Positions 1 to 64,000 of a stretch of DNA of 64,000 bases are shown piece by piece. The stretch spans positions 1,606,303-1,670,302 of the forward strand of contig NW_022985446.1 in the NCBI RefSeq assembly GCF_010093595.1, in the 5' to 3' direction. Origin of the DNA: Mytilinidion resinicola (taxonomy: Eukaryota; Ascomycota; Dothideomycetes; Mytilinidiales; Mytilinidiaceae). The notes beneath the pieces were generated by a model. The model was not told the origin of the DNA and searched no databases. It was given only the letters and a program-made list of their open reading frames with translations. Positions within the stretch are counted from its first letter, which is position 1. Each line of letters opens with the position of its first letter. Made by a program: the position numbers and the translations under genes.

Positions 1-865
1 CTGACAATCGCTGCCTTCGGGCCCTTCGCCCGTACTCGTCCTGCTAGCAAGCAGGGCATCTACAGCCCTTCTCGAGACCTCGAACCGATATACATCTTTC
101 TTCATGTCTTGTTCGACTCTGTTAGAGAACGCTTTCTGGAATATCCCTGGGTGGACCCTCGTGGGCTCAAATTCTGAGACGGATTGTGAGATGGGAGGTG
201 GGATCGGTGTAGTGCTTCCAGTAAGTGCATCTTCCTGATACCCTCTGCGTATTGCACGCAAACCCTCCCTTATAATGTGATAAAACAAGCCAAAACAACC
301 AAAATGCCCGCGGCTTCTGGCATTTCGATCGGTTCTCTGCTGCTGGTGGGTTGGGCTCGCTACAAGCTGTGCGCCTATGAGAGAAACGTGTCAGTCTTTC
401 TAATATAGTCGATTTTGGAACACCCCTCAGATTATCGGAACTAAATAGAAACACCAATCAGCTAACCATGCATTGTAGGACTATAGATACACGAGAGTGG
501 GAATCCAAAACTGTAGCTTTTACGCTCAACCACGACTCCTTTTGCTCCAAGAGATCCACCACAAATCACTGCGCTGTAAGTGCCACTTTTCTTACGTCCT
601 CCTTGCGGTGGGTTTATTATACACAACTCCACTTTGTGATGACACAAAATTTGACTACCTTTTTGATTGAGCTGTCCCGCCCATGGGGGCTGATACGCTA
701 ATGATTACAACATTTTGTCTGATTCAGTGGCATCTACACCAAACTGCAACAATTCCCAAAGAAGACCAGTCGGCTGATGACAAGAAGCAGTGCATACGAA
801 GCGACAGATCCAGCGTGACGCTTCGAGCTAGAATCCCGAGTTCCTCTGCCTCAAGACATCCATGG

Positions 866-1738
866 TGAGTGTTTTCTTATTACACCTGCTTACTGCACAA
901 ACCTCTATTTACGTCGTGATGACCAAGCAAGCCCCTGGGGCTAATCACCCTAGGGACTAGTAAAAGCAGGCTATAAGGCACCTTCACAGCCATCCTTTGC
1001 GAAGGGGTAGCCCTTTGCGTGTTTCCTCCGGGATCGGTCTGTAGCCTATGAGCACAAACCATTTTAATTTTTCTGAACTAGTCTTTTCTACACGGCACTG
1101 TTATGACCTCTCATGGATATTGGATAGCTAACATCACCTCGCAGTATATGCAAAACTACATATCCAGCATGGCACGTCCATCTAGACTGCGGTTTCCCTC
1201 CATGTTGAAATCCTCATGGTGAGTGATCCCTTTCATTTGTTTATTATCCGAGACCCTATCAACAATGATAAAGCCATACGTAAAAAGGGCAAGCTATAAG
1301 GCGCCTCCGCAGTCATACTATTTGAGGGACAGCGTATGCGCACGGCAAACTCTTTCAAACATTCCTTTCACAGTCACTCACTGAGATTGGGTAGCTAACA
1401 TCACTCCGCAGGAAGGAAGAAAAATGACTCCCACCGTCGGCCTTATACCGACCAGAACGCCCTGGCCCTTCTGAATGCTTAAGAACAACCCGGTGAGCAT
1501 CATCTCTTTAAAGCCTTCTACTGCCCAGCACCCCTACTAGAGTGATGATAATGTAAAAGGTGCTGAGGAACCCCGCGGCTCTCCCCGGTGAGAGGAACAG
1601 CTTCTACAAGTTCTTCTGGGATTGTCTCGTGTGCGGAAGCCGTTGATTAGCCCATCCATTGTCTGACACGATTCCTTTTACACATAACAATCGTAACTAC
1701 TGGCGGAGACTCATTGGCTAACGAGACTGATAGGCCAC
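866..1738 (+). repeat. Tandem homologous GT-AG intron-like segments
   Basis: Two segments (about 866-1143 and 1219-1411) each open with GTGAGTG, share an internal block around 'gcaagctataaggcgcc', and close with a branch-like GCTAAC followed by a CGCAG acceptor. A third, weaker copy runs from about 1494 to 1738 (GTGAGC at the start, GGCTAAC and CACAG at the end). The short stretches between them, of about 75-80 bp, could be exons but give no protein I recognise. This is seen in the sequence. Whether these are real spliced introns, introner-like copies, or an ordinary tandem duplication cannot be decided here. Nothing recognisable as a gene lies in 1-865. Confidence 0.45.
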
Positions 1739-3055
1739 AGGAGGCGAAGAGTACGATTAATAGCTTTACCCGCGAGGTAGCTCTGGCAGCGTTGGAGTGG
1801 CGGAGACGGATTTGCGCAACGCGGAGGAGTCTTTCAGAGAAGTGTTCAACTGCGTGGAGGTTCGGAGGGCGACGGGCTCGCTACATGCGAAAGTGATATG
1901 AAGGTAGTCCATGGGAGAGTCCCAATTTCAAATCATCATTACGAAGCACTTTCGATTGAATATCCTGCACTGTGTAGAGATGCGCTAAGTGACGCCGCAA
2001 GAAATCGAGAAAGCCGCTATGGATCTCAATGTCCAGAGAACCAAGCAGAGAGTTAGTAGGGTCCTTCACTTCTAACAGCTTTGGGAGCACATCTTACCAT
2101 TACCTTGGCCAGGTTGGAACCTGCCATGATGTCGAGGCTAATCCAAATGCGGTCTAACGTAAGTTTGGAGAGAGCGGCGGCGCACGTCACGTTTTGTTCA
2201 TAGCCTCGCCTTGCTCCAGATCTCTCTCTCCACAACATTATCATTCAACAAATCACGCACACGGCCTCCGTCAACTTGTTCCGTCACAGTCGCATCCTCA
2301 CATCCCTAAAAAGTCTCGCGAGACCCTCATTCCCTCTCTTCCAACCAGTACCGCCACGGCCTCAGTTGTCTTTGGCGCTTTCATCATTGCAAGGTCAATT
2401 TCTCCACTGCGCGTCTCGAAGGAATGCTGTCCGTCCCGTGTAGGATCGAAACCCCTTCCACCGACGCGACTTACGCCTAAGAAAGGGGACAATCTACTGT
2501 CTCGGCGAACGAGGATTTACGTTTCTTCGTCACACTTTGCGTGTTATAATTGACGAGTCTATCCAATTGACCAAGCTCAGCTAGAGCATATTGGCGCTTG
2601 CACCATTGCAAGGACGGCCGCAGTCTCTCCAAGGCGCGGTACATCGAACAAGTCACAGATGTCTCCCCATGTCTGTGAGATGATGACGCGATGCGTCCCC
2701 GCGCTAGAGCAAACTCCCCCTTCCTTTATCCATCACGACGATTTCTCCCTCCGGGCGTAGGTTCAAGCCCGGAGGGTCCTAAGGAAGGGGACATGCAAGC
2801 CAACAGACCATCGACTTAGTTTAGGCCGGTGTGTCGCGCTTTTACGCGCTGAGCGTCCTAGGTCGAACTATCCACTTCGACGCCTTCTCTCGTACCTCAC
2901 ACCCCTTGTCGCGGAAGGTAGTGCCGATGGAATGGACAACAGATTTTAGGTACCACCCTAACGGCCGACAGAAGGAGGAGCCGTACAAACTATACAGCTC
3001 CTACAGTCTTCTGTTGTAGATAGACATACACAATACACTCAACTTTCTACGTACA
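1739..3055. other. No gene recognised
   Basis: Short open frames occur on both strands (for example minus-strand pieces at 1881-2244 that could be a small two-exon remnant), but none has a convincing start, splice pattern or family resemblance. The plus-strand frame at 2194-2553 is serine/proline-rich and lacks coding character. Confidence 0.5.
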
Positions 3056-3108
3056 CTACGCATACCGACTACGCCTCGCGTGCAACAGAGAAGAAGACCT
3101 AGCCGAAG

Positions 3109-3548
3109 TTGACCGCAGAGAAAAAGAGGGGGGAGATGAGACCTGGGGAGCTACGCTGCTGGGCCTCGTCTCGTATTTCGTGTCGCCGGAGCAGCGCGTT
3201 GCGGACCTCCCGCGCGTCGTCTTGCTCGCTGGCTTCAGGATTAGGCAGAGGGCGTCGTAGTTGCTGGGAAAATTCGGAATGGGGTCAGAGAGGGCAATAC
3301 TGGTGGAGAGGTAGATGGGGACGGGAAGAGAGTCTGGTGCCGTGCCGTTTGTGTCGACAGAACGTGATGGCCACCATGACAGTCTCCCGGGAGCCCAACG
3401 GCACGGGCGCATTCGTTGTTCCGCTCTGGATCAACGACGAATTGAAGAGGAGCTTCTCGAGCTTTGAGGTAATCAGTCCTAGCTTGGCCACCGGTTGATG
3501 AGAAATGAAGGACAGTTCACGATTCGGGAGCGATAGTTTGATATGCAT
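3109..3548 (-). pseudogene. Hypothetical protein, frameshifted
   Basis: The minus strand reads like one protein only if two frame changes are allowed. The N-terminal part starts at 3548 and runs in one frame through VMVAITF (near 3365). A central part (VDTNGTAPDSLP onward, including NFPSNYDALCLIL) lies in a second frame. A C-terminal part (EVRNALLRRHEIRDEAQQ) returns to the first frame. No family is recognised. The pair of compensating shifts without a matching intron suggests decay or sequencing indels. A purely accidental reading is possible, but the three segments are individually protein-like. Confidence 0.4.
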
Positions 3549-3599
3549 GTTTCATTGCGTGACCTGGCCGTAGTCTTCGGTGCTCCTCGCAATTATGAA

Positions 3600-4260
3600 G
3601 GGTCTGAGAACATGGATGCTGTTGTTTGAAGGCGTCTGCAAAGGCCTCGGGCGAAATATAGGTTTGACAAGCGTATATCATACTAGGGGCCGCACAGCAG
3701 ACTTGTTTTCTTGCCTATGCTACTCATGTGATGTTACAGTGGCCTGAATTCTTATGTCTCATCTCCACAAGGCTCGTAGTGAATCTCTGCTGCTATCTTG
3801 ACGCCGTCTGAAGTGGCCTCAAGGATCACGTGGTTTCAATATGAATGTACTAAACTAAGTGGCGTGCATCAAAACTGTGTCTCCTGCAGTCCCCTAACTG
3901 TGGGGTTTTATAGTGATGCTCCATCTCAAAGACAATTGAGTAGATTCGTGGAAGCTGTTACTTCCTATCTTGACATCGTCTAAAGTGAACTCGAGCATTT
4001 TCTGGTTTTTAGGTGAGTGTATCAACTACGTGGTCGTATATCAGACTTACGCCACTTGTATTCTCCTAATATTGTCAAGTGAGCGATGCTTGACCTTAAT
4101 CATAGTTGATAGCATCAGAAAGTAAGGTTTGCCCTAATATTGATATCATCTGGATATTACTTCAAGATCAATGTACAATGTCGAAGATCACAGAGCCCCA
4201 TTGCGTCTCCTAAGTCTTTGAGAGACACTGTAATGCTCTCTGAGAAGTCTCATAAGCGGG
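3600..4260. repeat. Degenerate tandem array, about 172-bp unit
   Basis: Four diverged units can be aligned on a CGTCTG-like anchor at 3633, 3805, 3978 and 4147, giving spacings of 172, 173 and 169 bp. Shared words between units include GTATATCA, CTTGACA/GCC, CTTGTATTCTCCT-like blocks and GATGCTC. No ORF spans the units. Confidence 0.5.
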
Positions 4261-4631
4261 TGTGCTTCCGAAGAAGATTTATTGGAGAAGGAGGTGGACA
4301 CCAGGCGGATCATTTTTGTGGTCAGGGTGAATGCTTCACCGAGACGCCCTGTGCGGCTGTAAACAAGACCGCGCTAGCTTCGAGACTTACGCACTGACCA
4401 CACCATATCGCGTATGGGAGCATTTGCGCTTGATAAACAACACTGGCCTTCAAAGCATCTTCCACTACCGGCACATACCTGCAACTCCACTACTAAGTTG
4501 ACAGCAATCTTTTGTCCCAGCCAACATCTTTCTGCAGCCGCTGAACAGCAATCTCAATTCTCCGCCGACAACAGTGTCTGTTCCATATATCTACACCAAC
4601 TTGTATCATAGCTCCTCTCCATCGAGCCAAG

Positions 4632-5660
4632 ATGGTCGCCAACCGCTCCTCCAACTCCAACAAGCGCGCCGCCAGCAAGGGCAGTCAACAAAAGTCCAAG
4701 CGCAAGGGTCACGATCTGGACAAAACATACAGAGCTCGAGTCTCAAAGAACACCAATGCCGGCGACAACACAAACACATCTCCACCTCGACGCAACCACG
4801 TCCGTGCGGTCCGACAGCCGAAGGCCCCCTTCAGCGTCTTCGAGAAGTTCAAAATCCTACCTCCAGAACTTCGGGAAATTGTCTACTACCACGCGCTTGA
4901 TCTCGACCAAAACAGCACTATCAGATCACCAACCGAAGCGACAACCACGGCGCCTGGGGACTTTGGACTACTCCAAGCAGATCGCCAGCTGCACCACGAG
5001 GCTTCCGCCGTCCTCGAAAGACACGCAACGGCGGAGATTGATCTGTCCATTAACGACGACCGCTCTGAATGGCTCCAAGATCTCCTCCCTCGCCGGGCTC
5101 GCGATCCCCAATACGAGCCGATGGACCCAAGCGACGAGTACAAGCGCATCGAGGCCCAGAGGGACTTGAACGAGAAGAAGTTGGCGAACTTTCGCCGCGC
5201 CCATTTCCGCGCTGGCCGAGGGGACCGCGACCTTGGTCTCTTCCGGATGCACACGGGTCCATACGTGGACGAGCTGCATGACTACATCGAGTTCTGGGTA
5301 GCGAACGCGGAGCACGACCGCACGCGGCTTGCGACGTTGGATCTTGGGCGGCTTCTGCATCGAGCTGCGGAGTATGATACGAATCCGAAGAGCACGCACA
5401 TCCGGAATGGGAACAAGCGCTTGGAACGGATCCGGAGGGACACCACTGAGAAGGTTTGGCGGATCTTCGAACTGATGGCGTCGGACCGGAATTGTGAATG
5501 GACCATTACTTGTTATCCTTGGGCTCCCGACAACATCTACATGCTGATGGGAGACACGGTCTTCGATGATCTCCTCACCAAGTGCACGGCCCTCGGATTC
5601 ACCTTCAGGCCAAACACTTCGGGAGAGCGCGAGGCCTATGATGACGAGCGCCAGAGCTAG
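4632..5660 (+). CDS. F-box / 2EXR-like hypothetical protein
   Basis: This is a single-exon ORF of 342 residues. The first 75 residues are basic and low in complexity (KRAASKG, QQKSKRKG). A hydrophobic segment with the motif LPPELREIVYYHAL follows at residues about 76-89. That LPxELR pattern at the start of a short helical module is typical of fungal F-box or 2EXR proteins. The downstream part has LLQADRQLHHEA, which resembles the 'L..c.qi..E' segment found in such families, and then a charged, probably helical C-terminal half. If it is an F-box protein, it would act as a substrate adaptor for an SCF ubiquitin ligase, but the domain call rests on one motif. The start follows a pyrimidine-rich leader and has a good context (AAGATGG). 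No intron is needed. Confidence 0.8.
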   Translation: MVANRSSNSNKRAASKGSQQKSKRKGHDLDKTYRARVSKNTNAGDNTNTSPPRRNHVRAVRQPKAPFSVFEKFKILPPELREIVYYHALDLDQNSTIRSPTEATTTAPGDFGLLQADRQLHHEASAVLERHATAEIDLSINDDRSEWLQDLLPRRARDPQYEPMDPSDEYKRIEAQRDLNEKKLANFRRAHFRAGRGDRDLGLFRMHTGPYVDELHDYIEFWVANAEHDRTRLATLDLGRLLHRAAEYDTNPKSTHIRNGNKRLERIRRDTTEKVWRIFELMASDRNCEWTITCYPWAPDNIYMLMGDTVFDDLLTKCTALGFTFRPNTSGEREAYDDERQS

Positions 5661-6545
5661 TGGTAGAGCACCGTAAAGTCTCCGTCTGAAGGTACGGTAG
5701 AGCCACTTGTTTCTGTGGATAAGAGGTAGGGGCTGATCTTGACTCCAGGGCATCATCAGCTAGCGACCCGTCGCCTTCTCGATTGATCGACTCATATTGT
5801 ATCAATATCTCCCGTGCCAAACACACAGCCGAATACTTTTTCTTGTCGATCGGAGTAGATATATCTCTCAACAAAGAGTGCAGATTTGTGCCGTAAGATT
5901 TCTAATTCACAAATCAGTCCCAGGGTATAGAGGTTGGGGGTTTGATTATACCACACGAAAACCATATACCCAAGACCATCGGAATTGAAAGGGGTCAGAA
6001 ATTGGGGTGGAAGAGACGAAGATGTCTTTCTGTATTCTTTCACTCCGTATCTTTCCTTTGTTCGTTGTGGTCCATTTCTTTTCTGGCAGTTTGCGGGCTT
6101 GTCCAAGAGTTTGATGCGTTTTTCAGGTCGTATCTCTTCCCAGTATGCATAGACTGTACAATGCTTTCGTCCGGCAAACTAATGTCTGTAGAAAATCATG
6201 TCCTGAGCTATCCATGGCAGTTCGTAAATGTGGTGTAGAGTATTCCTAGGTTTCCAAACCCGATTCACTGTTTCGATTTTTCACGTGCTTCCGCAATCTG
6301 TCAAGTTCTCACGAGCCATCATTCGTCATGGCGCCATGACTCGAGCACTTCCCATAATCGCTTTAGCCATCAAGATACACATTCAAACCGCCAAGATACC
6401 AGAGTTGTCCAGGTAGACGGAGCTTAGCGCGATTAGGGGTAGGAAAGTGTTGAACACCGGATGCGAAGAATTCATTCAAAGTACCAAAATACCGTTCCTC
6501 TCTGCGTTCAAGAGGTCGAATTCTACCCCCCTGACGTGCAACCCG
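5661..6545. other. No gene recognised
   Basis: This intergenic stretch lies between the F-box-like gene and the 3' end of the metallopeptidase-like gene. Only short, AT-richer frames occur. It probably contains the 3' untranslated regions of both flanking genes. Confidence 0.5.
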
Positions 6546-6547
6546 CT

Positions 6548-7743
6548 TCATCCAACCCACACCTCCTCCCCAGCCCCAGCCTCAACCTCTGCAACATACA
6601 CCATCGTCTGCACGGGTGTCTGATCCAGCACCAAAACAACATGCCTCCCCTTCGCCCTCAACATCTCCCCACTCGCCTCCCACCGCGTCCACCCCTCCCC
6701 CGTAAACCACCCCGCCACCCACTCCACACTCACAAAACCCATCATCAAGCGCCTCGACGCCCCTCGCGCCCCAAGATACACGCCCAAAGACCTCGCCTCC
6801 ACCCCACTAACCACAACCGGCCGCCCCTGCGTGGGCAACTCATGATGCAGCGCATACGCCAACGGGCCCATATCCCCCACATTATTGTTCACGGGGACCA
6901 GCGCCCCACCCAACACGCACCGCTCCCACGTCCACCCCAGCCCCTGCCGCTGCGTGGGCGGCCCGCCTGAACGCGCAGCACAACCAACCACGGCGCCACC
7001 CCGCGCGCTCCCCACTGCGGGTGCGTCAGCATGCCGAACGCGTGCGCGACCTCGTGCGCCAGCGTCTGCGCGAGCACGAACAGCTGCCGGTAGCGCAGCG
7101 ACGCGGTGGCCGCGCGCCACCGGAGCGCGAAGAAGGCGTAGAAGTGGCGGTTGAGGCCGATGGTGGGGTGGTGCGCGCCGTGGTGGACGCTTGGCCAGGC
7201 GAAGGGCGCCGCCGAGGGGGGCACGAGGGTGTGCGCGGCGGAGCGGGCGCGCGCGGGGAAGGTGGCGCCGAAGACGCGCTCTGGTTCGGGGGGTGGGCGG
7301 GGTTGGGGAGCATGGAGAGGAAGGTTGTGTTGTTGGCGAGGTGGAGGAAGGCGCGCGAGACGGCGGGGAGGGCGCGAGGGGAGGACTCGCGCGAGGACGG
7401 ACGCGTGCAGGTAGTCTTGCGTGCTGGCGCAGCCGGGGGTGTGCGCGTGGTGGCCGAGGAGGAGGCGGGGCCAGTAGTTGGAGATGGCTTTTTGGTCGGT
7501 GATGAAGAGGGAGGCGAGGCGCAAGGCGGGCTTGATGCGGTTGTAGAATCTGTGGGTTTCTTGGTTGGGGCCGGTGACCCAGCGGGAGAGTTGGAAGAGC
7601 GGTGGTAGGCTATCGTTGCCTTGCGTACCGGAAGCGATGAGCTGCTTCTTCACCGTGAGGCATATGTTGAGGAGGTTTGTTTCTTGATCTTCTGGGAAGA
7701 AGGGGGTTTCAAATGCACCGTGGCCGAAGTCTATGGGGTGCAT
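6548..7743 (-). pseudogene. HExxH metallopeptidase-like protein, frameshifted
   Basis: The upstream frame, starting at 7743, encodes about 230 residues ending in a zinc-peptidase signature, LAHEVAHAFGMLTHPQWG, in which HEVAH is an HExxH motif. The protein-like reading then moves to another frame near 6970-7010 and continues with WTWERCVLGGALVPVNN, down to the stop near 6548. A glutamate (WERCVLGG) some 25-30 residues after HExxH could be a third zinc ligand of gluzincin type; that is inference. In the middle part (about 7270-7390) the better-looking reading (FLHLANNTTFLSMLPN) is in the alternate frame, implying further compensating shifts. The gene is very GC-rich. Either it is a pseudogene or the sequence contains indels. 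If active, it would be a peptidase or a zincin-fold protein of unknown substrate. Confidence 0.6.
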
Positions 7744-7862
7744 TACGCGGAAAAGATTTGACTGGGCCAGAGGTCATTCACGAAAATGTCAAAATTGGGA
7801 AAGTTCATAGTAGGGGAAGGCCAAAGCCATGTTTGTATTGGTGTAGGTGTTGTCTATGTTTT

Positions 7863-7921
7863 GCGTTGGCGGCACCTATGTGCACATTAATTCCAACGCG
7901 CTGGCCGTGTAAGCATGACAC
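7863..7921. repeat. 3'-flank segment shared with 11534-11584 (copy 1)
   Basis: Words found here recur in the same order and spacing downstream of the 11739-12347 gene. ATGTGCACAT occurs at 7878 and at 11541, and TGTAAGCATGACAC at 7908 and at 11571, which is 30 bp between the two words in both copies. The preceding words GCGTTGG..GCAC (7863) and GTGTTGG..GCAC (9879 joined to 11534) also match once the transposon at 9888-11531 is removed. Confidence 0.75.
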
Positions 7922-8085
7922 GCACCAGCAATGGTGAAGTATTCTATGGGAATAGAATATCAACTGGTCTATGCTACCCGGCACATTATGCCGAGCCAAG
8001 AGTTTTCTCCCCGCTGATGATCGGTCGATGCCCAAGTACAAAGGCGATCAAGCTATGAGGGGGCCGCTTCTACGGTGCCAGACCA

Positions 8086-8592
8086 TTACTGGTCATCGGC
8101 ATCCCAGAAGCTGGAGGAGCCGCCATTGCGGCGAGAAGAATCGCCTGCACGACGGGATGGCTCACGTTGGGAGCGGCCAGAGGTCTGTCGCGAAGTTTCA
8201 GTCTCTCGCAGCTCCCGCACACGGCTTGGAGCTGCGGTGCGGCTAGCCTGGGTCTGGTCTCGCTCAGCTCGACGACGTGCATGCCTATCCCTAATCTCTC
8301 GACGCTCTTCCTCATACTCGGCCCTATTCGCGGCCATCTTGAGATCGAATCTACGATTCTTCTCAGCATACTCTTCCCGCCGACGCCGATTGTCTTCCTC
8401 ATCCTCTGCTTCCATCTCTGCCATCTTCTTCGCCAACTTGGCCTCGTTGGCTTTCATCTTTTCGGCACACTCGATCCGCAACTGTCGCTTCTCTTCCTCA
8501 TGGTCCGCCATCTCAGCATCGAAGAATCCTTGAAATTCTTCAAGGGTGCGAGGATACGGACGACGACCGCCGGCGCCAAAGCTTTGGGGCAT
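8086..8592 (-). CDS. Coiled-coil, highly charged hypothetical protein
   Basis: This single-exon ORF of 168 residues has no recognised family. A short N-terminal segment with PYPRTLEEFQGFFDAEM precedes a long helical region (residues about 30-110) that is almost entirely E, K, R, A and M (EEEKRQLRIECAEKM, EDEEDNRRRREEYAEK). This region probably forms a coiled coil. The tail is basic and serine-rich and ends in SFWDADDQ. The start at 8592 gives the longest frame, and a TATA element lies about 155 bp upstream. Promoter and 3' flank resemble those of the gene at 11739-12347, so the two loci are likely old duplicates whose proteins have diverged. Function is unknown; a structural or scaffold role would be a guess. 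Confidence 0.75.
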   Translation of the reverse strand: MPQSFGAGGRRPYPRTLEEFQGFFDAEMADHEEEKRQLRIECAEKMKANEAKLAKKMAEMEAEDEEDNRRRREEYAEKNRRFDLKMAANRAEYEEERREIRDRHARRRAERDQTQASRTAAPSRVRELRETETSRQTSGRSQREPSRRAGDSSRRNGGSSSFWDADDQ

Positions 8593-8747
8593 GTTGGTCT
8601 GGGAGGGTGTGCTGTTGTTGGAGCTTTTGGGAATTGTGGTTGTGGTGACTGTGGGGGTTTGGAAAGTTGTGTTGGAAAGCTTTGAGTATTTTCAGCTTTT
8701 CTGAGAACTTGGTGAGGAAGAGAGGATGAGGGCTGGGTTGGAGAGCC

Positions 8748-8756
8748 TTATATATC
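8748..8756 (-). promoter_or_regulatory. TATA box of the coiled-coil gene
   Basis: TTATATATC lies about 155 bp upstream of the ATG at 8592. It is set in a context (GGGTTGGAGAG before it, CGTCTTTGAAGAGG beyond it) that has a close counterpart upstream of the gene at 11739-12347. Confidence 0.55.
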
Positions 8757-8789
8757 GGTTTCTTGTAGCTACTCAATGCTATATGTTCG

Positions 8790-9565
8790 TTAACACAGCG
8801 TCTTTGAAGAGGTACGTTGTGTAATGTGGAAGAACATAGTTCTACACAATGTTATATATGCTTTGGCATCGTGGATCTGAATATTCATGTCCTGTATTGT
8901 TGAAAGACCATGCTGGTGGCTGTATCTTTTAGGATTGTTATTGAAGACTCCGCAATGAGGAGAGAATCTGGAGACAAAGAAATACAGTACTAGGACATAG
9001 GTTTGCGCGCCCTGACTATGAGCCAAAGATTGATCCAGTGAAAAGAAGGTCGCCAATGAGTGATCGACTTGGTGCTAGTTGGGCTGGTCCTCACAATGAC
9101 GTCTAGAGAGCAAGCGTGAAGCCCAAGTAGCTGCGATATCCTTGCGTCCGAACTCATGAACTCGTGCTATAGGTGCAATTGATCCTTCCGTGACCTCTGT
9201 AGATCGGCGAAATGATAATTTTGCGGGGAATACTGGACGAGGCGCATAGATGAGATCCAAGGAAGAGAGCTGTTAAATCGAATTTAACGAGAGCAAAGTC
9301 ACGGATATTGAAAGGGGGTATGTGTATGGGGAATCTGTCGTATTTCTGGTATCAAAGAGTGGGATTCTGGACGGCTCAACCAACTTCGCCGATTTGCTAG
9401 ATGTTCTGTTCCATCATCTCAGAATCATATAGATTCGGCTTAGCGCTGTAGACGACAGGTATCTGACCCAGCCGTGACCAAGATTCACGGTCGAGCGAAT
9501 GACGGCTCTATCACACTAAGGCATTTAGTGTATGTCAATAAAGTCGTCGAATCTTGATGGAGTGT
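8790..9565. other. No gene recognised
   Basis: This lies upstream of the coiled-coil gene. Frames are short on both strands and no splice-linked coding segments were found. Confidence 0.5.
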
Positions 9566-9569
9566 GCCC

Positions 9570-9704
9570 GACTGGATGTTGGTAGCTAGAGTGCCCTTGA
9601 TGCGAGCGCTGATTGGAAGGCTTTTGGCGCGAGGGTTGACTAGAGGACCCTTGACGCTAGCATTGACTATAAGGCCTTTGGTGCGAGCGTTGGCCAGAGA
9701 ATAC
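9570..9704. repeat. 27-bp minisatellite, about five copies
   Basis: Four units start exactly 27 bp apart at 9597, 9624, 9651 and 9678, with a weaker fifth unit at 9570-9596. The core resembles TTGGCGCGAGCGTTGAC followed by TAGAGGACC. Because 27 is a multiple of three, one plus-strand frame stays open and would encode nine-residue repeats (LxRALTRGP-like), but there is no start or flanking exon to support a gene. Confidence 0.8.
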
Positions 9705-9885
9705 TGGGCTCTAGACTTCGGTTGAAGTAAAGGTTAGCAGCAAGCCAGTTTCCAGAGGAAGGGATTCACTAAGAGGGTGTTGGGGGCGAACTTACGTTTC
9801 TCACTCAATCACGAAATTCTAGAGTCAGGCAACCGTTTACGAGAAGTGTTGGGTTGTGTTGATATTCGAGTAAATTATGTGTTGG

Positions 9886-9934
9886 TAACGTACTCCACAA
9901 GCGAGCGGCCCACCCAAGCGAGTGGCCCACCTCA
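9886..9934. repeat. Left terminal inverted repeat of the Fot1/pogo element
   Basis: Forty-nine bases, including the TA target dinucleotide at 9886-9887, are the reverse complement of 11485-11533. The element end begins ACGTACTCCACAAGCGAGCG. The match appears exact over its whole length. Confidence 0.9.
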
Positions 9935-10006
9935 CAAGCAAATCACAACATTAAATGCAAATTGCTCCACAACGCCAATAGATATTAACTTAATACGACC
10001 TGCAGT

Positions 10007-11450
10007 CTAATCTACAACAATTTCCTTATCTTTTTGACACGTACGAGAGTTATGTCCTGTCTCGCCGCAGCGCCTGCAGCGCGCCTGCTGCCGTGCACTT
10101 CCACCCGGGCGCCTCCTATTTTGACGCACTTCCCCCTCAATTTATTCATTAGCTTCCTTTTAAGCGATTATATTAGAGCCCTGTGCCTTTGTTAGGACTC
10201 CTTGCCTCTGAATTCGCTTTCTTTTGCGCTCTCTACGCTTTGTGGCGGCCTTATTCGCCTTTTGAAGGCTTGTAACCTGATCGCGCAATAACACAGCCCT
10301 ATGCATCTGCATCTCAGCGCCTCTAACAAGCGAATCAAGCGACTTAAGAATCGCAGTAGGAGAGCTATGTTGATGCATTTGAATGCGATTACGAATNNNN
10401 NNNNNNNNNNNNNNNNNNNNNNNNNNNNNNNNNNNNNNNNNNNNNNNNNNNNNNNNNNNNNNNNNNNNNNNNNNNNNNNNNNNNNNNNNNNNNNNNNNNN
10501 NNNNNNNNNNNNNNNNNNNNNNNNNNNNNNNNNNNNNNNNNNNNNNNNNNNNNNNNNNNNNNNNNNNNNNNNNNNNNNNNNNNNNNNNNNNNNNNNNNNN
10601 NNNNNNNNNNNNNNNNNNNNNNNNNNNNNNNNNNNNNNNNNNNNNNNNNNNNNNNNNNNNNNNNNNNNNNNNNNNNNNNNNNNNNNNNNNNNNNNNNNNN
10701 NNNNNNNNNNNNNNNNNNNNNNNNNNNNNNNNNNNNNNNNNNNNNNNNNNNNNNNNNNNNNNNNNNNNNNNNNNNNNNNNNNNNNNNNNNNNNNNNNNNN
10801 NNNNNNNNNNNNNNNNNGTTGATGGCCTTGATTACGGTGGCCCACTCGCGATCGCCTGGTTGTATAGCTTTTGGTCGATTCCGTCTCTCGGAGCCTGTAA
10901 CAACTACTCCTATTAAGATAACACCCATCTGGAAGCCGGTTTCATCGAAGTTGTAGGAGTCGTCATCCGTAATACCGTACTTCGCCTTTGTATTGCGCAC
11001 AAGCTCAAACCACGGCGCAATAATCCTTGGATCTTCGCATAGGGCTCTCTGGTGATCGTACTTTCGATTAAACCGTGTTTGAAGCTCATCAGTCCGCTTG
11101 ACAAAGTTGTATGGCCAGTTCTTGCCAACCTGGCCGGCACCGCGCTTATTTAGCAGCTTATTAGCCATATCTTGTACAGCGCTCAGCCGCGGTGCAAACC
11201 CTCTCGAATCCAGGTCAATTATATGTTGAATAACAACTGATTCCTCCAGCTTTGTAAGCTTCTTTGAATTGGGCTCGCAATCGCGTCGGGCGGTTGTTCC
11301 GGCGCGTCGTCGTCGTAGGGTTGTTCGGGGGACGTTGTATGTTGCAACAGCGCGTCGCACGCTCTTAAACTGCTTTTTATCGATTGCTGAGATAGCTATG
11401 CATATCTGGCCTTCTTTTTGAATTGATTGCGTATTGCGTTGTTGAGGCAT
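10007..11450 (-). pseudogene. Fot1/pogo-type DDE transposase, interrupted
   Basis: The frame starts at 11450. N-terminal residues about 10-50 look like a psq-type helix-turn-helix (KSVRRAVATYNVPRTTLRRR). They are followed by a CENP-B/Tc5-type DNA-binding domain (PRLSAVQDMANKLL, WPYNFVKRTDELQTRFNR) and then the first catalytic aspartate in YNFDETGFQMG. The central DDE domain is hidden by the N run. After the gap the same frame gives the coiled basic tail (LVRGAEMQMHRAVLL, KRRERKRKRIQ), then TAA at 10160-10162 and TAA at 10142-10144. Further on it gives a perfect CCHC zinc knuckle, CRRCGETGHNSRTC, before the final TAG at 10007-10009. Both internal TAA codons sit where glutamine (CAA) would be expected, which fits C-to-T RIP mutation. 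The protein would have catalysed cut-and-paste transposition in the nucleus. Confidence 0.88.
10397..10817. other. Assembly gap (421 N)
   Basis: A run of N inside the transposase frame. Frames reported across it are open only because N does not encode a stop. Confidence 1.
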
Positions 11451-11484
11451 GGTGGTTGAAAGTTAACGGAGCGCGTTCCGGTGA

Positions 11485-11533
11485 TGAGGTGGGCCACTCG
11501 CTTGGGTGGGCCGCTCGCTTGTGGAGTACGTTA
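11485..11533. repeat. Right terminal inverted repeat of the Fot1/pogo element
   Basis: This is the reverse complement of 9886-9934. It ends TTGTGGAGTACGT followed by the target TA. Confidence 0.9.
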
Positions 11534-11738
11534 GCACTTTATGTGCACATATAGATTAGTGCTCTGGTTGTGTAAGCATGACACTTGCCAGGCAAGAGGA
11601 ACTAAAGGCTTTGTGCCTTCGACAGTTTTGAATAGCCCAGAACATGACGTTGCGACTGGTATACGTTCTCCTGGAATGCTGAAGTTCCCAAGATCAGATT
11701 TATAGATCGGGAGAGTGACGATTCATGGCAGTAAGCCA

Positions 11739-12347
11739 TTAAAAGTTGTCAATTATATCATCAAACTGATCGTTACGATCAGTCTTCGCCCCCGACTTCC
11801 GATCCTTGGAGGAGGCCCGCCGCTGTAGGCGGGGTGCCCTCGTTATGGCGTGCTTGCGTTGACGTGATGGACCATCACGTTCAGCCAACTCTACTGCAAC
11901 GAACTCGTCAATCTCAGACGTAGAATTCTTCTTGTCTTCTTCGAGTTGTCGCTGAGCAGAAGAACTGCGGCGGTTCTTCGAGCCTCGAGACTCTCTACGC
12001 CGAATGGTCGGCTGGAAAAGCTGCTTGTAGATCAAAGGCCGGTCAGCGCTTCGGTCACGATTACGGAGCCTTTCCACGAGAGCGTCTTCCTGGCGGTCTT
12101 CGCTCGTTTTGCTACGTCCGCGTGGCTCTTCAGCAGGCCAAGCAAGACGGTCGGAGGCACGTTTAAGCCTCTTGTCTTCATCCGTCTTGCCTTTTTCTTT
12201 TGTGGTATTGAGCGTCCAGGAATCGCGCTCAGATCTCGCCTGACGTTGCTCAGTCTCATCTTCGTGACTAGCGGAATTATTCGGTTGGCTCGACTGTTGG
12301 GAAGCGTCGCGGCCAACAGCAGGAGGGGAACTCCAGTGGCGTGGCAT
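11739..12347 (-). CDS. Charged, probably disordered hypothetical protein
   Basis: This single-exon frame of 202 residues is counted from the ATG at 12347 (MPRHWSSPPAVGRDAS). The open frame extends 60 codons further upstream, but that part runs through the TATA element and reads like promoter sequence, so the internal start is preferred. The protein is rich in S, R, K, E and D throughout (EDETEQRQARSERD, KEKGKTDEDKRLKRASD), lacks hydrophobic segments, and ends QFDDIIDNF. Low-complexity composition suggests intrinsic disorder and possibly nucleic-acid or nuclear association; this is inference only. No family is recognised. Its promoter and 3' flank are related to those of the coiled-coil gene at 8086-8592, although the proteins share little beyond composition. 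The 3' flank was later hit by the Fot1/pogo transposon. Confidence 0.7.
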   Translation of the reverse strand: MPRHWSSPPAVGRDASQQSSQPNNSASHEDETEQRQARSERDSWTLNTTKEKGKTDEDKRLKRASDRLAWPAEEPRGRSKTSEDRQEDALVERLRNRDRSADRPLIYKQLFQPTIRRRESRGSKNRRSSSAQRQLEEDKKNSTSEIDEFVAVELAERDGPSRQRKHAITRAPRLQRRASSKDRKSGAKTDRNDQFDDIIDNF

Positions 12348-12458
12348 TCTGATGTGTTTGTGATTTGGTTGACTTTGATGTTTTGAGTCTGAAATTTTGT
12401 TGAAATTTGAGGGGGTTTCAAATTGGTGAAGAAGATATCGAGAGTTGGGTTTGAGTGC

Positions 12459-12468
12459 TTTATATATC
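12459..12468 (-). promoter_or_regulatory. TATA box of the 11739-12347 gene
   Basis: TTTATATATC lies about 115 bp upstream of the chosen ATG. The neighbouring GAGTTGGGTTTGAGTG and the more distal GTATCTTTGAGGATG have close counterparts upstream of the gene at 8086-8592, supporting common ancestry of the two promoters. Confidence 0.55.
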
Positions 12469-12539
12469 CGCAGGTTCAAAATGAACAGTGGTATATATTG
12501 TCCTACGATGTATCTTTGAGGATGCACATGTTCAATTGA

Positions 12540-13560
12540 GCTATGTCAACGCTTACGAATGCGCCTGTCAATCTTCACAATGATATTAGCGTTGTACAAC
12601 AATCTATCAACTTCTTGGTAGAGCAGCTTTATCCAGGGCGGCTGCTGCAGATAAGATAAAGAAGAACTGAAGTCAGAGGAAGATGGCTTTTAAGATACTA
12701 TGAGAAGCTCTGAGACACTCACCGAGACTTCGTCATGTAGGACACAGGGTTCTCGCAGCACCAGATGTGAAAAGATCTCAGAGCTAAAGAAACTCGCAGC
12801 AAAAGAATGATCAAAGAGCAAGCCTAAACATACCACTCCACCCCGAGCCCCACCAAGGCGACGTGTCCTCGTCCATTGCAAAGGAACACCGGTGTTCACC
12901 GCATGGCTCAAGTGTGACGTCACGACATATCGACCTTCACCGCGACGACTTCACCTGGGTGCCAAGACGGAGAACTCCGTGTCCTTGCTCGAAACCTTGG
13001 AAGCGTCACCTGCGTGCAAATGCCCCGTGCCTACTTTTATCAGCAGTTGGGTTTCCCCGTGTGACCTAGACATTGTTCTTGCGCGCACGGACGTTGGCGA
13101 GGTTAAGCTGCGGATGCCACATACTCATATTGCACGTGATAGCGCCTTGAATTTTGAATTTCGAACTTAGCAAAGGAATTCGAGGGATCAGGGGATGTAT
13201 TAGTATGATATCCTCAGGAGCGATGAACTTGGATGCGACTCGTAAATCGATCTTCGAGCCGGTGAAACCAGAGCGAAGGGAGGTATTCCCCCTTCATCAC
13301 CTCAATTAACATCTCCAAAAATATGTAGTTCCTCAAAGAAATTGATATACCTAGATACGGACGAAGCTATCTTCCATATCCCGAGTATGTATCGTCTGAA
13401 GATGATCCGTGCAAAGCACATGCCAAATGCCCAAGCCAGCTGGGAGTCCAACCACATGCCCCTCATCTCACCATATCTCCATCATCCTCTGTCTGCGAAC
13501 CCGATCGATCTTCGTACCCACAATCCAATAGCATCAATCCACGAGCCTTCCTCCCCAAGA
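12540..13560. other. No gene recognised
   Basis: Only short frames are present. This stretch holds the upstream regions of the two divergently placed genes at 11739-12347 (minus) and 13569-14753 (plus). Confidence 0.5.
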
Positions 13561-13568
13561 CAATCGCC

Positions 13569-14753
13569 ATGGCCTCAACCTCCAAAGACGTACGAAGATA
13601 CTACCAGCCCCCCTACACCAGACCCTCATCAACATCTTCCCCCACGAACCCGCCAACCAAGCCAGCAGCCCCGAATCTCCCATCTTCTTCTCATCCAGCG
13701 AATCCAATCCCCACATCTTCCGCCCGCCCAACGAGCTCACCAGTACCCAAGCCAGTCTCAAAGCAAGACACCCCCTCCTCGTCCAACTCTAATTCGAACT
13801 CCAAAACCGCCTCAGATTCGAACGCCCCATCTCCCACGCCGTCCCCACCCCCATCCACCCCCGGAAGCAGCCTCACAGCAACCCCCCCACCCCTCGCCAC
13901 CAACACCATCTGGATCCAGCCGCCCTACTACGACTTCGTCCCCGCCGCCCTCACCCTCCCAATCCCCAGCTACCTCCACTTCGCCTTCCCGCCCTTTCCG
14001 CACGCCACGAACCACTCCATCGCCCAGTCGTCCGCCGACCACCCCTGCACACCCTACGCCAACACCACCGCTCCGGGGTTCTGGTCCGGCGTCGTCGACG
14101 AAAGCTGGTACATCCCCATTTCCCCCACCCCCACCGCCGCCACCAACAAGCGGGTAGGAAGGCAGGATCTGACGCCCATGCCGGTGTGGGAGCTCTACCT
14201 CGCCACCGCCGCCGAGCCGGTGTATTTCTTCGACGCCGGCGGCACGGACTCAATTGGCTGGAAGTGCGTGAAATACGGGGTTGTCGGGGTTGTGAACCCG
14301 GTTGATGGTGTGAACGGGGGCGAGATCGGGAGGGTGAGGAGTCTAGCGACCGGCTCGACAGCGGCGGGCGCTGGGGTGGGGCCGCCGGGCGCGCCGAGGG
14401 GAGGGGAGTGGGTGTCGACGATTGGGAGGGCGGGGACGACGGGGGCAGGGCAGGGCGCGTCGACGAGGGTGGTTGTGGCGACGGGGACGGGTGCGGCGGC
14501 GGCCAGCGCGTCTGGGGTTCCGAGGGGCGGGAAGGGGGTCTCGAGTGCGGCAGTTGGGGGGATTGCGTTTGCGGGGCTGAGTGTGGTTGGGATTCTGATT
14601 TTTGGGTGGTGTGTGTTGAAGAAGCGGCGGGATGGGAAGACGAATAAGAGAGGGCATGTCAGGGATTCGTCGAGTCTGGAGTTTCGGGATTCTGCGCCTG
14701 CGAGTGGGCCGGAGATGGGGGGTGGCTATATGAGTGTGAGGCGTGAGGAATGA
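13569..14753 (+). CDS. Membrane-anchored cupredoxin-like (extracellular serine-rich) protein
   Basis: The ORF encodes 394 residues. Residues 1-110 are Ser/Pro/Thr-rich and probably disordered. Residues about 111-245 match the layout of fungal cupredoxin-like extracellular domains: an opening strand (IWIQPPYYDFVPAAL), a hydrophobic strand, the block HSIAQSSADHPC (His149, Cys160), GFWSG, and a closing C..GVVGVVNP (Cys233). A Gly/Ala/Ser-rich linker follows. One transmembrane helix lies at residues about 327-350, then a basic stop-transfer KKRRDGK and a short cytoplasmic tail. The likely role is a cell-surface copper-fold protein of unknown ligand. No signal peptide is visible at the N terminus, so an upstream exon carrying one may have been missed, or the true start lies elsewhere. 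GC at third positions is high, unlike the flanking DNA. It is convergent with the small ORF at 14855-15211. Confidence 0.8.
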   Translation: MASTSKDVRRYYQPPYTRPSSTSSPTNPPTKPAAPNLPSSSHPANPIPTSSARPTSSPVPKPVSKQDTPSSSNSNSNSKTASDSNAPSPTPSPPPSTPGSSLTATPPPLATNTIWIQPPYYDFVPAALTLPIPSYLHFAFPPFPHATNHSIAQSSADHPCTPYANTTAPGFWSGVVDESWYIPISPTPTAATNKRVGRQDLTPMPVWELYLATAAEPVYFFDAGGTDSIGWKCVKYGVVGVVNPVDGVNGGEIGRVRSLATGSTAAGAGVGPPGAPRGGEWVSTIGRAGTTGAGQGASTRVVVATGTGAAAASASGVPRGGKGVSSAAVGGIAFAGLSVVGILIFGWCVLKKRRDGKTNKRGHVRDSSSLEFRDSAPASGPEMGGGYMSVRREE

Positions 14754-14854
14754 GGTTGTCGTGGGGTTGTTCGAGTAGATGGCTTTTTCCTCCTTTTTGT
14801 AGTTTGTTGATGGCAATTTCGAGGGTAGATGACGGAGGGTGTGGATAGATGCTC

Positions 14855-15211
14855 CTAATAGCCCCTAATTTCCTCCAGTTCGAAGTTCAGGCCAGCTTCT
14901 CTTGTCGTTTGTGATTTCTTGAAGGGACTGAGAGCTCCCAGAAGCCACTGCACACCGTGTCCAGCCTTTTTGACCTGCCGCCCGATCTTGCGTGCTAGGC
15001 CGCCGACCATGCGGTATGCGCTCTTGATTTGCCACTTGATGTCACTACGGAGCCAGCGAAAGCGTTCTCGGGGCATGCTGAGCTTGAGGTGATGCGGCAT
15101 CGTGGATCTGAGGCTGGAGACGGTGGAATTGGAGATATGGGTGTCGATGTCAGGGGCTCTAGGAAGTGTGCGTGCCAGCGCTGAGAGAGGTTGTAGAGGG
15201 TTAGGTTTCAT
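14855..15211 (-). CDS. Small basic hypothetical protein
   Basis: An open frame of 118 residues is convergent with the cupredoxin-like gene and about 100 bp from its stop. A helical basic part (RWLRSDIKWQIKSAYRM, GLARKIGRQVKKAG) is followed by LLGALSPFKK and an acidic end (FELEEIRGY). There is no signal peptide, membrane helix or recognised domain. A second in-frame Met at residue 38 (STMPHHLKL) could also serve as the start. Coding status is moderately likely from the amphipathic pattern alone. Confidence 0.4.
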   Translation of the reverse strand: MKPNPLQPLSALARTLPRAPDIDTHISNSTVSSLRSTMPHHLKLSMPRERFRWLRSDIKWQIKSAYRMVGGLARKIGRQVKKAGHGVQWLLGALSPFKKSQTTREAGLNFELEEIRGY

Positions 15212-18200
15212 GAGTGAGCTTGAGGAAGAAGGACGGTGAACCTAGATCCGGGTGTAGGCGGAGAAGGTCTGGTGATTCTGATCATGGGCTGCCTTCACCT
15301 TCGCGTTGTGGAAGGTTTGATAACATGACTGCCCCTGAGGCCCCCCTACGTGCTTACGATTCACTATCTGGGTAGATTAGCTCACACGACGAAGCGTCCC
15401 GTGCCGTTTCCCTACTTTTCATTTTGATTTGCGCTGCTTTTTTGAGTAGTTTTGATGAAATAGATACGCATTTTGCCGCTCCTGAGGGTGGCGGAGAAGC
15501 TTGTATGGGCGGCCGAACATTAGCCTTGATCTCCTTCCTCCTCCTGCCTGAGGGTATCTATGCCATACCCTTTCCTACAGCTGCTAGAGGAGCTTCAGCC
15601 AGGGTTGTTCATCCTCAGCCTGCTGTATAGTGGTGAGGTGGGGAGGACATTGCCCGTCTTGGCGCTGACGTTGCCGGGGCGTCGAAAATCCTGTGTGGAT
15701 TCCCGAGTCAACACCAACTTCGCTGCCTCTTCGCCCCTCAACCTCTTCTCCTTCTCACCCACCCACACATCCTCCACCACAACGTCGGTATGTGCGGCCT
15801 GCAACGACATACCAAGACCTGGATGGCATCCTAGGCGAGGGCAGCAGATGCAGTGGGCAAGGCGGAGGCCTCCAGGGCGGCGGAGGCGTCGTTCTTTGCC
15901 ACACCAACAGTCCGCTGCGGTGACAGGACTCACCTTTCGTAAGCCTTCTTCATCTCCCCTCTCACACCCAAGTGCCTTCACAAGCTGTACTCGACCTTCT
16001 CGGAGCAAGATGGCACGCCGGGGCGTCGACGTCGCTGCTAGCTGGTGATGAGGGCTTCGAATTGGCGAAGGTGGCGATGAGTCTTCCTCCATCACGCTGG
16101 CATCTCTTGCTCTCCCTTGGTGGGACCATCTTCGCTTAAATGAGAGCTTGTGCTGACCATCCTCTTTTTTAGCCACGCACACCGCGAGTAGGGCATCGGC
16201 GACCTGCCTAGGAGGGCTGTCGGCCTTCGGCAAGGCCCAGAAACCTCTGCCCACCACAAGACCTCGATGATTGAGTTCCTGGTAAGTTCGAATCTACCAG
16301 CTCTTTTCCTCTTTCAGTCTCCTCAATGCCCGGCTGAGCTATTCATTGGGGGCCGAGCTTCTCTCCTGGTCGGTCCCCACTACGCCAGCCAAGAGCAAAC
16401 CAAATTGCCCGGGCAGGTTTCAGTGGCCGCCTAATGGGGGTTCCTCACGGGCCTCCGAGGCCTGACTACTGCGACTGCCCGGTGTCGATCGATGGAAGGA
16501 TGACATCTCGAGGGACGGTGACGCAAATCTCGGGACTCTCCTCCATCGTACATTTCTACTGGAATGACTGCTGTTTCTCTCTTGAGGCTTCGCTGACTGG
16601 GGTTGCGGCTCTCCAGGTCTTCGGTTTCTCAGGTCTTTACGTTGTCTTACATCTCCTCCGACTCTGCGCGAGTCGCCCTGTTTTTCGATCTTGATGGCAT
16701 TGTCGAGCCCCAAGCTGCATACAGCTGCCCTCAGTCGGATAAAAAGACCATGTATGATGGACGGCGATCTTTGTTCCAGATACTGGATGCCGAATCTTTT
16801 CGGTGCGTTCAAGGAATGCCACAAGTCCAGACGGGCATCGACGTTTGGAACCCATGCTGGCCAATACAAACATCTTCTTTCAAGGGACCGGACTCTTGGA
16901 TACTCTGGATACCAGTGCTTGGGGTGTTGGTATGACATCGGGCTTTCCATCTGAGCGTTCTCAGGTCCTCTTGGCCTTCAGGGGCTCGTCACGTGCGCTA
17001 TGGTCTGTGCTTCCTCCGAATGGTTCCCTCAAAAGGCTGTTCATGTTTCGAAGCGGGGCCTCCCGCCAGTCCGACGATCGAACAAAAGGAGCTATGTCTA
17101 AGTCCCGGGTCAGCTTGTGCAATATTCAGCGTAGGCTGGGATCATCTTGGATGCTCGAGTGTTCTTGGAGTCTATAGTGTCGACTCGGGGATCCTTCATT
17201 TGAAATGTGCGGACAGCAGACCAGGTCACACAGGCCGTTGACGTCGTTATTGCCGAGGAAAGAGGAGATGTGCCCGGAACCTCCATGGATCTGGTTATGC
17301 ACGGAGCGAACACAACTTTGCTGTATAGCATTCAGGTATGCGAGCCCTCTCTGAGTGTTTGTTTTCTAGTTCATCGCCAATACCGTTCAAATCTGAGCCT
17401 ATGTTTCTCGGAAATGGGTCTGATGATCTCGGAAGGCGCGTGCAGGTGTCCTTTCATGTTTGGCCTTGCACATTTCGCGGGCGGGCTCTCCTCGGTGGAT
17501 GCCTTCTTTTCATTGTTGTCTGGCTCCTTCTACTTCTGGTATATGCGTCAGCTTTACGTTCTCTCCTGCGAGCCCTCCAACTCTCCCTGTCGTCAATGTC
17601 CCGTTCCAAGTTCCAACGTACGAACCTTCAGTCCTCCCATCGCTAGTAAGTCAACAACACACTCTGACCGCAAGTATCTCTTGGGTGGAGTACGGGATCT
17701 CATCGCTCGCACAAAGCGACTTGTTGACGTCGATTCTCTCCTGCGTTTTAGCATCAGCTTCGTCTTTCCGTCAGATCTCGTCTCGCAAATGTCTCATCAT
17801 TCTCGACCCCACTCTAGCTTCGTCCTTGTCTCTATACAGTCCGTCCTTTCCAAGTTTCGGCTGCTAGAGTCATATGCAACACTCCGCAGACAGTCTATTG
17901 TATCTCATCCACAGCAGCGGCTGCTTCAGGTGGGTGCTCTCGGCATCTCGATCCACTTTCCTAGTCGCGCTTTCTTAAATTTTCTCCCAGTCATACCTTC
18001 CCGGTAGGCTGATTAGATTTCGAGTCTTTAGGAATTCTACCCTTCTGCTTGCTTCTCAGTGTTGATCGTTTTATGCGCGATGACGTACCTTTTCCTTGTC
18101 GATTCTTTCTCTCCGCAATGCCGAATCTGTGAGATTCAAGCCAATCTTTTTGCTTGGGCATCAGCATCCACTCTCAGATGCTCACTCTGCTCTTCCATTT

Positions 18201-18700
18201 TTCCTGCTTCCGGCTCCTATCTCTTGCAAACTCAAACTTTCTTCCTCAACTCATCAACCTAATATGCTTTGTTGCGTAACGAAGGAAGCCTTCTCGGTAT
18301 GTCAGAAAGTCCCTCAGATTCGTCCATCCTATCTCGGTTTCAGCATTCTCGCTCGCACTTGTCTTGTAGATTTATTCATTATGCCTCATTCGGATACTGC
18401 GCATTAGCTTTAGTCAAGGTTTCATGGCTGCCTTACCGCGAGTAACCTTCCATCGATCTGGATAGTGTTTTCGTATCTTCGTCCTGAAACGATCATTCCT
18501 CTCATCGCACCAAATCTGTGTACCAAAGGTAGCTTTTCTGAGGCTCTTCCTCGACTATACACGGTTCTTGAATCTTGTTACGGCTTTAGCCTCGCAATAA
18601 CGGGAATTGAGCGCACATACCCCATCCATAGAGCGGCGTTGAGAGTCAACTCCACGAAGCCCTGCAATTGTATGCATCGTCTTTCCTTATGCACTCCGTT
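15212..18700. other. No confident gene; diverged, pyrimidine-rich sequence
   Basis: Many overlapping frames of 60-260 codons occur on both strands, but none shows domain, splice or compositional support. From about 17.3 kb the plus strand becomes pyrimidine-rich (CTTTC, TCTCG, CCTCC tracts) and resembles the tandem array that follows. It may therefore be an older, more decayed part of it. The minus frame 15595-16257 was considered and not accepted. Confidence 0.5.
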
Positions 18701-21200
18701 CCTGTCTCTCCCCGCTATTCGACCTCATCCGCTACGGCCCCTATCAGACCTTCCTGCCTTTCAATGGCTTGAAGGTCCTAGCTGGGGCCAACATCAAAAC
18801 GGAGCAAGATGAAAATCTACCTATCTCAAGATCGGATCCTACTTCTGTATATCCCAACGACGGATTGGTAATGGATCGCCATCGCTTCGGCAGTGGCAGA
18901 TCTCACCATTGGTGGCCCAGAAAAGAAGATGTCTATCCATTCACGCCAACTCCGACATTTTCCACATTTTCGTCGCTCTTTGCTTACTTGATTCCTTCCA
19001 AAGGCATCATCGAAGTGTGCTGACAATTTCTAGGCAAGTCGATTAGCAGAGTCGCTTTTTCTCTCGGATCGTATAGCGGCTTTTGCGCAGCTTACTTGCC
19101 ATCAAGCCAGGCATGCCCGAGAATAACCAATGTGAGAGTTCCTTCCATTTTTCAAGCGCCCTCTGTATCGAATCTCTTCCATTTCCTTCTGGCACGGCCC
19201 AACCCCCTGGATCTTCCTGCCTTTCTGTGGCTTGAAGGGCACACGTGGGGCCAAGATAAAACACCAACGGAGCAAGATGAACACCTGCCTTTCTCAAGAT
19301 CGGATCATACTTCGGTATTTCCTTACGACGGATTGGCAAGTCGGCGCCGTTGCTTCGGCAGCAGCTGACCCCACCATTGGTTCTCCACTAGAAACTACAC
19401 TGACCAGCTCCGACATCTTCATATTTGATTTCAGACCTCTCTTTCTAATATCTTGAGTTAGTGACGGCAACAGAGTGTTAATGAATCCTAGGCACGCGAG
19501 TAAGCTTCTCCGCCCCTTCTTTCCTGAATTCTCTCCGGGCTTCTTCCTCGCCAGACTGCGATCTGATCCAAAGCACCACTACAGTAGGCATTTCTATCTT
19601 CTCTTTCTAGCCAGCTTGTCGTTGTACTCTCTATTACACCACCTCCTCGGCCTCTTGGCTAGCTTCCTGTCGCTCCATGGCTTGAAACTGATACTGGAGG
19701 CAAGAACAAATACCCACGGAGCAAGATGAACATCTGCTCTTCTCAAGATCGAATCACACTTCGGTGTGTTCTAACAACGGATTGGCAATGGCTGGCCGTT
19801 ACTTCGGCGGGGGCAGACCCCACGACTAGTGCTTGGTACCTCGCACCCGCTCCGACATTTCGTATTCATCGTGCATCGTTTTGCTTTCTTGCTCGTTGTG
19901 AAGAAAGAGCTGAAGCTTTGGTGTAGTGGATGTTGAAGAAATTCGAGGAGTGTTGAGAATTATGTCGCGATTGCAATGTTGCCGAAGTGTTGAGGAGAGT
20001 GTGTTGCAAGAGGTATGTTCGCATTCAGCATCGGATCTCATGGCTTGCTGCACGCATTCCTCTGATTGTTTGGCGTGGTCGTCGGCCTTACAAAGTCCTT
20101 TCCTGCCGTTCAATCGCTTGAGAGAAAAGTTATGGGCCAAGATTGACGGAGCTCCGTGGACTTTTGCCCTACGAACGGCTCGCGCCAGCGCCTTCTTATC
20201 CATCGGCTCCGACATATCCGTGTACTATTTCTCTTCCTTACTTCTTGGTTTTGGATGACTGAAGAAGATGGAAGCTGAAGCTGATGATTCAAGCAGGCGT
20301 CGCTCAAATGATTGGTCGATACAAGGTCGGTCTTTTGCCTCCCTTTCGTTACCTCTTCCGTGGATGGTCCCGTACTTTTGCTCGGAACGAGTCGCTTGCA
20401 GCCTGCGACTTTCATATTTCTCTTGGATACGCAACGGCCTCACTAATCCCTTTCTCGTCGCTCAATGGCGTGGAAAGTGAAAGACGGGCCGAGATCAACA
20501 GGGCTCGGTGGACGCAACTCCCCACGAACGGGCGGCGTGCCAGCACCATATCATGTCCACCGGGCCCGACATTTTTGTTACGGTTTTGCTTCCGTATCTT
20601 CGGAGAGGTGTTACGCTGGTGATTCATGATGGATGCCGGTCCATTCGGCGTCGTCTAGGGGATGGCCTTTGTCCTGACTATCGCTCTCCTTCTAGTAGAT
20701 GGTTGAAACGTTGGCAGCGTATACCAGTATTGTGCTGTTGGATATGAACTGGCCCTTATTTGTCCTTTCTTGCCAGCCAATGGCTTGGAGGGTGGGATTC
20801 GGGCCAAAATTAGCAGGGCTCGGTGGACGTTCATATCCTTACGAGTGGGCAAAGTCCAGCAGTCGCGGCGTTCGCCGGGTCCGACATCTTCGTATATGAT
20901 TGCGTTTCCGCGATACTCCTTTGTTCATCTCGTCGCTAGACAAATGGGCGTTGAGCGGGTAGTTCGTGATTGATGTTAGTGCAAGCGACGGGGGATTTAG
21001 GAGGTCTTTCGTCCTGATCTGCTTTCTGCTTCCGGTATCCTGCTCTATATCAGCCATTTGGAAGCTCTACCGCCGAGTTGAGTAGCGGGCCTGATACGGC
21101 CCTCGTTTTTCTTTTCTTGTCGCTCAGTGGCTTGAAGGGTGGGTTTTGGGCTAAGAGTAGTGGAGATATTCGAAAGCGCTGATCTTGGGATGGCAGTCCA
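18700..21200. repeat. Degenerate tandem array, seven units of about 315-463 bp
   Basis: Units align on the anchor (C)AATGGCTTGAAGG-like at 18766, 19229, 19679, 20115, 20467, 20782 and 21129. Each has an upstream pyrimidine-rich block ending CCTGCC/GTCGCT and a downstream block with GGGGCCAAGAT. In units 1-3 a further block follows, with GGAGCAAGATGAA, TCTCAAGATCGGATC and GACGGATTGGCAA. Most units then have a (G)CTCCGACATCTTCGTAT-like word. Units 4-7 are about 100 bp shorter because the middle block is missing. Frames within units are not conserved between copies, so this is not a coding array in its present state. Confidence 0.65.
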
Positions 21201-23287
21201 GTAGAGTCAGGGGCATCGATGGAGCGAGTTCGCTGGCTTCAATATCTCGAAGTCATCTTCATTTGGGTAGAGACTTGGCGGTGGATTTATTGGGCGGCTG
21301 TATGGTTGGTCCAGAAGGGTAGTGCGAAGCTGCGATTTGGTAAGTGCCGGGATGTCGCTGTGGTGAGTCTTTCTTGTCCATCATTGTCAGAGTCTGATAC
21401 TTTCCTCACTCTCTTCTTGATTCTCCAATTTCTTTTCCCCTTACTCCGTTTCGTAAATTGTTAATTATGCCGCAAAATCTTATCTCAAAGCTCAAAAACA
21501 ATAGCAGGTAAGCGTGCGATTGCTTTTAGTTCATCTCCTTCTTCTTCATCTTTCACAACTTTCTTCCCGAGGTTCGAGCTGTGCAGCCAGCAAACCCATA
21601 ATTTCCAAAGGCCCGCCCTTTTGTCAGTCGTCTTTGGACCACAATTCTCCACTCTTTTTCGTTGCAGCGCCAAATATTCATATCTTTCCAATCTTCCGAT
21701 TCGTAAAGGGCTAGTCTTGAAGCCTGGTCGCAGATGCTGAAAGATATTCATCTGATTGAATCTCACACCTCATCTCAATCTTCTTTCTACGACTCCTTGC
21801 TTGCCCTGTCCTTCTTCCCCACGCAGCTCTCCTCATTCATGGAGGTCTGCACTAGGCAAGAAAGCGTCATGTTGCCAGTCGATCTTCTGAATGCAACATC
21901 AGTCGTAATTTAAGCGCCGCTCCGCTCAGGTTCTTGGATCTGGCCTTGTCAACCAGGCAATCTCTCAAAGTTTCCGTTGTTCCTGGGAGTCCTTCGCTCC
22001 GTCATTTAGATCGTCGAACGGGGATATAAGAGCTGCGGGCTGTCCGGCAGCCTCTAGCAATGATACAACTTGGAAGTCGTGCAGCAGTTGTCGCGGCGTC
22101 CTCCTTGGTCTGTTGAAGCAGCTGGACACTGTTTAAGGATGCCCGCGTGTGTGTCTTCTTCGTCAAAAGTTTAAGGAATCTCAGAGAGATAAGCAGATTC
22201 CCAGTTGTTTTGTCCGGCTTCGGCTGTTCGCTGCCGCTTGCGCAGGCCGTTTGCTTCGTCTGCTTTAGGGCCCCCGGGTGATTGTCAAGCTATGGCCGCC
22301 GTCGTGGGGCCAACAAATAATGTCGTAGATGATAGTATCCTTATGGGTTTCCTCGCCTCATGGACCATGGGTTGCCGCCGGCCTGGGTTTGGCTGCGAGG
22401 TCGAGGCCGTTATGCAAGTTGTTAAGAAATAGCGGGGCCTTGCAGATCTTGCAGGCCCGAAGCAGTGGTTACGCCACTGTGACTCCGTATGGGCTAACAA
22501 ATGGCTAAAAAGAGTAGACAAGCCTGCTCACCGACGAGCTTGCGGGACTCTCGCTAGTACTATCTGCAACCTGAATTCAGGCGCAGGCTATCCGCCAAGG
22601 CCGGCCCTATAAAGCCGTCTACAAGTCCCAAAAGTAACCTGCGGGGATCCCTACGGCCCGCATCACGATTTCCTGTCCCATACTTCAAGTCCGATCGTCG
22701 AGGCTTGAAGCATGAGGGCGGTTGAAATAAGCTTTGGCGGGCTGGTGCCGGTCGCGCGACGCGCCGTGGATCGCCGGACCTAGTATGCTGGTAGCGAATC
22801 AGCGGCGCTGGTAGCCGAGATGCTCGATTGGGAAACCGCAATGAAGAAAGATTGCCTGGTCTAGCGATGGGCCGGGCGATGAGGAGTTGTGTGGTGATGG
22901 TGTTGGGAGGGGTGGGGAGAATGGTCCGGGTATGAACGATGGCGTTGACCGCGTTCTGGAGTGTTTGTCGTAGTGCTGTTGAAGTCGAACGGCCCAGGGG
23001 GATCTTGACATGCGATAGACGCGTGCAGGAAGTCAGTATCGCTCGTCTGATATAGGAGCAAGAAGCTTTCGCTTGCTTGGGAGTGTTGCTGTGGTTCGAT
23101 CCTGTCGCCATGGAGGCTTGGCACACTGGCAACCTTCACCCCATGGGCAGCGTCAACTGAAACTCCTCGAACCTTCAGATCTTGACTTCCTCAGCTTCTA
23201 ACATTTCTTCAAGTTCAGGCGCAGCTCCCTTGTCTTGCTTCTTCAAACCTCCAAGTCTTCATCTTCACCACCCCTTTCTCTGCTAAA
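21200..23287. other. No gene recognised
   Basis: The longest frame is on the minus strand (22560-23132, 190 codons) and has an R/S/P-rich composition typical of chance frames opposite GC-rich DNA. A competing minus frame at 22861-23139 has a slightly more protein-like start but no support. The promoter of the gene at 23288 should lie at the right end, where a pyrimidine-rich leader (TTCACCACCCCTTTCTCTG) precedes the ATG. Confidence 0.45.
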
Positions 23288-23879
23288 ATGGGCCTCTTCT
23301 CCACCATCGCCAGCCTCTTCCGCCGCGATCAGCAGCCCTTCGTGCCCGTACAAGGTTCCACCACGTACGCGCCTGCAGGCTGGCTCTCAACGCGGCAATT
23401 CAAGCAGATCATCCGGCAACATGGCCGTAGTCTCCCCGCCGACGTCTTCTTCGCCCTACGCCCCTTCGCAGTCGCGAAGAGCGTTTTTCTGGACATCTTG
23501 TACCGGTACCAGTGCCCGAGCGTACGGCAGATGGTGATCAACGTTGATGGAGCTCGGGGATACAACCACGTATGCGCAACACTTTTCCTGCAAATGCAAC
23601 ATCATATACTGACTGTGTGACGCGCAGGCGTTTCATATCGAGCGCCAGGACCTCATCCGCCTCCAACGCACCCTGCCCGCGCTGGAGCGCTTCGTCGTCT
23701 ACGTCTACGCCAAGGGGGCGCTTGTGCGGCTGGTTGAGTGCGACATTGACCAGGCTGGCCGCTGGAGCGTCGAGATCTCTGTTCCTGCCGCGCCGCCGCT
23801 CGCGCTGGGGGGGCAGTTGCCAGTTACTAGACACGACGCTGCAGATTGGCTGCTCGTTCGCGGCGATCTGCCGTTTTGA
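23288..23879 (+). CDS. LRR-like paralog family, member 1 (intact)
   Basis: Two exons, 23288-23569 and 23628-23879, are joined by a 58-bp phase-0 intron (GTATGC ... GCGCAG) and give 177 residues. The N-terminal part has FLDILYRYQCPSVRQMVINV. The intron falls right after this strand-like segment, at RGYNH. Exon 2 encodes AFHIERQDLIRLQ, then LPALERFVVYVYAKG and LVECDIDQAGRWSVEISV. The pattern of a strand after 'CPxL/LPxL', a phase-0 intron, a second 'LxxF-hydrophobic strand' and a tryptophan about 25 residues later is shared with the genes between 32.8 and 51.7 kb. These segments resemble single leucine-rich repeats. Function is unknown. It is the outlying member of the cluster, about 9 kb from the next. 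Confidence 0.82.
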
Positions 23880-24048
23880 TACCGTGGTTTGGCGGACTCT
23901 GGCTAGCAGCTGCGATCTAGACAGTCAGCTGATGGCGGTTGGGCGTGATATGCCTCCTCGTGCTGAGATAGCGATTTGGGGGGTTCGATTCTGGAGTCTC
24001 GGCGATTTGGTTTGGGGGTTCGTGTGAGAAATGGAGGGACTCCGGCGA

Positions 24049-24418
24049 TGAGCTCGAACCTTTACGGGGTGCCGGGGATAGTGGAGCTCGATCCAAACGA
24101 AAACGAGCTCATAGCCAATTTAGAGGCTAGAAACGCGTGTCGCAATCTCCTCGCTTCAAATCCAGTTGATTTTTCAGCCTTTATCCCTTCCTCTGCGAAC
24201 CAGCACTCTATCGCGCGGCTGGTGAAGATGTTGTGGCGCCGTTTGGAGTCCTCTGTAGTCTCAAGACCGATGCGAGCGTGGTGTCACGGATCTGGCGTCC
24301 CATATTAAGCTTGGCCGTTAAGTCTGATCGTCCAGTATATCCAGCCCCAGGCATCACCCCCGGGGTCGAGCTGATTGTACATCCTCCAGTACCAAGCGTC
24401 GGCCTGGTCCGACCTTGA
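24049..24418 (+). pseudogene. Possible frameshifted ORF
   Basis: A plausible N-terminal frame from 24049 (MSSNLYGVPGIVELDPNENE) is followed after a shift near 24230 by a second frame (VAPFGVLCSLKTDASVVSR, then GITPGVELIVHPPVPSVG) ending at 24418. No family is recognised and no intron explains the change. It may be chance. Confidence 0.25.
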
Positions 24419-24529
24419 TTGTGCGTCCTGCTCATTCCCCAAGCTGCAACCCGCCGCTGAGCTTGATTATGTCTCCTCCACCGGGTGATTCGACCGTGGT
24501 CGTTCGAGCGCCGCGCGCTGTAAGTGTGT

Positions 24530-24695
24530 GAGAGGGAGGGGTTGGGGGAAAGGTAAGGCGGCGAGGGATGGGGAAGGTGGAGGAGGGGAGGAGGGAGGAG
24601 GGTCGAGGGGTGGGAGGGGGAGGAGGTCGCAGGGTGGATGAAGAGCCGGTGGCTAGGAGGAGGACGAGGACGAGGACGAGGACAAGGAGGAAAGT
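24530..24695. repeat. Purine-rich low-complexity tract
   Basis: The plus strand is almost entirely G and A (GGGGAGGAGGGAGGAGGG-like runs) and ends in a GGACGA hexamer run. This composition could form triplex or G-rich structures. No gene is implied. Sequence from 24.7 to 26.3 kb shows no recognisable gene. Confidence 0.7.
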
Positions 24696-26330
24696 ATTTC
24701 AGGCCGGGAGGGTCGCATACTAGACGTGAAGATGTAGCAAGTTAGCGATTTTGTTGCCCAAAGAGTTCATGCTGAGGTGTTCCAGGGCTACGCGCTGAGA
24801 AAGCTGAATGATGACTGGCAAGGGGGAGGGATTTCATGAGATCTGAGAAGACGATGTTAGGGTTCGAGCTGTGTAGCGGAAGAGACACTGGGTGGCTGGA
24901 TCTGCCGGTGGAGTTTGTTGGTTTTTCTTGTATGGTCTGGCGAAAGCCCGGGCTGCGTTCTGGCGGTCGCACAAAGAGAGTTGATTTCTTTGCTTTTCTT
25001 AGGAACTCTCTCGTAGCCTAAAGAGCTATCGGATGGGGCTTGAATGTTGTGTCGTGAGGTCAGCGCTGGGGATATCCGAAAGTAGCGGGAGCTGACGGGA
25101 CCGCGCCTCTGCGCGTTGGCATGTTCGTCTACACTCACTTTTGTCTAGGAAAGCTTTGGAAAATACAGATCCATAGAGAGCAGATATACGACGGTCGCTT
25201 GGCCCAATATGGGGAGAGTCTATCTGTCGGGCCTAGGGGCGGTTTGCTGGGTAATACGGCGGTCAGGATGAATCAAGCAGGGCTATGAAGTGGCCGCGAA
25301 GGCGAGGTGGCCTCTGAGAAGGCCTTATCGAGAGCGTTAGGAAGTGTCGGTCTAGAAACAAAGCTGTTCTTACTGAAATAATGGCAATAAGAAATCATGG
25401 CAGTTCTCCTCCTTGTGGACGTCGAGGTGACGGGGGCGCAGCAGCGCCAGGAGTGCGTGGAGATAAAATGAACTAGAGTTAAGAGAAGTGTCTCCAGAAG
25501 GCGGAAGATGATATAGAGAGAGTGGTGAGATAGGCTAGGATGGGTGATGTTTGGTGTTGAGGATGGTGTCGCGGCTTGACCTTGACTCAGGGTTTCCGGC
25601 CTACGTGCCTAGCCAATTACAACTTCTACAGAGAGGGGTTGGGGTACGGTGGCCTACCCTGCCTACCGCTGCCTACTGCTGCCTCTAATTAGTACTTATG
25701 CCTACGCTCCCTATGTAGTATATAGTCTGCTCGTACGGCTTCACAAATCAAACAGAGTTCACGTCAATTTGCAACCTAAGTCCTTGGTGGTGCGAGGCCG
25801 GTTGCCCACGCAGCGACCATCGACGATATTTTGAAACGCACAGCTCGCAGCAAGGAGGCCAGGGCAGAGTAGATTGCTCCCCTTTGGATCAGTGTTATCA
25901 CTTGGTAACAATTTTGAAGTTTTCGTCTGTCGCCACAGGAGTGAGCCGGTCAGGGGAGCTTTTCGGAGACATTCAGTACATCGCCGCAGACGCACGTCTT
26001 CAGGCATTCTTTAGGACGGCTACAAAGCTTGGTGGATAATTATGGCAGGAGTAGAACTAGTAGTGTTTATACAATATCCAGAGTAGTTAGGATGTCCACT
26101 ACATAGTCCTGAAGCATACTCAGTCTTTACCGGAGGCTTTACAAGCAGGGGGCACCCAGCCCCACCTTTCGGCAAGGTCTTCGGCAAGCTTGCCCGTGGA
26201 CACACTTAAATTTTGTTGTTCCTCCCTCTACCACCTTTCCTTCTCCACCAACCTTCCTCACCTCACTATCAGCCTTGGACCAGCAGTATCTGGATGGATG
26301 CACGCCGATTGACTGCCCCGTGTCTCTCGT

Positions 26331-26893
26331 TTGGACATGGATATCCGCCGCCTGAAGTTGCTCGACGCTGCCAAATTCTCCGCAGCAGCTCACCTCCACG
26401 ACGCTGCTTCCTCAACAGCACTCTCGGCCAACGCACTGAAGCAGAAAAAAAGGTCAAGCGTTCTTGAAAAACCGCGCGACCGGAGCACGCTTAATGGTCA
26501 GCAATGCCCATATTTTCTGGAACGATATCTTCGTGGACTTCAAAGTTATACAGCTAGCTATTCTTATGGAGCAGATCACGAAGCTCGCTGAAAAGTATGC
26601 GAATGGCCAGCCTGCGCATGCGGAGAGTAGCATGCTCGCGGGAGCTTCACGGAGAAGAAAGTTAGCGGTCGGTATCGAACTTTCCGGCACGAAGCTCAAG
26701 GGCGTTCCCATCATCGCGCAGCAAACCGAACCAGAGAAGAATCGCCAAGCTCGTCGGTATTCGCGGGAGTTCCACGGAGAGAGCACGGAGCTTGCGCCGT
26801 TAATCTCTAGCATTTCCAGCTTCCAGGTATGCCTTCAACTCTTCTTCTCGCCCCCAGCGCTAACTTGGGCAACAACAGGCGATGGTTCGGTAG
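26331..26893 (+). pseudogene. Hypothetical helical protein with homopolymer frameshift
   Basis: The N-terminal frame starts at 26331 (MDMDIRRLKLLDAAKFSAAA, then SSTALSANALKQKK). At the A-run near 26443-26450 the protein-like reading changes frame and continues FLKNRATGARLMVSNAHIFW, then DFKVIQLAILMEQITKLAEK, ELSGTKLKGVPI and LAPLISSISSFQ. A 52-bp phase-0 intron (26827-26878, GTATGC ... GCTAAC ... CAACAG) leads to a last exon of four codons, AMVR, with the stop at 26893. The protein would have about 185 residues, mostly helical. The shift in a homopolymer makes a sequencing error a real possibility. Function is unknown. It precedes two further plus-strand genes. Confidence 0.55.
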
Positions 26894-27193
26894 CCAGGAC
26901 AAGAGTCAAAGGCCACTCTTGGTTACAAGTTCAGGCGTATTAGACGAAAAGTCATGCACCACAAGGGCTTAGGTGGAAGCAAGTGCGTCAGCTTGAGAGA
27001 TGATGGTAAATGATCCTCATCTGAGAGGATGCGGTTCCGGGGTTGTCGATGCCCGGCGCAGGGACTCAATCTGCAATTTGATGGAGATGAGGGACCTCGA
27101 GATGGATGCAAAAAGAGTTTGAGTGACTATGCCACCGTTCGGCGATGAAGCTGTGGGATCTAGGCCATCCGCGCTCAAGACGAAGATAAGTCT

Positions 27194-27539
27194 ATGCCCT
27201 CTTCAGGACAAGGATGGACCGACAAGGAGAAGGTTAGTATGCTGTCCCTGTACGCAACAAACATGACACTAACAGAAGCTGCAGCTCGCCTACATCATGA
27301 TGCTCACCAATGGCACCTCCATCGACTGGAACAAGCCGCCCGTCTCCGAAGACCGAACACTGATCGCCAAGAGGCAAACCGGATCACTACCGTCAAGTGC
27401 AACAGGGCTGTTCTCCTCCGGAGCGCCGAATACTTCGTCAGACTCCAGCACAAGGACCCTAAGGCGGATGTCGTCAACTTTGATCGCCGCGGAGACACGC
27501 TTGATGACCTGGAGGTGTGGCTTGGAGCATTCCTGCTAG
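27194..27539 (+). CDS. Small WTDKEK-type fungal hypothetical protein
   Basis: Two exons, 27194-27232 and 27285-27539, are joined by a 52-bp phase-0 intron (GTTAGT ... ACTAAC ... GCTGCAG) and encode 97 residues. The start MPSSGQGWTDKEK plus LAYIMMLTNGTSIDWNKPP and EDRTLIAKRQ fits a common type of small fungal protein: 'W(T/S)D.EKL.YL..L', then an aromatic residue and 'P.GRT' before a helical tail. The tail here becomes serine/arginine-rich after RQTG and no longer looks like the family, so a frameshift in exon 2 is possible. Function of this protein type is unknown; it has been likened to a small DNA- or chromatin-associated helical fold, which is inference. Confidence 0.55.
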
Positions 27540-27599
27540 AGGACACTCCAGCGCACTAGAGAGGGCATCGAAGAGGAGAGGGCTCGTATTAAGGGCGTA

Positions 27600-28562
27600 T
27601 GGTAGCAGCGGCACCAATGCCCTGCATCACAGAGATCAAGCATGGGAAGCCCAGCTCGCCGCCAGCTCATCGGCTTCAAGGACGTCCGCAAAGTCGGCCT
27701 CAGCGCACTGCCCGGTCACCCAAGGAAGACAAGTCTATCGGTGGAGTGTGTCCGCGAAGCTGGACTGCGATATGGAGGTCATGGCTGACTTTGTCACCGC
27801 CATGGCGCATGGAATGTACGAACTCTCCTCCTCCCCTATCCGCTGTGCAGAAATTGATTTTCTGGGAAGAATTCTACGAAGAAGAAAGCTATCGGATGGG
27901 AGACGCCGCGATGCATCAGCGCCGTGCGCAGGATCAGCCCCAGCGCAATCCTCAGCCACCCAAGGAAGACAAGTCCGTCGGTGGAGTGTCCGCGAAGTTA
28001 GATTACGATATAGAGGCCATGACTAACTTCGTCACCGCCATGGCTCACGTAAAGTACGAAATCTACTCCCTTCGAATCTGCCTCGCAGACATTGACATAT
28101 TCCGAAGCATTTCACCAGGCAAAGAGCTCCCGCCCTCATACCGTCCGTAGATGGGTCGCTCAAGTGTTGCGCGTGACTAGACTGCCTTCAACGACTATTC
28201 TGCTCAGTCTGCACTACTTGTCGTCGTGGTTGTCTATGCTCTCTACTGGAGACAGGCCTTCTGAGGTTGACATGTATTGCACCGTTACTGTTGCTTTAAT
28301 TCTGGGCAGCAAGTTTCTTGACGACAATACGTTCATCAACGTCAGCGGCATCGCCGTGGCAATTTTGAATGAGATGGAGACGGAGTGGCTTGTTGCAATT
28401 GACTTCAAGCTCCATCGCGACCCAAGGGCTGGTGTTCCTGGAATGAGCATTGGAAAGAGTACCAGCTGGTTCGACTCAATCGCCCCAACACGCTTATTCC
28501 ATCCATACTACAGTGCAGCGCTAGTGGGTTCTCAACCGAGGCCGGGCCGAGGTCAGCGATGA
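27600..28562 (+). pseudogene. PHO80/PCL-like cyclin remnant
   Basis: The segment VSAKLDYDIEAMTNFVTAMA ... IDIFRSISPGKELPPSYR (about 27990-28140) continues in another frame as RRWVAQVLRVTRLPSTTILL ... VTVALILGSKFLDDNTF ... VSGIAVAILNEMETEWL ... DFKLH, ending at 28562. The 'VALxLGxKFLDDNT' and 'VSGI...NxMExEWL' blocks are typical of PHO80-type cyclins, which bind and activate a cyclin-dependent kinase in nutrient signalling. The frame change near 28140 breaks the gene. The usual few residues between DDNT and VSGI (an 'xxTWxE' stretch in relatives) are missing. Upstream, the first part is duplicated in tandem (see the repeat at 27700-28130). It may be a pseudogene or carry sequencing errors. Confidence 0.6.
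27700..28130 (+). repeat. Tandem duplication of a cyclin exon segment, 240-bp offset
   Basis: The block starting CCCAAGGAAGACAAG at 27718 recurs at 27958. Both copies encode a version of SAKLDxDxExMxxFVTAMA. Copy 1 has two extra bases (GTGTGTCC against GTGTCC), so its upstream and downstream parts are in different frames. Copy 2 leads into the rest of the cyclin. Confidence 0.75.
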
Positions 28563-28982
28563 GGCAGTGAGGGAAAGCTAAAGGTCAAGAATATTCGGAT
28601 AGGTTTGGAGGCGAAGGGAGTTGAAAAGTGAAAAAGGAGAGTGTGTTTAGGAGAAGAGGGAGGTTGCGAGATATAGACATGGTGTCGTCACAAGTTGTTT
28701 TCTGATGAAATATGAATGCTACCCGATCTATCTCAGTTGCCCAGAACAGCTGCATAATTATCCAATATCTTTCTTATATGCTACTTTGTGACTTCTAAGT
28801 TGTACCTCTTCAGCACAGCGCCCACAGCTATTCTGTGGGCGAGTGTACGGAGTTGAAAGCTGCAATGAGCAATATCAGGTAAACCAGCTCCATGATATAC
28901 AGAAGCTATTTGTGTTGTTCTAGGGGCTGTGAAGCACGCCGGTTCACAAAAGCCATTCACCCAGCGGTACTTCACACGCGGT

Positions 28983-29414
28983 TCACGATGCCCACGGACG
29001 CGCCTGCACGCAGTATTCACTGTCGCTGAGTGTCACACCACGCAGCAGACGGCGGTAAAGTTCTCCGTTTTTCCGCCAGACCGCGCCTTCTGAAAACTTG
29101 ATGAAGCCGCCCGCCGTAAGGGCGGCGAAAGCTGCTGTTAGTGAATGCTGCTTTTTGACCACATGTTTCCCCCCGACGGCCACGTACCAACACGTTGAGT
29201 TTTGTACATGGCTGCCACATGCTTCCGAACTGCACATCATGCCATAGGCAATCTGTGCAAGCAACGACCGTTCAGTGCGGGACGCATCGTAGGTGCGGCA
29301 AGGCTGGTCTCCGGCGCGATTGCTCACCCCCACGGCTGCGGAGCAGGACGCTGAGGATGCACAGCGAGTCCTGATAGTCATTATATAGCATACATGAGCC
29401 TGTAACCTCCGCAA
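28983..29414 (-). CDS. Cysteine-containing hypothetical ORF
   Basis: An uninterrupted frame of 143 codons is more protein-like than its alternatives: CSSEACGSHVQNSTCWYVAV, then SLTAAFAALTAGGFIKFSEG and LYRRLLRGVTLSDSEYC. There are eight to nine cysteines but no obvious signal peptide at the first Met, so an upstream exon may be missing. No family is recognised. It abuts the GC-rich duplicated segment at 29.45 kb. Confidence 0.3.
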   Translation of the reverse strand: MRRLQAHVCYIMTIRTRCASSASCSAAVGVSNRAGDQPCRTYDASRTERSLLAQIAYGMMCSSEACGSHVQNSTCWYVAVGGKHVVKKQHSLTAAFAALTAGGFIKFSEGAVWRKNGELYRRLLRGVTLSDSEYCVQARPWAS

Positions 29415-29454
29415 ATGCGGCGGCCTCTCAGTGACGCAGCGGTCGTAGGCGCTG

Positions 29455-30030
29455 GGCTGGCCGCTCCCTGGGCCGCATTCCCGCCACCACGACCTCGCGA
29501 CGTGCCGCCGGAGATCGCGTATGCGTATAGAGTGCCTCTGAGCTCTTCGGTCCCTCCGAGAATATCAGCGACGGCTACAGCTGCTCAGTGCGGGTCGGCT
29601 CGTGGCTGCGGCGGAGGCGGAGGCGGAGGCGGAGGCGGAGGCGGCTTGGAGTCGCGATCTCTCGACGCCGCGGCCACACAACGTTGCGCTGGGAATAGAC
29701 AATGGACTTCGAAAGTGATAGATACCGTGAATGAGATCGTAGAGGCCGCTGATGGGGCGCAATCCCAGTGATGAATCCCTTGCGGGCGCTCGGGGGGGCA
29801 AGGCTGGCCGCTTCCTGGGCCGAATCCCCGCCACCACGGGCTCGCGATGTGACGCTGGAGATCGCGTAGGTGTATAGAATGCCTCTGAGATCTTTGGTCC
29901 TCCGAGAATATCAGCGACCGCTGCGGCTGCTCAGTGCGGGTGGGGGTTGCGGTCGCGCCGAAGGAGGCCGGGAGTCGCGATTTCGCAACGCAGCGGCCAC
30001 ACGATGCCGCGCTGGGGATGTAGCATGGGA
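29455..30030. repeat. Direct duplication, offset 347 bp
   Basis: The block GGCTGGCCGCT(C/T)CCTGGGCC recurs at 29455 and 29802, followed in both copies by a matching 230-bp GC-rich sequence (GGAGATCGCGTA, GAGAATATCAGCGAC, GGCCACACRA). Copy 1 also contains a hexamer run at 29609-29644. Confidence 0.8.
29609..29644. repeat. GGCGGA hexanucleotide microsatellite
   Basis: About six copies of GGCGGA lie inside duplication copy 1. The second copy lacks the expansion, so it arose after the duplication. Confidence 0.9.
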
Positions 30031-30134
30031 TAGAGATGCACTCACGCTCCTGTTGTTACTATGAAGGTGCTCGAAGGCATACCGCTCCTCGGTGAAGGAC
30101 GCGGGCGGCGCGGTCTAGGGCGGACAGCCGCCGC

Positions 30135-30950
30135 GCGGGCGAAAGCTCAACGCCATGACTGCGGAACGGCAGGCTGAGGGTAGGAGAAGCCAATATGGCT
30201 TAACGGGCCGCCTTACGATGCTATGGGATTGTAGACAGATTGCCCTCTTTTCAGTGACGGATGGCGCTGCTCGTTGCGGGTGCCATAGCTGCCAGCCACG
30301 GCCCTGAGGCGGGCGAGAGCTCAACGCCACAACCATAGGACGGCAGGCTGAGGGTCGGAGAGGGCTAGAGAGCTCGGCCGGTCGCCATATGTTGCTATGA
30401 GGCTGCAGGAAGGGTAATGGCTTCTCAGTGACGGACGACGCTGCTGGTTGCGGCTGCGACATCCGCCAGGCATGGCCGCGAGGCGGGCTCGGCAACACGC
30501 GTACGCCGGGAGACGGCGCTGGATGAAGAGTCACAGAGTGCATCTTAACGAGTCTCAAGTCACAGCAAGCAAAAGGGAAGGGTGCGGGCATGATGGCGGG
30601 AAGGGCGGCGGGGCCACGCAGGCCGTCATGGCCAGGCCTGAGGCCACGCAGTCGGGCAGTCTGACGGCATGCGCGCGTACACAACCTCAAATATGAATCC
30701 GGACCATTGGAATGCTTCCTTAGAGCAAGAGCAGAACGAGCAGCAAGCCTCTGTGGCGTCTAGCGGCCGGCCAACACCAAGCAGTCTGAGCAGACCTGAG
30801 GCCGCGTAGCCGGGCAGCCTAACGGCGAGCGGGCGTCAATAGCTTCAAGAAATGAGCGGACAGCTCGAATGTATCATCGAGGCAAGAGAACAACGATAAG
30901 CAAGCTTCAGTGGCGATGAGGTGCCGGTCAACACCACACGTGTTGCGCAC
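30135..30950. repeat. Tandem duplications with 159- and 174-bp offsets
   Basis: The word GAGGCGGGC recurs at 30306 and 30480, and GGGCGARAGCTCAACGCCA at 30137 and 30311; both offsets are 174 bp, with shared GGACGGCAGGCTGAGGGT and CTTCTCAGTGACGGA. A second pair, CCTGAGGCCRCGYAGYCGGGCAG, occurs at 30637 and 30796 (159 bp). The minus frame 30115-30690 simply reads through the repeats. Confidence 0.7.
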
Positions 30951-31779
30951 AATCCTATCGCGACATCAAGGTGCATCACGACCAGCACAACACCAAGAGC
31001 GAGGGCAGCAAAGACAACGACGCAAGTCAACCACAAGCAAGGCAGACACAAGCCGAACTTCAAAAGGATGATTGGTTTCTTCTTCAAGAACCCACACAAG
31101 GTGAGTCGCTCAATGAAAAAAAGTAGGGCTGTATCCGACCCGGCGGATTCAGCAGACCATCAAGAGGGTCGCCACAACTCCTAACCGGGTACCATACACC
31201 ACAGAATCTGTTGAAGACCCTGGGCGGTACCACCTACAACGTGTATTAGCGAGTCGGATTGCCAAAAGGGGAAGAGGAGACACTTATCTTTTTTCCATTA
31301 AGGTACCAGGCTGCATGAAGTCGAGTGAAGAAGATCTCCCTAAGGAGAAATGTAGTTAGCCATTCAGTCCGGTCCAGGTCCAGGTCCGGTCCAAGGAAAG
31401 CGAGGCGCTGGCGAGGCGCTGGCGAGGCGACGGCGACTGCAGCTGGCTAGGCTGGGGGTGTTGGAGAGGTTGAAGGTTCGAAGGACGGAGTAGCTTAAGA
31501 AGGAAAAACTCTGCCAAGACGCTAGTGTAGTAAGCAACGCTAGTTCTTTTAATCGACCCCGGTAGTTCTATTTTCCAGGCGGTGTACACTTCTTCCGAGT
31601 TGCCTGAGACCTAGGTAGGACACCAGGGACAGGTCACGAAGCGGGGTATCTCTACTGAGGCACGCTATCTGTCACCTGATCGCTAAAGCTCCGAGTGGCT
31701 CTACAGTGCACAGCATCACAAAACAGGCATAGCATCCTCTTCCTTCAGGCCCGTCCCTTCACCCTCAACCCACAGCTCC

Positions 31780-32223
31780 ATGGCCGATATTACGTACGAA
31801 GAAGACGAGCACAGCAAGCTGAGAATTAGCCGTCAAATTGACGAGGTCCTGACAGCCGAGCCTGGCGAGCAGAGAAGGATGTACATCTCGTCCGCTTCCA
31901 GTACGGCACAATGTCTAATTTGCTAATAGACACACAGCAGAGAGGCGAGTCTGATACCGATCGAGTATACCGAAGTGGAAGCGGAGGCTCACCGCCAGTT
32001 GGAGGCTTCTTTCTCGGCAAAGAAGTACGTCAAACACTCAACTACTTGATCATGTCGCTGTACTGACGAATTTTTCAGTGTGGAGGAATGCAAGGGTGAA
32101 CAGCGCGTGAGAATAAAAGAGGAAGAGGCGATGGCGGGGAACAACTCTGGTCCTACCATTGGAGGAAACGCGGTTGAAGGAAGCCCAATTGCTCCCGCTC
32201 CACCGTCTACACAGCCTCAGTGA
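31780..32223 (+). CDS. Small acidic three-exon hypothetical protein
   Basis: Exons 31780-31900, 31943-32024 and 32079-32223 give 115 residues. Intron 1 is 42 bp (GTACGG ... GCTAAT ... CAGAG) and intron 2 is 54 bp (GTACGT ... CTGAC ... TTTTTCAG). The protein starts MADITYEEDEHSKLRISRQI and continues IDEVLTAEPGEQRR. It then gives PIEYTEVEAEAHRQLEASFS and ends with a Gly/Pro/Ser tail (PAPPSTQPQ). It is acidic and helical with no signal or membrane segment. The acceptor of intron 1 is the least certain point, since three AG choices lie within a few bases; the one chosen is the only one that keeps the frame. No family is recognised. Confidence 0.55.
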
Positions 32224-32779
32224 TCAACCCGTTTTTGGTTAGTAGGGACGAGAGGGCTGGGGGCGGAGAATGGGGCGTCGATCTCGTCGACGAGAAGATC
32301 CGGAGTGAGGCTGAAGAGATAGGAACATGCCGTGAAGAGATGGGATTCATCTTCCAGGGCCCATCGGAATGAGCTGGGAGACATCAAACCGACGGTGAGA
32401 AGTTTGGGTTTGGAAGTTTAGTACGGCCTGCGACATCTCTGGCCTTTAAAATGTGTAACTCTCATGATCCATTTGAATGCCATTCAAGCCTGTTATTGGC
32501 CTCTTCACCATTGCATGCTAGTGGTCCATTGAAGCCGTCTGTACGTGCTGATCTGTGATGCCTGAGACATTGACAGTGCTTCTACGCGTGCCGTTTGTCC
32601 AGTCATTAAGGTCGAAGCAGTTTCTGGTCTCAAATAGTGCACTGCTGGGTTCATATCCTTCACATCATTGAGCCACTACAGACGGTTGCATCGTATTGTC
32701 AGACAACTAGCTCTTTTGACTAGAATTCGACTGTTGAGGAAGCTCATATCTAGAGAGAATTAGAATCGTGGTATCATTT

Positions 32780-33632
32780 CTACACCGCTGAAACCCCATC
32801 TTGAATCAAGCAAAGTAAAAAACTGCATTTAGGCCATCCTCTGTCCCTCAAACAGCCCTCAATAATAACACCCTTCTCCAAAAGTTCTTCCTGTTGACCC
32901 AGAAATGAAAGGGTTGATGCTGTAGTGTCTGCCGTCAGGCTGGCGGGAGGAGTCCAGGAGGGCCAGGTGAGCCTGTCTACTGCATCAGCAGCCGGGCAGG
33001 ATGAGTGAGATTTGAAGGCAGCTGCCCATACCTTGAGCTCAGCGCCTGAACAAGGTACGGGTGTGTTCAGTTGTGGAGGGCGCCATGGGTTGCGCGACGT
33101 AGAACTCACAACGCAACGGCGTCAGTCCTGTACCTCGGAAGTCCACCACCAGGGTCGAAAGCGCAGGGAGGCACCACTCGCGGTACCGATCGACGACGGG
33201 CTGTTCCAGCGAATACGCCACCGCGTCGAGGAAGCCTTGGGCGGCGCGCTGAAACAAAGAGACGTTAGTTCAAGTCTAGGGGCGTCTGAGAGGCAAGCTA
33301 CGTACCTCCTGGACGACCTTTGCGCTCAGCTCAACCACTATCTCCAATCGTTCCAGGCGATGGAGCCTGCTAGCCTTGAAGGGCTCAAGATATGAAGGCG
33401 AAAGGTGCGGCCAAGCATCCTCGCCAGGGCGAAGAATGACCCTTACGAATAGAGTGGTCTTGTGTGCCAGAGCGCCGCTCGCGATGTAAGTTCGAAGCTC
33501 TGGCAGAGTGACTTGTTGCATAGTCTTAATCCGCGTTTTGACGGGCAGTGGCCCTGGGCGTCGTGTCATGGCGGCCGCAGCGGGGGGTGAGGTGGGCAAA
33601 GGAGTGGGAGTATTGTGAAGTTCAGCGGACAT
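32780..33632 (-). CDS. LRR-like paralog family, member 2 (three exons)
   Basis: The exons are 33306-33632, 33134-33248 and 32780-33045, joined by a 57-bp phase-0 and an 88-bp phase-1 intron, and they encode about 235 residues. Exon 1 ends with a strand-like LHRLERLEIVVELSAKVVQE. Exon 2 has FLDAVAYSLEQPVVDRYREW and CLPALSTLVVDF. The last exon ends SFLGQQEELLEKG ... LRDRGW, which resembles the C terminus of member 12 at 50.8 kb (LLGERLLAALGPGGYIRG, then LFRGY), a protein of nearly equal length. The alternative is read-through of intron 2, giving a stop at 33039 and about 181 residues. The start MSAELHNTPTPLP at 33632 is preferred over the upstream Met at 33725 because family members begin with short Ser/Thr/Pro leaders. 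Confidence 0.6.
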
Positions 33633-34299
33633 CGCTCTGAAAGGTTGCTTGTTGCGCGGAGGCTTTCGAGGTGGTGCTTTTACTGTCGAGTTCTCCAGGG
33701 AATGGCCTTCTACCGGAAGATGCATTACACGCTATTGAGATCCGCGCATGAGAGAATTGGAAGTCCATTCACCATTAAAATTGCCTCAATGCATCATGAA
33801 AGACTCTAATGAAATACAGATCTCTAGAGAGCATGAATTGGAGAAGCTATGGACGCGTATGCTCCACTTATATAGCCGTCATTTGCGGTGCTTTAACACA
33901 TTATCAAATATGTAGATGATGCGTAAGAAACGGCGCGCTGAATCTTGAGTCCTAGTATCGAGAAACACAGTTTCTGCTGGAAAGCGGGGTTGCAGTCCAT
34001 CAATGAGTCGATAAGGCTTGCGAAAACCCTTGTGTCCTGGTCCAAGAAGTTACGTCTACGACCTTGATGATCGTTTCTTCTTGATATGTCCAGAAGTGTC
34101 TCACATAGATACAGTCATGCGCAGGAAGTTGTATGGGGCCTAGTGATTTTGGATTGTCTGCTATGGTCGCACTCTCATAAAGCTAGAAAGAAAAGCAAGA
34201 CAAAGAGAGAAGGAAAGCCGTTTCCTCCGTCTGGGCTCAACAATCGTTCAATCGTGCCTGTTTGCCATGTGAAATCTTAGAGCTTGTCCTCCAGACTTC

Positions 34300-34902
34300 C
34301 TAAGTAGAGGTCGTAACGGGAAGGTAGGGATCTATGGCGGTTGTTAGTGGCATACAAAGACATTTGGCGGTAGGAACTACTCACGATTGAGGGTATCGAG
34401 AACCTGCTCCCAGGGGCCGTCGGCGATGCGCTCAAAGATGACAGAGGTGTTCTGGATCCTGCCATCCTTGTACCCAATGAGGATGATGTTGACATGTCGG
34501 AGGTTCGAGCCGATTGCTGTGAAGAGGCCAATCATCGGGTCTTTGAGGCGCGGGAGGAAATCCAAGGTGACCTGTATGCATCAGTCGTTGGGCCGGCAGG
34601 CTGGAGAAGGCTGGGTCGCGTACAATGTTGTCATCCGCCGTATACCCTACAATGAGCTCCAGCTCGTAGACGTTGTCACTGAGGGGAACAAAGAGAGACA
34701 GGTAGTCTTCAGGGCACGTGAGGTTATCTATCCATACCCCGAGCCGGACGGTCTCCAGGCGTCGAACCGACGGGATGGCCACATACACTCTGACCTGCTG
34801 CTTCAACAGCAGCTCGTTGCCGGACACGGCCTGCAACACAGCCTCTGTGGAAAGGGAGTTAACGCTGGTGTTGGGCGTAGAGCGGGTTGCTGAGGTGGCC
34901 AT
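34300..34902 (-). CDS. LRR-like paralog family, member 3 (intact)
   Basis: Exons 34624-34902, 34385-34571 and 34300-34331 give 165 residues. Intron 1 is 52 bp, phase 0; intron 2 is 53 bp, phase 1. After a Ser/Thr leader, exon 1 holds two strand-like segments (RRLETVRLGVWIDNL, VYELELIVGYT). Intron 1 falls just after the second. Exon 2 begins VTLDFLPRLKDPM and has the hallmark LRHVNIILIGY followed by IFERIADGPWEQVL. The order 'FLP', amphipathic helix, 'LxxxxIxLI', then 'F.R....W' is the same as in members 4 and 9. Nothing indicates a catalytic role. A protein-interaction surface is the simplest guess. Confidence 0.8.
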
Positions 34903-35183
34903 ATTGTTTTGATAGAGTTGAATAAGCAAGAGTGAGATTTCGAGAGGAGATGTGATGCTGCAAAGTTGATGCCGCGAAGCTTTAACGACGCAGAAGTAGC
35001 AAAGTCGCAGCGGAACGCCATTGACGTCACCTGCAGATTCTTGACGAGATATAGTACTCGTGCGTCTCGGGATTCGGTGCCCGTAATTTGCGGCCTACGC
35101 AGACAGACTTGGTTCATTCGAGACCTGGCGCTTTTCAAACTCTATCACCTCTACTCCATCCGTTGCACCATCATACACTCGCC

Positions 35184-35725
35184 ATGGTGGACTCAAACAC
35201 CCGATCACCCTCTCGCGCGCTCGTTGATGACCTCCTCGATCAGAGTGTCCTTAGGCTGGTCATCTCCGGTACTCCACTCTCCCTGCGACAGTTCAATGAT
35301 TTCTTGTCCATGGTGCAGGTAAAGACGTGGGCTATGATCGCCGTCGCTGTCGTCATTACTGACCTCCAGCGCCAGAGGGACTACTTGGCGCCCTTTGAGA
35401 ATCTCGGAGGAGGCAGCATAGTTGCGGCAATCAACTTGACGGTCAACTACTCTACGACTCTGGAAGTGGTAGAATACCCGGGCGTTCCGCTTCTTAAGTA
35501 AAGCTACTAACAACATTTGCCCAGTTCTCGACTGCTTTCTTGCCCGCTTGCAACGACTTTGTAGAAGCTCTTAACGAGTTCTGCCCCAGACTGTGCGTCT
35601 TCACGATCATCCTACTGAACAACCGGCATGGATCACACCAGAAGACCGTAGCCCTGTACCGTCGACACCTTTCTGAGCAGATATGGGACCAAGCTGGCTT
35701 GTTTCACGAGGGTGGGTGTGCCTAG
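35184..35725 (+). CDS. LRR-like paralog family, member 4 (intact)
   Basis: Two exons, 35184-35468 and 35525-35725, joined by a 56-bp phase-0 intron (GTAGAA ... CTAAC ... GCCCAG), encode 161 residues. Exon 1 has LAPFENLGGG and a strand INLTVNYSTTLEV just before the intron. Exon 2 starts FSTAFLPACNDFVEALNEFC and continues PRLCVFTIILLNNR, then ALYRRHLSEQIWDQAG. The 'FLP ... CPRL-F-I-I-L ... YRR ... W' arrangement and the intron position match member 3. It is transcribed divergently from member 3, with about 280 bp between the two start codons. Confidence 0.8.
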
Positions 35726-36630
35726 GATATTCCCCTTTATTCTGGTATAGTCGGATTGTTTAGTCACGCCTTTTCCTCAGCCAATGCCACCGGCAGCTCT
35801 TACAAGCTTGTGAACTGTAGGTCGAAACAGCCCTATTCCCCTGGCATGCCTTGCTTCTAACTATAGGCAGCTTGTCGCAGAACTATACTCTATACGGGCT
35901 TGGAGGGGATTTCACGAGATCTTCTGTGTCCAATCGGGATGTGAGACGGAGGGCCTCGTCTAGTCATGACTCTGGGTACTACGGCTGTTGAAGTCCTTGT
36001 CTTCTAGGGTATCTCCGAGGCGCTCGTTCAATGAGGTTCTCTACCTAAAGGAAGGTGGGGTTTTATGGAAAGCTTCTATGGATTGGTCGCGGTCTTCTAC
36101 TGTGTTTGCTAAGTAGAAGATATGCCTGAGGCGTCTTGGTGTTCCGAAACGAATGATCAAACTCTATTAACATCTTAACAGCTTCTTTGACTCCATAGTC
36201 AATCCAAAAGGGTTCTAGCGGCGTAGTTTGCAGTGCATGCACTATTACATCACATGAATTAGTTTTGAGATGGTCGTGAAGCAGAACAGGACTGCGTTCC
36301 TATTTCCAAAACCTGGAAGACATCCGTATGACTTCGGGCGTTTTGGATAGAATACAGAATCTACCAGCTTCATATCCATCCTGTCACGCCTCAATCCATG
36401 CAACCTCCCCTCAAAACCCGCAGAGAATGCCCACGATTCAAGAACAAACAGCCGAGCCACTGTTCTTACCCTCAGTCCTTCAGTCTCATCCCGGACAGCC
36501 ACCATGATGAATCAACATAGGTGTTGTTGGCACCGAACATACACTTTTGCCTTCGAATCGACCGATCGTTTGGCAGCTGCGCCGTCCATTCAATGTGTCG
36601 TGCCAGGGGGTGTCGAGGTGAGCATGAAGC
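35726..36630. other. No gene recognised
   Basis: Intergenic region between member 4 and the 3' end of member 5. A minus frame at 36245-36505 is in the wrong place and frame to belong to member 5. Confidence 0.45.
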
Positions 36631-37055
36631 CGCTCAGCGAGAGAAAAAGGCTTCAGCGGCGCTCCAGAAGTCCGCCGTCGCCTTGCGCACCCAGGAGAGG
36701 CCTCGCTCGTAGGTCGTCTCCGTATCAGCCACCTCCACCCACTTCCTGGACCAGACACCGCGGCGCATATGGCGAACCTGGGGTGGGACACGAAAGCGCT
36801 TCCACCAGCGCTGCCACTCCCGCTCTTCTCCCTCCAGGCAAACCACATCTCGTACAGGTTGGTGCAGCCCTGCTGAACGAGCCGCTCGATGTCGTCGATG
36901 GTGGGTAGCTCCTGGGCGAAATCGACGGAGTCGAGGACCGCTCCTGGGTCTTCATAGGGTTGGGTATGGTGGTTCAGCATGAACTGCCGCCTGTGTTAGC
37001 GCTGCTAGGTATAGGACTGTCGGTAGAACTCAGCATACCGACATGACGCCGTAGA

Positions 37056-37063
37056 GTTGATAT
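37056..37063. repeat. hAT target site duplication, left copy (GTTGATAT)
   Basis: The eight bases GTTGATAT flank the element on the left and recur at 39934-39941 on the right. Eight-base duplications are characteristic of hAT transposition. Confidence 0.95.
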
Positions 37064-37258
37064 CAGAGTGGGGATCAATCAATCAATCAACTTTGACGTC
37101 TCCAAGTTGATTGATTGCTTCGTTGAACAGGCTGTGATTGATTTGATTTGATTTGATTAATTTCTGAGATGCTCAAGTTGAGTTGATGAGATTGATACTT
37201 TTTGACCCCCAAGTTGAATTGATTGGTTTGATTGATAGATTGATTGATAAGTTGATTA

Positions 37259-39638
37259 CTACTTAGGAGGTTTGATGCCAATTCGACGCCAGGAGCGTAT
37301 AGATTGCAGAGCACTAAGTAACTCAGGCTTCATATTAAGGCGTCGTACGCCCAGGAGATCGCCAAGTTCGCTGAAAATTCTCTCACAATCAGCTGAGGAG
37401 GCTGGGATGGAGTAGATATCAAGGGCTAGCTGGCCTAGAATAGGATAGCGATCTCTTGTGATAACCCAGTACTGAATAGGGTCCTTCGCTAGTGGGTTGT
37501 CCTGTTTCAGAGTTGGCTCGCGCTTCCACCTCTCGTACTCGTCGTCAACAGTTTCCTCCATCTCCTGCTTGCCCTCCTCCATAGAGTTCCTAAGGAAGTC
37601 TGCTCGGTCGTTTGTAGGGCTTGTTCGACAGCGTTTTGCAGGCCTCACATCAGGAGACAAGGTAGGAGATGCTGCGCCAGCAGCCTTTGCAGCCACCTTA
37701 TCCTTATGTGCCTGCCACAGCAGCCGGAAGGAGCTATAGCCATTTGAAAGCCAGTTCTTATACAGATATGGCCCATCGCGCTTTGTATTATGATCCTTCG
37801 GCACCTTCCATAGCCCCTCAAGCGCGTGTTTGTATGCTGGATAAAGTATTGTAGCTGCAAAATAGATAGGGGTGTCTTCTGTCTTCCCGTAGTAATCCGC
37901 GAGCTTCTTATGGGCGGTATTAACGTTAATAACTAAGTGATCTTCGGGTGCATCTAGATCCTCGTAGTCAATAGCCTTAAGCCTCTCCTTCTGCTCCTCA
38001 AGGGCCGAGAGTAGCCATTCGAATGTGATGAGAACTTCCCAAATAGCTCCGTAGCTACCAGCTGAACCTCTGCCCTGTAGCCACGTTGTTGCATCCTTAA
38101 ACGGCTTAAGCAGCTGCTTATACTCTGTAATTGTTGCCCAATTACCTGCATTTAGCCCTCGCTCCTCAATAAAGCACCGCGGTTTCTCCTTCTTTGTATC
38201 CTTGCGCCGAGATGCTGCTTCAATATCGTATTCCTCGAGCTTCATGTGTATATACGCGTCGAGAGGGCCTTGGAGCTCGCAGGCGCGCTCAAAGCAATCG
38301 TAGTAAGAGTTCCACCGAGTTCTGACAGGCTTAATAAGCTCCTTTGGTTTATAAGATTCGTTGCGGCGCTTCAAGTCCTCTGCCTGCAGCTTAATGAACA
38401 GCTCTCGGGCTTATGGAGAGGCGCTAATAGATAATATAACGTCGAATAGCACCCCGATAGGCCCGGCTTTCCTCCACTCTGCCATCAGCAGTTCTTCTTC
38501 CTATATTACTGTTAGCGCAATGTAGAATAGCAATAAGATTAGAGACGTGATTTTACCCGTATATTCACGTCCATGCTCTTAAATACCTCCTTATCCTTAC
38601 CCCATATAATTGCTTAGGCAGCTAAGTTGAGAATATGGCAGGTACAGCGTAACCGACGCTGGGAGATGCTGAACTCGAACTCATCGGCCATCGCTATTAA
38701 AGCAGTGTCGTTGTTTATGGCGTTGTCAAGTACAAAGTAGCCAAGGCGCTCAGCATCAATTTTAAACAATTGTAACGTTGAGCTGACTATCTCCGCGATG
38801 TTCTTGCCTGAGTGCTGGCCTAGAAGAACAGGCAGGCCTAACAAGTAGTCCTCTGGCCGGCCATTCTCGTTTAGATGATGTACACATATCCCAGTGAGCG
38901 CACGCTTGTTGCCAACTGAAGTCCAATTATCGAATGATATGTGGATGAGGCTAGTCGCCTGCTGGAGGTGTTTNNNNNNNNNNNNNNNNNNNNNNNNNNN
39001 NNNNNNNNNNNNNNNNNNNNNNNNNNNNNNNNNNNNNNNNNNNNNNNNNNNNNNNNNNNNNNNNNNNNNNNNNNNNNNNNNNNNNNNNNNNNNNNNNNNN
39101 NNNNNNNNNNNNNNNNNNNNNNNNNNNNNNNNNNNNNNNNNNNNNNNNNNNNNNNNNNNNNNNNNNNNNNNNNNNNNNNNNNNNNNNNNNNNNNNNNNNN
39201 NNNNNNNNNNNNNNNNNNNNNNNNNNNNNNNNNNNNNNNNNNNNNNNNNNNNNNNNNNNNNNNNNNNNNNNNNNNNNNNNNNNNNNNNNNNNNNNNNNNN
39301 NNNNNNNNNNNNNNNNNNNNNNNNNNNNNNNNNNNNNNNNNNNNNNNNNNNNNNNNNNNNNNNNNNNNNNNNNNNNNNNNNNNNNNNNNNNNNNNNNNNN
39401 NNNNNNNNNNNNNNNNNNNNNNNNNNNNNNNNNNNNNNNNNNNNNNNNNNNNNNNNNNNNNNNNNNNNNNNNNNNNNNNNNNNNNNNNNNNNNNNNNNTC
39501 GTCGTCGTTCGTGGCAGGTGTTTCGACGTGTTCATTCGTGTTGACTTCGGCGCGCATAGAATTAACCTTACGGGGAGGTTTCTTTCGATTTGCGCGTGCG
39601 ATAACTTCCTGCTGTACGTTCTGAAGGTTCTGATTCAT
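37259..39638 (-). pseudogene. hAT transposase, interrupted
   Basis: The start is at 39638 (MNQNLQNVQQEVIARANRKK); the N-terminal part is lost in the gap. After the gap come the first catalytic region (LIHISFDNWTSVGNKRALTG), HSGKNIAEIV, and the second aspartate in LGYFVLDNAINND with the CTCHILNLAA block. A 56-bp intron (38501-38556) separates KSMDVNIR from EEELLMAEWRKAGPIG. The C-terminal half has RTRWNSYYDCFERACEL and the hAT dimerisation region with the catalytic glutamate (YSIPASSADCERIFSELG). TAA codons at 38614-38616 and 38411-38413 interrupt the frame where glutamine (CAA) is plausible, pointing to C-to-T RIP change. The native protein would have moved the element by cut-and-paste. Confidence 0.9.
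38974..39498. other. Assembly gap (525 N)
   Basis: A run of N inside the hAT transposase gene; open frames across it are artefacts. Confidence 1.
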
Positions 39639-39933
39639 TGCTGGGTGCGATATTGTACAGAGGTGGTATGGTGTTGGACGCGTTGATGTGAGTTAGGATG
39701 AAAATCAGGGTTAGGAGACTGCTTAGTAAGCACTTCTGCTAGGTGGGCTCTCTATAGGATACTCTATCTACGCTCCGCAAATAGGAATCAATCAAACCAA
39801 TCAAATCAATCAATTTGATGCCTTGAAGTTGATTTGATTGATAAAATCCACCTCTTCGGATTGATTGATTGATTTGGTTGAACCAAATCAAATCAATCAA
39901 TCTATCAACTTAAGTTGATTGTTCCCCACTCTG

Positions 39934-39941
39934 GTTGATAT
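39934..39941. repeat. hAT target site duplication, right copy (GTTGATAT)
   Basis: Exact match to 37056-37063, immediately outside CCCCACTCTG. Confidence 0.95.
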
Positions 39942-40339
39942 TCGAGCTCAGCTCGACGCAGACGTGGGCAGTGGCGGAGGAAGGCCAGGCGAGCGTAGAT
40001 CGTAGAGCCAAGATGGGGGTCAAATTTGATGGTGGCTTTGAACTCTTCGTGCTTGTTGCCGCTCATGTCCATGTAATCTTCCAGGTCGTCGAGCTCCCAG
40101 ATAGCCCCATCCTTGAGGCCAGCTTCGAAGGCGCGGAGGTGGTCGGGGTCCTGCACATCGTAGATGATGTTGGCTTTTGGAACGTCAATGCTGTCTGGGA
40201 GATATTGGGGAGGTCAAAATGTGTGTGGATCTGACGTGTGGTCGGTGCGCGTGAAGCGATTACGCTGATGTTGTTGACACTGGACATCAACGACAAGACC
40301 AACATTCACCTCAAGCTAAGCAAGCACCTATCCACTAAA

Positions 40340-42600
40340 CTTTTTGGGGGCCATGTTCATACGCTCAAGACACCTCTGAGACTATCTTTTTGGAGTTTCT
40401 ATGATGTCAAGTCCTACAGGCTCTGATTCCAGTCCGGCATTCTCGGGGCGTGCTCATACTCTTGAGATACCCCCGGATGTATTCATTTCATGAAGCTATG
40501 ATGTCAAGTCCTACAGCTTTTAATTCAAGTCTGGGATTCTTGCGGCGTTTTCCTCCCTTTGAGACACCCCTAGACGTAGTCATTTTCGAACACCTATGAT
40601 GTCAAATCCTACTAGTTTTGATTCAGGTCTAGGGTTCTCGCAGCGTTTTCATACTCTTGAGATACCCCTGGAGTTACTGTGGTGGAAATCCTATGATCTA
40701 ATAAACTGCAGGCTGCATATCTAGTCTGGGGATCTGGAGGAACGCTCGCAATTTTGAAATACCCCTGGAGCTATTGCTTTGAGAATTCTAGGATGTTAAG
40801 GACTACATGTCGCATTTTGAGCCTGAGAATTTAGGAATCGCAAGACCAATTGCATTCCCTTGTGCTTATATATTGATTGATCTCCTTTGAAACCTTTGGA
40901 GGTGCGTGCGGATCCTTGAGTCACCTCAGGGGCTATTGCTTCTGAAATCAGACATTGTAAAGGACTACACCTGGCGTTCCGAGCTGGAGAAGTCTGGAAA
41001 TTCAAGACATACTGTAGCGTCTCTCGTCTGGAAGTTGGCCAACGTTATCGTAACTCCTGGGGGTACGTCCGCTTGAGCCACCTCTAGAGGTATCACCTTT
41101 GAAAATATATGATGTAAAGGGCTGCACGTCGCAATCCGAGATGGATAAGTTGGGACACTCAAGAGGAACTGTAATATCTCGTCCCTGTAAATTGATTCAC
41201 ATCTTTCGAGCCCTTTGGAGGTACTCGTGTAGCCTGGAACCAACTCTGGATGTATTGTCTTTGAAATCATGTGATGTAAAGGGCCCTACATCATATTTCG
41301 GGATGGAGAATTTAGGAAGCTCAAAACGTACCTCATCATCTTGACCTGGAAATTGTTTCATGTCCTTTGCACTTCTACTGATACGTGTATATGTTTGAGC
41401 CACCTCTGCATGTACTCTGTTTCGAAATATACGATGTAAAAAACTGTATGTCGTAATCCGAGACGGTGAGCTTGGGAAGCTCAAAACATACCGCAGTACC
41501 TCGTGCCCGGGAACTTATTGCTGTTCCTTGTACTTCTGGGAACTCGCGCATATCCTTGGGCCACCCCTAGAGCTATTGTCCTTAAGATCTTACGATGCAA
41601 GGGACTGCACGTTGTAACTCAAAGCTACGGCCTCGCAAGACCCGAAACTTCTTACAAGGTTTTGAGGCTCGAATCGAAAAACTTTTTAACCAGCGTGGCT
41701 TGAAAAGGCCATTTCTCTCAATGCAGCAAAGGAACACGCGGTTATGCTGTACGCACCCACTCCCATCCCAGACGAGGACGTCATAACACCTTCCCTTCGA
41801 CTTAAGACTCACGACAGTACTTGGAGCAAAGTTTTGTCCCGTATACCAGGCACCATAGAAAGAAGAATCAGAAAGTCGCAGCAACCCCGAGGCGGCATTC
41901 CCACTTTCCACTTACTGAACAAGCTGTCGTCACAAACAGGCCGACAGCATGAAGGTACCCTGCATCTTTCAAAGGCTGGTGATAATGAAGACTCTGGAAC
42001 GCCTACTACGGAAACACTTCTAGGGGTACGGGTATATCCTTAAGACACCTTTCGACTTATTCTCTTTCAAAATCTAAAATGTCAAGGGCTACACCTTTGA
42101 ATTCAGGACTGTAGCTTTACAAAACGAGAAACCTATTACGACTTGCTAAGGCTTGAATTGAAGAGCTTACTATTCAGTTTCTGCGAGTACGTATATACCC
42201 TCAAAACACCTCTAGACCTACTATCACAGAAATCCTACGATGGAAACGACTACACGCTGTAAATCAGAGCTACGGTCTTGCAAGACGAGAAACCAATCAT
42301 AACTTGTTGAGGCTCAAATTGAAGAGCTTGCTGTCAAACTCCTGGGGGCGTACGCATCCCCTCGAAGTGCCCCTGCACCTATGATCTTGAGGAACCTAGG
42401 ATGTCAAGGTTTACAGGCTGTGGATTAGGTCTTAGAAACTACCGTACTCGAGACTATGAACGAGTAGCATCTCCCATGTCTTTCGGGCAAAGCGTCTGTA
42501 CCTTTTAAGTCCCCCTGGGCCTCCCACCATTGGCAAACCTATAATGTAAAGAGCTACATGCTCTGGTTCAGCTCCCGATCATGGAATTGCCCTGGAGTCC
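40340..42600. repeat. Tandem array with two unit lengths (97 and about 160 bp)
   Basis: Units align on GATGTMAAG(T/G)SCTACA-like anchors. Positions 40403, 40500, 40598, 40695 and 40792 are 97-98 bp apart. From there the anchors at about 40953, 41111, 41273, 41433 and 41594 are 158-162 bp apart. After a gap of 484 bp (about three units) they continue at 42078, 42239, 42400 and 42543. The long unit contains an extra block of about 62 bp, with a CTCGTCYCTGGAAATTG-like word and GGGTACGTG. All units share GAGMCACCYCTRGA and a CTCAARAC-like block. The segment at about 41680-42010 does not resemble the unit and may be an insertion. No conserved ORF is present. Confidence 0.8.
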
Positions 42601-43031
42601 CTTCGTCTATCGACCCCGCCCCCAAATCGCAAAATTCAATGCATTCATGAGCCCCGCTTTGGAAGAGAAGGGCTTCGGATCGGGCCATAGTGCACACCCA
42701 TTTAGCAACGCCTGAGGTGGCTTGGAAAGCTATTAGGACCGTCGAAATGATGGAGTTTCAATGTTTTTCAATAGTCTGAGGCGCCACAAACGGCGTCAGC
42801 ACGGTTTCAGCGAGTTCGTGTCCAAGCATTGAATTCGTCAAGGGGACACATCGATAGCTAAATTCCGCCCCTTCCTGCCAAACGCCTGTCTGAACCCTCC
42901 ATACTTGCCCAATAGCTCGAACCTATTGAGCGGCCTCCTAGGAACCGTGAAGCCACCCAATCCCTCCAACTTCGAAGACAGAGTCACACTAGGAGGAGAG
43001 TAGAATGCAGAGACGGCGCCGCCCCTGCCAC

Positions 43032-43635
43032 TCAGCGAGAGAAAGGCTTCGAAAGCATGTTCTTGACGGCAACCTTAGCCTGCCGGGCGTTGGAGGAGGG
43101 GTCCGGGACGACAGTCCACTTGTTTAAGAGTACACAGCGACGCATGGTGACGGTCTGTGGAGCGTGGTTGATGCCTTCGCCGCCGGTCATGTGAATGGTA
43201 AGCTCAAAGAGGCGCTTGGAGTCTCTCCTGACAAGTTGTTCGACGTCGCGCGGCGTAGGGAAAAGCTGGCTGAAGAAGATCTGGCAGTGGCCTTGTCGGC
43301 GCTGAATCTGTGCTCTTTGTTAGTAAGCCGCTTCTTTTGGCCCCCGATTGAAAAGGTTGACTTAATTGCTGCTGATGAAGGACGCATTGCACCTCCGCCT
43401 TGCCCAGCCGGCGGCAGTGCCTTAGCGGCGAGAGGCGGGAGTAAGGGGTTGGGTCGTCGGTGACGTTGACAATAACGGAGACGGTAAGTTGCTCTCGGTG
43501 GACACCAGCGGCTCCCAGGTAGTCGCTAAGATTGACGATTGATACCACGACGCGGTGCTGGATGCAGTATTCGAAGGAGTCACGGTTGTCCTCTGCATAA
43601 CCCGGGGGCCAACCAAACGAGAAGATGGTGGACAT
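43032..43635 (-). CDS. LRR-like paralog family, member 6 (intact)
   Basis: Two exons, 43393-43635 and 43032-43307, with an 85-bp phase-0 intron (GTGCAA ... CTAAC ... GCACAG), encode 172 residues. Exon 1 has VNLSDYLGAAGVHREQLTVS and then YSRLSPLRHCRRLGKAE, matching NLxDYLxxxGxxxE and ARLxxLRHCPRLxxAE of member 5. Exon 2 has FFSQLFPTPRDVEQLVRRDS, LFELTIHMTG and MRRCVLLNKWTVVPD, and it ends FSR, again like member 5 (MRRGVWSRKWVEVAD, ending FFSR). The start MSTIFSFGWPP is chosen because the upstream part of the open frame is not conserved. An alternative donor nearer QQQL would break the frame into exon 2. Confidence 0.78.
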
Positions 43636-43639
43636 TGTA

Positions 43640-44720
43640 GACGTAGGATTGATGTAAAAAGAGGCTTCTGTGGATATCAACCATGGAAGAGCAGCTGGAG
43701 GGCCGCTCGACCGCGCTTTTGTCGGTGAACGGCGAAGGAGAACACCCGCGCGCAAAGTTGAGAGAGCTAGCCAGCTCCGAGCACACGCAGGAACACGAAA
43801 GCTGGTGTCGCCAGCAGTTCGGCTTCGCATTGCAAGCTTTCTCCGCCAACGGAGCGCGACTCTTCGAACTGCGGCTGTTCGATACTGGAATTGGTCGCTC
43901 GTCCGACTATCTGAGAGTCTTCACCGCCAACTTGAAGGTGTCTTAGCTCTTGAACGCCCTGCGGATCAAGACCATTTTGGACTAGTTACATGTTAATAAT
44001 GCTACGTATCGGCTCGCATCCTTGGTATTTCTGGCTGACAGGTTCGAATCAGCCCAGGAAAGTCGACGAAGTGACAAACCCTGCGGTCGCCCACATCCTA
44101 CCTCGCAAGGAGGAGATGGAAGGAATGGGTGAGGAATGCTGTCCGAATCCCCTGTTTATGAGAGCCACTATGCCCTGCCAGGCAGGAAAGAAAGAAGAGA
44201 TGGTGTTCGTGCGGGAGTCCATCATAAAGGGGGAGTGAGGACCTGTCAAAGTATCAAGGCGACGGCGAAGAAGCTCATAGTCAGGGTCTGGGGTTGATGT
44301 AGCGAGCTGAAAAATGCTGCAATCTGTATCTTACGGTTCGCATCTGATCACGCGTCAGTCGAGGGATCGATGGATTAAGTGCACAGACTTTTTGTCGTTG
44401 CTACACGCATAGTTTGTCCTTCTACTCCAAAAGATGACAGCACGGGAGAGTCGTATTCAGTCGGGTCCTTTAGAGGAAGCTATTCATCTGTACCACATTC
44501 CATGTTCCGCAAGGCACCTCAAATACAGCGTATGGGGAACCTTCGTGGTTTTGCGTCTCGGCCTGTGGTGTATGAAGAGCAATGTTCTTCGCCTTCCTTT
44601 GGCTCCCCGACAACGCTGATGCCACAGCTGAAAGAATCGATGGAAATTAGATCCTCCCACATGCCAAACAATACTCGAAGAACTGTACAGAATGTAGCCC
44701 TCCCTGGACCTCCACAACAA
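43640..44720. other. No gene recognised
   Basis: Only short frames occur between members 6 and 7. Some plus-strand frames mirror member 6 or its upstream region and lack their own support. Confidence 0.45.
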
Positions 44721-44725
44721 AACAA

Positions 44726-45322
44726 CTAACCCAGCATAATGACACCGAAGGCTCCTTGCGAAGCAGGAATGTTGTTGGTCCACTCCTCGTCCTGCTCATC
44801 CTCCTCGTCCTCCTCGTCATCTTCGTAAGCATATTCGTACGAGAGCTCGACCCGCCACCACCTGGCGTGGTACTGGTCCCGATGAGTGATCGCTTCTGCA
44901 TCGGCCTGACCGGTGGCGGAACGATGATATGAGGTCGCCGCAGTCTGACGAGACAAGGACCGTTCAGCATGATTCGCAGCACGTCATCGTGAGTGGGCAG
45001 GAGGTCCTAAACAATGAAGCCTGTCAGCCAACCCCATCGCCTTTTCCGAGCATTCCGGTGTTTACTCACGTAGTTGGGCCCCGAGTCTACCGCGCGGACC
45101 TCGAGGGTCAGCTCCTCTAGGTTCACGCTGAAGCACTTGCGGAACTGATACATGTAATCGAACGAGTCGCTTGCCCCTTCGGTCAGGATTTTGAGGTGGC
45201 GGCTGGACGTGGTCGGAGCTGGCGAGGCAGACTAGCCAGATGAGGAGGACGTCCTCGTCCATCTCTAATCCATCTTCCTCGTACAACAGGGCGTGTTCCC
45301 TGCGGAACCTGTGACGAGACAT
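44726..45322 (-). pseudogene. LRR-like paralog family, member 7, frameshifted
   Basis: The start at 45322 (MSRHRFRREHALLYEEDG) runs to about SSDHVQ. The family-like reading then changes frame to SRHLKILTEGASDSFDYMYQ and FSVNLEELTLEVRAVDSG. A 63-bp phase-0 intron (45007-45069, GTGAGT ... GCTGAC ... TTTAG) leads to exon 2 with DLLPTHDDVLRIMLNG, then another frame change before ITHRDQYHARWWRVELSYEY and an acidic tail (DDEEDEEDEQDEE), with the stop at 44726. The 'LLPTxxDV', 'W' and strand pattern are those of the family. The two exons total 534 bp, a multiple of three, so one insertion and one deletion would explain it. This is decay or assembly error. Confidence 0.6.
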
Positions 45323-45834
45323 TGGTAATGGCTGTGTTGGAATTTTCTGTCTTGAGGGTGGTTTTGGGTGTAGATGCTCCTGAGTGGACCAGGCGTTGCT
45401 CCGACATCACCATTTCGCTATCATGGACCGTGAGAGACCGCGATCTGTGAGAGCACATCGATTCACCCTCGAAACATGGCGGCCATCATTCTCGGATGTT
45501 GCCGTGCCACCGTACGATTCATATATTTCGGGCAAGCTGGATTTAGGTCGATATGTACATAAGTATTGAATGTAAGGAAAACACGCTATCCTCCCCCTGC
45601 AAGTCCCATCACCTAGGCTGAATTCCTGTAAGGTCTTGCTGATTGAGAGCACCAGCTATCTATGAGCCGTTTCCGAAGCCAAATCTCCCGCCAAACCCGT
45701 GTCCATTGCCGAGATGTAGGAGTTATTGAAGACAGCTCCAAAGGAACAAGCTAGACACAGAGCATTGCTAGACACCTACAGATAGATTTATTAGCCTAAG
45801 CCTCAATCTTGAGTCTGCGACAACATACCTTCGT

Positions 45835-46455
45835 TCATCGCTTCACAAATCTGACCCTCCGCACAGACTTCTTGACAGCCTTGAAGAGCTTCGCGAAGGC
45901 CTCCCGCTTCTTCAAGTACCGTACCTGGACCCATTCGCCGTCATCCCGATGTCGACGGAAGGACGCACGCGCCGTAACCCCAGGGGTTTCTCGGATCAGG
46001 ATGGAGAAAGTGGCCAGATTCGGAGCACACTGCCGCGCCGTTTCCGCAACCTCCGCAATAGTGGGGAGCAGATGCCGAGCTGGGTTGCGCAGCAAGATCA
46101 AGTCACGGAGGTTCTGATATACGCGGTTAGTCCGGTGTGGTTTTCAAAGGCTCTCAAATCAGCTAACCTTCAGATCTTTGGAGGTGTAGAGCCACAATTC
46201 GAAGTGCTCAAGGCCGACACAGTTCAGATTGGTAGCAAGATCGCTGAGGTAGTCCGCAGCAATCTGAATGCCGTCGGCCCAGATCTTGGCCTCGAGCTTG
46301 CGCAGATACTGGAGGTCGGTTGCCTTGTGGCAAACTTGGCGAAACTCGTGTCGACTCAGGATGCACTTAGCAATTGCACGGTCGAAGGCGGTGTCTTCGA
46401 GGGTGACAGCGTAGAGAGACTCGGTAAGGTCTATTTCGAATGCTGCTTGAGCCAT
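45835..46455 (-). CDS. LRR-like paralog family, member 8 (intact)
   Basis: Two exons, 46168-46455 and 45835-46113, with a 54-bp phase-0 intron (GTTAGC ... ACTAAC ... TATCAG), encode 188 residues. Exon 1 has DRAIAKCILSRHEFRQVCHK, ADYLSDLATNLNCVGLEHFE and LWLYTSKDLK at the splice junction. Exon 2 has NLRDLILLRNPARHLLPTIA, then CAPNLATFSILIRETPGVTA, RRHRDDGEWVQVRYLKKREA and a basic end VKKSVRRVRFVKR. It is the best guide to the family: exon 1 and exon 2 each contain one 'C..L..F-strand' unit, like two leucine-rich repeats. The remnant at 48.3 kb (member 10) is its closest relative. Confidence 0.82.
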
Positions 46456-47030
46456 GGTTTTGGTGCTGAGGTAGGATTGAGGTTGCTGCGGACGAGGTTA
46501 GACAAAGTCCGAAGCGAGTTGAAGTACGCCAGACGGCTGCGCGGATGGGGGAGTGAAGTGGCAGAGGGAGTGAAGTTTAGCTTGCATGGACCTTCACAGG
46601 AGATTCGACCCTTCCAAGGGCTACAACCGGCTCATGTGCGTGACAACACCCCAAATCTCACACTTGTGATTGAAAATATGAGATTCGTAACCTTGAGGCC
46701 GAGGGAATGGAGGGCTTTGGGAAAGGCATCACAATGAAGAAGTGTAGATGATTCAAAGGCTCCAGCATATAGGGTTCGAATTGTGTGCCATTAATCATGC
46801 TCTTGTGCTATATCTATGTACATCCTCTTGCCCGCCTGTGGTCCCTCAAGATAACTGTGCATCGTCGAGCCGGATGATTTGTGGGAAGGAAAAGGTCGGG
46901 GAAGTCCGGTGAACTGAGTCGAGTAGTGGGACGGGCAGCATGCAGGTTGGCCGTGTGAGGAGGAAAGTTGATGAAAAGCCGGATTATCGTAGGATTGGAG
47001 CTTGTAACGGAGAGGAGCGTCCACAACAAC
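46456..47030. other. No gene recognised
   Basis: Intergenic region between member 8 (its start) and the 3' end of member 9. It holds the presumed promoter of member 8, with a GC-poor stretch near 46.66 kb. Confidence 0.45.
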
Positions 47031-47033
47031 TAG

Positions 47034-47503
47034 CTACTGGCGACGACGTTCAGGCGAGACTTGGATCTCCCAAAGTCCTTCGCCTGCGCGGATGAAGGTA
47101 CCGACGACCGCACCGCCCTGCTTCCGCTCTTTGTCCATGATCGTGATATCGAGGTGGCTCAGGTGCGGCAAACTTCGGTTCCTCAGCCCCTCCACGTCGA
47201 ATATCAGCGGCATGAGATTCTAATAGTCAATGTATTAGCCAAAGTTGTTAGGAATTTGTGTGCCGCTGATGTACTCACGCAGCTTTTAGCCGAGTTCTCT
47301 GTCTCAATATTGAGAACGAGACGCTCGACGACCTCGTTGCGGACGTTTTCGAAATGCTGGAGGTAATCTTTGCACCACACAGCTCGTTTTGCGAAGAGGT
47401 TCAAAGCAAGAGTCGTTTCTTGACGGTCTTCGCGGAGGAGATCTGCTAGCGGCATCTTCGTGGTCACCTCCACAAGCACCTCAGCTCCATCCCTACCAGC
47501 CAT
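47034..47503 (-). CDS. LRR-like paralog family, member 9 (short, intact)
   Basis: Two exons, 47279-47503 and 47034-47219, with a 59-bp phase-0 intron (GTGAGT ... CCTAAC ... ACTATTAG), encode 136 residues, the shortest member. Exon 1 has MPLADLLREDRQETTLALNL, YLQHFENVRNEVVERLVLNI and ends at SAKSC. Exon 2 has NLMPLIFDVEGLRNRSLPHL, SHLDITIMDKERKQGG and FIRAGEGLWEIQVSPERRRQ. The 'LPHLSHLDITIM ... F.R...G.WE' block aligns with member 3 ('LRHVNIILIG ... FERIADGPWE'). Frame and splice sites are clean. Confidence 0.8.
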
Positions 47504-48261
47504 ATTGTTGTGACTTGGTCGTTTGTGTGAGATATGTGGGCGGTTAGGTCTGGAAAATGGTTGTAGTGTTGTTAGGTGTTGGTGGAGTTAGCCTAGCGTT
47601 GCTCCGACATCATTCCCTCTCTACACCGAAGCGAAGCGAGCAGACAGGGGTGCCCGGCCGCGATTTGACACGGTCCCTCAGAACTGCGAAGCAGAAACAG
47701 TCGGCACAGCCGGAAAGCCCTATGAACTTGAGGTAGAATTCACACGTAGACTGTAAATCGAAGGCAAGCTGAATATAAGTCTGCACACGCTGCGCACGAT
47801 TTTTGAGGCGAAATCAGGCATTACTGGGGTGCACTGCACGCCCGGATCGCAATAGGCCAGGATGGGCCCGAGCGAGGTCCAACGAGTCATTGGAGTTGTA
47901 GTAGAGTGGACTTGATATTGAGAGAATCACTGTAACGAGCAGCCTTGCCATTGACACGAGGAAACTATGTAATATAAAGATTGAGCCGTAGAAGCACACC
48001 GAACCCACTCCTCCAACCCCATCGTATCGACAGTGCACTTAAAACACCACGCTAATCCAAAGCACTGTATGTGTTTTAGTAGTTTTCGCATCCAAAATCA
48101 CCACCTCAGCCCGTGTCCGCTCCCCAATCATATCCAGTGGCAGGCCAATTCCAATAGCTAGAACTCCGAGCAAGACACACTGAGCCCTGTGTAAGATTGT
48201 GTCCCGCAGTGTCACCACTCAATTTGAGTGCGTACATCTTTGCTACTTCGCCTCAGTGATT
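47504..48261. other. No gene recognised
   Basis: Upstream region of member 9 and an adjacent stretch with only short frames. Confidence 0.45.
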
Positions 48262-48527
48262 TCAGCGTCCTCCGAATCTAGACTTATCGAGGGAAGCCTT
48301 GACGGAGTTGGAGAGAGTACGGAGACTCATTGGCTTCTTCACAGCCTCCATTCCTTCCATAACTGGTTGTTGAAATCAAAGGCGAAGGCCGCCCGGGCGG
48401 TGACTCCGCTTCTACCCATTACTATAACTCTTATGCGGGCTAGTGTCGTGGAGCATCTGGATGCAAGCTGTGCGATTTGTGATATGCCGGGGAGCAGCTG
48501 GCGGGCGGGACGTCGCCGCAGCAGCTA
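48262..48527 (-). pseudogene. LRR-like paralog family, member 10 (exon-2 remnant)
   Basis: The minus strand encodes RQLLPGISQIAQLASRC, then LARIRVIVMGRSGVTARAAF and NQLWKEWRL, followed by a stop at 48339. After a frame change it continues VKKPMSLRTLSNSVKASLDK, with a stop at 48262. This matches exon 2 of member 8 block by block: LLPTIAEVAETARQC, LATFSILIRETPGVTARASF, W, KK....., and the basic tail. A typical acceptor context (GTCCCTAG) lies just upstream, but I find no exon 1. It is a truncated or decayed copy. Confidence 0.7.
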
Positions 48528-49158
48528 GGGACAGGTATGTGCAAATCGGAGAAGGTGAATACAAAGGCTGCCAGAGGTTTTCATCCGTTGAAATATATCT
48601 GATGCTCGCTGCCGTGAAGGTTTAGAGGGAGCGAAGCTGCGCCTGCTTGGACTCTCACCAGAAAGTTGATTACGGGAGGCACCGGGAACTTCCCCACATG
48701 TGTCACCCCTCCTCAGGTCTCACGGCGTTGGTTGTGATTCTGGAATTACATTACCTTGAGGGTAACGAAATTTCCCTGTTTTACGGTAGACAAAATAAGA
48801 TTGAGACAGTGATTATACAGAGAAGTAATTGAAGATCTGTCCTATCAAGCCGATTTACTCGTTCGGAAGACTACAAGAATGTATAGGAGCTGGGTATCAA
48901 TGATAGTCCCTTTTGGAGCTGGTTGCCGTGTCTCCTTCTTAACAAACCCAGAACACTCCTCCTGTGTTATTGTTGCGGCCGTGCTGGAACATCTCCCAGT
49001 ATGAGGGGAACAGAATCGACAATCAGCAGTTGAAAAGGTTCAGTGCCGGGCGAAGCTTCTTACCTCTCTATGTGGGAGTCTTGCACTTATGCTGTAGTTC
49101 CAAAAACCAGATCCATCACCTATGCGCCAAAATTATCAAGCGTGGCTACCATGTACTC
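48528..49158. other. No gene recognised
   Basis: Short frames only. A missing exon 1 of member 10 should lie near 48.55-48.9 kb but could not be identified. Confidence 0.4.
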
Positions 49159-49834
49159 TCATCCCGTATAAATGAACCGACGCCATCTCATTGACGCGCG
49201 GATGTCGTAGTTGTTTGCCCAAATCGTAAACGTGACTCGGTAAGGAGGATACATTAGGTCGAGATTCTGTATTGTTCGATCTTCCTCCCACTCATTGCCG
49301 AAAGGTGTGGGAAAGAGGGCGGTTGGTTCGTAGTCAATTGGTCGAGTCTGAGAAGAGCGCGCGTTGATGCTTCCTAGGCGGGGGTCAGTGGGTGCAATCC
49401 CGCGGCGAATGATGATGTCCGCACTGTCCTGGCCGCGGGAAGCGACCTCGATACGCAGCCAAAGCAAGGTTTTGGAACATTGCGGAGCCATGATGTGCGG
49501 AATTCGCCCAAGGACGGCAGGAGGCCCTGCTGCTACGTTAGCTAATCAGATTCCGACATCCCAAGCTCTCTGTGTATGGCGGCGTATGTAATCTTACCTG
49601 AGTTGTATGTAAGTAACCTGCCGCATAGACCACGACATGAAGGTGTGTAGCTGAACTGTTGACATGAGGTTTGAACAAATCTAGCCAGTCGATGGCCACC
49701 TCGATGTTTGCTAGCAGGACAAGGCTGACATGTTCATGATGGTGACCCTTTACGAAACCCTGCAAGCGGGCAAGGAACACATAGCTTGCACAGATGCCGA
49801 GAATGAGGATGCAGTACAGGAGCAGAAACCACAT
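49159..49834 (-). pseudogene. LRR-like paralog family, member 11, frameshifted
   Basis: Exon 1 (49598-49834) has an unusual hydrophobic start, MWFLLLYCILILGICASYVF, which could be a signal anchor or a chance extension. The family-like EVAIDWLDLFKPHVNSSATH and LHVVVYAAGYLHTTQ follow. A 65-bp phase-0 intron (49533-49597, GTAAGA ... GCTAAC ... GTAG) leads to QQGLLPSLGEFRTSWLRN, the expected 'LLP' start of exon 2. A frameshift near 49480-49520 follows, and the other frame continues CSKTLLWLRIEVASRGQDSA and VTFTIWANNYDIRASMRWRR, with the stop at 49159. The intact splice sites but broken exon suggest recent damage or a base-calling error. Confidence 0.62.
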
Positions 49835-50836
49835 CTTGAGGTCCTTGAGGACGCAATGGAATGGGCCTGAGGATGCAAGGCGGCGAGCTTCCTTTGCGCG
49901 GGACTGCGCGTGGTGCGGTCGTCGAATTGCTGGAGCGGATGATTAGAGTTCTCTTCGGTGTGTAGCGGAGAAGTATTTCGAGCTTAGAGGATGACGCCCT
50001 ACAATTGTGAGTTTGTGGATGATACCGAAGTCGCAAAGCTGCCTTCTCGGAGAAAAAGAGAGCGCTTTGGCCAGTGCGCACCTCTCAGCCAATCACATGA
50101 GGTGTACCCCCGCCACCTAGGAGTAATTCTACATGCAGCGCGTGAAGCAAAGCTTCAGGCTTCTTACAGAAAAGAAGTAATATCATTATTATACTCTTAG
50201 TGCAAGCTGCGCTCTCTATACACAAAGTCCTAGTTAGAGAGTGACTTGAACTACCCCCCTTCTCTCACCGGACAAACCAAACGCCAGAAGGAATCTGGTA
50301 CCGCGCACTGACTTGCTGTCCACCTAGACTACCAGTCTACCAGATACATAAACAAAGGCCTCTGACTGAGAAATATACAGTGCAGCTCATACTTAGTCCT
50401 CCGGGCCTGATTTTGAGGCGAGGAGAGATTGTCACAGAAGATACCCAGATCTGCAGACCGCAAAACTCAACATTGTCGCTGATTTTACTTATCCCTTTCA
50501 AGTCTCTTAAAGCGCGTCATTCAACGAGCAAACACCCAAACACAAGGTCATGATTTATATGCTCCTAGATAACGTACGCTCGATGAATCAGTAGAAGTAG
50601 TTGGGGTGTGTCTTGAGGTGTTTTGCGCCGAGAGAAATCACAACTCCAGTCCGAAGTGTCTTGGAAATGGCATAGTCTATTGGTACTTTTCGCATGCTTA
50701 GGGCACCTCTAGCGGCTGTATCAAAGTGGAAAAGCTAACAACTCCGATTTGCACAGCTTGCCACATGTCATAGTTTCCAGATCCAGCTCGATGGCCAAGG
50801 GCACCTCTAACAACCTCAGATTCCACCTTCGCCAGC
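49835..50836. other. No gene recognised
   Basis: Intergenic region between the divergent members 11 and 12. It is AT-richer, with only short frames. Confidence 0.5.
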
Positions 50837-51662
50837 ATGTCGGAAACATCCACACCCCCTCCAGCCCCTCGCCAGACGATGAGAGAGCGCAGACGGGAGG
50901 TTTTGGGCTGGGCAGACGCCTACGACGACTCTCTGACCTTCAAAGACCTGGAAATATTCTTCACCATCCCGGAAGTCAAGGCGTGCGAGACGATCAAGAT
51001 CTGCTACGAGCTTCCAATCCCCGATGAGTACCCCGACTCGATGGAGTTTTCAACTACTTTCGCGGGCATCATGGGCCCCTTCACCGCCCTACACAGCGAC
51101 GTCCTCCGCCACATCGAAGCCAAGGTGCTATACGAGGCGAAAAAGAACCACGTAAGAACCCGAATATCCTTGGTTCATTGCTTCGCAGGCCTCATATTAG
51201 TCATATAGTTTCCCACAAGCATGTTGGCTGAGAGCAGCGCGTGGCTGGCGGAATTTGTGGCCTCCATCAGCACGAGTCTCAGAAGCATCAAGCTGCTCCT
51301 CATTCAAGGCAATCAGACAGACCAGCCCGTGTTGTTCAGCTACCGAACTAAGGCTGAATACTATAATTGTGACACCGCGGGCGGGGCGTTGGGCCGTGCA
51401 GGCCTAGGGTGGCGGGAAACCATCACCGTGAGGTCGTCTCTGGACGACCCTCCGGAAGATCAGGAGTGGAGCGATGTGTGTAAGTCATGCTCAGAGCTGT
51501 GTACACCAGCTACTTACTAATGTAGCACAGTTCCTCGTCGTCGTCAAGTTCAGGCAGCGCCGAGGCGGCGTAACGTCTGAGAGTTTGTTGGGGGAGAGGT
51601 TGCTGGCGGCATTGGGGCCTGGTGGCTACATTCGGGGGGAATGGTTGTTTAGGGGTTATTAG
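50837..51662 (+). CDS. LRR-like paralog family, member 12 (three exons, intact)
   Basis: Exons 50837-51151, 51209-51475 and 51531-51662, with phase-0 introns of 57 and 55 bp, encode 237 residues. Exon 1 has LEIFFTIPEVKACETIKICY and ends at AKKNH. Exon 2 starts FPTSMLAESSAWLAEFVASI, then LRSIKLLLIQGN, and has a longer Gly-rich insert (GGALGRAGLGWRETI). Exon 3 encodes FLVVVKFRQRRGG and ends LLGERLLAALGPGGYIRG ... LFRGY. The donor of intron 2 is GTGTGT rather than the GTAAGT four bases later, because only the former keeps the frame. Length and exon count match member 2. Confidence 0.8.
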
Positions 51663-51796
51663 CTGATGAGTCAAAGTCGAGAGTTATGATCGCCGTGCAG
51701 ACTACCATAGTTGGCTCTGTTCGTGCACATGCAGAAGTTTTTCAGAATCGCAGTTCTCGTCCCCTCCAACGGCTGCGAGACCCTCAGCACCAGCCC

Positions 51797-52350
51797 CTAG
51801 AAGTCAATGAAAGGATCATCTTCAGCACTCGCAACCGTAGCCTTCTCCTGCCCAGTTTCCTCGCCATCCGCATTATACCCATCCACCTCAGCGTTCTCTT
51901 TCCCCTCAGAATCAACACCATTCTCTCCATCCACCTCCCGTTCTCCCATCACTACATCCTTTTCAAACTCCACCTACAATCCTTCCTCAACAACGCCCCA
52001 GACTGCTCCATCGCCGCCTTCGCCTTTAGTACCTCTGCGAATTCAATCCAGAGACCACCCTCTGCGGTCCGATACCGCAGAGCCGGGTTCGCGTCCCACT
52101 CGCACGTCAACAATATCAGACAATGCTCCACATCTGTATGACCAGAATCATCTGGCCGTACCGCAATCCAGCTGTTCCGCTGTCGGCACAAAATGCGTCC
52201 ACGTCCTCTTGCATCTCGCGGCTCATACGCCAGGTTGGGCTGTTGATGAGGCTGGCCGTAAGCCGGCGGCGTATGGCAAGCAGCGAGTGTTCCCGCGCTT
52301 CCCGCGACGGCGGCGGCGGCGGCGGAGGTCGTGCTGGGGTACCTGTTCGT
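51797..52350 (-). pseudogene. Hypothetical fungal protein, frameshifted
   Basis: Minus-strand segments in successive frames read PPPPPPPSREAREHSLLAIR, then LINSPTWRMSREMQEDVDAF and RYGQMILVIQMW. After a shift near 52135 they continue LLTCEWDANPALRYRTAEGG and IEFAEVLKAKAAMEQSGALL, and after another shift an acidic tail, VEFEKDVVMGEREVDGENG ... DDPFIDF, ends at 51797. The proline run is encoded by a GGCGGC repeat near 52310-52330. An upstream frame (LAIETVEDAVCNCVSGRDLR) may be part of the gene. No family is recognised. The frame changes suggest decay or indels. Confidence 0.45.
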
Positions 52351-52499
52351 AGATCGGTGGTTGCCTCGTCGTCCGCGGCGTAATGTGAAGGATGCGCATG
52401 ATCATTCTTCGGAGATCTCTACCAGACACGCAGTTGCAAACTGCGTCCTCGACAGTCTCGATGGCGAGAGACTTGGTTCCACAGGACGGCACTCAGGTT

Positions 52500-55400
52500 G
52501 AAATTGATGTGAACTCTGATTCCTATAGATGTCTAGCTCGTTGTTTATATACTAGGGGAAGGAGGGGGGCCACCCCCGGGGGCTTGACGTGGCGGATCTC
52601 TTGATGCGTTGCTAGTTACATCCTGTTACATGATACAGTACTGATACCGTGCTACGGCACTGCTGTTGCACTACCTATTACTTCCTCCTGTATCAGCATG
52701 CCATCCTGATGCGTTACTGGCATATGAGTTGCTGATCCTAGGTTGTAGTGCTGCAACCCGAGTACGGCGACGTAGTTGTGTTTCTGGTAGGGCGCCTAAG
52801 TGAACAGAGCGCTCAGATACAGTCCTCGGAGTTATGCGCTTGATGATGTTGGGTGGGAGGCGGACAGCGGGCGAAGGGGCGCCTTTCCTGCTGGTGTCGG
52901 CGGCGTTGGCGTTGGCGCTGAGGTCGTAGTTGTGATCGGCTCCCGGCAATGCAAAGAGAGGATGATATCAAGTCGACAAAGGGTCAAGAAGGAGAAGAGA
53001 ATGAAGCAGGAGGATGTCGGCGGCGCTGTAGGTTGGATGTGTTGGCTGCTCTTCCTGGGCAGTTACATTGTTGTCATTGAGAGGATCGAAGCAGGCACAT
53101 TGCTCTGCAGGGGTTGAAGAGGACTTCCTGCAAATACTCCTCATATTCTCGCGACTGGGTAGGATCAGAATGGTGGTAACCCTGAAGCTGGGCGTGATAT
53201 CTTAGACGAAGGTGGACGGAAGGTCGTGATGCCGGGCGGTGGAGTCTAGAGCTTCAAGTGTCCCGAGGTTAATATGCACTTTGCAAGGAGTACAGAAGCA
53301 CATAAGATGCTCGCACCAAGTTCTCTTACGATGCTTCTGAACGCTGAAAGCCTACTCTTCTTGTGTCGCCGGTGGAGGCTCTTGGGACGCGTGGTCGCTG
53401 CACCGAATTAGAGTTCACAAATGTCGAGGGTGGCCGGGAGACAAGGAGGCGGCTGCATAGGCTATTTGGGTACTCTGCATGTGGTGTGCGAGTATGTTTC
53501 ATTCGGTGATGGCGGTGAGGGCTGTGGTGTTGAAGTCCGTGTTCACGCAGCCGCCGCATCGATATGACGGCGGAGAACACAGCTCGCGATTGCTAGGGGG
53601 CTTTGAGATTAAAGAAGCACACGAGCGCGAGATAATAGCATGTATACCTAAAAGAAAATATAGAGTGAAGGGTCTAAGGGCGCCCCACGGCTCCATGGTG
53701 TTGAAGTGGCAGACGCCCACCCCCCGGCTCAGCCGCCCCCCCAGCTCGCCACACCACCGCGCGTTCCTCTACGCGTAGCTAATGATCACGAACACCCAAG
53801 AACTTCAAAAATCAATAGCAAAACACCACAACGCCTACAGATAGATCTACCTAGATAGAAAAAAAGAGCAAAAAAATGTTTCCCTCCTCAGGGCTCTCAG
53901 CGGATACCGCTTCGGGTGTCGAACCCGGCTCTTCTTGTTGTGAGCTATGATATATGTTAGCGATGTTTCTTTCTTAACCACCCTCACCATGGACGGGTGA
54001 GGGCGGGAGACAGTCCAACTTATGGCCTTTATATACCTGCAAAATAAGTCAGTGCGGGGTCTGAGCTATTGGGATGTGGGCCGGGATCGCGGAACTCGCC
54101 GCACCGGAGCTTGGTGCAATACTCCTGACGAGGGGCGTCAATTAGTTTCAGGCCTCAACGCACGCACCAACCTTGCTCCTGCTGCGGAGCCTGGCTGCCC
54201 GCTGTTGAGCCTGGCTGCCCGCTGTTTAGTCATGTAGCTCACAGCGACATAGATGCAGGTTGCAGTGCCTTCACGCCCCCGTCATACACCCTCAAAAGTG
54301 GTCAGCGCGTTCCATAGAAGTTCTCCTCACTTTACAAAATGTAGTTGCACCCGCAGCGCAATCGGGAATCCAAGATGCGGCGTAGGTCGCTCTTGGTAGC
54401 CCGGTGATATCCACCCACGCTTACCAACATACAAGTAGAACGAGAGCAGAACGCGGACAGAATGCGGCCGGAATACACTGAGAACGTCACACACTTGAGC
54501 TTTTTTCAGACCGCGTCTGAGGATTTCTGCCAAAGGCGTGTACTTGCACGAGCCTTCTCGCAACGCGATCGAGACCTTGGCCGAGCTTATCTGCATGGCT
54601 TTGCGGATCCTGAACTTCGTTTTTCTTACGGCGAGTCGACAGTTCCCAAATCATGGTGATGTGCTGACAGACTATAATTCTTTACACACGCGTTTACCAA
54701 CAATAAGGCTGGCTCCATGGGGTTCGCAATATCTAGGCGCAGTGACGATTCTCATAAAGCGAAGGTTGAGCTCTCCCTTGTTTCAATGGCTTCCTACTAA
54801 CGAGACTGCTCCCGCACGTGGTGCTTGGCTTCCAAAAGCGGTATTTCTGCACCCAAGCTTACGGCCTAGTAACGTGCTAATTCCAACTATCTATGTTTGA
54901 GTTTTCGGCTCTTTTTACTCGTCTGCTCCTGCTTTCAATAAACTCGGGATGCTTTTCGCTGAGATTTGAGAATTTCTGCACCACCGCAATCAAAGCGGTT
55001 TCATTTTGAGGGTCTCGAGTGCGAGCTTGACCACTACAGTCGAATCCTATCAAATTTCCTAAACAACTGCATGATACATAGACTCGCAAAACCCGTCATT
55101 GGGAAATGAACCTAGGATTTGAGAGTATATACTATGGCAACGCTGCAGCGGCACTGCGATATAGGGAAAACGCAAGGTTTTCATTCAATGCATTCCACTT
55201 GTAACCCTTTTTCTCAAGTTCGCCATGCTGCTGCGATCGCTCTCAGAGCCTTGTGCTATGGCCTGGGCTTTACCTCCTGCAAATCGATTATGTAGTGTGA
55301 AGGCTGATAACCTAAAAATTCATGTGAAACAGAGGCGGCATATTCACGAACTTTTGATACCAAATAAAATATCCTATACGTTGACTGTATCGGATAGCTA

Positions 55401-57300
55401 GATGAGGACATGTCGTCCAAATAAGCATCGGCGCTGGCTCGGTTCCGTCCCATGTCGGCGCTGTGGGGCCGGATGTCGCTTCCGTCTAAAATTCCAACGT
55501 CAACACTCAACATTATCGCTACTACCGCCATTCTTCATCCATCAACGACATCGATTCCGTCAAGGCACTCTCCATGAGAACTGTTGGCGCAATAGCGAGT
55601 ATAGCGGTGGACAGACGCATCGTGCCACGAGTTGAGCGCGGCGCCGGGACCTCCGGGAGCGACGAGACACGGAGGAGCCTTCGATCCATCGATACGTCTC
55701 TGGTTCTTCGTTCGTCATCGCCCCAGAGCTATAGAACGTCCTCTACTGACTGTGAAACGATGCAGTGGGACGATAAGTAGTGGAGACGCTTCTAGGCAGC
55801 GTTATTGTGCTTTCAACTGCCGAGCATAGGCCTCTGGGATGGTGTACTTTGTATGGCGAAACAGCGTTTCCATTGGAAGACAATCTTTGACGACCGAGGG
55901 TAAGAGCTTGACGGTAAGAATACGAGACCAAGTAGGTGCTCGAAATTCCTCTTGAAATTATGGTATGGTAAATGCATCATTGATATCTCTTCCTTAGTCG
56001 CACCGCTCTTAGACTCTCTTCTTCAATCGGCTTCATTGAGAGGTTTCCGTCATGGTGCATGTCATTCTCATCTCGGTTCATGTCCGCCTCATTCCAAGTA
56101 GTCAAAGTGCCTTCAACCCGCCGTCCTGAAGTCACAGGGCTGCCATCTTAGTTCAGGAAATTGCCGCCACCCTAGTGATTTTGCGAAGTCTGTTGCTCAT
56201 CTCTTTTCCAAAGCTCCGATTACTAGGTCATCATCAATGCTATCCATCTCAATTGGAAAAGTGCTGCAGGTACACCTCAGACACCTCTATCATCCTTCTA
56301 CTCCGGTTTCGTCGTCAGTTCAAATTCGCCTCGCAAGGTAAATGGCCGTCGTAAATCTCTTACAATGATTGATAAAAAACCGCCGTTGGGAACCCGGGCT
56401 TTCAGGCCCCGTCTCAGGCTAAATGCATCAGCAGAGCAGATGGATAGCGCATCGTGCAGCTCGCTAAGCAGCAACCAGCAGTCTACCGTCCAACAACACC
56501 CGTGCAGTACCCTAACTCGTTTATTCTCCGCCACCCCAATGCTCATGTTGTTCTCGCTGACAGCGCCGAATTCGGATTGCTTGGATCGTACGGCTAATAG
56601 ACTCGCACGGTACTTGCTTATCCACTAGCCGACGGTCGCTGTGATGGCCTCCGGCCTCGCGGCTTCAGGTAGGATCAAGAGCTTCATGTCGAGTTCGGCG
56701 GTCTTTGTGGAAGGCGTAGCGGAGCCGGCCGATGTGCTGAGCATAATAGCTGCAGTTTTGAGGAGGATGGACACGACATTGGCTTGGGCCTGCAGTATTG
56801 TGGCACCTCGTCCGAAGCAGCGGATGTGCCTTGCCAGGCCCCGGCTCAGGCTGGCCAGGCGGGACTCGAAATGCTGGCCGAAGGGGCTGCTGGTGGAAGC
56901 GTCAGGCAATATCGATATATCAAGGCCCCGTCCAAGCCAGGCGCGACGGAGCGGCCCCGGCGATGGAGACTGCACCTAGACTTGCCTAGGCCGGCGACGA
57001 CGCAGTGTTTGCGGCGCAGAGGCTGCAGGCAATGCCAGCGCGAGAGATAAGGGTATTGGCATAGAAGAGCTGGCGACAATCGTGCGGGCGAGGAGAGGGC
57101 CAAAGGAGAGGGATCCGGCGGCGGGCGCTTCGGGGAAGACGTCCCTGATGACGAGAAGATATGGGCAACGCAGACGTCTTGTTGACTGATGACTGCTGCT
57201 TCATCTCCATTTGCCGACCCTTCCAATTCTCCTCTTCTCATTGAATCTTTATACCCGGCTTCTTTAATCCATCCTGCGTCCTCGTTTTCATTCATCTACC
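52500..57300. other. Gene-poor stretch, nothing confident
   Basis: Many frames of 60-150 codons occur but none has splice or family support. Weak candidates are minus frames at 52671-52949, 54327-54596, 55256-55531 and 56625-56975; the last has an amphipathic helical part (ILQAQANVVSILLKTAAIML). A 20-bp direct duplication (GAGCCTGGCTGCCCGCTGTT) lies at about 54187-54226. Confidence 0.45.
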
Positions 57301-57799
57301 TTCACACTCCATAGGATATCAAGAAGAAAAGTCGTTCCACTCCTGGCGGCGCCAACAACCCACTGGCGTTCAAAAAGCTATAAAAGATGATTCAGAAACA
57401 GGAAAACGCCAAATTGGGACGTACTTGCCGCCGTCGGGGGTGGAACGTTGTGGATTCTGGACCATCCCTACGATGATAAGGTCGCGACACTCCAAATCAG
57501 AGTGGTGGTTCGTCGGCGCATTTGAGATGGTTGGAGAACCCCATAACCTTTCTCCCGAGCAGTTATTAACATGTAATAAGTCGAGCTGCTCGAATCAAGA
57601 CTCCTAGAAGGCGGGCTCGAAAATCCGACTTGGGGTACTACAGCCCACTTTCAAAGGCGTTATTGAGGTGTCAGGTGTGGCTGAATTGGCTTCCTTGATC
57701 TCTTCCATGGTTTCTGCTTGCGCAGAGAAAAGGCGCGGGAGCCTTGCGCTTGTGAAACGGATCCATCGAGCAAGGAGTCGATTTTTGGCGTGACGAGCT

Positions 57800-58750
57800 T
57801 GACATGGTAGGCGGCGTTCATTTTCTTGGGCGGGCCACCTCCGGCGGTGCCATCTACGCTCCTGTGAGCCTATGTCGATGCCTTCAATTCATCATGATGG
57901 GGCTCTAACATCGTACACGCTGCTAGTAAAGTAGCCGGTGAGTGTCTTCGAACCTCCCAAAGTCATCGTCCGGGATGCGATCAGATTCGTATGGGCTTGG
58001 CCTCTACATCATGTTCTCACGGCCCGTCCTCCACGTTTCCGCTCCAGACGGTGCCATATTCCTTCGTATTGGCGCCTCGGAGAGGCTGTGCAATTTCGAG
58101 GTTGTTCCCTTTGACATCATGGACTGCTTTTTTTCCGTGAGCTATTCCACTCCTGCCACGGCTGTCTTGCTTGTAAGCAAGCTCCTAGAACGTAGGTCAA
58201 GATTCTGGGGTCCTTACCTTTACATTGCTTACGATTTCATTTTCAGTGCAATTCCACCCCTGGCGGTCGTATCTTTGTCGCCCATGCTCCTTTTCGGCGT
58301 CATCTAGTTCTCGGCTCGGTGAGTCTGACATGGCTCACTGCTTTTCATCAGTATGTTGAGCCACTCCAGCCGATTTTTCCTGGCCTATCAATAGGCGTTG
58401 AAATGGGACGTTAGATACATGAGGTAGGTGGTCGTGCATTGTGTCTTCCTATTTTGCCGTCAGTCAAGCCACTCCCGACGGCGCCAAGCTGGTGCATCCT
58501 CCCGGTTTCAAGCCGTCGTCAGATTTTCGAGGTAGCGAACCTGACATCGTCCATTTTTCTCATTTCACTACTGAGCTACTCTAACCGCTGTCACCATCGT
58601 GCTCCTAAGCTCTTTTCTGGGGTGGTCCAATCTCGCGGGTGCGATCTTTACATCGTATACTGCTGTCAATTCATCTGTTGAGCCATCCCAAGCGTTGACA
58701 GCTGCTCTGCAGCCAGCTTCTTTCAGTACCCTAGATCTCGCTCATCAGTA
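57800..58750. repeat. Degenerate tandem array, about 110-bp unit
   Basis: A word like GAGCCACTCC(A/C)GRCGGTGCCATC recurs at about 58138, 58247, 58343, 58456, 58571 and 58677, a spacing of 96-115 bp, with weaker copies near 57330, 57835 and 58050. Between copies, (A)CATCGT and GCTGTTGAG-like words recur. Units are strongly diverged and non-coding. Confidence 0.45.
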
Positions 58751-59157
58751 GTCAACAATCAAATTCACGTCTCACATCAGACTCTCATCAAAAGCAGACA
58801 GGAACGAGCTTCATTTCAGCCGGCAGGGCACGCCGTCTTCTCCGCAACTGCACCCGCAGAAACCCCCCAACCCCGCCAAACACCCGACAAAGCCACAAAA
58901 CTGCGCCCCAGATTAGCATGCTCCCTCACCACATATCCAGTGAACAACTTACAAAGCAACCCCCAACACCACGTCTCGGCACGCCAGCCATCATGAGGTC
59001 CAGGTCGCGTCGCTCCGAGCGCCTTACAGACCACACCGCAACCTCCCATACGCCCAGTACCCCCAGCCAGCTCTTGCAGCCAGTGCCCGCACCCGACAGC
59101 GGCCCCCTTCAGGCACAAAGGCCACCCGGACACGCCGCCGCGGGCTTGAAGCGCTGG

Positions 59158-60231
59158 CTACGAAGAGCTGCGGCCGGGAGCACGGGGAGGCGGGGAGGAG
59201 GGCGGGCCCTGCGCGGGCTCCGGGGTGGGTGGCGTCACCCGGCTAACAGCATTAGCAAAAGGCTTGTAGAGAGGAGCTGATTTAGGGGGGCTTACATGAT
59301 GGGCACAGCAGCGACGCGGCGGAGCACGGCCGGGGGAGCTGGGCTTGGTGGGTTGTTAGTCAAGGTTGTAGGGCTTTTGGGGCGATTTGAAGGCGGACGT
59401 ACCCGTAGCCCCGGAGGAGGAGCGCATCCCTGGACCGCGAGACGACCCGCACGGTCCGGGGGGTCCGGCTACGTCAAGAAGTCAGTCAAAGGTGTGTGGG
59501 TTCAGAGCTGGATTGGGCAGTACGTACAGCCCAGCCGGCAGAGGAGGCATCGGCGGAGGCGGCGAGCTGCGTGAACATCAACAAGTGTTACGTGTTTGTT
59601 GTAGGGCCCCGCGTGAGTGCGTACCTGGCCGGTGGTGGCGGGGAGTGGAGCCTCCTACGAGGCGCTCCAGCCGGCGATGAAGGTGGAGAGGTCGGGGCCG
59701 GAGGGACAGGCGGCGCAGGGCTGGATATATCAGTTATTGCTCTTCTTCTCGTAGTTGGGCTGGGGTAGGCTTACGCTGGGCGGGTCGGGGCCGGGGGGAG
59801 CCTGTATTCGCTGTTAGTGATCACCCTCTTTGTCAGCCAGAAGGAGGATTGTACTCACAGCGCGCCGGAGGGACCACGACCGGGCCACCTATAGCCTCGT
59901 CAGTAGAAGATCTTCTTTGATAACTAGCAGGTGGAGCTTACGCAGGGTCCAGGGCATAGGCAAAAGAGCCCAGCCTGGCCCTGGTGGCGGCCGTCGCCAG
60001 GCGGCCAAAGGTCTCGTCCGAGACGTCCTGCCGGAAGAAGTTGGCGGCGAGGGCGCGCTCGAGGGCACGGGCAGCATCGGCGAGAGGCTGCGAGTTTTGT
60101 TAGCAGTTGTCCTTCAAATCTCTATGAATGGCTGGTTTGCATGTCCCGATCGGGACACAGCGACCCCAAGGAGAGCAAGATCGTACAGGAGAGGGCTCGC
60201 GGGACGGGGCAGGGGCTCCAGAGCCAGACAT
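59158..60231 (-). CDS. Nine-exon proline-rich hypothetical protein
   Basis: Exons (minus order) are 60187-60231, 59942-60087, 59859-59888, 59775-59801, 59625-59720, 59528-59566, 59403-59468, 59296-59343 and 59158-59242. Together they give 582 bp and 193 residues with no frame conflict. Intron 1 (99 bp) is phase 0 with CTAAC; the other seven (53-59 bp) are all phase 2, so exons 3-8 (30, 27, 96, 39, 66, 48 bp) are each a multiple of three. All introns are GT-AG. The protein starts MSGSGAPAPSREPSP and has one helical segment (ADAARALERALAANFF, DETFGRLATAATRARLGSFA). It then becomes Pro/Ala/Arg-rich (SSPPPPMPPLPAGL, TPPTPEPAQGPP). Function is unknown; there is no signal peptide. The consistent frame across eight junctions is the main evidence. 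Confidence 0.78.
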
Positions 60232-60983
60232 TGTAGCGGCGCAGTTGGTGATGATGGCTTTGTGCGCTTTGGAAGCTGTGAGGCTGTCGGACGGTGGAGG
60301 AAAGCTATCACAAGTGGGGCGGGTGTAGATGAAGGACAGTCTTGGCACTGGCCGTCTATTCTGCACGATTAGGCGTAATTGGGCACATAGTTGCATGTTG
60401 GATCGCCTTCACCTTTATTCTAAAAGGTCTGCGACTTAGGATGCTGGTAAAATGTACTGAAAAGTAATGCTGGAGCAGTGCCAGACGTAAATTGAGCCTG
60501 CTGAGCACATGGGCTGCGCAAATTTCTGCGGCAGCCGAAGAACTCCTCAGCGGCGTCACCATCTTGCTGAATGCTTTTGTTCACAAGCTCGAATAGGGTG
60601 CAGGAGTTTCTATCGCTCCTTTGTACTGTCTAGATTGCGCTGGAGAACGGTCTCAGTTTGCTGGGTTGATCAAATCACTCTCAACACAAAGAAAATTTCC
60701 TTGAGGCGGGTATCGTCATGAATGGCTTTGACATCTTATCCACATTATCAAACAGGAATAAATGTCATAGAGAATCTTAGCGTTGGATTTTATGCTCATG
60801 AAACTTCAGTCCGTTTTAGCCGAGTACGTTTTACGGAGCTCAGATGGAGGTGGGACTGAAGATACTCCCATTTCCAACCTTCAGCTTAAATTTATGAGAT
60901 CTGAACGCACTATATCATGAATGCAGAACCAGTGACTCGTTCCACCCATTCACAATCGCCATAGCCGTGTGCCGATGCCATTC
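60232..60983. other. No gene recognised
   Basis: Upstream of the nine-exon gene (presumed promoter) and up to the LTR element. Short frames only. Confidence 0.5.
60979..60983. repeat. LTR element target duplication, left copy (CATTC)
   Basis: The five bases CATTC precede the left LTR and recur immediately after the right LTR at 61695-61699. Five-base duplications are typical of LTR retrotransposon integration. Confidence 0.85.
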
Positions 60984-61097
60984 TGTTAATTTGCAGGCCG
61001 TAGTATCTAAATTTTAGTAGGACGCGACATTATGTACATAACAGCATCCGGTTTGCTACTAGCATTGATTGCTGTTGGTGATTGTTATAATCTAACA
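60984..61097 (-). repeat. LTR, 3' copy in element orientation
   Basis: 114 bp; diverged from 61581-61694 by roughly 20-25 differences on inspection, some of which look like C/T or G/A transitions. This divergence implies an old insertion or RIP. Confidence 0.85.
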
Positions 61098-61108
61098 GCC
61101 CCCCTTAA
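61098..61108 (-). other. Polypurine tract
   Basis: On the minus strand TTAAGGGGGGC directly abuts the 3' LTR; it is the expected primer site for plus-strand DNA synthesis. Confidence 0.7.
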
Positions 61109-61370
61109 GCACATACAGCGAGAAATGATGGCGGGAATCCGCAAAGAAGCATCGTGAAGCTAATGATGATAAGGGCCGTATAAGTTGCCGCACGGCATGG
61201 TAGATAACTGATAAATGAAAGGAGCGACATCCTATGGTGGACGACAGGAGCAGCGTGCAATAGCTAAGAGAAGTAGCATCCTGCGGTGATGATAGAAGCC
61301 GCATGCGATGGCTGAGAGAAACATCGTACGGTGATGGTGGATGAATGGACAGGCGTCCGACGATGATAGC

Positions 61371-61450
61371 TGATATCTTGTGAGGATGGCTCACATCCTG
61401 TGATGATGGCTTACATCCTGTGCTGATGGCTTACATCCTGTGCTGATGGC
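61371..61450. repeat. 20-bp tandem repeat, four copies, in the LTR element interior
   Basis: Units starting at 61371, 61391, 61411 and 61431 follow the pattern TBAYATCYTGTGMKGATGGC. Confidence 0.85.
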
Positions 61451-61566
61451 GGCCGAATGCATCGAAGGAAAGCATCTAAGAAAGCGTTTGATGATGGATG
61501 AAAGGATCTGCTGTTGATACCATGCAGGAACAGGTGGACGACCTAAGGCTCAGGGCAGCGTTGAAA

Positions 61567-61580
61567 CCGGGCTCATTACC
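61567..61580 (-). other. Primer-binding site (half initiator tRNA-Met type)
   Basis: The minus strand GGTAATGAGCCCGG directly adjoins the 5' LTR. The expected complement of the initiator tRNA anticodon stem-loop is GGTTATGAGCCCAG, differing at two positions. Confidence 0.75.
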
Positions 61581-61694
61581 TCTTAATTTGCAGGCCGTAG
61601 CATCTGAACATTGGTAGGACGCGACATTATGTACATGAAATCGCTCTGTTTGCTAGTAGTATTGAATGCCGTGGGTGATTGCTATGATCCAACA
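61581..61694 (-). repeat. LTR, 5' copy in element orientation
   Basis: 114 bp, the same length as the partner at 60984-61097. Confidence 0.85.
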
Positions 61695-61812
61695 CATTCC
61701 ATTATTCCTCCGCCTCCTCCAAAAACCCAACAACGCCGCCAGCCCACTGGCCTTCCCTCTCCCACCACGGTAATCCTCCAGCTTCCGAGGAAGCAAGCAT
61801 CATAACCGTCCA

Positions 61813-62330
61813 TTACATTTTCTCCGCCAGAATAGAGCGGAAGTGAACATGGGTATCGCCGGGGGTCAACACCGAATCGATTTCGACGTGAATGACGATA
61901 CTATGATTCTCCTGCCACAGTCCTTTGACCTCCTCGCTGGGCTCTGTTTTCCATGTGCCTCGTTCTCCCCTCTTTATTGGCTGCTTTGCCCTGCGAGCTC
62001 TTGCTCTTCATATCCTCCGTCTCCGCCGGCTGGCCATTCCTGTCCAAGGCGATGAGGGCATCATGGAGCCCTATCTTCCAGAGGAAAAGCTTCGAATCCC
62101 TGACGTATCCGCTCCGCTTCCCATCTTTGTTCCAGCGAGCAGTCAGCAGCTTCTGCAAGATCGGCTTGTGCGTGACAGGTTACACCGAGACTCAGAACGT
62201 TCCGGACGTTCAGATGCTGCACCAACCCCCGGAGAATTGTAGCCCACAACGCATCGTTCACTAGGATGTGACCCTGGGTATTCTGCTCCCATTCCGTCAT
62301 CTGCGGTTGAGGGATTGCTGGATCTGGCAC
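61813..62330 (-). pseudogene. F-box-like hypothetical protein, frameshifted
   Basis: The start at 62330 gives MTEWEQNTQGHILVNDALWA and HLNVRNVLSLGVTCHAQADL, a short leucine-rich helical segment reminiscent of an F-box. Near 62150 the reading shifts to QKLLTARWNKDGKRSGYVRD, LFLWKIGLHDALIALDRNGQ and MKSKSSQGKAANKEG. Near 61950 it shifts again to TWKTEPSEEVKGLWQENHSI, IDSVLTPGDTHVHFRSILAE and a stop at 61813. The three parts fit end to end, so one gene with two single-base changes is likely. The last change is at a GGGG run, where a base-calling error is possible. The LTR element lies about 120 bp downstream. Confidence 0.5.
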
Positions 62331-62855
62331 TTGGGACGATTTTGGGTTGATATCTTAGCTCTTGAGCCTCTTCCACATCGTACATGCTCTTGAGAACAAG
62401 GGGGAGCCAGCGGAGGGTCAGAAGCAGCGGAGGAACAGTGTCGTCGTCCGGCCACCACGGATTTTTTTAGCCATCATCGTCATCAGTAGCGGCGCTCCGC
62501 AGGCTGAACGGGCGAGCGACACGGGAGATCTGGCGGTGAGCGGACAGCGCTGGGCGGGCGCGCAGCTGGGCGCTCTCTGAACGACAACGTGAGAGCTCGG
62601 CCGGGCTCAGCGGGCTATGGAGCAACACCGCGGGTAGTCGTGAGGGCCTTGGAGTCCAGAAAGCGGCGATCGGGATAGTTCCAGGCTTCAGCGCGTTGTC
62701 GCCGCTAATGATGGTCTCGAGACTGACACACACCTCGTCAGCTTGTTCCGATGGGAAGAACGGCGCCATGTTTGTCCTGACCTTCTCCTCAGACCTCGGC
62801 CTCGAGCTTCGTCTTCCAGTCCTCTGCCACGGGATTTTATGCTTGCTCCCCCACC

Positions 62856-63053
62856 ATGGTTTGGGCTTGTCTAAGTTGCGGAATACTCGGGGAGGCTACA
62901 AGAGCCCACGAGCCGTGGAAGGAGGAACGCGTCGAAGATGATTGCAAGCTCTGCGAACTGGCTGCTCGGCTCTCCACCAAACCTGCGGAGGGTACGGGGA
63001 GAGGGAGAGGGAGAGGTTGGAGAAGGAGAGGCGGAAGAAGACGAAGGAGGTGA
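62856..63053 (+). CDS. Small protein with two CxxC motifs (first exon?)
   Basis: A frame of 65 codons starts MVWACLSCGILGEATRAHEP and contains CKLC 20 residues later: the CxxC ... CxxC arrangement of a small zinc ribbon. After PAEG the frame becomes a GRGRG/RRR run, probably non-coding. A donor-like GTACGGG lies there, so this could be the first exon of a spliced gene. A possible last exon lies near 63350-63560 (VPTIIVKVNQLLNPPVGS, FLLQSPRQAELINEKK), but the link is not established. Confidence 0.35.
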   Translation: MVWACLSCGILGEATRAHEPWKEERVEDDCKLCELAARLSTKPAEGTGRGRGRGWRRRGGRRRRR

Positions 63054-63640
63054 TAGGTCTAGCTCTCGGGGCAGGTCAAACATGACAGCTTGCGCTGCAT
63101 AGCGGGGCGATGTTGTTGCCGGGTACCGTCTCCAGCTTCGCACATTTCCGTGGAAACGGCAGTGCGGCGCGAGATCCTCCAGCGGGCTGCCTACGGAGTG
63201 CAACACACCACAACTACAACGGCTCGCGAGGGGCGGCCGGCCAGGACGAGAGAATAGACAGACGCAGGCGCGGGCAGGTCTACATCCGCACGTAGGAGAT
63301 ACTCGTCGCGGCTGGGGACAGCTGCCTGCCTGAGTGCCCCTCTCGCAAGACACACCAGCGTACTTGAAGTCACCAACGTACCCACCATTATCGTCAAGGT
63401 CAACCAACTCCTCAATCCACCTGTGGGCAGTGATATGAACAGCGAGCAGATGCACGAGAAGTTTCTTCTTCAATCACCCAGACAAGCTGAGTTAATCAAT
63501 GAAAAAAAAAGGTCGCGTCAGCCCGAAGTAGTGCAATACGAGCGACACTGTGTCCCCTGACATAGGCAAGCCCAGCGGCCAGGGGACGGTTTCCAAAGAC
63601 TTTTCCCCCAAGCCCTGCGCCCTCGCGCCTCAGCGCCCCA

Positions 63641-63813
63641 CTAGCCCTGAATGCCGGCACAGCTAAGCTGTGGGAGCTTCCCGGACTGACATACCGCGGT
63701 ACAGGTGGGACGCTTGCAGTTCTGGAAGACAGTTAGTGATATTCTGAGGAAGTGATGAAAGGATGGTTACTTACAGCTGGGCAAGGAGGTTGAGTTGCAA
63801 AGGTGTCCGCTGT
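63641..63813 (-). CDS. Small cysteine-rich protein, 3' part
   Basis: The last exon, 63641-63721, encodes NCKRPTCTAVCQSGKLPQLS and CAGIQG before the stop. A 53-bp phase-0 intron (63722-63774, GTAAGT ... CACTAAC ... TTCCAG) links it to an upstream exon ending ADTFATQPPCPA (63775-63813 if the CTTGCCAG acceptor is used). A further upstream segment with CPCTVACAGPS lies near 63.93-63.96 kb. There are at least five cysteines in about 40 residues. The N terminus, and thus any signal peptide, is beyond or near the window edge. The composition is like that of small secreted cysteine-rich fungal proteins; function is unknown. Confidence 0.4.
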
Positions 63814-64000
63814 CTGGCAAGAATTTATAGGCAACGACGAAGGCTCGCTTAGCTACTTACTCATCATTTAGTCATCAACGCTAAGAGTTTTAATCAGGTC
63901 CACTACCCGGCGTCAACTAGGTCCGGCGCAGGCAACAGTGCACGGGCAATTGTGGAGCGATGTGGCTGAAGAGCGCCGACTCTCCGCTGGTTGCCTCGCT

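Follow-up and report, generated by a model that had tools for sequence, protein, structure and literature searches.

Small, divergent paralogous genes clustered near a scaffold end in the dothideomycete Mytilinidion resinicola

The genes described here lie together in the genome of Mytilinidion resinicola, a dothideomycete whose assembly comprises 47.1 Mb in 44 contigs. The window, that is the whole stretch of 64,000 nucleotides that was analysed (C10:1606303-1670302), has its right edge 5394 bp short of the end of a 1,675,696-bp contig, which places the members ~18-46 kb from the scaffold end. A subtelomeric location is possible; a single CCCTAA occurs in the last 5394 bases of the contig, and no TTAGGG or telomere repeat array was found in these last 5.4 kb. 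A preliminary description, made from the sequence alone, had placed a family of twelve genes here, and when the members were rebuilt from the sequence all 12 were located (A to L, listed below). Members A, D and L are on the plus strand and the remaining nine (B, C, E-K) on the minus strand; E to K are seven consecutive members on one strand, and C and D stand head-to-head. A hAT element and a degenerate repeat array sit among the members.

23288..23879, plus strand: member A, 177 aa; exons 23288-23569 and 23628-23879; identical to deposited BDZ99DRAFT_521146; an outlier, included by architecture only
33039..33632, minus strand: member B, 178 aa; exons 33632-33306 and 33248-33039; deposited as BDZ99DRAFT_521150, 157 aa, from a later Met
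34300..34902, minus strand: member C, 165 aa; exons 34902-34624, 34571-34385 and 34331-34300; identical to BDZ99DRAFT_521151
35184..35725, plus strand: member D, 161 aa; exons 35184-35468 and 35525-35725; identical to BDZ99DRAFT_521152
36837..36995, minus strand: member E, start of exon 2, on the far side of the hAT element; z of 5.8 for E exon 2 against F
37064..39933, no strand assigned: hAT transposon within member E, with 38974-39498 masked; PF05699, terminal repeats and target duplication
39935..40144, minus strand: member E, part of exon 1, severed by the hAT element; genome-wide match to F (E 0.002, 29%)
43032..43635, minus strand: member F, 172 aa; exons 43635-43393 and 43307-43032, with an 85-bp intron; open model, leave-one-out profile
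44700..45322, minus strand: member G, frame-broken, with open piece 45013-45231; profile E 0.8, G-F z 3.1, marginal
45835..46455, minus strand: member H, 188 aa; exons 46455-46168 and 46113-45835; open model, leave-one-out E 0.0009
47034..47503, minus strand: member I, 136 aa; exons 47503-47279 and 47219-47034; open model, leave-one-out E 1e-6
48342..48524, minus strand: member J, exon 2 remnant; E 1.6e-5 with a profile built without J, J-H z 19.7
49190..49834, minus strand: member K; exon 1 open at 49834-49598, exon 2 out of frame; architecture only, profile E 12
50837..51662, plus strand: member L, 237 aa; exons 50837-51151, 51209-51475 and 51531-51662; deposited as BDZ99DRAFT_521160, 240 aa, with three more residues at intron 2

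Eight members (A, B, C, D, F, H, I and L) are open from ATG to stop, where seven had been counted as intact, and their models have two or three exons and encode 136-240 aa. The first intron is 52-85 bp long, in phase 0 and bounded by GT...AG in 8/8 of these genes, as had been proposed, and in each a YTNAY branch-like site begins no more than 20 bp from the acceptor. By its model the first intron of K is also in phase 0; the count of eight excludes E, G and J. The tryptophan described as conserved is likewise present in exon 2 of every intact member, although in B it precedes the strand rather than following it. As for the damaged copies, reported as four frameshifted or split and one reduced to exon 2, G and K are indeed frame-broken and J consists of exon 2 only, but E is cut by a transposon and carries no frameshift. 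The open piece of G has a helix-strand pattern like that with which exon 1 of other members ends.

The element that splits E is 2870 bp long and was identified in a Pfam search by its hAT transposase dimerisation domain (PF05699, E 3e-16). It carries the terminal repeats CAGAGTGGGGANCAATCAA at both ends and is flanked on both sides by an 8-bp target duplication, GTTGATAT. The terminal motif occurs at 32 places in the genome, 28 of which form 14 inward-facing pairs.

Could the models be spurious, drawn on decaying repetitive DNA? The nearby hAT element and degenerate repeat array would fit this explanation, as would the three intact models of eight for which no deposited protein was found. These are F, H and I; their absence is weak evidence, because one of the protein-database searches also missed B and D, which are both deposited. 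Against it, deposited proteins match 5/8 intact models (A, C and D exactly, B and L with small model differences), the introns follow the consensus, and C and D share frame-preserving similarity across both exons (BLASTP, 27% over 153 aligned positions, E 5e-10). Composition also speaks for coding sequence, with GC3 minus GC2 at 0.26-0.34 in seven of the eight CDS and 0.14 in B; among 1946 random 480-bp stretches the 95th percentile is 0.14 and the 99th is 0.21. We therefore regard spurious models as scarcely credible. Repeat-induced point mutation (RIP) was considered as the cause of the divergence and rejected: every 2-kb bin of the window and each of the eight CDS came out negative, so the family itself bears no sign of it. 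Flanking AT-rich blocks do carry strong RIP signatures (composite index 0.77-1.11), as does the contig start (1.27-1.48).

The members have diverged so far that a blastn self-comparison of 23-52 kb returned no DNA-level similarity between them, and relatedness was assessed on the proteins. Pairwise scores were expressed as z against 200 shuffles in 68 comparisons, made up of 28 full pairs and 40 comparisons of five broken pieces with the eight intact members, eight of these 40 using the E exon-1 piece in a wrong frame. Six of the 28 full pairs reached z >=4 (C-D 17.7, C-L 8.6, C-I 7.9, D-I 6.3, D-H 5.4 and B-F 4.0), together with J-H (19.7), E exon 2-F (5.8, with the open frame 36489-36995) and J-F (4.1, with 1/200 shuffles as high) among the broken pieces. 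For G the best evidence of membership is marginal (G-F z 3.1, 2/200 shuffles as high), and A and K reached z 3 with no partner in any of the 68 comparisons. Searches of the whole genome added a match of F to exon 1 of E (E 0.002, 29%) and of H to J (E 7e-7), and J was detected independently by a profile from which it had been left out (E 1.6e-5).

Leave-one-out profiles of whole proteins, each compared with 1000 shuffles per member, gave 44.2 bits for D, 36.5 for C, 24.8 for I, 15.1 for H, 8.1 for B and 5.8 for F, all with 0/1000 shuffles as high, and 4.0 bits for L (1/1000); A scored -1.4 bits, which is not significant (187/1000). Exon by exon, the leave-one-out control set was 5207 real open frames. 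All of these were beaten by exon 1 of B, C, D and I and by exon 2 of C, D and H, and few scored as high as H exon 1 (5) or I exon 2 (1). The exon-level test was not passed by B exon 2 (227 of 5207 controls as high), F exon 1 (680), F exon 2 (23), L exon 1 (19) or L exon 2 (442), nor by either exon of A (2285 and 2424). Sequence thus links nine of the twelve (B, C, D, E, F, H, I, J and L), with G marginal, and the single twelve-member family first proposed is supported at sequence level for these nine and not for A and K. The latter two belong by gene architecture alone; both fail every sequence test made.

This pattern raises the alternative that the locus holds two or three unrelated groups that look alike, namely a core of C, D, H, I, J and L, a B/E/F group, and A, G and K unrelated to either. 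The lack of any pairwise link for A and K, the marginal link of G to F only, and the dependence on J-F (z 4.1, 1/200) as the sole pairwise bridge between B/E/F and the core all agree with such a division. It is harder to reconcile with the one intron phase common to 8/8 intact genes, and with B and F, which beat 1000/1000 shuffles in the leave-one-out test. In ~259 kb, a strand followed by a phase-0 intron and an LPxL-strand was matched by C, D, I and A and by nothing further. This pattern was drawn up after the members had been seen and misses B, F, H and L; read with that reservation, it too argues against separate groups. Predicted models of A and C show a similar order of helices and strands and a similar intron place, although a low-confidence strand spans the exon border in C; together with the pattern match, this lends A some added support. 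Taken together, we consider separate groups unlikely.

Outside the cluster the family has left no trace in our searches. Protein queries with H, D, C, L, B, A, F, I and the G piece had genome matches confined to the cluster, and searches of ~5.8 billion proteins found no outside homologue, the matches being the window's own genes only, at E up to 1 (3 among 7995 scored) or up to 10 (1 among 52 and 2 among 5159). The protein-database search needs shared 5-residue words, and orthologues as distant from the members as these are from one another would therefore be missed. The family is best read as lineage-restricted, on searches that would be sensitive to fairly close relatives.

The genes had been described as LRR-like, a label that finds no support in a Pfam LRR match or in an internal repeat. 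When the eight members were compared with Pfam-A by hmmscan, none of the hits passed the cut-off; no LRR family appeared up to E 1 (weak matches may be filtered), nor was there an F-box match up to E 1 or a match to NACHT, NB-ARC or HET. The score of unit 2 against unit 3 fell within the range of 100 column shuffles. The predicted model of A (pLDDT 64.3) bears a weak resemblance to F-box LRR solenoids, among other folds; that of C (pLDDT 54.7) is too weak for fold comparison. An alternative would be short solenoids of the F-box/LRR type, stripped of the F-box and working as free LRR modules that bind a ligand or substrate. The cluster proteins are, however, much shorter than F-box/LRR proteins such as COI1, TIR1 and FBXL3 and match no F-box or LRR profile, and this origin appears doubtful.

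Secreted effectors of the type that are unrelated in sequence and similar in structure would also show extreme divergence with a retained architecture, and could be expected beside transposons, as here. By a hydropathy proxy, 0/8 intact members have a signal-peptide-like N-terminus (no 15-residue stretch that begins within the first 25 residues has a hydropathy above 1.17), which argues against classical secreted effectors. Cysteines are also few (1-4 per intact member, counted for C and L in exons 1 and 2 only). Mytilinidion resinicola is a saprobe on conifers, which we count against this explanation as well, and we hold it to be very improbable. The MAX effectors (PMC4624222) are alike in that a plan is kept while relatives sit at the edge of sequence recognition, but they are small secreted beta-sandwich proteins, whereas the cluster proteins look alpha/beta and lack signal-peptide-like starts. 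Orphan clusters in Zymoseptoria tritici likewise combine clustered orphan genes with mutational decay; unlike the present cluster, the regions concerned there are unique to one of two compared isolates and enriched in putative effectors (PMC5082898).

We favour, with a probability of about 0.6, a lineage-restricted, locally duplicated family that is under birth-and-death evolution and whose small alpha/beta proteins are probably intracellular. The members would share a plan of helix-strand-helix-strand, a phase-0 intron, helix-strand-strand and usually a W-bearing tail. Copies may have been made by local duplication, as the one-strand row of E-K and the head-to-head pair C/D suggest, and then have drifted apart until no nucleotide similarity could be recognised, with the reading frame, the place of the intron and the hydrophobic pattern all retained. 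Some have been lost again through frame breaks (G, K), truncation (J) or transposon insertion (E). The gene models, the relatedness of the nine members, their clustering and the losses were shown by the analysis, and the anatomy and evolution of the cluster as explained here are likely correct. Local duplicates, divergence and decay of copies fit the earlier proposal of birth-and-death evolution. Its suggestion of a non-self recognition or effector role fares differently: the 0/8 signal-peptide-like starts speak against secreted effectors, and function stays an inference.

That the proteins are small binding modules is itself a tentative idea, under which their exposed faces would change quickly. 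The most likely roles would be in recognition or linked to stress or reproduction, by analogy with proposals for other lineage-specific fungal genes. In Neurospora, lineage-specific genes are reported to aggregate near telomeres, to cluster with HET-domain genes and to be responsive to cues from reproduction and the environment (PMC10684091). The present genes resemble that set in being orphans that have no known domains or few, in lying close to a scaffold end and in having HET genes ~124 and ~51 kb to the left of member A (C10:1505092 and 1578569). HET matches number at least 151 genome-wide, so these distances may be due to chance and no association is claimed. The cluster differs from the Neurospora set in that most members form one recognisable paralogous family, and in having no telomere array in the last 5.4 kb of the contig.

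A more ambitious reading, which we consider quite improbable, is that the tandem, intron-anchored array near the scaffold end encodes recognition modules of a kind not described before, small, intracellular and alpha/beta (LRR-like), which diversify as fast as non-self recognition genes. Fungal NLRs offer an analogous idea of recognition by repeat proteins; LRR motifs are reported absent from them in PMC4986451, and the cluster members have no NACHT or NB-ARC match. If the recognition-module reading were true, the cluster would be the fungal equivalent of LRR receptors that stand alone, and this in a kingdom where the NLRs surveyed are devoid of LRRs. Whatever their role, the genes are a compact case of paralogues that retain intron place and structural pattern with sequence similarity almost lost, beside decaying copies. 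Genes recorded as single-species orphans may thus be paralogues in disguise and, with a sister genome, the cluster could be used to time the rise and erosion of fungal orphan families.

The features discussed here are as follows, in window coordinates:

10389-11462, minus strand: Tc5/pogo-type transposase, with a PF03221 match (E 3e-7) in the piece 10831-11462
37064-39933: hAT element lying inside member E of the small-gene cluster and flanked by an 8-bp target duplication
40330-42593: degenerate array of 14 units, each roughly 100-160 bp, between member E and the next cluster member, F

Within the Tc5/pogo-type transposase region, the stretch 10397-10817 is masked. Strong RIP (repeat-induced point mutation) signatures are seen in AT-rich blocks to the left of the window (L010, L012 and L013) and at the contig start (L021-L023). 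An open frame of 371 aa at 4545-5660 (+) resembles 2EXR weakly, at a sub-threshold E value of 0.016. A weak cyclin-like match (PF00134, E 0.001), likewise sub-threshold, occurs at 28053-28562 (+), next to a 138-bp stretch that is duplicated at 27694 and 27934. The interval 29455-30488 contains direct repeats that are imperfect, with 88% identity across 141 bp and 73% across 181 bp.

For the array between E and F, no convincing further copy was found in the roughly 259 kb scanned, where the best other match had an E value of 0.25.

The terminal motif of the hAT element occurs at 32 places genome-wide, and 28 of these form 14 inward-facing pairs spaced 2.8-3.2 kb apart, which suggests that this hAT family has been recently active.
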